Positions 1-64,000 of a DNA stretch of 64,000 nucleotides are shown here, one piece after another (the stretch's first letter is position 1; each line of letters starts with the position of its first letter). The notes under the pieces are model-generated. The model did not search any database. It was given only the letters and a program-made list of their open reading frames with translations, and was not told the DNA's origin. The position numbers and the translations under genes are program-made. The DNA comes from Lagopus muta. Its lineage: Eukaryota > Chordata > Aves > Galliformes > Phasianidae. The DNA lies in NCBI RefSeq assembly GCF_023343835.1, contig NC_064447.1, positions 14,323,501 through 14,387,500 of the forward strand, in the 5' to 3' direction.

Positions 1-474
1 CTCTGTTGAAAAACATGGGACTTCCAAAATCGCTTACTTTGACTTCAGAAAACATAATTTCGGCAGACATGGAGAAGACAATGCCACAGCTACTTCTTGG
101 TAAATATTTCTAACAAGCCCCTCTAACAACCCTAATCTGTGTTTTCAGATCCGATTTAATATCACCACAAAGCACAACCTCCCTCAAGCAAATTACCTTG
201 CTTTCGCTTCCCTTCCTGTGACACAACTCTCGTGACTTAACTGAAAGAGAACTGCCTGTTCTTTGTACTGACAACTGCAGTGGTATTCATTTATTTATTT
301 TTTCAGAAAACAGAGGCCCTCGGTACCAATTAAGCTGACTTGGAGTCTTCATCCTCTCCTGAGAACTACTCCTGTCACCCTACAGGATGAGGCCCGGAGC
401 CTCTCACTGACAGAGCTCCACAATGCCGAACACGCAGGCACGTAATGCCGTAAGGAAGAACTGCTCTTACTAAC
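1..474. other. EIF2AK1 intron 2 (partial)
   Basis: No further HRI exon could be recognised on the minus strand here. A possible acceptor-like TTTTCAACAG lies at the extreme left edge, but too little sequence follows to judge it. Confidence 0.5.
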
Positions 475-633
475 TTCGGAACAAGCACCTCGAGTGCACA
501 GGGTTGTGCGTGTACATGTGGCACAGGTGTTCCAGCAGCGACACCAAGAGCAGCTGGTTCTGGATGGTCGAAGTGAAATTCACAAACTTCTGCGACCCAT
601 TGGCCACTCGCAGTTCTGCCGGCACATCCGACT
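475..633 (-). CDS. EIF2AK1: EIF2AK1 coding exon 2
   Basis: 159 nt with a pyrimidine-rich acceptor (CTTCTCTTCATCAG, ending at 634) and a GTTAGT donor starting at 474. It encodes SDVPAELRV...NQLLLVSLLEHLCHMYTHNPVHSRCLFR, the conserved N-terminal helical segment of HRI. Phase is 1 at both ends. A second GTAAGA donor-like site a few bases downstream would add an in-frame TAG, so GTTAGT is preferred. Exon 3 could not be found in 1-470 and should lie outside the window. Confidence 0.88.
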
Positions 634-1101
634 CTGATGAAGAGAAGTCACAGACCGAGTTAGCTCGCCTTACGTTGCCGTCCGCACACTGAATCGAAGC
701 CCGCAGCGCTCCCACAGCTCAGCGCGGCGCGGCCTCGCAGAAAGGCACCGGCTGCTGCTAAGCGAGAAGTTCGAGGCGCTCACCGGAGACCGAAACACGA
801 CTAATGCTTTGAAATACCTCCAGGCGAACCGAACCGCCGAGGCTCCCGCGGCCGCCTCAGGCCTCCATCAGCCCCGGGGCCGCCACTCCCGCTCCGCCTC
901 TCCACCGGCGGCACCGCGGTGCTCCGACCTTCCCCACGCAGAAGGAGCCCCCCCCACTCCCACCCCTTCCTCCCCGCGGCGCCTCCCGAGGACGCCCCGC
1001 GTACCGTCGAAGCGTGGCTCCGGGCTCTCCTCAGGGAATTGAATGGCGGGCTGCCGGCGGCGGGTCGCGGCCTTCGGGGCGACCTCCCGGCCCCGCCACA
1101 T
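475..1101 (-). CDS. EIF2AK1: EIF2AK1 (HRI) 5' part: coding exons 1 and 2, gene continues off the left edge
   Basis: Heme-regulated eIF2-alpha kinase, a cytosolic serine/threonine kinase that phosphorylates eIF2-alpha during heme shortage, oxidative and mitochondrial stress. Only the N-terminal regulatory part is here. Joining 1101-1005 to 633-475 (minus strand) gives 256 nt, about 85 codons. The product includes PAIQFPEESPEPRFD, then the junction E, then SDVPAELRV and NQLLLVSLLEHL, and ends ...HSRCLFR. These match the human HRI N-terminus as I know it (AIDFPAEGPDPEYDESDVPAEL, here with similar spacing, and the near-identical ANQLLLVSLLEHL). The kinase domain lies beyond the window. The gene is head-to-head with USP42, with start codons about 3.8 kb apart and first exons probably a few hundred bp apart. 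The assignment is firm; the exact start Met is less certain. Confidence 0.9.
1005..1101 (-). CDS. EIF2AK1: EIF2AK1 coding exon 1
   Basis: 97 nt from an ATG at 1101-1099 (start MWRGREVAP) to a GTACGC donor at 1004-999. The exon ends in phase 1 with a single G that joins the AG of exon 2 to make the conserved Glu of ..RFD-E-SDVP. An in-frame GTG lies three codons upstream, but the ATG is the natural start, with G at -3. The 5'UTR extends into the CpG island and its cap site is not visible. Confidence 0.83.
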
Positions 1102-1583
1102 GCCCGGCACTGCGCCCGCGGCCTGCCCCGCCGCCGGTACCTGCCCGCCTCTGCGCAGGGCGAGCCCAGGGCCTGGGCGGGCGCTTTACTGCCGCTCCTG
1201 GAGCAAAGGGCGGAAAAACGTTAATCGGGGGGGGGGAGTAACGGGGCCGGAGACAAACAGAGCCGGCAAAGGGCCCGGCTCCGCGCGGGCCGCCGCCTCC
1301 TCGACCCGGGGGCCGCTAAGCGCCCTGAGAACCGGCCTGCGGCCGCCCCGCCTCAACCTTACGGAGGTGGCAGCCCTCGGGCCCGGCTCTGAGCGGGGGT
1401 CGCCGTGCCCCCCCTAGCGGCTCCCGGCGGCGGCACAGGGGCGGTGCCGGTCCCCGAGTGACCCGGAGGAGCTCGCTTCTCCCCCCGCCGCCGCGGCCGC
1501 CGCGGCCGCCGCCGCCGCCACCGCCGCCACCGCCGCCGCCTTCCCTCCCCCCGCCCGCTCGGCCGGCCGGCGCCGGGCCCCGG
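1102..1583. promoter_or_regulatory. Putative bidirectional promoter core
   Basis: This is the interval between the EIF2AK1 start codon (minus strand, 1101) and the presumed USP42 exon 1 (plus strand, donor at 1713). It is CpG-dense, and I saw no TATA box in a sensible place for either gene, consistent with dispersed initiation. No individual start site can be read from the sequence. Confidence 0.5.
1484..1541 (+). repeat. CCG/GCC trinucleotide tract in the presumed USP42 5'UTR
   Basis: An interrupted run of CCG triplets with CCGCGG and CCACCG interruptions, lying upstream of the inferred exon 1 donor. If transcribed it would sit in the USP42 5' leader. It is a candidate length polymorphism. 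Confidence 0.75.
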
Positions 1584-1603
1584 ATGCAAGAGGCCAGCGG
1601 AGG

Positions 1604-1610
1604 GACGTCA
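1604..1610. promoter_or_regulatory. CRE-like GACGTCA element
   Basis: GACGTCA matches seven of eight positions of the palindromic cAMP-response/ATF site TGACGTCA. It lies in the shared promoter region, inside the inferred USP42 exon 1. The match is seen; binding is inference. Confidence 0.35.
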
Positions 1611-1737
1611 TTGTTCCCCGACGGGCTGAAAGCGGAGGCGGAGCGGGCCGGGCTGAGGCGGGGGCTGCGGCGAGGGGGACCCGGCAGCGCCGAGTCGAGC
1701 GGGGCCGAGCCAGGTAATGGGACCGGGGAAAGCGGCG

Positions 1738-1785
1738 GGCCCGGCCCGGCCCGGCCCGGCACAACACGGCACGGCACGGCACAGC
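1738..1785 (+). repeat. CCCGG / CACGG pentanucleotide repeats
   Basis: Short tandem runs of CCCGG followed by GGCAC-type pentamers just downstream of the candidate USP42 exon 1 donor, at the start of intron 1. Confidence 0.7.
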
Positions 1786-1942
1786 AGCACCGCGTGCGCC
1801 TCCCGCCTGGAAATCAATGGGCCGGGGGGAGGGGCCGGCCCGGGAAGGGGAAGCGCCCGGCGGCAGCCGCCGGCTCGGCTCGGCCCGGCCCACCCCGCAC
1901 TTTCCCGCTGCCCGGCGGGAGGCCGGAGGGGGTGGGACCACC

Positions 1943-1962
1943 GGGCGGGGCGGGGCGGGGCG
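1943..1962 (+). promoter_or_regulatory. Tandem GC boxes (Sp1-type)
   Basis: Several overlapping GGGGCGG-type boxes in a row. Position is in early USP42 intron 1 within the CpG island. Sp/KLF binding is the standard expectation for this motif, not shown here. Confidence 0.55.
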
Positions 1963-2212
1963 CCGCTCCCAGCACAGCGACGCAGCGGCGCAGTAATCGT
2001 CCGGCCCCGTGACCGTCCGGCACCGGCCGCCTCCCGCCGCCTCCCGCCGCCTCCGTTATGCGCCGCGTCCCGCCCGCCGCTCCGTCCTCCTCCCGCCGCC
2101 GACTTGCGGACCCGGCGCCGCTTCCCGCGTCCCGCCCCGGCCGGAGGGTTTTGCGTCGCCCAGATGCCGCTCGGCGGCGCCCCGTTGTTCCCGCCGGCTC
2201 GGAGCCTCACGC

Positions 2213-2215
2213 CCC

Positions 2216-2243
<28 letters not shown>
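2213..2243 (+). repeat. Pure CCG/CGC trinucleotide microsatellite
   Basis: About ten uninterrupted CCG triplets in the CpG island, in USP42 intron 1 under the model used here. Confidence 0.8.
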
Positions 2244-2247
<4 letters not shown>

Positions 2248-4879
2248 AGGGGGTCCCGGCCCGCCTCGCCGCCCCACCCCCCCGGCTCCGTGGAACCCGG
2301 TCCCGCCTTCCCCGCCCCGTTGCCATGGTCACCGTCTCTCCGCGGGGCCAACCCCTCGTCGCTCCTGCCGCCGTCGGGCCGCGAAGCGCCGGTACGGACG
2401 CGGGAAGGGAAAAAAAGCGGAGCCGGGCCGGGAGGGCGGGCGTTGGGGCGGCACTCCGGCGGAGCAGGGCGGTGCGGGCCGTGGGGCGCTGCTGGGGGCG
2501 GGCGGAGGGGCCGCGCGGCCGTCGCCTCTCGGACGTTAGCGGCCGTGACCCCGTCGGCTCGGTTTTGTTTCGTGGGTCCGTCCCGCTTTGTACGGCCGCT
2601 GTTAATTTTGTAATAAGACGCGCCGCGAGCGCTCCCTCGATGCCGTGCACAAAGCCTTAAGCGGTGACTTAGGATCGCAGCATCGTCGCGGCTGGTGGAT
2701 CTCGCCCGCTCCCATCCCCGGCTCGGCCCCTCGCATCTCGCCGCTGCTCTGCTCTCCTCCGTGCGGGGCTGGAGCCGAGCTCGGGACGGGGCAGCGCTTC
2801 GTCGCCTTACCCGAACCGCTGACGTCTGATTTCCTTCTCAGTGTGTTGAGGAAAAGTCTGCAGACGCGAAAGTGCAGAGATAACACCTGAAGCACAAACC
2901 GTGTCCGTTCATTTTCGGAATATAGGAACAGAACTCGTATGTACGTATCTGTAGGATAAAGAAAAAGGAAATGCGGCCAATATCTGTAGCTTTAATACTT
3001 CTTTGTCAGAGATCAAATTAGACAGCAATGTAATTTGAAAAAGTGTATCTGGTGTATTCTTTCTGATGCTGGTACCTGCCTGCCACTGTGTTCTATTGGT
3101 ATGTAATAATGGAGCCCTGGGCAGCCCAGTGAAATGGAATGTAAGGTTTGCCTCATTGGTCATTGCGGCGCTCCCGGGTTGTGTGGAATAATGTTCTTCC
3201 CTTTTCATTGCCGTTTTGATTGTTTCTTGTCCCTCAAGTTTTAAATATGTTGTTGAAACTTTTTCCCTTTCAATCAGAAAAAAAGGAGATGTCACTGGTA
3301 TCTGCAGTTTGAAGACTGGATCTTATCTGAAAGTCACTGATCCCAGGCGCTGCCACCTTAGTCTTCCCATAGGACAAGGATGCCTTCGTTTCTCAGTTAA
3401 ATGAATTTTTTAGTTTTGCTTATTGTTTTGTCTGAAATGAAAAATGTATATGGAATGGATTTGAAATGATTTTTTAACTGAAGATTTAAAGAGAAAAATA
3501 TATAATTTGAGGCTATGCGCACAAGTTGTCATTTGTGGGACTCAAATTTACTGTGCTTTGTTCAACGTATTGTAAATCTAATGAATAGCAATCAAGTTTT
3601 GCCATAAATCTGAAGCCACTTCACGCTGTTCTCAGTCAGTCCAGTATAAGGAACTGGCTGATGGTTTCAATCCCTGCTAGGTTGGTTCCCTACACCTAGT
3701 GTGAGTGCTGCAGAAAACATTTACCCACGGACAGTGATAATTCCTCCCATCATTGTTCAGCTCCTTACTACATATACACAGTTACACGTCTTTAACGTGG
3801 TGTCATCTTGAAACCTAAGCAGCATTTCAAAAAGGACTTTAAATCAGTTACTGACGTTGTCCTTGAGGGCTGAGGGTCTTTTTGCCATTTCCTTTTTATA
3901 GCTTACATTCCTCTGTTGTTTTACAGCAGGGAAATGCAACTTTACAAAGTGGAACTGAAACAGAAAGCCCAAAAAGCATCTAACTTTTCAGCTTATAGGA
4001 GGAGTTGTGAGTGTGATAGGTGCAAAATAGCACTAGTAGTGCTGCCAGAGTTATACCCAAAGCAGTACTTTATGGAGGGGCCAAAGAAACTTTGGCAGAA
4101 AGAAGTGCACACGCATTTTCTTAGTCTCCTTTCCCAAGATTTCTCTGGGTGTTGAGGCTCAGAGGTATGCAGCTCGCAGGAGTGCAGAGAGGCTGAGTAT
4201 CTCCTCCTGAATCTTAGCATGGCAGGGCATGGATGTCCCTCTGCTTATAGCTCCTATTGGCTGGGAAAACGCATCTCGTGGTACTGACCCAACAGCCCTC
4301 ACAGACTGACTCAGAATCACTAACTGATGTGAGAACACTATGTAAAAGCTGTTATAGAATAGTATTTAAAAGCTGTTATGGTAGAATTGCAAGAAACCCT
4401 TTTTGATTGATACAGTAGACAGTGAGATAGAAAATGAGTATTGGAAAGAAAGCAAAAAAGTAACAGCTAAATGCAGTTACTTTTGTGCACACAAAATGGA
4501 AACAGGCAGGCTTTAAAGTCGTGGTGCTCTAACACCAGCAATAGGTGAATAACTGCTATCCCTCAGAGAATGACTTATATGTTTTTATATTAAAAAAAAT
4601 CAACACACCATAACTGTAATAGATTAAAATCCCTTGAAAGTGAAAATGTCATCAGTTGCTAGTTGTGCAGGAGTTAAGGTAGTACCCATAGAGTTTTGGT
4701 AGAAATTTTGATTTTGCATGTTTGGGGTTTTCTTTAAGTCCTTTACATGAGCTATTAGTGGTTAGCTATTCAATTCTTCAGGCTATTTCTTTGAGATTAA
4801 GTCACAGAATTTCTTCTGCTCTTCTCTTTGTGTAGCGCTGACATTCTTATGTCAACCAGCACTTCTATCTCTGTTGCAG

Positions 4880-5093
4880 ATATGAACAATGACCATAGAT
4901 AACAAGCCAAAATCTTCAAAGGCCAAAAAATCCTCATCGAGACAATCCAGTAAACCCAGGAAACCCCGTACTAAAACTATGAAGTCACGCACTGCAAAAA
5001 ACCAAAAACAGGTCTCTGAGAACGAAGGACGTGGAGGTGCTATTTATTGTAAATCATCTGAAAAAGTTAGACCTTTTTCCGTTGAAGATTTAA
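4880..5093 (+). CDS. USP42: USP42 exon 2 (first coding), residues 1-68
   Basis: Acceptor TCTGTTGCAG, then 9 nt of 5'UTR, then ATG at 4889 ([11 protein letters not shown]). Donor GTAAGTG at 5094, phase 1. The exon is Lys/Arg/Ser-rich ([20 protein letters not shown]), a likely nuclear localisation region, unlike the serine-rich, less basic human N-terminus. Confidence 0.88.
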
Positions 5094-8000
5094 GTAAGTG
5101 TGGTCTTTTATAGTGCTTCCATTTTCTTCAAAGCAAAACAAAAGTAGGAAATGCAGTTCTTACTTGTTGCACTGATGTGAAATGGGACTGCTGGAAATAA
5201 AGGCTTCAGCAGTAGATTTCAAGTTAGTGAATTGACAGAGACAACTGAAGCGGATCGGTGTTGCAGAACCTAGTCTTGATATATTTGCAGTCTATGCTGA
5301 AGTATGGGGATAATTTTTAATACACAGATTCATCCATGTCTTTGTTTTGCAAAGAGAAGTGCGCTTTGTTGTTGCCGTGCACAAGTTTTTGAATGGTAAC
5401 AGTGCTCTGGAGTGCTGTCTTCTCTGATAGTTGCTTGTTTTTACATTGCCCATCACCACCGTGTGTTACCAGCAAATTGGAGTGATGATATTAAAGCTGT
5501 CTGTAATAAGACTTTCTGGTTTGGATTATTGTTGGTTCTTGTGGATGCTCTTGCAGAATGCTATTTTTTAAATATTTGTTTTTTAAACAGAGCAAAAGCC
5601 CTTATGTTTTAAAATACAACTTTCTTGCAGTCATCAATGATGGAATTGCTCCACCAGAAAGGATTCTTTTTCCACCTGAGAAGATTTGTATGGATTGGCA
5701 ACAAACACAAAATGGAGTTGGAGTTGGACTCCAGAATCTTGGCAATACGTGTTTTATTAATTCTATTCTACAGTGTTTGACCTACACACCCCCACTCGCC
5801 AACTACATGCTTTCCCTTGAGCATACCCAGTCGTGTGAGTACTTGTAACACGGTTTGAAATCTGTGGGACAGCTCTGAGGTTGAAATAGCAGCAGTGATT
5901 CTCTGAAGAAATTGTACTTATCTGATTTTACCTGTAAAAGTTGGCTTTGAACATTGTATTAACAGTGGGCCCAGAACAGCATATGGAGTGATTTTGCCTT
6001 TAATGTAGCACGGTGAGGGAAGAAAAAAGAAAAAAAAAAAAGATTTCTTGCTTTGTGTAAATAATGAAACGCGTTGGAAAATAATGCATTTCATTTGGCA
6101 TCTGGGGTTCCTGGTAGGTGATAAAATTTAGGGTTCTGGCATCACAGATCCTTAGTCTTCACAGCCTAGAATCCATAATATGCTATGCTGGACTAAATGG
6201 TGTGATCATTGTTGAACCAGTTGAAAAACAACAGCAAAAACAACAAAAAAAATCACTATAGAAAGCAATATGAGCTGGGCTGTTACCAACTCAACTACAA
6301 ATTTCAATGTATTAAAATGTAGACTGACTTCGTCCTAAATAAAGTCTTGTATTTTATTTACTCTTTTCTTTGAATTTTATACTTGAATTTATTTAAGCCT
6401 AGGAGACTCTTATCATGCCTGTATATGTGTGCATTTACAAAGGCACCTGTATGCTTTCTAATTTGCTATCTTAGTATTTCTTTCTAGAAATTTAACTGTT
6501 TTCTTACTGTGTGTAAAAGTTGTTTCAAGTAAAAATCTCTTTGAAAAAAGGAGGGCAGAAGTATTATAGCAGACATTACTTTCATCTTTCCTTTCTCCCA
6601 AAGGATTCTTAGCTCTCTACCAAGAAGCTCACCTGACAGCAGTGTGCTGAAAATAACACATGTTCTCTTTATGCTGCATCATCAGTGTCCTATGTTCTCT
6701 CCTCATGTATATGTCTGGAGTTGACATTCCTGTCAGCCTTTAAAAAAAGTAACTTTCAAGTAGTTTTCTAGGTTTCTCATCAGAAAATACGTTTTAGTAC
6801 AGGCTTGGTGGATATTTTTACTCTATATAAAGAGTTTTGTGTAACAAAACGTCACAAGACTGCTGAGATATTGGCATCTTAGAAGAACAGAATGGAGCAT
6901 GGATGTTGTGTCCTCAGTTAAGACTTATTTCTTTGTAGCTATGTATATTTCATTAGACTGCGATGCTTTCTTCTTTCACCGTGCAGGTAATTGTCAAGGC
7001 TTCTGCATGATGTGCAGTATGGAAACTCACATTAACCGAGTCCTGTGTTGTGCTCTTGATGCCATCAGGCCTGTACTTATTGTCCATGAACTTAAAAGTA
7101 AGTGATTTCAGCTGTTTTTCTTTTTTGATATCTTTTAATATTTGGAGATGATGTTACAAATCGTTCTGTTACTATCTGGAAGAGAGGTTTTAGAAATAAA
7201 GTTTTCTTTCATTTTTATATGAGATAAATATTATAACCTTTTTATTCATTAGAAATAGCAAAACATTTCCACTATGGTGCTCAGGAAGATGCGCACGAGT
7301 TCTTACGCTTCACTGTTGATGCTATGCAGAAAGCGTGTTTGGATGAATACCCCATGTAAGCATAAATTACTTCTCTAGTACCTTTCTGTTCTCTATTTAC
7401 TGTCATAAATGAAAGTCTGTCCATGGCTTTCATAGAACTCTTTGAAAAGTTCATTCTGTATCTCAGATCTTCTGAGGTCTGATTATCATTTGTTTCCAGA
7501 CTAGACAGATCTTCTCAAGCAACCACCATCATTCATCAAATATTTGGAGGATTTCTAAGATCCAGAGGTACTTTAAAAACAATATTACTGCCCTCAGAAC
7601 TGATCTGTATCTTCTGTAGTAAAGCACTTTGTAGTGCGACTTAAGCAGTATGTATCATTAGTTGGAGACTGGGCAGTTAGTTTCTTTCACATATTGCTTG
7701 TAAAGCATTTGTTGTTTGTTTGTTTTTAAATCCAGTAAAGTGCTTGAACTGCAATGCAGTTTCGGATACATATGATCCATACCTTGATATACCTCTGGAT
7801 ATACAGGTAAGATTTTTTGTAGATATAGTTCAAGATGTCTAAATACATGTGCAACTTTCTAAAATAATCTCACTCAATTTAAAAAATGTGTTGTTAAAAC
7901 AAGAGCCGAGTGGTGATTGGGAAGTGGGTTGGACTTTGTCCTTCTGTGGAAGCATTGTAAACCATCTCCACATCTGCATTGGCTTTAAGCTGGAAGAATA

Positions 8001-11000
8001 ACTACCGTATTTACGCAAACGGTGATACAGTTGTACTTCTTTGTTATTCTACCTCAATATGAATGTAATTATTAGACTGATTTTCCCCATTACTGATGAC
8101 AAAGTACACTGCAGATGCTGTTTGTGGTATTGCAGAATTATTTGTTTCAAAGTAAGATTGCTTTCAAATCAGGTATGTGCTGAGCATACTCCTTCTGCTT
8201 CTTTCTTCACAGTGCTTGCTGGTTCATAGTAGATCTCCTAAGTATGAGTTAGCAAGATTCTCTCATAAACTACTAGTAAGTCTTTGGAATTTTGAATTTC
8301 CTTTGACTAATGCTCTTCTTTCTTATCTCTCCAGCACGTTTCTAATATTATCGAATCTCTAGAAAAATTTGTGAAACCCGAACAGCTGGCTGGAGACAAT
8401 TGCTATAAGTGCAGCAAGTAAGATTATTACTAATTACATATTTCTGTTAGATACTGGATTAATGTACTGCATGACTTTGACCATAAGCTACTTTTTTACT
8501 TCATTTGGAAATAATAAGACACAGCTCCTTTGTTGTTGTCTTTGCTTCATTTTGTTTAAACAATTAATGAACTGAAATAATTCAAAACTTGAAAATAATA
8601 CATATTTTGTAAATGAAAGAAGTGAAGCCTTTAGCTGATGTTATTTTATTCAAGTGTTGTCTGCTCTGTGGCTTGTCATGCCTCCTAGATGTGTGTTCTG
8701 AGCTCAAATATTCCTATTGCCAGAATTTAAAAGATGACTGCTTCAGCTCACTGCTGCTTATCAAAGGGCTACGGACTGTAATTTGGGATAGGAGTCAACA
8801 GCAGGTTGCTGAAGATCCTAGCATTCCCTGGGAAACAAAGTTAGACTTAGTCTCAGTGAATGCGAGCTGGCTCCATGATCAGTCATGTTAGCAGCCTCTG
8901 CTGGCTCACAATACAGTGCCTTGAACAGTTCTTGATATGTAGAACATGAGCTACTGCTGTCTTAAGTGAACTACCTTCCACCTACCCTTCACTTGGTGAA
9001 AGCGTATCAAGTTAAGATATGAAAAACATTTCTGTGTATGTGAGAAGTAATTGAACGTCTGTACGATACACTTTGGTAAAACAAGTTGTTCTTCAAACAA
9101 GTCCTCAGAAAAGCAAAGTCTGCCAGGCTCATTTCTGTAGGATTTCTGTCTGGCACTTCCAAGTGCAAAATGCAGTATCTGCTTTTTGTTGTTGGAAAAC
9201 TGTAAGAAAATTGGTAGGTTGAATGAAGAGCATCCCATAGGTTGTTAAAATAAGTTAACCCCAAGTTAATTTTAGTCTGTGGATCCTAGACAGCAACATG
9301 TAATGTATTCAGAATTCTCATAACTTACAGATTGTGTCTGATGAAGAGTAAGATAAGTGTAACAAGCACCTCACCTATGAATTGCACAGCCCTTCATTAC
9401 GTGCTCTGTGCAGCTGAGTCACACACAAAGCTGGGATTCTCAGCCTTTTTGCAAATTTGGAAAGAACAGCCTTGTGACTGTACAGTGCCTGGTCCTCTGC
9501 TGATAAACAATCCCATTCCTTCCTTTTTTTGCAATTGACGTGTCTTTTCATTCCTGCGATGATTTTTTTTTTTCTAGTAAAGGTGACTGCCTTAAAACTT
9601 TGTATCTAATTACAGTTTTTGTGTAATTCTATAAAATGCTTGGATTTTTTTGTTTATTTTGAAGAAGGGAATCTTAGGCATTCTCTTCTCGTTTGAACTC
9701 TCTGCCTTGTATTTTGACAGCAGAATTTGAAGACAGACACTTTTATTCTTTCTTTTTATTAGCTATCGACAGTACTTTTCTCGAGGAAATCTTCGTGCTA
9801 GTGGTTGTATTTTGCAGCTTGCACTGTAGATTCTGCCTTTGAGTGAGCAATGTACCAAACTTAAAATTAACACTTGAGTTCCAAAGAGTTGCAGATAGTT
9901 TCAGTCTCTTTTCAGACAACATCTGTACAGAAAGACATAAGTCAGACATCTCCTTCTTGTAGAATGATTGTGCTTCTCTTGTGTTTTTGATGCTAACAGA
10001 TGATCCATTTTGGAAATTATTTGCTGTAACTAGTCCTTAGGACCGAGGGTCCCTAGTTCCACTTTCAGTTTATCCAGAACACAAGTTCTGAGAAGCAATT
10101 TTTGTGTAACAAGAAATGGTACCTTGCCTTACCATCCAGTGATGTAACCTAATGATAGATTCGTGTTCGTGCTGCACTCTGAGCTGTTGTAAAGCCTTTT
10201 AGGCGTAACAAAAGTACTTGTTCAGACATTTGTTTGGCTATCAGAAGAAAATGTTCTAAATCCTTTATTATTTTGTTCAGTAGAGATGTCCTCTTATATC
10301 CTCCTATCTGCTCTGTATTAACAAACCTGAAAGGCAGTGTAGGATTTTTGAAACAAAAATACATGTTATGTATTTTGTTTGTTTATTTTGGGTGGAAAAA
10401 CAAGATGCTTTTAACCAGCTGTCTGTGCTTGTTTTTAAGTTGCAAGAAGATGGTGACAGCAACAAAGAGATTTACAATACATCGTTCTTCCAATATTCTC
10501 ACGCTATCACTGAAAAGATTTGCAGATTTCACAGGCGTGAAGGAGACCAAGGTACATTTATAGCTGTAGTACAACTTTGTCATCTTGGAATTGGACTTTC
10601 CCAAAGGCCAGATATTCAGAGTGCCCCTCTGCTGCCATCTGTCACACAGCACCATGTCACAGAATGTTGGTGAGAAGGTTCAACCCTCTGTTGCCATCCC
10701 ACCAGCAGCTGCCTCTGATGTCATGAGCTGACATCATAAAACAGGAGGCATTACTTTTGAAGTAACCCTTGTAATTCTAATCTTTGTTTTTTGGAAATGT
10801 TGTTCCCAGGATTGTTTCACAAGCTAGCCAAAATGAAGAATTTGGAAATAATGTTTGAATCTTCTTGTTCTCTCTTCAGGATGTTAAATATCCTGAGTAT
10901 TTTGACCTTCGAGCTTATATGTCTCAACCAGATGTAGAACCACTCGTTTATGCCTTATATGCGGTTCTGGTTCACAGCGGCGCCAGTTCTCAGGCAGGAC

Positions 11001-14000
11001 ACTACTTCTGCTTCATAAAGGTAGATACCAACATCATTCTAGCATGGTAAAATTTGTGCTGGTAAACCAGTTCAAATGTTATTGATAACCATTGTTTCTA
11101 GAGTAGAAGATTTCATTATATGTTTGTGTATATGTTGTTCTGTGGTGTCCTGTTAGTGATTTCATTTGGAAAACAAGCAGTTATCTGAAGATTGTCTTTA
11201 TTTGCAGGCTGCTGATGGATTTTGGTATCAGATGAATGATTCTGCAGTAGTGCCAAGTGACATCAAAACAGTCCTTGCTCAGCAAGCTTATTTACTATTT
11301 TATACCAGGTAATAACAAATATTAAAAGTGTGTTCAGAACATATTTACTTTCCTGTTATTTACACTTTTCTTCTTTTCAAGTGTTTTTCTATCTGTTCTA
11401 GAAAAATACTACTTGTATAATTCAACTCTGCCTAGCTTGAAACTCCCTGTCATGTTTTAGTGTTCACTGCTTGGCCTTAAATTGCTACTCTTTGCAAATT
11501 GCTATGTAGCTGTTATGTGTAGCTGGCTAATTTAGAAAAAGGGAGAAAGCGAGGTGGTGAGTTGCGTAAGACTCAGTTATTACTCTGAACGGAATCGTAT
11601 GAAAACCATTATCTATTTTTTAGTTTGTAGTCTTAAGTCTTCCATACATGACTTCTGTATCCTATGAACTGTTCCTCTAAAACTTTCGGATAGGATTTAA
11701 TCCAAGAGCAGGCTGAAAGACAAACTCTAAACTAAGCTCACTACTCTTTCCTGAAGGTGCTACGATTTCACACTTGGAGAACGTACTCCTTACTTATCAG
11801 CGCCGCCTCGTTCCAGTTCACTCGTCCGTCAAAAAAAGACTGATCGTAAGCAGGACAGCTTTATGGGACCACGACTTCCTCCTAATATGATTAAGGTAAT
11901 TGAGGGGAGTAGGGAATGGTGGGGAGCAGATAATGGCACTAAATTGATAGTGGAGTGTGGGATTTTTATTTGTTTTCAGCATCTTAGTTTTATTTTCTTT
12001 TCCCCTGTGCAGCTTTCTTCAGAGCTTTCTTATGCTACTATTTAAATAGTCTACTAATACTTAAATAATTAAAACAATATTTTTCCTATCAGTGTCAGTT
12101 TAGGTGAGACAGTGAAATCCATTTGTCTTATATCTGATCACCAGAACAATTATTTTGCCATTTTCATGGTATGTTTAAAGGAGAAAATAAGTGTATTTGG
12201 GAATAGCTGTCTACAGTGTTAAGTTGTTTGAATGGATTTCAGAAGTGACATGCATTTGAAAGCATTATGCAGTGAAAGGAAACTAGGAAGTAACCATTTA
12301 TTGGACTTGCCTTTGTATTTGAAGGGTGGTGGTTTTTTTTTTTCTTTTTAGGTGTTTAGATAATTTGTAGAATTTGCATTTATCCATCTTGCAATCTCTT
12401 CTTTTTAAACACAGAATTCAAGTCGTTTAAATGGAAAGATACCTTCAAAAGACGAACGCAATACCGTAGGTCTCACCTTAAAAAGGCCATCTTCAGCTCC
12501 ACCCATAGCTTGTGCTGAAAGCTGGACAATGGTCAGGCCTTCAATCATCAACCCATCAGTAAATCAGAAGCTCGTTATCGGTGTTAATAACAAATTGCCT
12601 GAACGTGATACACTGTCAGAGCCTGACTGTCTTCTCGCTCTGGATGAGGATGAGATTATATCTATTATTTCATCCACAAATGCAAATCGTGCAGCAAAGT
12701 CTACCTCAAATACACCTACAATGTTAGCTGCTGCTAATATTTTTGAACAAGATGTTCTGGATGACATTTACACTGAGCCAGTGGTGAATGAAATTCCTGA
12801 ATCCTGCTCTGATAACGCAGTCTATTATTGTACAGAATTTTTAAGAAAATCTGAGGAGGAGAAGTCATCAGAGGACTTACTTACAAGGAATGACAAAATA
12901 ATATCTCCCAAGGAAATTTCGTTTGAAAAGGTCTGTGCATTGCAGGATTCCCATTCTTCCTGTCAGAATGCTGAAGAGGAAGGATCCCAGCATGAGCTGC
13001 CAAAAAATGATTCACTAAGTGGTGCTAATAGTTTAGATAATGAACCTAAAGAAAATGGACAGAAACTTGATGATTCCAGTTGCCAAGTCCCATCTGCTAA
13101 ACCTTCAAAAATGTTATTTTCTAAAACCAATGGAGTGCTTAAAACAGTAAGTTATGCTTTTTCCATCTAGAATTTCTCACCTATGATGTATTCAGGAGCT
13201 ATAATGTTCCCAATTCATGTGAAATACTGAGAAAACAACACAAATTTGTTCATAGCATGTGATATGTGATATTGTGATATTATGCTATTAGAATTTGTAG
13301 AGCTGAGCAGATATTAAAACGTACCAACTTAAGTACAGTTGAGATAAAACTTCATAAATTTCATGAAGTATATTTTTGGGAGTGAGTTGGTGTTGCATGT
13401 AAAGTGCAGCCAGCACATATAACTCAAAGCAGCCTTGCATAAATCTAATGCAGAATTTCTGAAAACGCTAGTCTGCAATACTACTACAAATACAATTATT
13501 TTTTCTGCCTGTTAATTTCTACCTTTTAATTGCAGATGCCTGTAACTTTGTATCCAGCCTCTCGAGAAATGCTAAATTCCTTTAAATACGGCCAGTTGAA
13601 CAGCTTGTCAGAGGAAATAAGGTAAAGTGAAAACAGTTTTATTACAAGGTTTTATGCAACTTTTTCATGGTTTTACCTGCCTACATATTCTTTAATTGGA
13701 AGATTTAAGTCAGTAGAGAGAATTCTATACCATATGTCTAGTGTAACGAGCAGAACTGGTGATCAGCACAGTGCCTATTACTCTGACGCACATTGGTGCC
13801 CCGTGGAAGACTTCTGCTTCTTCATAGAATGTTTTTCCATTTTTCACCCTTGTCTGTAGAAGTGTTGTCTGTTTCTCCCTTTTTACAGCACTAGCATATG
13901 TAAATGTAAATTTTCATCACCTGCTCTCTCATTTGGGGGACAGTGAGAAATCTGTGTTTCAATTGTTGTTTTTTCTAGTTGGAATGGGAGAGCAGATAGA

Positions 14001-16533
14001 GCGGTTTTGGCTATTGATGGTAGTCAGATCAGCACGTGGAAGAAGATAGATGTATTGGGCTTGTTTGTTTGTTTGTCTTGTTGCAATACAACCAGAAACA
14101 AGATGGAAAAAAAGCACTTTTTCTGAAAGCTGAGGAGAGTGTAATAATCAAAAGATAGGTGTTTAAATTGGATGTCTTAAAGAGGGTTCCAGTAGTCATG
14201 AGGTTTTTGGTGGGTGGGTTGTGGTTTGTTGGTTGGTTGTTTTATTTAGATTTGTGCGACAGACTCTTACTTTTAATATTCATCTCTTTCAACAAAAGTG
14301 TTTTTATTCTGTGTAGTGTCCCTGGACCTCAGAAATCTTCTGAGAACAATTGTCTTACGGAAACAGGAATGATGAATGTGCTGTTGGTCTATGAAGAACC
14401 CCAAAAACTTTCTTCCGTCTTGAACTATGACGGTGCGGATCTTTTTATTCAATCGGATACTGAAATTAGTTCTGCCAAAAAAGAAGTTGCCGAAAGTATT
14501 GTAACAAAAGCTGATAACGCACAACCCAATGTCAGTGGTCAGCACGAGGTTAGGACAGGATCCTTGGACACTGTAGATGAATTCCTTTTAAATTTTGAGT
14601 CTGAAGACAGTGGTGACAAAGACGAACTTTTAAGATCAGAAGAACTTGATCTCACTGCAAAAGAAAATCCTTTGTATAGTGAAGTGTCTCCTGAGACTGA
14701 AGAGGAATTAGGACAGGCTTCCTCTATAAAGTCTGATTTTGAATGTAGTTCTAAAGGACCACTGTGTCTAGATACTGGAGATAAATGCCAAGATACAAAG
14801 GACATATCTAATAACTATGTAGATGTACCACCTGTTAATGACTCTTCTGTTACAAAGCTGGATGAAGTTTTGGAGAGTCAATTTTCTAGAGAAAACAAGG
14901 GGCCGACTAATAGGAATTATGAAGAAAATAAGCATAAGAAAAAAGGTAAAAAGATATATGATTCTAAAACAACTGACAAAGGGCACTACATAAGAAAAAG
15001 GAAACACTCTGATACAGAAGAGAGGGAGAAGCAAAAGAGCAAACCGGATGTTCATTTCCACAAGAGGAGGTGCTCTCGAAGTGTGGAAACAAATAAGCAA
15101 AGTCGTCACAAGCAGGAGTATCGGAGTGGAAACAGATACAGATCTTCCCATACTGAAAGAAACAGCCCTGATGTCAGCAGAAACTTAGTTAAATATTCTC
15201 ATTACAGATCTCGAAGCAGAGGACGTGAACGAGATAGGAATAGATATTACTGTTTCAAAGAGGAGAGAGCTTGGAACAGAGAAAGATACTATCAAGATGA
15301 ATCCTGGAGATGGCAAAAATGCAGACGCTACAAAGATTACTATTATTCTCATGCAAAAGGAGATAGTCCAGAAAGAAAGTTCTCCCATTACAATAAAGAT
15401 TATGACAAATCAAGCCATGCTTGCACCAGGCCACATAAGGATTATCATTACAAAAGCAGACGGCCTCACAACTCACTCTCTAGAGAGAAGGATGTACGTC
15501 ACTTTAGCAGTCACAGAGCACACTCACAACACCGTTCACTAGCCTCGCAGCAACGTGAAAAGTATTCTCATGAAAGACATATACTTCCACCTGTTCCATC
15601 AATTCATTTAAGTCGTGGGGACTTCTCCCCCAAAAATGAAAAACGAAATGACAGGAAAAGAAAATATGCAGAAAGTAGTGAAAGAGAAAGGAAAAGCAGA
15701 AAGGTAGAAAAAGAGGTTTTGGATGAGCAAAAGATGGAAAAATTCAAGAAAGCCAAGAAGTCCAAAGATAAACATCGAGAGAAGGATTACAAGTAAGCAA
15801 GGATTCCAGCATACTCAGCAATTTCTTCCTAATTCTTTTCTGGGTGTTTCTCGTATCTTCCTTCTTCTTCACTGTTTCTAACTTAGTTTTATAGCATGAT
15901 CTGGCTGGGGACCATGTTGTTAGGTTGATCAATTGAAGATAGGAAAGATTTAGGTGAATTGTATTAGAACACTGTATTTGTACCACATAGTTAGAATCAC
16001 ATCTGCTTAGCATTCCCAATTAGCTAAAAACAGGGTTTTTTTTAATTGCATATATTCCAGAACTAGCCAGTGTTAGTGATTTGTTTACAAACCAGGATCT
16101 ATTGTCCTTCAATCTGAGGGCTTAAGTTTGCCGCATCTATAGTTAGATGTGCACAAAGTACCACAAAATAGCTGACATGCTGCAAATCATCATCTGTGGT
16201 AAAATAAGTAACATTTCGTATATACATCAAGTGCTACATCTTTTTTCTATTTTTAACTTGCATGTTTCCTTCAGACATTATGATTCGGATTCCTCTGTGC
16301 TCCACTTTGACAATGACAATCGCAAACATAAGAAAAAAAAGAAGAAGAAGAAACACACCAGGAAGGAGACAGGCTTCTTGGAAAGCTCGGATCTTCATTC
16401 CCAGAAGCAAGCATGGGAGAAGGAAGAATCTCACTCTCCTGGTGACTGTTTACGTGAGCAATACGGAAATGATGGCAGTAGACAACCTGACAAGGAAGGC
16501 ATGCCTTCCTGTGGGAGCAAAAGCAAGAACTAG
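4889..16533 (+). CDS. USP42: USP42 ubiquitin-specific protease, complete coding region in 15 exons
   Basis: Cysteine deubiquitinase of the USP (C19) family; mammalian USP42 is nuclear and removes ubiquitin from p53 and histone H2B. Joining 4889-5093, 5631-5834, 6987-7097, 7253-7355, 7500-7567, 7736-7806, 8335-8417, 10440-10551, 10880-11020, 11208-11308, 11757-11895, 12415-13146, 13536-13621, 14317-15792 and 16275-16533 gives 3,891 nt: 1,296 residues plus stop, near the roughly 1,320 of human USP42. All introns are GT-AG and all phases agree. The catalytic domain spans about 98-400: Cys109 in [10 protein letters not shown], His360 in AGHYFCF, Asp377 in WYQMNDS, zinc pairs C233/C236 and C280/C283. 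A long disordered tail follows, with an Arg/Ser/His/Tyr-rich stretch near 960-1180 and an eight-lysine run near 1230. The start MTIDNKP corresponds to human MTIVDKA. USP36 is the nearest paralogue, but the C-terminus and the EIF2AK1 neighbour identify USP42. Confidence 0.95.
5631..5834 (+). CDS. USP42: USP42 exon 3, residues 69-136, catalytic Cys box
   Basis: Acceptor TTTCTTGCAG, donor GTGAGT at 5835. It encodes [18 protein letters not shown], then [18 protein letters not shown] and [15 protein letters not shown], the hallmark USP Cys box with nucleophile Cys109 and oxyanion residue Asn104. Phase 1 at both ends. Confidence 0.96.
6987..7097 (+). CDS. USP42: USP42 exon 4, residues 137-173
   Basis: Acceptor TTTCACCGTGCAG, donor GTAAGTG at 7098. 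Encodes [14 protein letters not shown]..., matching the human GFCMMCTMQAHI segment. Phase 1 at both ends. Confidence 0.94.
7253..7355 (+). CDS. USP42: USP42 exon 5, residues 174-207
   Basis: Acceptor TTTATTCATTAG, donor GTAAGC at 7356 (phase 2). Encodes [27 protein letters not shown], with the USP-signature QEDAHEFL. Confidence 0.95.
7500..7567 (+). CDS. USP42: USP42 exon 6, residues 208-230
   Basis: Acceptor TTTGTTTCCAG, donor GTACTT at 7568 (phase 1). Encodes [20 protein letters not shown], matching human [20 protein letters not shown]. Confidence 0.94.
7736..7806 (+). CDS. USP42: USP42 exon 7, residues 231-254, first zinc CxxC
   Basis: Acceptor TTTAAATCCAG, donor GTAAGA at 7807 (phase 0). 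Encodes [20 protein letters not shown], with the first half of the USP fingers-subdomain zinc site (C233, C236). Confidence 0.95.
8335..8417 (+). CDS. USP42: USP42 exon 8, residues 255-281
   Basis: Acceptor TTATCTCTCCAG, donor GTAAGA at 8418 (phase 2). Encodes [19 protein letters not shown], including zinc ligand C280; human has [20 protein letters not shown]. Confidence 0.95.
8418..10439 (+). other. USP42 intron 8
   Basis: About 2.0 kb, the longest intron inside the coding region. No exon of USP42 is missing here because residues flow directly from exon 8 to exon 9. Open frames at 8613-8891 (plus) and 8951-9264 (minus) have no recognisable homology. I see no clear transposon. Confidence 0.7.
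10440..10551 (+). CDS. USP42: USP42 exon 9, residues 282-319, second zinc CxxC completed
   Basis: Acceptor CTTGTTTTTAAG (an AAG rather than CAG acceptor), donor GTACAT at 10552 (phase 0). Encodes [15 protein letters not shown], then [17 protein letters not shown]; human has [33 protein letters not shown]283 completes the zinc ligand set. Confidence 0.94.
10591..10772 (+). mobile_element. Probable mariner/Galluhop-type DNA transposon remnant in USP42 intron 9
   Basis: The tract ends in CATCATAAAACAGGAGGCAT followed by TACTTTTGAAGTAACCCTTGTA. This resembles the end of the abundant chicken mariner-like elements (AGGAGGCATTACTTT plus GAGCAACCC-type terminus, TA target). I cannot find a matching opposite terminal inverted repeat, so it is a truncated, non-coding copy and the left limit is approximate. 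Identification is from memory of the family's ends. Confidence 0.5.
10880..11020 (+). CDS. USP42: USP42 exon 10, residues 320-366, catalytic His box
   Basis: Acceptor TTCTCTCTTCAG, donor GTAGAT at 11021, phase 0 both ends. Encodes [20 protein letters not shown], then [11 protein letters not shown] and [10 protein letters not shown] with catalytic His360. Confidence 0.95.
11208..11308 (+). CDS. USP42: USP42 exon 11, residues 367-399, catalytic Asp
   Basis: Acceptor TCTTTATTTGCAG, donor GTAATA at 11309 (phase 2). Encodes [20 protein letters not shown] then [12 protein letters not shown], the end of the USP fold with Asn376/Asp377. Confidence 0.95.
11757..11895 (+). CDS. USP42: USP42 exon 12, residues 400-446
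   Basis: Acceptor TTTCCTGAAG, donor GTAATT at 11896 (phase 0). First exon after the catalytic domain; ends [12 protein letters not shown], matching human FIGPQLPSHMIK, which anchors an otherwise divergent exon. Confidence 0.88.
12415..13146 (+). CDS. USP42: USP42 exon 13, residues 447-690
   Basis: 732 nt, phase 0 at both ends; acceptor TTTTTAAACACAG, donor GTAAGT at 13147. Low-complexity, Ser/Asn/Glu-rich, predicted disordered. Human-like islands include NNKLP after a Ser-rich stretch, and [20 protein letters not shown] before ENGQ (human HELQEPMTLNGANSADSDSDPKENG). Confidence 0.92.
13536..13621 (+). CDS. USP42: USP42 exon 14, residues 691-718
   Basis: Acceptor TTTTAATTGCAG, donor GTAAAG at 13622 (phase 2). 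Encodes [28 protein letters not shown], positionally matching human LMPAPLLSLPEDKILETF. Similarity is weak, but the phases agree exactly with exons 13 and 15. Confidence 0.78.
14317..15792 (+). CDS. USP42: USP42 exon 15, residues 719-1210
   Basis: The large 1,476-nt exon; acceptor TTATTCTGTGTAG, donor GTAAGC at 15793 (phase 2). The first half is acidic ([20 protein letters not shown]). The second half is rich in Arg, His, Tyr and Ser ([29 protein letters not shown]) and ends [14 protein letters not shown], matching human [11 protein letters not shown]. Typical of nuclear, speckle-associated basic tails. Apparent extension of this frame upstream to 14159 is intron read-through. Confidence 0.93.
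16275..16533 (+). CDS. USP42: USP42 exon 16 (last coding), residues 1211-1296
   Basis: Acceptor ATGTTTCCTTCAG. Encodes [20 protein letters not shown] with an eight-lysine run, then [15 protein letters not shown], matching human KKKKKKKRHSRKSEDFVKDSELH. Stop TAG at 16531-16533. The remaining tail does not resemble the human C-terminus (KRRYLELGR end), so the bird tail is different or a further exon is used. Confidence 0.85.
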
Positions 16534-16564
16534 ATCTCCATTGCATCCAGTGAGAATATTAAAG

Positions 16565-16570
16565 GTAAGG
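16565..16570 (+). other. Candidate splice donor 31 nt after the USP42 stop
   Basis: TTAAAG|GTAAGG is a near-consensus donor. If used, the terminal exon is a 3'UTR exon further right. The stop-to-junction distance is under 50 nt, so it would not trigger nonsense-mediated decay. Confidence 0.4.
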
Positions 16571-16746
16571 GGCCACTGGACATTCAGAGAATTTTTTTTT
16601 AATTCGCATGGAGGTTATTAAAACAGTCTTTAAATGCTTGCTGAAATCTTTGTAGTATGCACAGTCCATATAGTCTGCAGAAATATTTAAGAAGGAAGAG
16701 GTTAATAAGCTGTTTTTTTTCCCCTATGCTTGAAGGATCGCTAGGA

Positions 16747-16752
16747 AATAAA
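16747..16752 (+). terminator. Candidate polyadenylation signal AATAAA
   Basis: First AATAAA after the stop (214 nt downstream), the best candidate for the end of a short USP42 3'UTR if the donor at 16565 is not used. Confidence 0.45.
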
Positions 16753-18125
16753 GTTTGAAGTAAAGAGGTGGAGAAACAAATCTTTTGGGTTTAAATTTGA
16801 AGGTTAAGTGGTGAACAGGAGGGAGAGATGCAAAATATATTAGATTCAGTCCAACTAACTGGGAAAAATAAGGAGACAGAGTAGTTGGAAGAGAAGGGAG
16901 ACTTCCAGGTTGGTACTGCTCATCATCCTGACCTGGACACCCAGTAGATAATACAGTCTAAATTAATTAGCTCTAGCGTTGTATAATAAGGAAGATTGCA
17001 CACTGTAACAAATTCAGCCTCTAAACATCAAATTTGACAACATTTTCCACTATTTTTTTCCTAAATAGAGTGTATGTTACTTAAAAACAACCATAGATGC
17101 CTGCTACTGACATGAGATCCCAGTCCCAATTACTCGGATATTTTAATAAGTACTCACAATAGGATAAATTAGTTAGGACTATAGAGACATACTGATTCAG
17201 CAGGGCTGTAAAGTTTCTAATGTTCACTTTTTTTTTTAATGTATTATATATAATCCACGTATTTGTGTGTACAGAATATCAGTACTCTGAAAAATACTAG
17301 CTGCATTACTGGCAAGACTGCATCTGTTCTTAAAATCAATCTCCCTCCCTGTCCAAGTGTGTTTACCTCTTACAGGTAACAAATGTAATCTCTGAAGAAG
17401 ATAGCTTGCTATCGAAGGCAAGCTTCACCTTGAACTTTGACATTTTATACCTACCCATAATTATCAGATGGCTTAACAGTCCCTGGCAATCCCTTTTGAT
17501 AATAGTCCAGTGTTGAAAATGTCATCCTGGCACGGGAAGCAAAGGAATTAATCTTCCTGCTTTACATAGAACTGCTTTTCCATATTTGGAGAAGTTGATT
17601 TCCAGAAGAGATTTTTACCTGCAGGAATTGCATTGCTTGGATAGGGAAGTAAATTGCTACAGTGGGTGGATTCAGGCACTGAAAAGTTTCCCCAAGGTGA
17701 AGTACAGTTGTTGAGGAGCATGATTGTATTTTGACAACCAGAAGTTTTAATCTAAGGATACAATATTTTGGAGAAGGGTGGCTGATCAATCATTACTGTG
17801 AGCTTTAATATTATATCTGTCCCTTTGCTGAAAAAAAGAAATGAGGACTATCACTGTTGTAAAAACCACACTTGTTATGATGCTAATTCAAAAGAATCCC
17901 AATTGTACTAAATTTTTAAGTATCTCTGTTTTAGTTGATCAGTCAGGAACAACAGCACAGGTAAAAATGGATGTCCTCTAATGCTCTTCTGGCTCTAGTA
18001 AATTCTCTGGCCAACAGATGGCAAATTGTTTTTCTACACTAGTCAAAAATAGACTAAGAAGGTGTAGTGAAGGACTGAGAAGGACTTGTTAGGTTGTGCC
18101 TTTCATCCAAACTGATATTACTGTG

Positions 18126-18131
18126 AATAAA
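18126..18131 (+). terminator. Candidate polyadenylation signal AATAAA
   Basis: Canonical hexamer about 1.6 kb after the stop; possible distal 3'UTR end. Confidence 0.3.
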
Positions 18132-18280
18132 TTAGCCAGGTGTAGCTCGTGGCTTAAGGAAAAAGCAGAAGGGACAAGTTTTAAAATCCTTATTTTCCTG
18201 CATTCATATGTCTTCTAGCAAGTTTCTGAAAGCTTCTGTTTTTGAAGCTGAGATTTGGTCAGGTTGACCACAAGATGATT

Positions 18281-18286
18281 AATAAA
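18281..18286 (+). terminator. Candidate polyadenylation signal AATAAA
   Basis: Canonical hexamer about 300 bp before the array begins; the last such site before the tandem repeats. Confidence 0.3.
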
Positions 18287-18589
18287 ACAAAGATGCTGTC
18301 TAAACTGACTTACAGGTAAGACATGCCCTTTGTTGTTAAAGTGTTGTCGTAGTATTCTGTGCAGTTAGCAGAGTTGCTAGCATAGGACTGAAATAGAGTC
18401 ACTTCACTGAGAGATTCTCAGGAGCCTTCCCCAGTCACATCAGCCCTGCAGTCAGAGTTGATCAAACTGCACGCAGATTTGGGACCTCTCTGTTTAGAAA
18501 TAAGGACAGTGAGTCAGACAGCTACGCCTTGAACCTCACAGCAGAGAATAATGTTCTCTATTTGTCTTTCAGATGCAAATTACTAATTG

Positions 18590-20333
18590 AAGCCTTCAAT
18601 ACTCAAACGAAAAAAACCATCAAAGCCAACAACTTTTCAACAAAAACGAACACTTCACATCATCAGAATCGACTGCTTTAGACATCTCATCGCTGCAATC
18701 AGTGAGTTTACCCATCAACCAAAACAACACTTTTTAGCCATCAACACTTTAGACATCTCAATGCTCCCATCAGTGACTTTAACTATCAAGCAAAACCAAC
18801 ACTTCTTAGCCATCATACTTTAGCCATCCCAACACTCCCATCAGTGACTTTACCTATCAGTCAAAACCAACACCTTTCAGCCATCAATACTTTAGACATT
18901 CCAATATTGTTATGAGTGACTTTAAATATCAATCAAAACCAACACCTTTTAGCCAGCAATACTTCAGCCATTCCAATGCTCCCATTAGTGACTTTAACTA
19001 TCAATCAAAACAAACACCTTTTAGCCATCAATACTTTAGCAATCCAAACACTCCCATCAGTGACATTAAATATCAATTAAAATGCACAACTTTTAGCCAT
19101 CAATACTTTAGCCATCCCAACACTCACATCAGTAACTTAAACTCAGTCAAAAACAGCACCTTGTAGTCATCAATATTTAGCCATGACAGTACTCCGATCA
19201 GTGACTTTAACCACCAGTCAAAACCTACACATTTTAGCCAGCAAAAGTTTAGCCATGCCAGTATTCCCATCAGTGACTTTAACTATAAATAAGGACCAAC
19301 ACCTTTTAGCCATCAATACTTTAACCATCCCAATACTCCCATGAGTGACATTAAGTATCAATGAAAACCAACATCATTTAGCCATCAATACTTCAGACAT
19401 CCCATTGCTGCCATCTGTGACATTAGCCATTAACCTTTTAGCATCGTTACAGTAACCATCCCAGCGGTCCCATCAGAGACCGCTGTGACGGTGACAGTAA
19501 CAATCAAAGCCAACACAATGTAGCTATCAATATTCTAGCCATAACAACACCCTAATCAGTGACTTCAACCATCACTCACAACCAAGACCTTTTACCCATC
19601 CATACTTCAGACATTCCGATGTTCCTATCAGTGACATTAGCCATCAATAAAAACCAACAACTGTTAGCCCTCAATAGTTAGACCATGCCAGGGCTCCCAT
19701 TAGTGACTTGAATGATCAGTTAAAACCCAGTACTCCCAATCTGTGACTTTAACTAACCATCAGAACCAACAACTTTTGGCCATCAATACTTCAGCCATGT
19801 CATCTTCCCGATCAGTGACATCAGTCACAACCAAGACCTTGTAGCCATCAGATCTTCAGCCATGCCAGCCTTCCCATCAGTGACTATAACCATCACTCAC
19901 AACCAAGACCTTTTACCCATCCATACTTCAGACATTCCGATGTTCCTATCAGTGACATTAACCATCAATAAAAACCAACAACTGTTAGCCCTCAATAGTT
20001 AGACCATGCCAGGGCTCCCATTAGTAACTTGAATCATCAGTCAAAACCCAGTACTCTCAATCTGTGACTTTAACTAACCATCAGAACCAACAACTTTTGG
20101 CTATCAGCACTTCAGCCATGCCAGCCTTCCCATCAGTGACCATCAGTCACAACCAAGACCTTGTAGCCATCAGATCTTCAGCCATGCCAGCCTTCCCATC
20201 AGTGACATTAACCATCACTCACAACCAAGACCTTTTAGCCATCAGATCTTCAGCCATGCCAGCCTTCAGTGACTATAACCATCACTCACAACCAAGACCT
20301 TGTAGCCATCAGATCTTCAGCCATGCCAGCCTT
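18590..20333. repeat. Degenerate left edge of the array
   Basis: Monomers here are diverged from the interior consensus (TTTTAGCC for TTTAAGCC; ATCCCAACACTCC for GCCAGCCCTCC; AAAACC for ACAACC) and are A/T-richer. Early unit heads at 18771 and 18842 are 71 bp apart. Two copies of the landmark cassette with TTCCGATGTTCCTATCAGTG lie 321 bp apart, at 19614 and 19935, and the same cassette recurs in the interior blocks. Confidence 0.9.
19463..19484. repeat. Perfect 7-bp inverted repeat unique to the array edge
   Basis: AGCGGTC (19463-19469), eight-base spacer, GACCGCT (19478-19484). It is flanked by GTTACAGTAAC and GTGACGGTGACAGTAAC. It could form a hairpin. I did not see it elsewhere in the array. 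Confidence 0.6.
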
Positions 20334-21732
20334 ATGAGTGACTATAAACATCAGTCACAATCAATAAATTTTAGACACGACTTCTTTAGCTACACCAACC
20401 CCCCTATCAGTGACTTTAACCATGATTCACAACCAACACCTCTTAGCCATGACTTCTTCACACATGCCAGCCCTCCAATCAGTGACTTTAACCATGAGTC
20501 ACAACCAACACCTTTAAGCCACCAGAACATCAGCCACCCCAGCCCTCCCATCAATGACATTTTCCATCAGTCCTAGGGAGCACCATTTAACCAGAAATTA
20601 TTTAGGGTCGCCAACCCTCCCATCAGTGACTTGAACCATCAGTCACAACCAACACCTTTAAGCCATCAGAACAGCACTCACCCCAGCCCTCCCATCAGTG
20701 ACATTTTCCATCAGTCACAACAGACACCTTTAAGCCATCAGTACCTCAGCCTCGACAGCCTTCCAACCAGTGACTTTAACCACCAGTTACAAGAAAAACC
20801 TTCATACCAGCCATACTTTAGCCTCACCAGCCCTCCCACCAATGACTTTTAACCATCAGTCACAAACAGCATTTCTAAGCCATCAGTACCACAGCCTCGC
20901 CAGCCCTCCCATCAGTGACTTGAGCCATCAGTCACAACCAACACCTTTAAGCCAGCAATACTTTAGACACGCCAGCCCTGCCACCACTGACTTGAACCAA
21001 TAGCCACAACCAGGACCTTTAAGCCATCAGTACTTCAGCCTCGCCAGCCCTCCCAACAGTGACAATTTCCATCAGTCACATGAACAACCATAAGCCAGCC
21101 ACCCTTTAGACACGCCAGCCCTCCCATCAGTGACTTTAACCATCAGTCACAACCAACACCTTTAAGTCATCAGAACATCAGCCTCGCCAGCCCTCCCACC
21201 AGTGACATGTTACATCAATCACAAGAAGAACCATCATGCCAGCCACCCTTTAGCCATGCCAGCCCTCCCATCAGTGACATTTTCCATCAGTCACAACAGA
21301 CACCTTTAAGCCATCAGTACCTCAGCCTCGCCTGCCCTCCCATCAGTGACTTGAACCATCAGTCACAGCAAAAACCTTTATGACAGCCATACTTTAGCCA
21401 AGCCAGCCCTCCCATCAGTGACTATAGCCATCACTCACAACCAAGACCTTTTACCCATCCATACTTCAGACATTCCGATGTTCCTATCAGTGACATTAAC
21501 CATCAATAAAAACCAACAACTGTTAGCCCTCAATAGTTAGACCATGCCAGGGCTCCCATTAGTGACGTGAATGATCAGTTAAAACCCAGTACTCCCAATC
21601 TGTGACTTTAACTAACCATCAGAACCGACAACTTTTGGCCATCAATACTTCAGCCATGCCAGCCTTCCTATCAGTGACCATCAGTCACAACCAAGACCTT
21701 GTAGCCATCAGATCTTCAGCCATGCCAGCCTT
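20334..21732. repeat. Higher-order block 1 (1,399 bp, short form)
   Basis: Blocks are delimited here by the landmark ATGAGTGACTATAAACATCA. This one carries CAATCAATAAATTT and CCATGACTTCTTC variants that recur only in block 14 (59753), and is almost the same length (1,395 bp there). Confidence 0.8.
20495..20501 (+). promoter_or_regulatory. Array-borne AP-1/bZIP heptamer TGAGTCA (first of 16)
   Basis: A perfect TGAGTCA in ACCATGAGTCACAACC lies 161 bp after each block landmark. The others start at 21894, 25234, 27751, 31165, 34505, 37990, 41259, 44673, 48086, 51500, 54007, 56013, 58519, 59914 and 61917. Other monomers have CAGTCAC or ATTCACA at this place. Sequence identity is seen; function is unknown. 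Confidence 0.6.
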
Positions 21733-24700
21733 ATGAGTGACTATAAACATCAGTCACAATCCATAAATTTTAGACACGACTTCTTTAGCTACACCAACCC
21801 CCCTATCAGAGACTTTAACCATGATTCACAACCAACACCTCTTAGCCATGTCTTCTTCACACATGCCAGCCCTCCAATCAGTGACTTTAACCATGAGTCA
21901 CAACCAACACCTTTAAGCCACCAGAACATCAGCCACCCCAGCCCTCCCATCAATGACATTTTCCATCAGTCCTAGGGAACACCATTTAACCAGAAATTAT
22001 TTAGGGTCGCCAACCCTCCCATCAGTGACTTGAACCATCAGTCACAACCAACACCTTTAAGCCATCAGTACCTCAGCCTCGCCAGCCCTCCCACCAGTGA
22101 CAATTTCCATCAGTCACATGAACAACCATCATGCCAGCCACACTTTAGCCTCAGCAGCCCTCCCAGCAGTGACTTTAACCATCAGTCACAATAACCATCA
22201 TGCCAGCCACCCTTTAGACACGCCAGCCCTCCCATCGGTGACTTTAACCATCAGTCACAACCAACACCTTGAAGTCATCAGAACATCAGCCTCGCCAGCC
22301 CTCCCACCAGTGACATGTTACATCAATCACAAGAAAAACCATCATGCCAGCCACTCTTTAGTCATGCCAGCCCTCCCATCAGTGACATTTTCCATCAGTC
22401 ACAACAGACACCTTTAAGCCATCAGTACCTCAGCCTCGACAGCCTTCCAACCAGTGACTTTAACCACCAGTTACAAGAAAAACCTTCATGCCAGCCATAC
22501 TTTAGCCTCGCCAGCCCTCCCACCAATGACTTTTAACCATCAGTCACAAACAGCATCTCTAAGCCACCTGTACCACAGCCTCGCCAGCCCTCCCATCAGT
22601 GACTTGAACCATCAGTCACAACCAACACCTTTAAGCCAGACATACTGTAGCCACGCCAGCCCTGCCACCACTGACTTGAACCAATAGCCACAACCAGGAC
22701 CTTTAAGCCATCAGTACCTCAGCCTCGCCAGCCCTCCCACCAGTGACTTTAACCATCAGTCACAGCAAAAACCTTTATGACAGCCATACTTTAGCCATGC
22801 CAGTCTCCCATCAGTGACTATAGCCATCACTCACAACCAAGGCCTTTTACCCATCCATACTTCAGACATTCCGATGTTCCTATCAGTGACATTAACCATC
22901 AATAAAAACCAACAACTGTTAGCCCTCAATAGTTAGACCATGCCAGGGCTCCCATTAGTGACTTGAATGATCAGTTAAAACCCAGCACTCCCAATCTGTG
23001 ACTTTAACTAACCATCAGAACCGACAACTTTTGGCCATCAATACTTCAGCCATGCCAGCCTTCCCAATCCGTGACTTGAACCATCAGTCACAACCAACAC
23101 CTTTAAGCCAGCCATACTTTAGCCACGCCAGCCCCGCCACCACTGACTTTAACCAATAGCCACAACCAGGACCTTTAAGCCATCAGTACCTCAGCCTCGC
23201 CAGCCCTCCCACCAGTGACAATTTCCATCAGTCACATGAACAACCATCATGCCAGCCACACTTTAGCCTCGCCAGCCCTCCCATCAGTGACTTTAACCAC
23301 CAGTCACAATAACCATCATGCCAGCCACACTTTAGCCTCGCCAGCCCTCCCATCAGTGACTTTAACCACCAGTCACAATAACCATCATGCCAGCCACACT
23401 TTAGCCTCGCCAGCCCGCACACCAGTGACATGTTACATCAATCACAAGAAGAACCATAATGCCAGCCACTCTTTAGCCATGCCAGCCCTCCCATCAGTGA
23501 CATTTTCCATCAGTCACATGAACAACCATAAGCCAGCCACACTTTAGCCTCGCCAGCCCTCCCAGCAGTGACTTTAACCATCAGTCACAATAAACATCAT
23601 GCCAGCCACCCTTTAGACACGCCAGCCCTCCCATCAGTGACTTCAACCATCAGTCACAACCAACACCTTTAAGCCATCAGAACATCAGCCTCGCCAGCCC
23701 TCCCACCAGTGACATGTTACATCAATCACAAGAAGAACCATCATGCCAGCCACTCTTTAGCCATGCCAGCCCTCCCATCAGTGACATTTTCCATCAGTCA
23801 CAACAGACACCTTTAAGCCATCAGTACCTCAGCCTCGCCAGCCCTCCCATTAGTGACTTGAACCATCAGTCACAGCAAAAACCTTTATGACAGCCATACT
23901 TTAGCCAAGCCAGCCCTCCCATCAGTGACTATAGCCTTCACTCACAACCAAGACCTTTTACCCATCCATACTTCAGACATTCCGATGTTCCTATCAGTGA
24001 CATTAACCATCAATAAAAACCAACAACTGTTAGCCCTCAATAGTTAGACCATGCCAGGGCTCCCATTAGTGACTTGAATGATCAGTTAAAACCCAGTACT
24101 CCCAATCTGTGACTTTAACTAACCATCAGAACCGACAACTTTTGGCCATCAATACTTCAGCCATGCCAGCCTTCCCAATCCGTGACTTGAACCATCAGTC
24201 ACAACCAACACCTTTAAGCCAGCCATACTTTAGCCACGCCAGCCCTGCCACCACTGACTTGAACCAATAGCCACAACCAAGACCTTTAAGCCATCAGTAC
24301 CTCAGCCTCGCCAGCCCTCCCACCAGTGACAATTTCCATCAGTCACATGAACAACCATCATGCCAGCCACACTTTAGCCTCGCCAGCCCTCCCAGCAGTG
24401 ACTTTAACCACCAGTCACAACAATAATGATCATGCCAGCCACCCTTTAGACACGCCAGCCCTCCCATCAGTGACTTTAACCATCAGTCACAACCAACACC
24501 ATTAAGTCATCAGAACATCAGCCTCGCCAGCCCTCCCACCAGTGACATGTTACATCAATCACAAGAAGAACCATCATGCCAGCCACCCTTTAGCCATGCC
24601 AGACCTCCCATCAGTGACATTTTCCATCAGTCACAACAGACACCTTTAAGCCATCAGTACCTCAGCCTCGCCTGCCCTCCCATCAGTGACTTGAACCATC

Positions 24701-25072
24701 AGTCACAGCAAAAACCTTTATGACAGCCATACTTTAGCCAAGCCAGCCCTCCCATCAGTGACTATAGCCATCACTCACAACCAAGACCTTTTACCCATCC
24801 ATACTTCAGACATTCCGATGTTCCTATCAGTGACATTAACCATCAATAAAAACCAACAACTGTTAGCCCTCAATAGTTAGACCATGCCAGGGCTCCCATT
24901 AGTGACGTGAATGATCAGTTAAAACCCAGTACTCCCAATCTGTGACTTTAACTAACCATCAGAACCGACAACTTTTGGCCATCAATACTTCAGCCATGCC
25001 AGCCTTCCTATCAGTGACCATCAGTCACAACCAAGACCTTGTAGCCATCAGATCTTCAGCCATGCCAGCCTT
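21733..25072. repeat. Higher-order block 2 (3,340 bp)
   Basis: Carries the TATCAGAGACTTTAACC variant. Internal markers match block 5 (31004) at a constant shift of 9,271 bp, including the three-fold direct repeat at 23215-23547. Confidence 0.85.
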
Positions 25073-27589
25073 ATGAGTGACTATAAACATCAGTCACAAT
25101 CCATAAATTTTAGACACGACTTCTTTAGCTACACCAACCCCCCTATCAGTGACTTTAACCATGATTCACAACCAACACCTCTTAGCCATGTCTTCTTCAC
25201 ACATGCCAGCCCTCCAATCAGTGACTTTAACCATGAGTCACAACCAACACCTTTAAGCCACCAGAACATCAGCCACCCCAGCCCTCCCATCAATGACATT
25301 TTCCATCAGTCCTAGGGAACACCATTTAACCAGAAATTATTTAGGGTCGCCAACCCTCCCATCAGTGACTTGAACCATCAGTCACAACCAACACCTTTAA
25401 GCCATCAGTACCTCAGCCTCGCCAGCCCTCCCACCAGTGACAATTTCCATCAGTCACATGAACAACCATCATGCCAGCCACACTTTAGCCTCAGCAGCCC
25501 TCCCAGCAGTGACTTTAACCATCAGTCACAATAACCATCATGCCAGCCACCCTTTAGACACGCCAGCCCTCCCATCGGTGACTTTAACCATCAGTCACAA
25601 CCAACACCTTGAAGTCATCAGAACATCAGCCTCGCCAGCCCTCCCACCAGTGACATGTTACATCAATCACAAGAAAAACCTTCATGCCAGCCATACTTTA
25701 GCCTCGCCAGCCCTCCCACCAATGACTTTTAACCATCAGTCACAAACAGCATCTCTAAGCCACCTGTACCACAGCCTCGCCAGCCCTCCCACCAGTGACA
25801 TGTTACATCAATCACAAGAAAAACCATCATGCCAGCCACTCTTTAGTCATGCCAGCCCTCCCATCAGTGACATTTTCCATCAGTCACAACAGACACCTTT
25901 AAGCCATCAGTACCTCAGCCTCGACAGCCTTCCAACCAGTGACTTTAACCACCAGTTACAAGAAAAACCTTCATGCCAGCCATACTTTAGCCTCGCCAGC
26001 CCTCCCACCAATGACTTTTAACCATCAGTCACAAACAGCATCTCTAAGCCACCTGTACCACAGCCTCGCCAGCCCTCCCATCAGTGACTTGAACCATCAG
26101 TCACAACCAACACCTTTAAGCCAGACATACTGTAGCCACGCCAGCCCTGCCACCACTGACTTGAACCAATAGCCACAACCAGGACCTCTAAGCCATCAGT
26201 ACCTCAGCCTCGCCAGCCCTCCCATCAGTGACTTGAACCATCAGTCACAGCAAAAACCTTTATGACAGCCATACTTTAGCCAAGCCAGTCTCCCATCAGT
26301 GACTATAGCCTTCACTCACAACCAAGACCTTTTACCCATCCATACTTCAGACATTCCGATGTTCCTATCAGTGACATCAACCATCAATAAAAACCAACAA
26401 CTGTTAGCCCTCAATAGTTAGACCATGCCAGGGCTCCCATTAGTGACTTGAATGATCAGTTAAAACCCAGTACTCCCAATCTGTGACTTTAACTAACCAT
26501 CAGAACCGACAACTTTTGGCCATCAATACTTCAGCCATGCCAGCCTTCCCAATCCGTGACTTGAACCATCAGTCACAACCAACACCTTTAAGCCAGCCAT
26601 ACTTTAGCCACGCCAGCCCTGCCACCACTGACTTGAACCAATAGCCACAACCAAGACCTTTAAGCCATCAGTACCTCAGCCTCGCCAGCCCTCCCACCAG
26701 TGACAATTTCCATCAGTCACATGAACAACCATAAGCCAGCCACTCTTTAGCCATACCAGCCCTCCCACCAGTGACTTTAACCATCAGTCACAGCAAAAAC
26801 CTTTATGACAGCCATACTTTAGCCAAGCCAGCCCTCCCATCAGTGACAATTTCCATCAGTCACATGAACAACCATCATGCCAGCCACACTTTAGCCTCGC
26901 CAGCCCTCCCAGCAGTGACTTTAACCACCAGTCACAACAATAATGATCATGCCAGCCACCCTTTAGAAACACCAGCCCTCCCATCAGTGACTTTAACCAT
27001 CAGTCACAACCAACACCATTAAGTCATCAGAACATCAGCCTCGCCAGCCCTCCCACCAGTGACATGTTACATCAATCACAAGAAGAACCATCATGCCAGC
27101 CACCCTTTAGCCATGCCAGACCTCCCATCAGTGACATTTTCCATCAGTCACAACAGACACCTTTAAGCCATCAGTACCTCAGCCTCGCCTGCCCTCCCAT
27201 CAGTGACTTGAACCATCAGTCACAGCAAAAACCTTTATGACAGCCATACTTTAGCCAAGCCAGCCCTCCCATCAGTGACTATAGCCATCACTCACAACCA
27301 AGACCTTTTACCCATCCATACTTCAGACATTCCGATGTTCCTATCAGTGACATTAACCATCAATAAAAACCAACAACTGTTAGCCCTCAATAGTTAGACC
27401 ATGCCAGGGCTCCCATTAGTGACGTGAATGATCAGTTAAAACCCAGTACTCCCAATCTGTGACTTTAACTAACCATCAGAACCGACAACTTTTGGCCATC
27501 AATACTTCAGCCATGCCAGCCTTCCTATCAGTGACCATCAGTCACAACCAAGACCTTGTAGCCATCAGATCTTCAGCCATGCCAGCCTT
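25073..27589. repeat. Higher-order block 3 (2,517 bp, deletion form)
   Basis: The first 1.1 kb matches block 6 (34344) at a shift of 9,271 bp, including AGGACCTCTAAGCC at 26182/35453. It then joins the second half typical of block 7, so about 0.9 kb of the full block is missing. Contains the longest open run (25437-26021). Confidence 0.85.
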
Positions 27590-30500
27590 ATGAGTGACTA
27601 TAAACATCAGTCACAATCCATAAATTTTAGACACGACTTCTTTAGCTACACCAACCCCCCTATCAGAGACTTTAACCATGATTCACAACCAACACCTCTT
27701 AGCCATGTCTTCTTCACACATGCCAGCCCTCCAATCAGTGACTTTAACCATGAGTCACAACCAACACCTTTAAGCCACCAGAACATCAGCCACCCCAGCC
27801 CTCCCATCAATGACATTTTCCATCAGTCCTAGGGAACACCATTTAACCAGAAATTATTTAGGGTCGCCAACCCTCCCATCAGTGACTTGAACCATCAGTC
27901 ACAACCAACACCTTTAAGCCATCAGTACCTCAGCCTCGCCAGCCCTCCCACCAGTGACAATTTCCATCAGTCACATGAACAACCATCATGCCAGCCACAC
28001 TTTAGCCTCAGCAGCCCTCCCAGCAGTGACTTTAACCATCAGTCACAATAACCATCATGCCAGCCACCCTTTAGACACGCCAGCCCTCCCATCGGTGACT
28101 TTAACCATCAGTTACAACCAACACCTTGAAGTCATCAGAACATCAGCCTCGCCAGCCCTCCCACCAGTGACATGTTACATCAATCACAAGAAAAACCATC
28201 ATGCCAGCCACTCTTTAGTCATGCCAGCCCTCCCATCAGTGACATTTTCCATCAGTCACAACAGACACCTTTAAGCCATCAGTACCTCAGCCTCGACAGC
28301 CTTCCAACCAGTGACTTTAACCACCAGTTACAAGAAAAACCTTCATGCCAGCCATACTTTAGCCTCGCCAGCCCTCCCACCAATGACTTTTAACCATCAG
28401 TCACAAACAGCATCTCTAAGCCACCTGTACCACAGCCTCGCCAGCCCTCCCATCAGTGACTTGAACCATCAGTCACAACCAACACCTTTAAGCCAGCCAT
28501 ACTGTAGCCACACCAGCCCTGCCACCACTGACTTGAACCAATAGCCACAACCAGGACCTTTAAGCCATCAGTACCTCAGCCTCGCCAGCCCTCCCACCAG
28601 TGACTTTAACCATCAGTCACAGCAAAAACCTTTATGACAGCCATACTTTAGCCATGCCAGTCTCCCATCAGTGACTATAGCCATCACTCATAACCAAGGC
28701 CTTTTACCCATCCATACTTCAGACATTCCGATGTTCCTATCAGTGACATTAACCATCAATAAAAACCAACAACTGTTAGCCCTCAATAGTTAGACCATGC
28801 CAGGGCTCCCATTAGTGACTTGAATGATCAGTTAAAACCCAGTACTCCCAATCTGTGACTTTAACTAACCATCAGAACCGACAACTTTTGGCCATCAATA
28901 CTTCAGCCATGCCAGCCTTCCCAATCCGTGACTTGAACCATCAGTCACAACCAACACCTTTAAGCCAGCCATACTTTAGCCACGCCAGCCCCGCCACCAC
29001 TGACTTTAACCAATAGCCACAACCAGGACCTTTAAGCCATCAGTACCTCAGCCTCGCCAGCCCTCCCACCAGTGACAATTTCCATCAGTCACATGAACAA
29101 CCATCATGCCAGCCACACTTTAGCCTCGCCAGCCCTCCCATCAGTGACTTTAACCACCAGTCACTATAACCATCATGCCAGCCACACTTTAGCCTCGCCA
29201 GCCCGCACACCAGTGACATGTTACATCAATCACAAGAAGAACCATAATGCCAGCCACTCTTTAGCCATGCCAGCCCTCCCATCAGTGACATTTTCCATCA
29301 GTCACATGAACAACCATAAGCCAGCCACACTTTAGCCTCGCCAGCCCTCCCAGCAGTGACTTTAACCATCAGTCACAATAAACATCATGCCAGCCACCCT
29401 TTAGACACGCCAGCCCTCCCATCAGTGACTTCAACCATCAGTCACAACCAACACCTTTAAGCCATCAGAACATCAGCCTCGCCAGCCCTCCCACCAGTGA
29501 CATGTTACATCAATCACAAGAAGAACCATCATGCCAGCCACTCTTTAGCCATGCCAGCCCTCCCATCAGTGACATTTTCCATCAGTCACAACAGACACCT
29601 TTAAGCCATCAGTACCTCAGCCTCGCCAGCCCTCCCATCAGTGACTTGAACCATCAGTCACAGCAAAAACCTTTATGACAGCCATACTTTAGCCAAGCCA
29701 GCCCTCCCATCAGTGACTATAGCCTTCACTCACAACCAAGACCTTTTACCCATCCATTCTTCAGACATTCCGATGTTCCTATCAGTGACATTAACCATCA
29801 ATAAAAACCAACAACTGTTAGCCCTCAATAGTTAGACCATGCCAGGGCTCCCATTAGTGACTTGAATGATCAGTTAAAACCCAGTACTCCCAATCTGTGA
29901 CTTTAACTAACCATCAGAACCAACAACTTTTGGCCATCAATACTTCAGCCATGCCAGCCTTCCCAATCCGTGACTTGAACCATCAGTCACAACCAACGCC
30001 TTTAAGCCAGCCATACTTTAGCCACGCCAGCCCTGCCACCACTGACTTGAACCAATAGCCACAACCAAGACCTTTAAGCCATCAGTACCTCAGCCTCGCC
30101 AGCCCTCCCACCAGTGACAATTTCCATCAGTCACATGAACAACCATAAGCCAGCCACTCTTTAGCCATACCAGCCCTCCCACCAGTGACTTTAACCATCA
30201 GTCACAGCAAAAACCTTTATGACAGCCATACTTTAGCCAAGCCAGCCCTCCCATCAGTGACAATTTCCATCAGTCACATGAACAACCATCATGCCAGCCA
30301 CACTTTAGCCTCGCCAGCCCTCCCAGCAGTGACTTTAACCACCAGTCACAACAATAATGATCATGCCAGCCACCCTTTAGAAACACCAGCCCTCCCATCA
30401 GTGACTTTAACCATCAGTCACAACCAACACCTTTAAGTCATCAGAACATCAGCCTCGCCAGCCCTCCCACCAGTGACATGTTACATCAATCACAAGAAGA

Positions 30501-31003
30501 ACCATCATGCCAGCCACCCTTTAGCCATGCCAGCCCTCCCATCAGTGACATTTTCCATCAGTCACAACAGACACCTTTAAGCCATCAGTACCTCAGCCTC
30601 GCCTGCCCTCCCATCAGTGACTTGAACCATCAGTCACAGCAAAAACCTTTATGACAGCCATACTTTAGCCAAGCCAGCCCTCCCATCAGTGACTATAGCC
30701 ATCACTCACAACCAAGACCTTTTACCCATCCATACTTCAGACATTCCGATGTTCCTATCAGTGACATTAACCATCAATAAAAACCAACAACTGTTAGCCC
30801 TCAATAGTTAGACCATGCCAGGGCTCCCATTAGTGACGTGAATGATCAGTTAAAACCCAGTACTCCCAATCTGTGACTTTAACTAACCATCAGAACCGAC
30901 AACTTTTGGCCATCAATACTTCAGCCATGCCAGCCTTCCTATCAGTGACCATCAGTCACAACCAAGACCTTGTAGCCATCAGATCTTCAGCCATGCCAGC
31001 CTT
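27590..31003. repeat. Higher-order block 4 (3,414 bp)
   Basis: Canonical length. Has TATCAGAGAC, CAGTTACAACC, CACTATAACC (near 29163) and CCATTCTTCAG variants; shares all four with block 10 (47925) and three with block 8 (41098). Confidence 0.88.
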
Positions 31004-34000
31004 ATGAGTGACTATAAACATCAGTCACAATCCATAAATTTTAGACACGACTTCTTTAGCTACACCAACCCCCCTATCAGTGACTTTAACCATGATTCAC
31101 AACCAACACCTCTTAGCCATGTCTTCTTCACACATGCCAGCCCTCCAATCAGTGACTTTAACCATGAGTCACAACCAACACCTTTAAGCCACCAGAACAT
31201 CAGCCACCCCAGCCCTCCCATCAATGACATTTTCCATCAGTCCTAGGGAACACCATTTAACCAGAAATTATTTAGGGTCGCCAACCCTCCCATCAGTGAC
31301 TTGAACCATCAGTCACAACCAACACCTTTAAGCCATCAGTACCTCAGCCTCGCCAGCCCTCCCACCAGTGACAATTTCCATCAGTCACATGAACAACCAT
31401 CATGCCAGCCACACTTTAGCCTCAGCAGCCCTCCCAGCAGTGACTTTAACCATCAGTCACAATAACCATCATGCCAGCCACCCTTTAGACACGCCAGCCC
31501 TCCCATCGGTGACTTTAACCATCAGTCACAACCAACACCTTGAAGTCATCAGAACATCAGCCTCGCCAGCCCTCCCACCAGTGACATGTTACATCAATCA
31601 CAAGAAAAACCATCATGCCAGCCACTCTTTAGTCATGCCAGCCCTCCCATCAGTGACATTTTCCATCAGTCACAACAGACACCTTTAAGCCATCAGTACC
31701 TCAGCCTCGACAGCCTTCCAACCAGTGACTTTAACCACCAGTTACAAGAAAAACCTTCATGCCAGCCATACTTTAGCCTCGCCAGCCCTCCCACCAATGA
31801 CTTTTAACCATCAGTCACAAACAGCATCTCTAAGCCACCTGTACCACAGCCTCGCCAGCCCTCCCATCAGTGACTTGAACCATCAGTCACAACCAACACC
31901 TTTAAGCCAGACATACTGTAGCCACGCCAGCCCTGCCACCACTGACTTGAACCAATAGCCACAACCAGGACCTTTAAGCCATCAGTACCTCAGCCTCGCC
32001 AGCCCTCCCACCAGTGACTTTAACCATCAGTCACAGCAAAAACCTTTATGACAGCCATACTTTAGCCATGCCAGTCTCCCATCAGTGACTATAGCCATCA
32101 CTCACAACCAAGGCCTTTTACCCATCCATACTTCAGACATTCCGATGTTCCTATCAGTGACATTAACCATCAATAAAAACCAACAACTGTTAGCCCTCAA
32201 TAGTTAGACCATGCCAGGGCTCCCATTAGTGACTTGAATGATCAGTTAAAACCCAGCACTCCCAATCTGTGACTTTAACTAACCATCAGAACCGACAACT
32301 TTTGGCCATCAATACTTCAGCCATGCCAGCCTTCCCAATCCGTGACTTGAACCATCAGTCACAACCAACACCTTTAAGCCAGCCATACTTTAGCCACGCC
32401 AGCCCCGCCACCACTGACTTTAACCAATAGCCACAACCAGGACCTTTAAGCCATCAGTACCTCAGCCTCGCCAGCCCTCCCACCAGTGACAATTTCCATC
32501 AGTCACATGAACAACCATCATGCCAGCCACACTTTAGCCTCGCCAGCCCTCCCATCAGTGACTTTAACCACCAGTCACAATAACCATCATGCCAGCCACA
32601 CTTTAGCCTCGCCAGCCCTCCCATCAGTGACTTTAACCACCAGTCACAATAACCATCATGCCAGCCACACTTTAGCCTCGCCAGCCCGCACACCAGTGAC
32701 ATGTTACATCAATCACAAGAAGAACCATAATGCCAGCCACTCTTTAGCCATGCCAGCCCTCCCATCAGTGACATTTTCCATCAGTCACATGAACAACCAT
32801 AAGCCAGCCACACTTTAGCCTCGCCAGCCCTCCCAGCAGTGACTTTAACCATCAGTCACAATAAACATCATGCCAGCCACCCTTTAGACACGCCAGCCCT
32901 CCCATCAGTGACTTCAACCATCAGTCACAACCAACACCTTTAAGCCATCAGAACATCAGCCTCGCCAGCCCTCCCACCAGTGACATGTTACATCAATCAC
33001 AAGAAGAACCATCATGCCAGCCACTCTTTAGCCATGCCAGCCCTCCCATCAGTGACATTTTCCATCAGTCACAACAGACACCTTTAAGCCATCAGTACCT
33101 CAGCCTCGCCAGCCCTCCCATTAGTGACTTGAACCATCAGTCACAGCAAAAACCTTTATGACAGCCATACTTTAGCCAAGCCAGCCCTCCCATCAGTGAC
33201 TATAGCCTTCACTCACAACCAAGACCTTTTACCCATCCATACTTCAGACATTCCGATGTTCCTATCAGTGACATTAACCATCAATAAAAACCAACAACTG
33301 TTAGCCCTCAATAGTTAGACCATGCCAGGGCTCCCATTAGTGACTTGAATGATCAGTTAAAACCCAGTACTCCCAATCTGTGACTTTAACTAACCATCAG
33401 AACCGACAACTTTTGGCCATCAATACTTCAGCCATGCCAGCCTTCCCAATCCGTGACTTGAACCATCAGTCACAACCAACACCTTTAAGCCAGCCATACT
33501 TTAGCCACGCCAGCCCTGCCACCACTGACTTGAACCAATAGCCACAACCAAGACCTTTAAGCCATCAGTACCTCAGCCTCGCCAGCCCTCCCACCAGTGA
33601 CAATTTCCATCAGTCACATGAACAACCATCATGCCAGCCACACTTTAGCCTCGCCAGCCCTCCCAGCAGTGACTTTAACCACCAGTCACAACAATAATGA
33701 TCATGCCAGCCACCCTTTAGACACGCCAGCCCTCCCATCAGTGACTTTAACCATCAGTCACAACCAACACCATTAAGTCATCAGAACATCAGCCTCGCCA
33801 GCCCTCCCACCAGTGACATGTTACATCAATCACAAGAAGAACCATCATGCCAGCCACCCTTTAGCCATGCCAGACCTCCCATCAGTGACATTTTCCATCA
33901 GTCACAACAGACACCTTTAAGCCATCAGTACCTCAGCCTCGCCTGCCCTCCCATCAGTGACTTGAACCATCAGTCACAGCAAAAACCTTTATGACAGCCA

Positions 34001-34343
34001 TACTTTAGCCAAGCCAGCCCTCCCATCAGTGACTATAGCCATCACTCACAACCAAGACCTTTTACCCATCCATACTTCAGACATTCCGATGTTCCTATCA
34101 GTGACATTAACCATCAATAAAAACCAACAACTGTTAGCCCTCAATAGTTAGACCATGCCAGGGCTCCCATTAGTGACGTGAATGATCAGTTAAAACCCAG
34201 TACTCCCAATCTGTGACTTTAACTAACCATCAGAACCGACAACTTTTGGCCATCAATACTTCAGCCATGCCAGCCTTCCTATCAGTGACCATCAGTCACA
34301 ACCAAGACCTTGTAGCCATCAGATCTTCAGCCATGCCAGCCTT
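31004..34343. repeat. Higher-order block 5 (3,340 bp)
   Basis: Counterpart of block 2 at +9,271 bp, with the same three-fold direct repeat (32486-32818). 74 bp, one monomer, shorter than the canonical block. Confidence 0.88.
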
Positions 34344-37300
34344 ATGAGTGACTATAAACATCAGTCACAATCCATAAATTTTAGACACGACTTCTTTAGC
34401 TACACCAACCCCCCTATCAGTGACTTTAACCATGATTCACAACCAACACCTCTTAGCCATGTCTTCTTCACACATGCCAGCCCTCCAATCAGTGACTTTA
34501 ACCATGAGTCACAACCAACACCTTTAAGCCACCAGAACATCAGCCACCCCAGCCCTCCCATCAATGACATTTTCCATCAGTCCTAGGGAACACCATTTAA
34601 CCAGAAATTATTTAGGGTCGCCAACCCTCCCATCAGTGACTTGAACCATCAGTCACAACCAACACCTTTAAGCCATCAGTACCTCAGCCTCGCCAGCCCT
34701 CCCACCAGTGACAATTTCCATCAGTCACATGAACAACCATCATGCCAGCCACACTTTAGCCTCAGCAGCCCTCCCAGCAGTGACTTTAACCATCAGTCAC
34801 AATAACCATCATGCCAGCCACCCTTTAGACACGCCAGCCCTCCCATCGGTGACTTTAACCATCAGTCACAACCAACACCTTGAAGTCATCAGAACATCAG
34901 CCTCGCCAGCCCTCCCACCAGTGACATGTTACATCAATCACAAGAAAAACCTTCATGCCAGCCATACTTTAGCCTCGCCAGCCCTCCCACCAATGACTTT
35001 TAACCATCAGTCACAAACAGCATCTCTAAGCCACCTGTACCACAGCCTCGCCAGCCCTCCCACCAGTGACATGTTACATCAATCACAAGAAAAACCATCA
35101 TGCCAGCCACTCTTTAGTCATGCCAGCCCTCCCATCAGTGACATTTTCCATCAGTCACAACAGACACCTTTAAGCCATCAGTACCTCAGCCTCGACAGCC
35201 TTCCAACCAGTGACTTTAACCACCAGTTACAAGAAAAACCTTCATGCCAGCCATACTTTAGCCTCGCCAGCCCTCCCACCAATGACTTTTAACCATCAGT
35301 CACAAACAGCATCTCTAAGCCACCTGTACCACAGCCTCGCCAGCCCTCCCATCAGTGACTTGAACCATCAGTCACAACCAACACCTTTAAGCCAGACATA
35401 CTGTAGCCACGCCAGCCCTGCCACCACTGACTTGAACCAATAGCCACAACCAGGACCTCTAAGCCATCAGTACCTCAGCCTCGCCAGCCCTCCCACCAGT
35501 GACTTTAACCATCAGTCACAGCAAAAACCTTTATGACAGCCATACTTTAGCCATGCCAGTCTCCCATCAGTGACTATAGCCATCACTCACAACCAAGGCC
35601 TTTTACCCATCCATACTTCAGACATTCCGATGTTCCTATCAGTGACATTAACCATCAATAAAAACCAACAACTGTTAGCCCTCAATAGTTAGACCATGCC
35701 AGGGCTCCCATTAGTGACTTGAATGATCAGTTAAAACCCAGCACTCCCAATCTGTGACTTTAACTAACCATCAGAACCGACAACTTTTGGCCATCAATAC
35801 TTCAGCCATGCCAGCCTTCCCAATCCGTGACTTGAACCATCAGTCACAACCAACACCTTTAAGCCAGCCATACTTTAGCCACGCCAGCCCCGCCACCACT
35901 GACTTTAACCAATAGCCACAACCAGGACCTTTAAGCCATCAGTACCTCAGCCTCGCCAGCCCTCCCACCAGTGACAATTTCCATCAGTCACATGAACAAC
36001 CATCATGCCAGCCACACTTTAGCCTCGCCAGCCCTCCCATCAGTGACTTTAACCACCAGTCACAATAACCATCATGCCAGCCACACTTTAGCCTCGCCAG
36101 CCCTCCCATCAGTGACTTTAACCACCAGTCACAATAACCATCATGCCAGCCACACTTTAGCCTCGCCAGCCCGCACACCAGTGACATGTTACATCAATCA
36201 CAAGAAGAACCATAATGCCAGCCACTCTTTAGCCATGCCAGCCCTCCCATCAGTGACATTTTCCATCAGTCACATGAACAACCATAAGCCAGCCACACTT
36301 TAGCCTCGCCAGCCCTCCCAGCAGTGACTTTAACCATCAGTCACAATAAACATCATGCCAGCCACCCTTTAGACACGCCAGCCCTCCCATCAGTGACTTC
36401 AACCATCAGTCACAACCAACACCTTTAAGCCATCAGAACATCAGCCTCGCCAGCCCTCCCACCAGTGACATGTTACATCAATCACAAGAAGAACCATCAT
36501 GCCAGCCACTCTTTAGCCATGCCAGCCCTCCCATCAGTGACATTTTCCATCAGTCACAACAGACACCTTTAAGCCATCAGTACCTCAGCCTCGCCAGCCC
36601 TCCCATTAGTGACTTGAACCATCAGTCACAGCAAAAACCTTTATGACAGCCATACTTTAGCCAAGCCAGCCCTCCCATCAGTGACTATAGCCTTCACTCA
36701 CAACCAAGACCTTTTACCCATCCATACTTCAGACATTCCGATGTTCCTATCAGTGACATTAACCATCAATAAAAACCAACAACTGTTAGCCCTCAATAGT
36801 TAGACCATGCCAGGGCTCCCATTAGTGACTTGAATGATCAGTTAAAACCCAGTACTCCCAATCTGTGACTTTAACTAACCATCAGAACCGACAACTTTTG
36901 GCCATCAATACTTCAGCCATGCCAGCCTTCCCAATCCGTGACTTGAACCATCAGTCACAACCAACACCTTTAAGCCAGCCATACTTTAGCCACGCCAGCC
37001 CTGCCACCACTGACTTGAACCAATAGCCACAACCAAGACCTTTAAGCCATCAGTACCTCAGCCTCGCCAGCCCTCCCACCAGTGACAATTTCCATCAGTC
37101 ACATGAACAACCATCATGCCAGCCACACTTTAGCCTCGCCAGCCCTCCCAGCAGTGACTTTAACCACCAGTCACAACAATAATGATCATGCCAGCCACCC
37201 TTTAGACACGCCAGCCCTCCCATCAGTGACTTTAACCATCAGTCACAACCAACACCATTAAGTCATCAGAACATCAGCCTCGCCAGCCCTCCCACCAGTG

Positions 37301-37828
37301 ACATGTTACATCAATCACAAGAAGAACCATCATGCCAGCCACCCTTTAGCCATGCCAGACCTCCCATCAGTGACATTTTCCATCAGTCACAACAGACACC
37401 TTTAAGCCATCAGTACCTCAGCCTCGCCTGCCCTCCCATCAGTGACTTGAACCATCAGTCACAGCAAAAACCTTTATGACAGCCATACTTTAGCCAAGCC
37501 AGCCCTCCCATCAGTGACTATAGCCATCACTCACAACCAAGACCTTTTACCCATCCATACTTCAGACATTCCGATGTTCCTATCAGTGACATTAACCATC
37601 AATAAAAACCAACAACTGTTAGCCCTCAATAGTTAGACCATGCCAGGGCTCCCATTAGTGACGTGAATGATCAGTTAAAACCCAGTACTCCCAATCTGTG
37701 ACTTTAACTAACCATCAGAACCGACAACTTTTGGCCATCAATACTTCAGCCATGCCAGCCTTCCTATCAGTGACCATCAGTCACAACCAAGACCTTGTAG
37801 CCATCAGATCTTCAGCCATGCCAGCCTT
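34344..37828. repeat. Higher-order block 6 (3,485 bp)
   Basis: 71 bp, one monomer, longer than the canonical block. Shares the internally duplicated MLHQSQEKPS-type monomers (34708-35292) with block 3. Confidence 0.88.
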
Positions 37829-40800
37829 ATGAGTGACTATAAACATCAGTCACAATCCATAAATTTTAGACACGACTTCTTTAGCTACACCAACCCCCCT
37901 ATCAGTGACTTTAACCATGATTCACAACCAACACCTCTTAGCCATGTCTTCTTCACACATGCCAGCCCTCCAATCAGTGACTTTAACCATGAGTCACAAC
38001 CAACACCTTTAAGCCACCAGAACATCAGCCACCCCAGCCCTCCCATCAATGACATTTTCCATCAGTCCTAGGGAACACCATTTAACCAGAAATTATTTAG
38101 GGTCGCCAACCCTCCCATCAGTGACTTGAACCATCAGTCACAACCAACACCTTTAAGCCATCAGTACCTCAGCCTCGCCAGCCCTCCCACCAGTGACAAT
38201 TTCCATCAGTCACATGAACAACCATCATGCCAGCCACACTTTAGCCTCAGCAGCCCTCCCAGCAGTGACTTTAACCATCAGTCACAATAACCATCATGCC
38301 AGCCACCCTTTAGACACGCCAGCCCTCCCATCGGTGACTTTAACCATCAGTCACAACCAACACCTTGAAGTCATCAGAACATCAGCCTCGCCAGCCCTCC
38401 CACCAGTGACATGTTACATCAATCACAAGAAAAACCTTCATGCCAGCCATACTTTAGCCTCGCCAGCCCTCCCACCAATGACTTTTAACCATCAGTCACA
38501 AACAGCATCTCTAAGCCACCTGTACCACAGCCTCGCCAGCCCTCCCATCAGTGACTTGAGCCATCAGTCACAACCAACACCTTTAAGCCAGCCATACTGT
38601 AGCCACGCCAGCCCTGCCACCACTGACTTGAACCAATAGCCACAACCAGGACCTTTAAGCCATCAGTACCTCAGCCTCGCCAGCCCTCCCACCAGTGACT
38701 TTAACCATCAGTCACAGCAAAAACCTTTATGACAGCCATACTTTAGCCATGCCAGTCTCCCATCAGTGACTATAGCCATCACTCACAACCAAGGCCTTTT
38801 ACCCATCCATACTTCAGACATTCCGATGTTCCTATCAGTGACATTAACCATCAATAAAAACCAACAACTGTTAGCCCTCAATAGTTAGACCATGCTAGGG
38901 CTCCCATTAGTGACTTGAATGATCAGTTAAAACCCAGTACTCCCAATCTGTGACTTTAACTAACCATCAGAACCGACAACTTTTGGCCATCAATACTTCA
39001 GCCATGCCAGCCTTCCCAATCCGTGACTTGAACCATCAGTCACAACCAACACCTTTAAGCCAGCCATACTTTAGCCACGCCAGCCCCGCCACCACTGACT
39101 TTAACCAATAGCCACAACCAGGACCTTTAAGCCATCAGTACCTCAGCCTCGCCAGCCCTCCCACCAGTGACAATTTCCATCAGTCACATGAACAACCATC
39201 ATGCCAGCCACACTTTAGCCTCGCCAGCCCTCCCATCAGTGACTTTAACCACCAGTCACAATAACCATCATGCCAGCCACACTTTAGCCTCGCCAGCCCG
39301 CACACCAGTGACATGTTACATCAATCACAAGAAGAACCATAATGCCAGCCACTCTTTAGCCATGCCAGCCCTCCCATCAGTGACATTTTCCATCAGTCAC
39401 ATGAACAACCATAAGCCAGCCACACTTTAGCCTCGCCAGCCCTCCCAGCAGTGACTTTAACCATCAGTCACAATAAACATCATGCCAGCCACCCTTTAGA
39501 CACGCCAGCCCTCCCATCAGTGACTTCAACCATCAGTCACAACCAACACCTTTAAGCCATCAGAACATCAGCCTCACCAGCCCTCCCACCAGTGACATGT
39601 TACATCAATCACAAGAAGAACCATCATGCCAGCCACTCTTTAGCCATGCCAGCCCTCCCATCAGTGACATTTTCCATCAGTCACAACAGACACCTTTAAG
39701 CCATCAGTACCTCAGCCTCGCCAGCCCTCCCATCAGTGACTTGAACCATCAGTCACAGCAAAAACCTTTATGACAGCCATACTTTAGCCAAGCCAGTCTC
39801 CCATCAGTGACTATAGCCTTCACTCACAACCAAGACCTTTTACCCATCCATACTTCAGACATTCCGATGTTCCTATCAGTGACATCAACCATCAATAAAA
39901 ACCAACAACTGTTAGCCCTCAATAGTTAGACCATGCCAGGGCTCCCATTAGTGACTTGAATGATCAGTTAAAACCCAGTACTCCCAATCTGTGACTTTAA
40001 CTAACCATCAGAACCGACAACTTTTGGCCATCAATACTTCAGCCATGCCAGCCTTCCCAATCCGTGACTTGAACCATCAGTCACAACCAACACCTTTAAG
40101 CCAGCCATACTTTAGCCACGCCAGCCCTGCCACCACTGACTTGAACCAATAGCCACAACCAAGACCTTTAAGCCATCAGTACCTCAGCCTCGCCAGCCCT
40201 CCCACCAGTGACAATTTCCATCAGTCACATGAACAACCATAAGCCAGCCACTCTTTAGCCATACCAGCCCTCCCACCAGTGACTTTAACCATCAGTCACA
40301 GCAAAAACCTTTATGACAGCCATACTTTAGCCAAGCCAGCCCTCCCATCAGTGACAATTTCCATCAGTCACATGAACAACCATCATGCCAGCCACACTTT
40401 AGCCTCGCCAGCCCTCCCAGCAGTGACTTTAACCACCAGTCACAACAATAATGATCATGCCAGCCACCCTTTAGAAACACCAGCCCTCCCATCAGTGACT
40501 TTAACCATCAGTCACAACCAACACCATTAAGTCATCAGAACATCAGCCTCGCCAGCCCTCCCACCAGTGACATGTTACATCAATCACAAGAAGAACCATC
40601 ATGCCAGCCACCCTTTAGCCATGCCAGACCTCCCATCAGTGACATTTTCCATCAGTCACAACAGACACCTTTAAGCCATCAGTACCTCAGCCTCGCCTGC
40701 CCTCCCATCAGTGACTTGAACCATCAGTCACAGCAAAAACCTTTATGACAGCCATACTTTAGCCAAGCCAGCCCTCCCATCAGTGACTATAGCCATCACT

Positions 40801-41097
40801 CACAACCAAGACCTTTTACCCATCCATACTTCAGACATTCCGATGTTCCTATCAGTGACATTAACCATCAATAAAAACCAACAACTGTTAGCCCTCAATA
40901 GTTAGACCATGCCAGGGCTCCCATTAGTGACGTGAATGATCAGTTAAAACCCAGTACTCCCAATCTGTGACTTTAACTAACCATCAGAACCGACAACTTT
41001 TGGCCATCAATACTTCAGCCATGCCAGCCTTCCTATCAGTGACCATCAGTCACAACCAAGACCTTGTAGCCATCAGATCTTCAGCCATGCCAGCCTT
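37829..41097. repeat. Higher-order block 7 (3,269 bp)
   Basis: 145 bp, two monomers, shorter than canonical. Its second half shares GCCTCACCAG (near 39573) and CCAGTCTCCC with block 9 at a shift of 6,827 bp. Confidence 0.86.
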
Positions 41098-44000
41098 ATG
41101 AGTGACTATAAACATCAGTCACAATCCATAAATTTTAGACACGACTTCTTTAGCTACACCAACCCCCCTATCAGAGACTTTAACCATGATTCACAACCAA
41201 CACCTCTTAGCCATGTCTTCTTCACACATGCCAGCCCTCCAATCAGTGACTTTAACCATGAGTCACAACCAACACCTTTAAGCCACCAGAACATCAGCCA
41301 CCCCAGCCCTCCCATCAATGACATTTTCCATCAGTCCTAGGGAACACCATTTAACCAGAAATTATTTAGGGTCGCCAACCCTCCCATCAGTGACTTGAAC
41401 CATCAGTCACAACCAACACCTTTAAGCCATCAGTACCTCAGCCTCGCCAGCCCTCCCACCAGTGACAATTTCCATCAGTCACATGAACAACCATCATGCC
41501 AGCCACACTTTAGCCTCAGCAGCCCTCCCAGCAGTGACTTTAACCATCAGTCACAATAACCATCATGCCAGCCACCCTTTAGACACGCCAGCCCTCCCAT
41601 CGGTGACTTTAACCATCAGTTACAACCAACACCTTGAAGTCATCAGAACATCAGCCTCGCCAGCCCTCCCACCAGTGACATGTTACATCAATCACAAGAA
41701 AAACCATCATGCCAGCCACTCTTTAGTCATGCCAGCCCTCCCATCAGTGACATTTTCCATCAGTCACAACAGACACCTTTAAGCCATCAGTACCTCAGCC
41801 TCGACAGCCTTCCAACCAGTGACTTTAACCACCAGTTACAAGAAAAACCTTCATGCCAGCCATACTTTAGCCTCGCCAGCCCTCCCACCAATGACTTTTA
41901 ACCATCAGTCACAAACAGCATCTCTAAGCCACCTGTACCACAGCCTCGCCAGCCCTCCCATCAGTGACTTGAACCATCAGTCACAACCAACACCTTTAAG
42001 CCAGCCATACTGTAGCCACACCAGCCCTGCCACCACTGACTTGAACCAATAGCCACAACCAGGACCTTTAAGCCATCAGTACCTCAGCCTCGCCAGCCCT
42101 CCCACCAGTGACTTTAACCATCAGTCACAGCAAAAACCTTTATGACAGCCATACTTTAGCCATGCCAGTCTCCCATCAGTGACTATAGCCATCACTCATA
42201 ACCAAGGCCTTTTACCCATCCATACTTCAGACATTCCGATGTTCCTATCAGTGACATTAACCATCAATAAAAACCAACAACTGTTAGCCCTCAATAGTTA
42301 GACCATGCCAGGGCTCCCATTAGTGACTTGAATGATCAGTTAAAACCCAGTACTCCCAATCTGTGACTTTAACTAACCATCAGAACCGACAACTTTTGGC
42401 CATCAATACTTCAGCCATGCCAGCCTTCCCAATCCGTGACTTGAACCATCAGTCACAACCAACACCTTTAAGCCAGCCATACTTTAGCCACGCCAGCCCC
42501 GCCACCACTGACTTTAACCAATAGCCACAACCAGGACCTTTAAGCCATCAGTACCTCAGCCTCGCCAGCCCTCCCACCAGTGACAATTTCCATCAGTCAC
42601 ATGAACAACCATCATGCCAGCCACACTTTAGCCTCGCCAGCCCTCCCATCAGTGACTTTAACCACCAGTCACAATAACCATCATGCCAGCCACACTTTAG
42701 CCTCGCCAGCCCGCACACCAGTGACATGTTACATCAATCACAAGAAGAACCATAATGCCAGCCACTCTTTAGCCATGCCAGCCCTCCCATCAGTGACATT
42801 TTCCATCAGTCACATGAACAACCATAAGCCAGCCACACTTTAGCCTCGCCAGCCCTCCCAGCAGTGACTTTAACCATCAGTCACAATAAACATCATGCCA
42901 GCCACCCTTTAGACACGCCAGCCCTCCCATCAGTGACTTCAACCATCAGTCACAACCAACACCTTTAAGCCATCAGAACATCAGCCTCGCCAGCCCTCCC
43001 ACCAGTGACATGTTACATCAATCACAAGAAGAACCATCATGCCAGCCACTCTTTAGCCATGCCAGCCCTCCCATCAGTGACATTTTCCATCAGTCACAAC
43101 AGACACCTTTAAGCCATCAGTACCTCAGCCTCGCCAGCCCTCCCATCAGTGACTTGAACCATCAGTCACAGCAAAAACCTTTATGACAGCCATACTTTAG
43201 CCAAGCCAGCCCTCCCATCAGTGACTATAGCCTTCACTCACAACCAAGACCTTTTACCCATCCATTCTTCAGACATTCCGATGTTCCTATCAGTGACATT
43301 AACCATCAATAAAAACCAACAACTGTTAGCCCTCAATAGTTAGACCATGCCAGGGCTCCCATTAGTGACTTGAATGATCAGTTAAAACCCAGTACTCCCA
43401 ATCTGTGACTTTAACTAACCATCAGAACCAACAACTTTTGGCCATCAATACTTCAGCCATGCCAGCCTTCCCAATCCGTGACTTGAACCATCAGTCACAA
43501 CCAACGCCTTTAAGCCAGCCATACTTTAGCCACGCCAGCCCTGCCACCACTGACTTGAACCAATAGCCACAACCAAGACCTTTAAGCCATCAGTACCTCA
43601 GCCTCGCCAGCCCTCCCACCAGTGACAATTTCCATCAGTCACATGAACAACCATAAGCCAGCCACTCTTTAGCCATACCAGCCCTCCCACCAGTGACTTT
43701 AACCATCAGTCACAGCAAAAACCTTTATGACAGCCATACTTTAGCCAAGCCAGCCCTCCCATCAGTGACAATTTCCATCAGTCACATGAACAACCATCAT
43801 GCCAGCCACACTTTAGCCTCGCCAGCCCTCCCAGCAGTGACTTTAACCACCAGTCACAACAATAATGATCATGCCAGCCACCCTTTAGAAACACCAGCCC
43901 TCCCATCAGTGACTTTAACCATCAGTCACAACCAACACCATTAAGTCATCAGAACATCAGCCTCGCCAGCCCTCCCACCAGTGACATGTTACATCAATCA

Positions 44001-44511
44001 CAAGAAGAACCATCATGCCAGCCACCCTTTAGCCATGCCAGACCTCCCATCAGTGACATTTTCCATCAGTCACAACAGACACCTTTAAGCCATCAGTACC
44101 TCAGCCTCGCCTGCCCTCCCATCAGTGACTTGAACCATCAGTCACAGCAAAAACCTTTATGACAGCCATACTTTAGCCAAGCCAGCCCTCCCATCAGTGA
44201 CTATAGCCATCACTCACAACCAAGACCTTTTACCCATCCATACTTCAGACATTCCGATGTTCCTATCAGTGACATTAACCATCAATAAAAACCAACAACT
44301 GTTAGCCCTCAATAGTTAGACCATGCCAGGGCTCCCATTAGTGACGTGAATGATCAGTTAAAACCCAGTACTCCCAATCTGTGACTTTAACTAACCATCA
44401 GAACCGACAACTTTTGGCCATCAATACTTCAGCCATGCCAGCCTTCCTATCAGTGACCATCAGTCACAACCAAGACCTTGTAGCCATCAGATCTTCAGCC
44501 ATGCCAGCCTT
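41098..44511. repeat. Higher-order block 8 (3,414 bp)
   Basis: First half of a 6,827-bp two-block unit that is repeated at 47925. Near-identical to block 4 but has CACAATAACC instead of CACTATAACC. Confidence 0.9.
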
Positions 44512-47500
44512 ATGAGTGACTATAAACATCAGTCACAATCCATAAATTTTAGACACGACTTCTTTAGCTACACCAACCCCCCTATCAGTGACTTTAACCA
44601 TGATTCACAACCAACACCTCTTAGCCATGTCTTCTTCACATATTCCAGCCCTCCAATCAGTGACTTTAACCATGAGTCACAACCAACACCTTTAAGCCAC
44701 CAGAACATCAGCCACCCCAGCCCTCCCATCAATGACATTTTCCATCAGTCCTAGGGAACACCATTTAACCAGAAATTATTTAGGGTCGCCAACCCTCCCA
44801 TCAGTGACTTGAACCATCAGTCACAACCAACACCTTTAAGCCATCAGTACCTCAGCCTCGCCAGCCCTCCCACCAGTGACAATTTCCATCAGTCACATGA
44901 ACAACCATCATGCCAGCCACACTTTAGCCTCAGCAGCCCTCCCAGCAGTGACTTTAACCATCAGTCACAATAACCATCATGCCAGCCACCCTTTAGACAC
45001 GCCAGCCCTCCCATCGGTGACTTTAACCATCAGTCACAACCAACACCTTGAAGTCATCAGAACATCAGCCTCGCCAGCCCTCCCACCAGTGACATGTTAC
45101 ATCAATCACAAGAAAAACCATCATGCCAGCCACTCTTTAGTCATGCCAGCCCTCCCATCAGTGACATTTTCCATCAGTCACAACAGACACCTTTAAGCCA
45201 TCAGTACCTCAGCCTCGACAGCCTTCCAACCAGTGACTTTAACCACCAGTTACAAGAAAAACCTTCATGCCAGCCATACTTTAGCCTCGCCAGCCCTCCC
45301 ACCAATGACTTTTAACCATCAGTCACAAACAGCATCTCTAAGCCACCTGTACCACAGCCTCGCCAGCCCTCCCATCAGTGACTTGAACCATCAGTCACAA
45401 CCAACACCTTTAAGCCAGACATACTGTAGCCACGCCAGCCCTGCCACCACTGACTTGAACCAATAGCCACAAAAAGGACCTTTAAGCCATCAGTACCTCA
45501 GCCTCGCCAGCCCTCCCACCAGTGACTTTAACCATCAGTCACAGCAAAAACCTTTATGACAGCCATACTTTAGCCATGCCAGTCTCCCATCAGTGACTAT
45601 AGCCATCACTCACAACCAAGGCCTTTTACCCATCCATACTTCAGACATTCCGATGTTCCTATCAGTGACATTAACCATCAATAAAAACCAACAACTGTTA
45701 GCCCTCAATAGTTAGACCATGCCAGGGCTCCCATTAGTGACTTGAATGATCAGTTAAAACCCAGCACTCCCAATCTGTGACTTTAACTAACCATCAGAAC
45801 CGACAACTTTTGGCCATCAATACTTCAGCCATGCCAGCCTTCCCAATCCGTGACTTGAACCATCAGTCACAACCAACACCTTTAAGCCAGCCATACTTTA
45901 GCCACGCCAGCCCCGCCACCACTGACTTTAACCAATAGCCACAACCAGGACCTTTAAGCCATCAGTACCTCAGCCTCGCCAGCCCTCCCACCAGTGACAA
46001 TTTCCATCAGTCACATGAACAACCATCATGCCAGCCACACTTTAGCCTCGCCAGCCCTCCCATCAGTGACTTTAACCACCAGTCACAATAACCATCATGC
46101 CAGCCACACTTTAGCCTCGCCAGCCCGCACACCAGTGACATGTTACATCAATCACAAGAAGAACCATAATGCCAGCCACTCTTTAGCCATGCCAGCCCTC
46201 CCATCAGTGACATTTTCCATCAGTCACATGAACAACCATAAGCCAGCCACACTTTAGCCTCGCCAGCCCTCCCAGCAGTGACTTTAACCATCAGTCACAA
46301 TAAACATCATGCCAGCCACCCTTTAGACACGCCAGCCCTCCCATCAGTGACTTCAACCATCAGTCACAACCAACACCTTTAAGCCATCAGAACATCAGCC
46401 TCACCAGCCCTCCCACCAGTGACATGTTACATCAATCACAAGAAGAACCATCATGCCAGCCACTCTTTAGCCATGCCAGCCCTCCCATCAGTGACATTTT
46501 CCATCAGTCACAACAGACACCTTTAAGCCATCAGTACCTCAGCCTCGCCAGCCCTCCCATCAGTGACTTGAACCATCAGTCACAGCAAAAACCTTTATGA
46601 CAGCCATACTTTAGCCAAGCCAGTCTCCCATCAGTGACTATAGCCTTCACTCACAACCAAGACCTTTTACCCATCCATACTTCAGACATTCCGATGTTCC
46701 TATCAGTGACATCAACCATCAATAAAAACCAACAACTGTTAGCCCTCAATAGTTAGACCATGCCAGGGCTCCCATTAGTGACTTGAATGATCAGTTAAAA
46801 CCCAGTACTCCCAATCTGTGACTTTAACTAACCATCAGAACCGACAACTTTTGGCCATCAATACTTCAGCCATGCCAGCCTTCCCAATCCGTGACTTGAA
46901 CCATCAGTCACAACCAACACCTTTAAGCCAGCCATACTTTAGCCACGCCAGCCCTGCCACCACTGACTTGAACCAATAGCCACAACCAAGACCTTTAAGC
47001 CATCAGTACCTCAGCCTCGCCAGCCCTCCCACCAGTGACAATTTCCATCAGTCACATGAACAACCATAAGCCAGCCACTCTTTAGCCATACCAGCCCTCC
47101 CACCAGTGACTTTAACCATCAGTCACAGCAAAAACCTTTATGACAGCCATACTTTAGCCAAGCCAGCCCTCCCATCAGTGACAATTTCCATCAGTCACAT
47201 GAACAACCATCATGCCAGCCACACTTTAGCCTCGCCAGCCCTCCCAGCAGTGACTTTAACCACCAGTCACAACAATAATGATCATGCCAGCCACCCTTTA
47301 GAAACACCAGCCCTCCCATCAGTGACTTTAACCATCAGTCACAACCAACACCATTAAGTCATCAGAACATCAGCCTCGCCAGCCCTCCCACCAGTGACAT
47401 GTTACATCAATCACAAGAAGAACCATCATGCCAGCCACCCTTTAGCCATGCCAGACCTCCCATCAGTGACATTTTCCATCAGTCACAACAGACACCTTTA

Positions 47501-47924
47501 AGCCATCAGTACCTCAGCCTCGCCTGCCCTCCCATCAGTGACTTGAACCATCAGTCACAGCAAAAACCTTTATGACAGCCATACTTTAGCCAAGCCAGCC
47601 CTCCCATCAGTGACTATAGCCATCACTCACAACCAAGACCTTTTACCCATCCATACTTCAGACATTCCGATGTTCCTATCAGTGACATTAACCATCAATA
47701 AAAACCAACAACTGTTAGCCCTCAATAGTTAGACCATGCCAGGGCTCCCATTAGTGACGTGAATGATCAGTTAAAACCCAGTACTCCCAATCTGTGACTT
47801 TAACTAACCATCAGAACCGACAACTTTTGGCCATCAATACTTCAGCCATGCCAGCCTTCCTATCAGTGACCATCAGTCACAACCAAGACCTTGTAGCCAT
47901 CAGATCTTCAGCCATGCCAGCCTT
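44512..47924. repeat. Higher-order block 9 (3,413 bp)
   Basis: Carries the private variants CACATATTCCAGCCC (44636) and CACAAAAAGGACC (near 45470), shared only with block 11. Confidence 0.9.
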
Positions 47925-50900
47925 ATGAGTGACTATAAACATCAGTCACAATCCATAAATTTTAGACACGACTTCTTTAGCTACACCAACCCCCCTATCA
48001 GAGACTTTAACCATGATTCACAACCAACACCTCTTAGCCATGTCTTCTTCACACATGCCAGCCCTCCAATCAGTGACTTTAACCATGAGTCACAACCAAC
48101 ACCTTTAAGCCACCAGAACATCAGCCACCCCAGCCCTCCCATCAATGACATTTTCCATCAGTCCTAGGGAACACCATTTAACCAGAAATTATTTAGGGTC
48201 GCCAACCCTCCCATCAGTGACTTGAACCATCAGTCACAACCAACACCTTTAAGCCATCAGTACCTCAGCCTCGCCAGCCCTCCCACCAGTGACAATTTCC
48301 ATCAGTCACATGAACAACCATCATGCCAGCCACACTTTAGCCTCAGCAGCCCTCCCAGCAGTGACTTTAACCATCAGTCACAATAACCATCATGCCAGCC
48401 ACCCTTTAGACACGCCAGCCCTCCCATCGGTGACTTTAACCATCAGTTACAACCAACACCTTGAAGTCATCAGAACATCAGCCTCGCCAGCCCTCCCACC
48501 AGTGACATGTTACATCAATCACAAGAAAAACCATCATGCCAGCCACTCTTTAGTCATGCCAGCCCTCCCATCAGTGACATTTTCCATCAGTCACAACAGA
48601 CACCTTTAAGCCATCAGTACCTCAGCCTCGACAGCCTTCCAACCAGTGACTTTAACCACCAGTTACAAGAAAAACCTTCATGCCAGCCATACTTTAGCCT
48701 CGCCAGCCCTCCCACCAATGACTTTTAACCATCAGTCACAAACAGCATCTCTAAGCCACCTGTACCACAGCCTCGCCAGCCCTCCCATCAGTGACTTGAA
48801 CCATCAGTCACAACCAACACCTTTAAGCCAGCCATACTGTAGCCACACCAGCCCTGCCACCACTGACTTGAACCAATAGCCACAACCAGGACCTTTAAGC
48901 CATCAGTACCTCAGCCTCGCCAGCCCTCCCACCAGTGACTTTAACCATCAGTCACAGCAAAAACCTTTATGACAGCCATACTTTAGCCATGCCAGTCTCC
49001 CATCAGTGACTATAGCCATCACTCATAACCAAGGCCTTTTACCCATCCATACTTCAGACATTCCGATGTTCCTATCAGTGACATTAACCATCAATAAAAA
49101 CCAACAACTGTTAGCCCTCAATAGTTAGACCATGCCAGGGCTCCCATTAGTGACTTGAATGATCAGTTAAAACCCAGTACTCCCAATCTGTGACTTTAAC
49201 TAACCATCAGAACCGACAACTTTTGGCCATCAATACTTCAGCCATGCCAGCCTTCCCAATCCGTGACTTGAACCATCAGTCACAACCAACACCTTTAAGC
49301 CAGCCATACTTTAGCCACGCCAGCCCCGCCACCACTGACTTTAACCAATAGCCACAACCAGGACCTTTAAGCCATCAGTACCTCAGCCTCGCCAGCCCTC
49401 CCACCAGTGACAATTTCCATCAGTCACATGAACAACCATCATGCCAGCCACACTTTAGCCTCGCCAGCCCTCCCATCAGTGACTTTAACCACCAGTCACT
49501 ATAACCATCATGCCAGCCACACTTTAGCCTCGCCAGCCCGCACACCAGTGACATGTTACATCAATCACAAGAAGAACCATAATGCCAGCCACTCTTTAGC
49601 CATGCCAGCCCTCCCATCAGTGACATTTTCCATCAGTCACATGAACAACCATAAGCCAGCCACACTTTAGCCTCGCCAGCCCTCCCAGCAGTGACTTTAA
49701 CCATCAGTCACAATAAACATCATGCCAGCCACCCTTTAGACACGCCAGCCCTCCCATCAGTGACTTCAACCATCAGTCACAACCAACACCTTTAAGCCAT
49801 CAGAACATCAGCCTCGCCAGCCCTCCCACCAGTGACATGTTACATCAATCACAAGAAGAACCATCATGCCAGCCACTCTTTAGCCATGCCAGCCCTCCCA
49901 TCAGTGACATTTTCCATCAGTCACAACAGACACCTTTAAGCCATCAGTACCTCAGCCTCGCCAGCCCTCCCATCAGTGACTTGAACCATCAGTCACAGCA
50001 AAAACCTTTATGACAGCCATACTTTAGCCAAGCCAGCCCTCCCATCAGTGACTATAGCCTTCACTCACAACCAAGACCTTTTACCCATCCATTCTTCAGA
50101 CATTCCGATGTTCCTATCAGTGACATTAACCATCAATAAAAACCAACAACTGTTAGCCCTCAATAGTTAGACCATGCCAGGGCTCCCATTAGTGACTTGA
50201 ATGATCAGTTAAAACCCAGTACTCCCAATCTGTGACTTTAACTAACCATCAGAACCAACAACTTTTGGCCATCAATACTTCAGCCATGCCAGCCTTCCCA
50301 ATCCGTGACTTGAACCATCAGTCACAACCAACGCCTTTAAGCCAGCCATACTTTAGCCACGCCAGCCCTGCCACCACTGACTTGAACCAATAGCCACAAC
50401 CAAGACCTTTAAGCCATCAGTACCTCAGCCTCGCCAGCCCTCCCACCAGTGACAATTTCCATCAGTCACATGAACAACCATAAGCCAGCCACTCTTTAGC
50501 CATACCAGCCCTCCCACCAGTGACTTTAACCATCAGTCACAGCAAAAACCTTTATGACAGCCATACTTTAGCCAAGCCAGCCCTCCCATCAGTGACAATT
50601 TCCATCAGTCACATGAACAACCATCATGCCAGCCACACTTTAGCCTCGCCAGCCCTCCCAGCAGTGACTTTAACCACCAGTCACAACAATAATGATCATG
50701 CCAGCCACCCTTTAGAAACACCAGCCCTCCCATCAGTGACTTTAACCATCAGTCACAACCAACACCATTAAGTCATCAGAACATCAGCCTCGCCAGCCCT
50801 CCCACCAGTGACATGTTACATCAATCACAAGAAGAACCATCATGCCAGCCACCCTTTAGCCATGCCAGACCTCCCATCAGTGACATTTTCCATCAGTCAC

Positions 50901-51338
50901 AACAGACACCTTTAAGCCATCAGTACCTCAGCCTCGCCTGCCCTCCCATCAGTGACTTGAACCATCAGTCACAGCAAAAACCTTTATGACAGCCATACTT
51001 TAGCCAAGCCAGCCCTCCCATCAGTGACTATAGCCATCACTCACAACCAAGACCTTTTACCCATCCATACTTCAGACATTCCGATGTTCCTATCAGTGAC
51101 ATTAACCATCAATAAAAACCAACAACTGTTAGCCCTCAATAGTTAGACCATGCCAGGGCTCCCATTAGTGACGTGAATGATCAGTTAAAACCCAGTACTC
51201 CCAATCTGTGACTTTAACTAACCATCAGAACCGACAACTTTTGGCCATCAATACTTCAGCCATGCCAGCCTTCCTATCAGTGACCATCAGTCACAACCAA
51301 GACCTTGTAGCCATCAGATCTTCAGCCATGCCAGCCTT
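47925..51338. repeat. Higher-order block 10 (3,414 bp)
   Basis: Copy of block 8 at +6,827 bp. It also shares the private CACTATAACC variant of block 4, which is 20,335 bp to the left. Confidence 0.9.
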
Positions 51339-53845
51339 ATGAGTGACTATAAACATCAGTCACAATCCATAAATTTTAGACACGACTTCTTTAGCTACAC
51401 CAACCCCCCTATCAGTGACTTTAACCATGATTCACAACCAACACCTCTTAGCCATGTCTTCTTCACATATTCCAGCCCTCCAATCAGTGACTTTAACCAT
51501 GAGTCACAACCAACACCTTTAAGCCACCAGAACATCAGCCACCCCAGCCCTCCCATCAATGACATTTTCCATCAGTCCTAGGGAACACCATTTAACCAGA
51601 AATTATTTAGGGTCGCCAACCCTCCCATCAGTGACTTGAACCATCAGTCACAACCAACACCTTTAAGCCATCAGTACCTCAGCCTCGCCAGCCCTCCCAC
51701 CAGTGACAATTTCCATCAGTCACATGAACAACCATCATGCCAGCCACACTTTAGCCTCAGCAGCCCTCCCAGCAGTGACTTTAACCATCAGTCACAATAA
51801 CCATCATGCCAGCCACCCTTTAGACACGCCAGCCCTCCCATCGGTGACTTTAACCATCAGTCACAACCAACACCTTGAAGTCATCAGAACATCAGCCTCG
51901 CCAGCCCTCCCACCAGTGACATGTTACATCAATCACAAGAAAAACCATCATGCCAGCCACTCTTTAGTCATGCCAGCCCTCCCATCAGTGACATTTTCCA
52001 TCAGTCACAACAGACACCTTTAAGCCATCAGTACCTCAGCCTCGACAGCCTTCCAACCAGTGACTTTAACCACCAGTTACAAGAAAAACCTTCATGCCAG
52101 CCATACTTTAGCCTCGCCAGCCCTCCCACCAATGACTTTTAACCATCAGTCACAAACAGCATCTCTAAGCCACCTGTACCACAGCCTCGCCAGCCCTCCC
52201 ATCAGTGACTTGAACCATCAGTCACAACCAACACCTTTAAGCCAGACATACTGTAGCCACGCCAGCCCTGCCACCACTGACTTGAACCAATAGCCACAAA
52301 AAGGACCTTTAAGCCATCAGTACCTCAGCCTCGCCAGCCCTCCCACCAGTGACTTTAACCATCAGTCACAGCAAAAACCTTTATGACAGCCATACTTTAG
52401 CCATGCCAGTCTCCCATCAGTGACTATAGCCATCACTCACAACCAAGGCCTTTTACCCATCCATACTTCAGACATTCCGATGTTCCTATCAGTGACATTA
52501 ACCATCAATAAAAACCAACAACTGTTAGCCCTCAATAGTTAGACCATGCCAGGGCTCCCATTAGTGACTTGAATGATCAGTTAAAACCCAGCACTCCCAA
52601 TCTGTGACTTTAACTAACCATCAGAACCGACAACTTTTGGCCATCAATACTTCAGCCATGCCAGCCTTCCCAATCCGTGACTTGAACCATCAGTCACAAC
52701 CAACACCTTTAAGCCAGCCATACTTTAGCCACGCCAGCCCCGCCACCACTGACTTTAACCAATAGCCACAACCAGGACCTTTAAGCCATCAGTACCTCAG
52801 CCTCGCCAGCCCTCCCACCAGTGACAATTTCCATCAGTCACATGAACAACCATCATGCCAGCCACACTTTAGCCTCGCCAGCCCTCCCATCAGTGACTTT
52901 AACCACCAGTCACAATAACCATCATGCCAGCCACACTTTAGCCTCGCCAGCCCTCCCATCAGTGACTTTAACCACCAGTCACAATAACCATCATGCCAGC
53001 CACACTTTAGCCTCGCCAGCCCGCACACCAGTGACATGTTACATCAATCACAAGAAGAACCATAATGCCAGCCACTCTTTAGCCATGCCAGCCCTCCCAT
53101 CAGTGACATTTTCCATCAGTCACATGAACAACCATAAGCCAGCCACACTTTAGCCTCGCCAGCCCTCCCAGCAGTGACTTTAACCATCAGTCACAATAAA
53201 CATCATGCCAGCCACCCTTTAGACACGCCAGCCCTCCCATCAGTGACTTCAACCATCAGTCACAACCAACACCTTTAAGCCATCAGAACATCAGCCTCGC
53301 CAGCCCTCCCACCAGTGACATGTTACATCAATCACAAGAAGAACCATCATGCCAGCCACTCTTTAGCCATGCCAGCCCTCCCATCAGTGACATTTTCCAT
53401 CAGTCACAACAGACACCTTTAAGCCATCAGTACCTCAGCCTCGCCAGCCCTCCCATCAGTGACTTGAACCATCAGTCACAGCAAAAACCTTAATGCCAGC
53501 CATACTTTAGCCAAGCCAGCCCTCCCATCAGTGACTATAGCCTTCACTCACAACCAAGACCTTTTACCCATCCATACTTCAGACATTCCGATGTTCCTAT
53601 CAGTGACATTAACCATCAATAAAAACCAACAACTGTTAGCCCTCAATAGTTAGAGCATGCCAGGGCTCCCATTAGTGACTTGAATGATCAGTTAAAACCC
53701 AGTACTCCCAATCTGTGACTTTAACTAACCATCAGAACCGACAACCTTAGGCCATCAATACTTCAGCCATGCCAGCCTTCCCATCAGTGACCATCAGTCA
53801 CAACCAAGACCTTGTAGCCATCAGATCTTCAGCCATGCCAGCCTT
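51339..53845. repeat. Higher-order block 11 (2,507 bp)
   Basis: Begins as a copy of block 9 (CATATTCC and CACAAAAAGG variants) but switches near 52,900 to a three-fold repeat form (52821-53153) and then skips to the next landmark, so it is a recombinant, shortened block. Confidence 0.86.
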
Positions 53846-55851
53846 ATGAGTGACTATAAACATCAGTCACAATCCATAAATTTTAGACACGACGTCTTTA
53901 GCTACACCAATCCCCCTATCAGTGACTTTAACCATGATTCACAACCAACACCTCTTAGCCATGACTTCTTCACACATGCCAGCCCTCCAATCAGTGACTT
54001 TAACCATGAGTCACAACCAACACCTTTAAACCACCAGAACATCAGCCACCCCAGCCCTCCCATCAATGACATTTTCCATCAGTCCTAGGGAACACCATTT
54101 AACCAGAAATTATTTAGGGTCGCCAACCCTCCCATCAGTGACTTGAACCATCAGTCACAACCAACACCTTTAAGCCATCAGTACCTCAGCCTCGCCAGCC
54201 CTCCCACCAGTGACAATTTCCATCAGTCACATGAACAACCATCATGCCAGCCACACTTTAGCCTCGCCAGCCCTCCCACCAGTGACTTTAACCACCAGTC
54301 ACAACAATAACCATCATGCCAGCCACCCTTTAGACACGCCAGCCCTCCCATCAGTGACTTTAAACATCAGTCACAACCAACACCTTTAAGTCATCAGAAC
54401 ATAAGCCTCGCCAGCCCTCCCACCAGTGACATGTTACATCAATCACAAGAATTACCATCATGCCAGCCACTCTTTAGCCATGCCAGCCCTCCCGTCAGTG
54501 ACATTTTCCATCAGTCACAACAGTCACCTTTAAGCCATCAGTACCTCAGCCTCGCCAGCCCTCCCACCAGTGACTTTAACCATCAGTCACAGCAAAAACC
54601 TTTATGACAGCCATACTTTAGCCATGCCAGTCTCCCATCAGTGACTATAGCCATCACTCACAACCAAGACCTTTTACCCTTCCATACTTCAGACATTCCG
54701 ATGTTCCTATCAGTGACATTAACCATCAATAAAAACCAACAACTGTTAGCCCTCAATAGTTAGAGCATGCCAGGGCTCCCATTAGTGACTTGAATGATCA
54801 GTTAAAACCCAGCACTCCCAATCTGTGACTTTAACTAACCATCAGAACCGACAACTTTTGGCCATCAATACTTCAGCCATGCCAGCCTTCCCATCAGTGA
54901 CTTGAACCATCAGTCACAACCAACACCTTTAAGCCAGCCATACTTTAGCCACGCCAGCCCCGCCACCACTGACTTTAACCAATAGCCACAACCCAGACCT
55001 TTAAGCCATCAGTACCTCAGCCTCGCCAGCCCTCCCAGCAGTGACAATTTCCATCAGTCACATGAACAACCATCATGCCAGCCACACTTTAGCCTCGCCA
55101 GCCCTCCCAGCAGTGACTTTAACCACCAGTCACAACAATAACCATCATGCCAGCCACCCTTTAGACACGCCAGCCCTCCCATCAGTGACTTTAACCACCA
55201 GTCACAATAACCATCATGCCAGCCACACTTTAGCCTCGCCAGCCCGCACACCAGTGACATGTTACATCAATCACAAGAAGAACCATAATGCCAGCCACTC
55301 TTTAGCCATGCCAGCCCTCCCATCAGTGACATTTTCCATCAGTCACATGAACAACCATAAGCCAGCCACACTTTAGCCTCGCCAGCCCTCCCAGCAGTGA
55401 CTTTAACCATCAGTCACAATAAACATCATGCCAGCCACCCTTTAGACACGCCAGCCCTCCCATCAGTGACTTCAACCATCAGTCACAGCAAAAACCTTTA
55501 TGACAGCCATACTTTAGCCATGCCAGTCTCCCATCAGTGACTATAGCCATCACTCACAACCAAGACCTTTTACCCATCCATACTTCAGACATTCCGATGT
55601 TCCTATCAGTGCCATTAACCATCAATAAAAACCAACAACTGTTAGCCCTCAATAGTTAGACCATGCCAGGGCTCCCATTAGTGACTTGAATGATCAGTTA
55701 AAACCCAGTACTCCCAATCTGTGACTTTAACTAACCATCAGAACCGACAACTTTTGGCCATCAATACTTCAGCCATGCCAGCCTTCCCATCAGTGACCAT
55801 CAGTCACAACCAAGACCTTGTAGCCATCAGATCTTCAGCCATGCCAGCCTT
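53846..55851. repeat. Higher-order block 12 (2,006 bp)
   Basis: Shares the ACGACGTCTTTAGC variant with block 13b at 58358 (shift 4,512 bp). Has a private TTTAAACCACC change and a recombined second half with mixed monomer types. Confidence 0.84.
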
Positions 55852-58357
55852 ATGAGTGACTATAAACATCAGTCACAATCCATAAATTTTAGACACGACT
55901 TCTTTAGCTACACCAACCCCCCTATCAGTGACTTTAACCATGATTCACAACCAACACCTCTTAGCCATGTCTTCTTCACACATGCCAGCCCTCCAATCAG
56001 TGACTTTAACCATGAGTCACAACCAACACCTTTAAGCCACCAGAACATCAGCCACCCCAGCCCTCCCATCAATGACATTTTCCATCAGTCCTAGGGAACA
56101 CCATTTAACCAGAAATTATTTAGGGTCGCCAACCCTCCCATCAGTGACTTGAACCATCAGTCACAACCAACACCTTTAAGCCATCAGTACCTCAGCCTCG
56201 CCAGCCCTCCCACCAGTGACAATTTCCATCAGTCACATGAACAACCATAAGCCAGCCACACTTTAGCCTCAGCAGCCCTCCCAGCAGTGACTTTAACCAT
56301 CAGTCACAATAACCATCATGCCAGCCTCCCTTTAGACACGCCAGCCCTCCCATCGGTGACTTTAACCATCAGTCACAACCAACACCTTGAAGTCATCAGA
56401 ACATCAGCCTCGCCAGACCTCCCACCAGTGACATGTTACATCAATCACAAGAAGAACCATCATGCCAGCCACTCTTTAGTCATGCCAGCCCTCCCATCAG
56501 TGACATTTTCCATCAGTCACAACAGACACCTTTAAGCCATCAGTACCTCAGCCTCGACAGCCTTCCAACCAGTGACTTTAACCACCAGTTACAAGAAAAA
56601 CCTTCATGCCAGCCATACTTTAGCCTCGCCAGCCCTCCCACCAATGACTTTTAACCATCAGTCACAAACAGCATCTCTAAGCCATCTGTACCACAGCCTC
56701 GCCAGCCCTCCCATCAGTGACTTGAGCCATCAGTCACATCCAACACCTTTAAGCCAGCCATACTGTAGCCACGCCAGCCCTGCCACCACTGACTTGAACC
56801 AATAGCCACAACCAGGACCTTTAAGCCATCAGTACCTCAGCCTCGCCAGCCCTCCCACCAGTGACTTTAACCATCAGTCACAGCAAAAACCTTTATGACA
56901 GCCATACTTTAGCCATGCCAGTCTCCCATCAGTGACTATAGCCATCACTCACAACCAAGACCTTTTACCCATCCATACTTCAGACATTCCGATGTTCCTA
57001 TCAGTGACATTAACCATCAATAAAAACCAACAACTGTTAGCCCTCAATAGTTAGAGCATGCCAGGGCTCCCATTAGTGACTTGAATGATCAGTTAAAACC
57101 CAGTACTCCCAATCTGTGACTTTAACTAACCATCAGAACCGACAACCTTTGGCCATCAATACTTCAGCCATGCCAGCCTTCCCAATCCGTGACTTGAACC
57201 ATCAGTCACAACCAACACCTTTAAGCCAGCCATACTTTAGCCACGCCAGCCCCGCCACCACTGACTTTAACCAATAGCCACAACCAGGACCTTTAAGCCA
57301 TCAGTACCTCAGCCTCGCCAGCCCTCCCACCAGTGACAATTTCCATCAGTCACATGAACAACCATCATGCCAGCCACACTTTAGCCTCGCCAGCCCTCCC
57401 ATCAGTGACTTTAACCACCAGTCACAATAACCATCATGCCAGCCACACTTTAGCCTCGCCAGCCCTCCCATCAGTGACTTTAACCACCAGTCACAATAAC
57501 CATCATGCCAGCCACACTTTAGCCTCGCCAGCCCGCACACCAGTGACATGTTACATCAATCACAAGAAGAACCATAATGCCAGCCACTCTTTAGCCATGC
57601 CAGCCCTCCCATCAGTGACATTTTCCATCAGTCACATGAACAACCATAAGCCAGCCACACTTTAGCCTCGCCAGCCCTCCCAGCAGTGACTTTAACCATC
57701 AGTCACAATAAACATCATGCCAGCCACCCTTTAGACACGCCAGCCCTCCCATCAGTGACTTCAACCATCAGTCACAACCAACACCTTTAAGCCATCAGAA
57801 CATCAGCCTCGCCAGCCCTCCCACCAGTGACATGTTACATCAATCACAAGAAGAACCATCATGCCAGCCACTCTTTAGCCATGCCAGCCCTCCCATCAGT
57901 GACATTTTCCATCAGTCACAACAGACACCTTTAAGCCATCAGTACCTCAGCCTCGCCAGCCCTCCCATCAGTGACTTGAACCATCAGTCACAGCAAAAAC
58001 CTTAATGCCAGCCATACTTTAGCCAAGCCAGCCCTCCCATCAGTGACTATAGCCTTCACTCACAACCAAGACCTTTTACCCATCCATTCTTCAGACATTC
58101 CGATGTTCCTATCAGTGACATTAACCATCAATAAAAACCAACAACTGTTAGCCCTCAATAGTTAGAGCATGCCAGGGCTCCCATTAGTGACTTGAATGAT
58201 CAGTTAAAACCCAGTACTCCCAATCTGTGACTTTAACTAACCATCAGAACCGACAACCTTAGGCCATCAATACTTCAGCCATGCCAGCCTTCCCATCAGT
58301 GACCATCAGTCACAACCAAGACCTTGTAGCCATCAGATCTTCAGCCATGCCAGCCTT
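55852..58357. repeat. Higher-order block 13a (2,506 bp)
   Basis: First kilobase matches the block at 58358 with a 2,506-bp shift (CCAGCCTCCCTTTAG, CCAGACCTCCC, CACATCCAACACC). Second kilobase matches block 11/12 with a 4,512-bp shift. Confidence 0.85.
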
Positions 58358-59752
58358 ATGAGTGACTATAAACATCAGTCACAATCCATAAATTTTAGAC
58401 ACGACGTCTTTAGCTACACCAATCCCCCTATCAGTGACTTTAACCATGATTCACAACCAACACCTCTTAGCCATGACTTCTTCACACATGCCAGCCCTCC
58501 AATCAGTGACTTTAACCATGAGTCACAACCAACACCTTTAAGCCACCAGAACATCAGCCACCCCAGCCCTCCCATCAATGACATTTTCCATCAGTCCTAG
58601 GGAACACCATTTAACCAGAAATTATTTAGGGTCGCCAACCCTCCCATCAGTGACTTGAACCATCAGTCACAACCAACACCTTTAAGCCATCAGTACCTCA
58701 GCCTCGCCAGCCCTCCCACCAGTGACAATTTCCATCAGTCACATGAACAACCATAAGCCAGCCACACTTTAGCCTCAGCAGCCCTCCCAGCAGTGACTTT
58801 AACCATCAGTCACAATAACCATCATGCCAGCCTCCCTTTAGACACGCCAGCCCTCCCATCGGTGACTTTAACCATCAGTCACAACCAACACCTTGAAGTC
58901 ATCAGAACATCAGCCTCGCCAGACCTCCCACCAGTGACATGTTACATCAATCACAAGAAGAACCATCATGCCAGCCACTCTTTAGTCATGCCAGCCCTCC
59001 CATCAGTGACATTTTCCATCAGTCACAACAGACACCTTTAAGCCATCAGTACCTCAGCCTCGACAGCCTTCCAACCAGTGACTTTAACCACCAGTTACAA
59101 GAAAAACCTTCATGCCAGCCATACTTTAGCCTCGCCAGCCCTCCCACCAATGACTTTTAACCATCAGTCACAAACAGCATCTCTAAGCCATCTGTACCAC
59201 AGCCTCGCCAGCCCTCCCATCAGTGACTTGAGCCATCAGTCACATCCAACACCTTTAAGCCAGCCATACTGTAGCCACGCCAGCCCTGCCACCACTGACT
59301 TGAACCAATAGCCACAACCAGGACCTTTAAGCCATCAGTACCTCAGCCTCGCCAGCCCTCCCACCAGTGACTTTAACCATCAGTCACAGCAAAAACCTTT
59401 ATGACAGCCATACTTTAGCCATGCCAGTCTCCCATCAGTGACTATAGCCATCACTCACAACCAAGACCTTTTACCCATCCATACTTCAGACATTCCGATG
59501 TTCCTATCAGTGACATTAACCATCAATAAAAACCAACAACTGTTAGCCCTCAATAGTTAGAGCATGCCAGGGCTCCCATTAGTGACTTGAATGATCAGTT
59601 AAAACCCAGTACTCCCAATCTGTGACTTTAACTAACCATCAGAACCGACAACCTTAGGCCATCAATACTTCAGCCATGCCAGCCTTCCCATCAGTGACCA
59701 TCAGTCACAACCAAGACCTTGTAGCCATCAGATCTTCAGCCATGCCAGCCTT
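58358..59752. repeat. Higher-order block 13b (1,395 bp, short form)
   Basis: Carries ACGACGTCTTTAGC as in block 12 and the CACATCCAACACC markers of block 13a. The length is close to that of block 1. Confidence 0.85.
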
Positions 59753-61755
59753 ATGAGTGACTATAAACATCAGTCACAATCAATAAATTTTAGACACGAC
59801 TTCTTTAGCTACACCAACCCCCCTATCAGTGACTTTAACCATGATTCACAACCAACACCTCTTAGCCATGACTTCTTCACACATGCCAGCCCTCCAATCA
59901 GTGACTTTAACCATGAGTCACAACCAACACCTTTAAGCCACCAGAACATCAGCCACCCCAGCCCTCCCATCAAAGACATTTTCCAACCAACACCTTTAAG
60001 CCATCAGTATCTCAGCCTCGCCAGCCCTCCCACCAGTGACAATTTCCATCAGTCACATGAACAACCATCATGCCAGCCACACTTTAGCCTCAGCAGCCCT
60101 CCCAGCAGTGACTTTAACCATCAGTCACAATAACCATCATGCCAGCCACCCTTTAGCCTCAGCAGCCCTCCCATCAGTGACTTTAACCATCAGTCACAAC
60201 CAACACCTTTAAGTCATCAGAACATCAGCCTCGCCAGCCCTCCCACCAGTGACATGTTACATCAATCACAAGAAGAACCATCATGCCAGCCACCCTTTAG
60301 CCATGACAGACCTCCCATCAGTGACATTTTCCATCAGTCACAACAGACACCTTTAAGCCATCAGTACCTCAGCCTCGCCAGCCCTCCCATCAGTGACTTG
60401 AACCATCAGTCACAGCAAAAACCTTTATGACAGCCATACTTTAGCCAAGCCAGCCCTCCCATCAGTGACTATAGCCATCACTCACAACCAAGACCTTTTA
60501 CCCATCCATACTTCAGACATTCCGATGTTCCTATCAGTGACATCAACCATCAATAAAAACCAACAACTGTTAGCCCTCAATAGTTAGACCATGCCAGGGC
60601 TCCCATTAGTGACTTGAATGATCAGTTAAAACCCAGTACTCCCAATCTGTGACTTTAACAAACCATCAGAACCGACAACTTTTGGCCATCAATACTTCAG
60701 CCATGCCAGCCTTCCCAATCCGTGACTTGAACCATCAGTCACAACCAACGCCTTTAAGCCAGCCATACTTTAGCCACGCCAGCCCCGCCACCACTGACTT
60801 GAACCAATAGCCACAACCAAGACCTTTAAGCCATCAGTACCTCAGCCTCGCCAGCCCTCCCACCAGTGACAATTTCCATCAGTCACATGAACAACCATAA
60901 GCCAGCCACTCTTTAGCCATACCAGCCCTCCCACCAGTGACTTTAACCATCAGTCACAGCAAAAACCTTTATGACAGCCATACTTTAGCCAAGCCAGCCC
61001 TCCCATCAGTGACAATTTCCATCAGTCACATGAACAACCATCATGCCAGCCACACTTTAGCCTCGCCAGCCCTCCCAGCAGTGACTTTAACCACCAGTCA
61101 CAACAATAATGATCATGCCAGCCACCCTTTAGACACGCCAGCCCTCCCATCAGTGACTTTAACCATCAGTCACAACCAACACCATTAAGTCATCAGAACA
61201 TCAGCCTCGCCAGCCCTCCCACCAGTGACATGTTACATCAATCACAAGAAGAACCATCATGCCAGCCACCCTTTAGCCATGCCAGCCCTCCCATCAGTGA
61301 CATTTTCCATCAGTCACAACAGACACCTTTAAGCCATCAGTACCTCAGCCTCGCCTGCCCTCCCATCAGTGACTTGAACCATCAGTCACAGCAAAAACCT
61401 TTATGACAGCCATACTTTAGCCAAGCCAGCCCTCCCATCAGTGACTATAGCCATCACTCACAACCAAGACCTTTTACCCATCCATACTTCAGACATTCCG
61501 ATGTTCCTATCAGTGACATTAACCATCAATAAAAACCAACAACTGTTAGCCCTCAATAGTTAGACCATGCCAGGGCTCCCATTAGTGACGTGAATGATCA
61601 GTTAAAACCCAGTACTCCCAATCTGTGACTTTAACTAACCATCAGAACCGACAACTTTTGGCCATCAATACTTCAGCCATGCCAGCCTTCCTATCAGTGA
61701 CCATCAGTCACAACCAAGACCTTGTAGCCATCAGATCTTCAGCCATGCCAGCCTT
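59753..61755. repeat. Higher-order block 14 (2,003 bp)
   Basis: Has the CAATCAATAAATTT variant of block 1. The usual TCCTAGGGAACACC landmark monomer is deleted near 59,985, leaving a 126-codon open run (59753-60133). Confidence 0.85.
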
Positions 61756-64000
61756 ATGAGTGACTATAAACATCAGTCACAATCCATAAATTTTAGACAC
61801 GACTTCTTTAGCTACACCAACCCCCCTATCAGTGACTTTAACCATGATTCACAACCAACACCTCTTAGCCATGTCTTCTTCACACATGCCAGCCCTCCAA
61901 TCAGTGACTTTAACCATGAGTCACAACCAACACCTTTAAGCCACCAGAACATCAGCCACCCCAGCCCTCCCATCAATGACATTTTCCATCAGTCCTAGGG
62001 AACACCATTTAACCAGAAATTATTTAGGGTCGCCAACCCTCCCATCAGTGACTTGAACCATCAGTCACAACCAACACCTTTAAGCCATCAGTACCTCAGC
62101 CTCGCCAGCCCTCCCACCAGTGACAATTTCCATCAGTCACATGAACAACCATAAGCCAGCCACACTTTAGCCTCAGCAGCCCTCCCACCAGTGACTTTAA
62201 CCACCAGTCACAACAATAATGATCATGCCAGCCACCCTTTAGACACGCCAGCCCTCCCATCAGTGACTTGAACCATCAGTCACAACCAACACCTTTAAGC
62301 CATAAGAACAGCGCTCACGCCCGCCCTCCCATCAGTGACATTTTCCATCAGTCACAACAGACACCTGTAAGCCATCAGTACCTCTGCTTCGACAGCCTTC
62401 CAACCAGTGACTTTAACCACCAGTTACAAGAAAAACCTTCATGCCAGCCATACTTTAGCCTCGCCAGCCCTCCCACCAATGACTTTTAACCATCAGTCAC
62501 AAACAGCATCTCTAAGCCACCTGTACCACAGCCTCGCCAGCCCTCCCATCAGTGACTTGAACCATCAGTCACAACCAACACCTTTAAGCCAGCCATACTG
62601 TAGCCACGCCAGCCCTGCCACCACTGACTTGAACCAATAGCCACAACCAGGACCTTTAAGCCATCAGTACCTCAGCCTCGCCAGCCCTCCCACCAGTGAC
62701 TTTAACCATCAGTCACAGCAAAAACCTTAATGCCAGCCATACTTTAGCCATGCCAGTCTCCCATCAGTGACTATAGCCTTCACTCACAACCAAGGCCTTT
62801 TACCCATCCATACTTCAGACATTCCGATGTTCCTATCAGTGACATTAACCATCAATAAAAACCAACAACTGTTAGCCCTCAATAGTTAGACCATGCCAGG
62901 GCTCCCATTAGTGACTTGAATGATCAGTTAAAACCCAGTACTCCCAATCTGTGACTTTAACTAACCATCAGAACCGACAACCTTTGGCCATCAATACTTC
63001 AGCCATGCCAGCCTTCCCAATCCGTGACTTGAACCATCAGTCACAACCAACGCCTTTAAGCCAGCCATACTTTAGCCACGCCAGCCCCGCCACCACTGAC
63101 TTTAACCAATAGCCACAACCAAGACCTTTAAGCCATCAGTACCTCAGCCTCGCCAGCCCTCCCACCAGTGACAATTTCCATCAGTCACATGAACAACCAT
63201 AAGCCAGCCACTCTTTAGCCATACCAGCCCTCCTACCAGTGACTTTAACCATCAGTCACAGCAAAAACCTTTATGACAGCCATACTTTAGCCAAGCCAGC
63301 CCTCCCATCAGTGACAATTTCCATCAGTCACATGAACAACCATCATGCCAGCCACACTTTAGCCTCGCCAGCCCTCCCAGCAGTGACTTTAACCACCAGT
63401 CACAACAATAATGATCATGCCAGCCACCCTTTAGACACGCCAGCCCTCCCATCAGTGACTTGAACCATCAGTCACAACCAACACCTTTAAGTCATCAGAA
63501 CATCAGCCTCACCAGCCCTCCCACCAGTGACATGTTACATCAATCACAAGAAGAACCATCATGCCAGCCACTCTTTAGCCATGCCAGCCCTCCCATCAGT
63601 GACATTTTCCATCAGTCACAACAGACACCTTTAAGCCATCAGTACCTCAGCCTCGCCTGCCCTCCCATCAGTGACTTGAACCATCAGTCACAGCAAAAAC
63701 CTTTATGACAGCCATACTTTAGCCTCGCCAGCCCTCCCACCAATGACTTTTAACCATCAGCCACAAACAGCATCTCTAAGCCATCAGTACCACAGCATCT
63801 CCAGCCCTCCCATCAGTGACTTGAACCATCAGTCACAACCAACACCTTTAAGCCAGCCAAACTTTTGCCTCGCCAGCCCTCCCACCAGTGACATGTTACA
63901 TCAATCACAAGAAGAACCATAATGCCAGCCACTCTTTAGTCATGCCAGCCCTCCCATCAGTGACATTTTCCATCAGTCACAACAAAAAACAACTTTAAGC
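61756..64000. repeat. Higher-order block 15 (partial, runs off the right edge)
   Basis: At least 2,245 bp. The array shows no sign of ending at 64000. The last few hundred bases carry private changes such as CAACAAAAAACAACTTTAAG, possibly the start of another variant zone. Confidence 0.85.

Follow-up and report, generated by a model that had tools for sequence, protein, structure and literature searches.

The window, a 64,000-nucleotide stretch of a Lagopus muta contig, opens with two genes arranged head to head, EIF2AK1 and a USP42-type ubiquitin hydrolase gene, with a GC-rich stretch between them at ~1–3 kb (Table 1). The EIF2AK1 exon gave no PDB match, and the best PDB match of the hydrolase was USP36. 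The downstream frames of the hydrolase gene (12,409–16,533) matched no Pfam family above the cut-off and were assigned to it by position and by eye. AATAAA motifs occur at 16,747, 18,126 and 18,281, the latter two 0.3–0.5 kb ahead of a tandem array that fills the gap between USP42 and the convergent LITAF gene. Coding sequence ends ~2 kb from the array on the left and 9 kb from it on the right. An earlier note on this DNA had placed clear higher-order structure beside a gene pair, and the Pfam assignments of both genes agree with that description.

Table 1. Genes, array zones and example subunits (window coordinates).
Feature	Position	Strand	Basis or remarks
EIF2AK1 exon (heme-regulated eIF2-alpha kinase)	490..640	-	Pfam HRI2_3H, E=3.1e-8, above cut-off
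USP42-type ubiquitin hydrolase gene	4886..16533	+	Pfam UCH exons; exons seen within these bounds, partial gene model
Whole tandem array	18600..64000, on to ~66,610 (C18:14,390,110)	+	TRF, monomer decomposition, edge scans
Left edge	18624..19554	+	13 diverged monomers lacking higher-order structure; identity to the closest other monomer, median 0.82
Left transition	19555..21413	+	Cassettes 92–100% like the commonest core forms
Homogeneous core	21414..52559	+	447 monomers; share with a twin at least 97% identical rounds to 1.00
Example A subunit	27415..28810	+	20 monomers, 1,396 bp
Example B subunit	28811..29852	+	15 monomers, 1,042 bp
Example C subunit	29853..30828	+	14 monomers, 976 bp
Right shoulder	52560..64000	+	Irregular subunit order; copies 0.3–7.0% from others of their kind

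The array is built of ~72-bp monomers joined head to tail, 691 of them over ~48 kb when the part beyond the window is included. Its left edge is faint from ~18,550 and clear from 18,698, its right end lies 2.6 kb past the window, and both flanks are monomer-free. Self-comparison and tandem-repeat analysis, which the earlier note had proposed as checks, brought out the 72-bp periodicity: TRF reported arrays of this period (and others) starting at 18,698 and reaching almost to the end of the window, and within 18,698–64,000 the identity at a shift of 72 bp was 0.585 (median 0.278), with a block peak at 3,414 bp and further peaks at 6,827 and 13,508 bp. Decomposition of 18,690–64,000 yielded 652 monomers, 450 of which measure exactly 72 bp. 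The three approaches bear out the claim of at least 45 kb of ~72-bp monomers, yet this length was already nearly the whole array, which ends at ~66,610. All monomers share one orientation, and a minus-strand reading of the array scores only background. The strand asymmetry is strong throughout (C 35%, G 13%), the CpG ratio is 0.226, and the sole consensus CpG shows C/T variation; the last two features are consistent with germline methylation.

Several other accounts of the monomer were considered and rejected. The longest stop-to-stop frames in the array reach 206 aa and no open frame crosses the repeats, which excludes a coding tandem repeat, and no Rfam family was found in the window at the gathering threshold, so a reading as a known RNA family was likewise dropped. 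An origin in the USP42 region was rejected, as the best match within 1–18,590 was 12 bp long with E=0.19. Helical phasing fared no better: AT-dinucleotide periods track the harmonics of 72 bp, and 10.28 bp was the weakest of the 14 periods printed. A CR1 3'-end motif gave no match in the window; genome size and the compact genes are weakly in keeping with a bird.

Above the monomer, the array is organised in subunits of mostly 12–22 monomers, in a 49-monomer block of 3.41 kb, and in a double block of 6.83 kb, which at 6,827 bp forms a separate level. One A, one B and one C subunit together make the 3,414-bp block. A subunits start at 27415, 30829, 34169, 37654, 40923, 44337, 47750 and 51164, so that the intervals of 3414, 3340, 3485, 3269, 3414, 3413 and 3414 bp given in the earlier note are reproduced exactly. 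Its estimate of ~47 monomers per block has to be raised to 49 (20+15+14), because some monomers are truncated, and the gain or loss of one or two monomers that it proposed holds as a net change but hides more internal changes: in the 3,340-bp block, for instance, B is longer by one monomer and C shorter by two. The regular A-B-C run extends over ~27.4–52.6 kb, with irregular subunit order on both sides. All 39 truncated monomers sit in the same 13-14-truncated-16 cassette, with the same neighbours every time. When the array is read as a string of monomer types, the longest word that recurs comprises 104 monomers; over 100 label shuffles, the corresponding length averaged 3.6 and never exceeded 5. 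These relations are those of a higher-order repeat: the interior subunit copies (10 A, 9 B and 9 C) differ from one another by 0–0.9%, computed with gap columns left out, whereas adjacent monomers are on average 0.69 identical.

The age of the copies changes along the array. The first A-type subunit, at 20,020, is 7.3–12.1% diverged from other A copies, all seven regular intervals (27,415–51,164) lie in the homogeneous core, and past the window the copies grow less alike until, by 66.6 kb, the monomers are old ones. From left to right, the median identity to the best twin runs 0.82, 0.99, 1.00, 1.00, 0.92 and 0.81. A near-identical core with old diverged monomers at both edges is the signature of repeated unequal exchange.

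Exact repeat runs of 4,414, 4,243, 3,734, 3,088 (at two offsets) and 2,976 bp occur within the array, and variants are distributed as a mosaic: the A copies at 27415, 40923 and 47750 do not differ from each other, nor do those at 44337 and 51164, yet the two sets are distinct. Exact multi-kilobase duplicates, several copies of which carry no difference at all, would also be expected if the assembler had duplicated near-identical blocks of a real but smaller array. The exact copies, however, lie at several offsets, end at different points and carry mosaic variants, and would therefore require several separate events. In addition, the array is free of N and at least 10 kb of telomere repeat closes the contig, which indicates a high-grade assembly, and the layers and both edges hold even if the number of blocks is wrong. 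We thus consider assembly inflation very improbable as an account of the array, while assembly may be responsible for part of the near-perfect identity of the core.

Two monomer patterns were counted 135 and 149 times in the 1.027-Gb genome, on one strand only, and these totals equal their counts in the array. The array is therefore a locus-specific tandem repeat and not an abundant satellite. By these two counts it is apparently confined to one genomic place, where a short unit is repeated head to tail between flanks of other DNA, as in a large minisatellite; it is not spread over many loci, and its ~48 kb are no substantial part of a 1.027-Gb genome. Very diverged relatives may exist elsewhere, compatibly with both counts. 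The description as a very large satellite accordingly gives way to that of a single array bounded at both ends. The single-locus claim rests on the pattern counts and not on DNA-mode genome searches: these returned matches only in the last 9 kb of the array, and since they missed the rest of it and, in one search, the query's own copy, they were not taken as proof. A 41-bp consensus pattern found no exact match anywhere because it is a composite, and exact monomer patterns had 0 copies in other collections (one pattern in genome_contigs, two in viral_contigs). We recognised no prior description of the monomer, block or locus in full-text searches that covered mainly openly accessible papers.

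With a probability of about 0.8, we read the array as a giant minisatellite (VNTR) that is specific to this locus and has a layered higher-order structure; it resembles a minisatellite overgrown at its own site more than a centromere. Within the USP42–LITAF gap, a 72-bp repeat would have multiplied head to tail, and a cassette with a monomer truncated to ~43 bp spread through the array and now marks each subunit, since all the truncated monomers keep the same neighbours. A, B and C subunits would then have been joined into the 3.4-kb block, and the mosaic exact copies show that this block was recently copied in steps of one, two or more blocks. The engine was most likely out-of-register recombination, be it unequal sister-chromatid exchange, gene conversion or break-induced replication, and the same exchange would keep the core near-identical and leave the old monomers at both edges. 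From the single assembled sequence, the array is predicted to vary in length between individuals, which is the property that defines a VNTR; if it does, it could be followed through pedigrees as a marker lying between two genes. The locus offers a compact and fully bounded case of the origin of higher-order repeats, leading from old single monomers to difference-free double blocks; every layer lies within ~48 kb at one place, so that the sequence of events is legible without working through centromeric megabases.

The array can be explained without any function. Selection could nevertheless have kept it as a termination zone, insulator or chromatin boundary for the convergent USP42 and LITAF, or as a source of non-coding RNA. 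Such a role would fit the way the array occupies the space where the 3' ends of two genes converge, the strand asymmetry and the signs of germline methylation, and other avian tandem repeats are described as transcribed (PMC7151628, PMC4301066). The monomer contains a dyad, GTGACT/AGTCAC, that folds in DNA and RNA models. Of 135 distinct monomers, however, 52 keep this dyad intact, where shuffling of the arms gives 47.7 (sd 2.8), and only 2 cells are changed on both sides, so that there is little sign of constraint; the idea that the dyad is conserved for binding or folding was rejected for the same want of covariation. Together with the lack of an Rfam family, and given that recombination alone accounts for the observations, this makes a selected function clearly improbable. 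Transcription of the array may occur only by read-through from USP42 and LITAF.

The layered structure, young core and old edges would also suit a centromeric or pericentromeric satellite, on whose higher-order array the kinetochore would assemble as on alphoid DNA or chicken CNM. The 49-monomer block falls within the range of 26–98 monomers given for CNM blocks (PMC9974502), and the distance of 0.96 Mb to the telomeric contig end is a possible site for an acrocentric centromere. The small size of the array is in itself no bar, because tandem repeats are entirely lacking from some centromeres of the chicken (PMC11745021). Higher-order structure, which the earlier note called usual in centromeres and striking next to a gene, is also reported outside them (PMC2588610), and alphoid-like layering alone makes no statement on centromere function. 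Against a centromere speak the mere ~48 kb of the array, the nearby coding ends, and a monomer of 72 bp against 41. The window contains no double telomere repeat and, on both strands, no match to the CENP-B box (a mammalian-type motif, which may not apply to birds). Over the next 197 kb genes continue, TRF gives only three tiny arrays, and the sampled windows are free of the monomer. As to the primary constriction, the array was placed between USP42 and LITAF in a survey that reached to 14.59 Mb, 0.75 Mb short of the contig end at 15.34 Mb. Taken together, a centromeric role appears extremely improbable.

CYTH3, the human neighbour of USP42, was rejected as the right-hand neighbour of the array, as a protein query remained unmatched in 264 kb; that neighbour is LITAF. 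A Sec7 gene that could be CYTH3 lies on the same contig, 7.9 Mb from the array. Human USP42 is located at 7p22.1, and LITAF and SNN at 16p13.13. Because these genes reside on different human chromosomes and a possible CYTH3 is found so far away, the array might mark, and may have driven, a chromosome rearrangement, as a recombination-prone minisatellite at a synteny breakpoint that still grows by its own exchange. We regard this extension of the minisatellite reading as unlikely; if true, the fragility of a breakpoint could be followed at a single locus.

Among known systems, chicken LL2R on chromosome 2 is also a particular tandem repeat at one avian locus (PMC7151628). Chicken CNM (PMC9974502) resembles the array in that divergent monomers form blocks (26–98 monomers there, 49 here), but the present unit is 72 bp and not 41, and occupies one locus; the two were compared by unit and block size. 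Compared in the same way by unit length, the array also falls outside the 41–42-bp unit of the CNM/PO41 avian repeats. Alpha satellite (see PMC2588610) shares the diverged monomers without higher-order structure and the near-identical multi-monomer blocks, whereas here the unit is 72 bp instead of 171 bp, a single ~48-kb locus lies between genes, and a centromere role is unsupported. The same source reports 16 human locus-specific arrays larger than 10 kb with units of 20–1,823 bp; bar one of 246 kb, these are called classical VNTR arrays of at most 50 kb that match no known repeat class, and higher-order organisation is noted in some other large human arrays, e.g., simple-sequence and LTR-derived ones (PMC2588610). 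The present array is like these human VNTR arrays in its locus specificity and its size above 10 kb, and is set apart from them by another monomer, another species, three nested levels and a cassette that marks the subunits.

The array is a minisatellite with a layered organisation, about 48 kb long and found at a single locus in the interval between USP42 and LITAF. TRF picked up 72-bp periods, along with others, starting at 18,698 and continuing almost to the end of the window, and self-comparison of 18,698-64,000 gave 0.585 identity at 72 bp against a median of 0.278, with further peaks at 3,414, 6,827 and 13,508 bp. Wrap-around alignment to the consensus resolved 18,690-64,000 into 652 monomers (450 exactly 72 bp long) with a mean identity to the consensus of 0.80. 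The minus-strand reading of the array scored at background; therefore, all monomers share one orientation. The tandem array claimed in the earlier note is thus borne out by TRF, self-comparison and monomer decomposition.

The window occupies positions 14,323,501-14,387,500 of its contig, and the analysis was extended by 200 kb beyond it. Monomer similarity drops to background past ~66,610 and, in windows sampled every 200 bp, stays there to ~262 kb; this places the array at about 18,600-66,610, a length of 48 kb with 691 decomposed monomers (two partial end pieces included) and no N bases. Beyond it, TRF at a score of 100 found only three small tandem arrays in the fetched stretch, which contains a single run of 72 N at 239,636. 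Two monomer-derived patterns were counted completely across the genome (1,026,658,476 bases, 165 contigs): the first occurs 135 times in the array and 135 times genome-wide, the second 149 and 149 times, with no opposite-strand copies of either and none of the reversed-pattern control genome-wide. All genomic copies of these two patterns sit in the array, and very diverged relatives elsewhere are possible. At about 48 kb and, by the two pattern counts, one locus, the array does not support the very large satellite proposed earlier.

The base composition of the array is asymmetric between strands (A 30, C 35, G 13, T 22%), and its CpG ratio is 0.226 compared with 0.294 in 3,001-18,500. Among 135 distinct monomers, the sole consensus CpG (monomer columns 60-61) reads CG in 57, TG in 36 and CA in 11, variants as would be expected if the array were methylated in the germ line.

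Clustering at an average distance of 0.08 sorted the monomers of the window into 45 types. Thirty-nine monomers are truncated to ~43 bp; every one of them has types 13 and 14 before it and type 16 after it, forming a fixed cassette. Cutting the array at the truncated monomers gave subunits, named by eye from the label strings as A, B and C, and A+B+C make a block of 49 monomers (3,413-3,414 bp).

Features of the array and its flanks (window coordinates, continued past 64,000 along the contig)
Feature	Position	Strand	Details
EIF2AK1 exon	left of array	minus	Pfam HRI2_3H, 33.8 bits vs cut-off 27
USP36/USP42-type hydrolase	left of array, across GC-rich stretch from EIF2AK1	plus	UCH exons; top PDB match USP36
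AATAAA signals	18,126 and 18,281		0.3-0.5 kb before array
A subunit			16 copies; 9 of 16 are 1,395-1,396 bp
B subunit			11 copies: five 1,041-1,042 bp, five 1,111, one 896
C subunit			11 copies: seven 976 bp, three 833, one 1,094 (cut by window end)
Extra piece	19,699		321 bp; omitted from alignments
LITAF-type zinc ribbon, two exons	76,127-76,312 and 75,543-75,674	minus	E 6.6e-11 and 2.1e-12
Stannin	97,355-97,666	plus	three Pfam models

A-subunit starts from 27,415 to 51,164 reproduce the seven landmark spacings reported previously. By their variant strings, the A copies at 40,923 and 47,750 are the same, as are those at 44,337 and 51,164, and each pair is distinct from the other, which shows a double-block level. 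Nested subunits, 49-monomer blocks and double blocks together uphold the higher-order structure postulated before.

With gap columns excluded, differences among the interior copies between 21.5 and 52.6 kb (10 A, 9 B, 9 C) amount to 0-0.9%. The longest exact repeats, searched at offsets of 500-30,000, measure 4,414 bp (offset 9,271), 4,243 bp (20,335) and 3,734 bp (6,827). Outside the core, divergence is 7.3-12.1% for the first A copy and 5.8-7.0% for the last C copy; beyond 53 kb, A copies differ by 0.4-5.7% among themselves and against the interior A copies. Zone by zone from the left edge rightwards, the identity of monomers to their closest counterpart has medians of 0.82 (n=13), 0.99 (27), 1.00 (447), 1.00 (162), 0.92 (23) and 0.81 (17). 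Adjoining the diverged left edge, at 19,555-20,243, TRF found a 321-bp unit with the cassette, repeated twice at 95%; its cassettes match the commonest core forms at 92-100%. This cassette is perhaps the earliest or the most mobile higher-order element.

Taken together, the array shows nested units, a single fixed cassette, exact copies in mosaic form at several offsets, a homogeneous centre and diverged edges. It most likely grew via out-of-register exchange or conversion, the most recent steps probably involving one to several blocks. The avian substitution rate is ~2e-9 per site per year; with no difference across 4.4 kb, the youngest copies would be less than ~0.2 million years old. Assembly inflation could alter the block number but would leave the layered structure unaffected. 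No function is required to explain this structure.

On the left, EIF2AK1 and the hydrolase gene stand head to head at 640-4,886, a few kilobases apart with a GC-rich stretch between; in human they are separated by tens of kilobases, far more widely than here. Against the PDB, the EIF2AK1 exon gave no hit at E ≤ 1. Two downstream reading frames of the hydrolase gene lack a Pfam family, and the last frame has only a sub-cut-off match to an unrelated one; we take the gene to be USP42 from its synteny with EIF2AK1 and its protein features. With the hydrolase on the plus strand and the LITAF exons on the minus strand, the array lies between converging genes, and a role as boundary or termination element is possible. 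That it is a centromere is unlikely, as its size and flanking genes count against this. The array lies 0.957 Mb from the contig's high end, where the final 10 kb (contig positions 15,337,147-15,347,146) are entirely AGGGTT repeat with 99% matches, hence an assembled telomere of at least 10 kb; no telomere repeat occurs within 10 kb of the low end.

The array stands between USP42 and LITAF (window 16,500-75,600), which in human map to 7p22.1 and 16p13.13. Human USP42 neighbours CYTH3. Of 30 Sec7 matches genome-wide, three lie on this contig at 6,432,167-6,438,994, 7.9 Mb from the array, and could represent CYTH3. The USP42/LITAF junction is possibly a synteny breakpoint.

Searches of full-text literature returned no recognisable description of the array. 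The array is ordinary in kind and offers a tidy model for the growth of higher-order repeats. The 72-bp monomer does not match in length CNM or PO41, avian tandem repeats of 41-42 bp. In PMC9974502, chicken CNM blocks hold 26-98 monomers; a 49-monomer block is therefore unexceptional in size. The nearest published kind we found, in PMC2588610, is the human locus-specific arrays of >10 kb, where VNTR ones reach up to 50 kb and higher-order organisation is noted in other large arrays.
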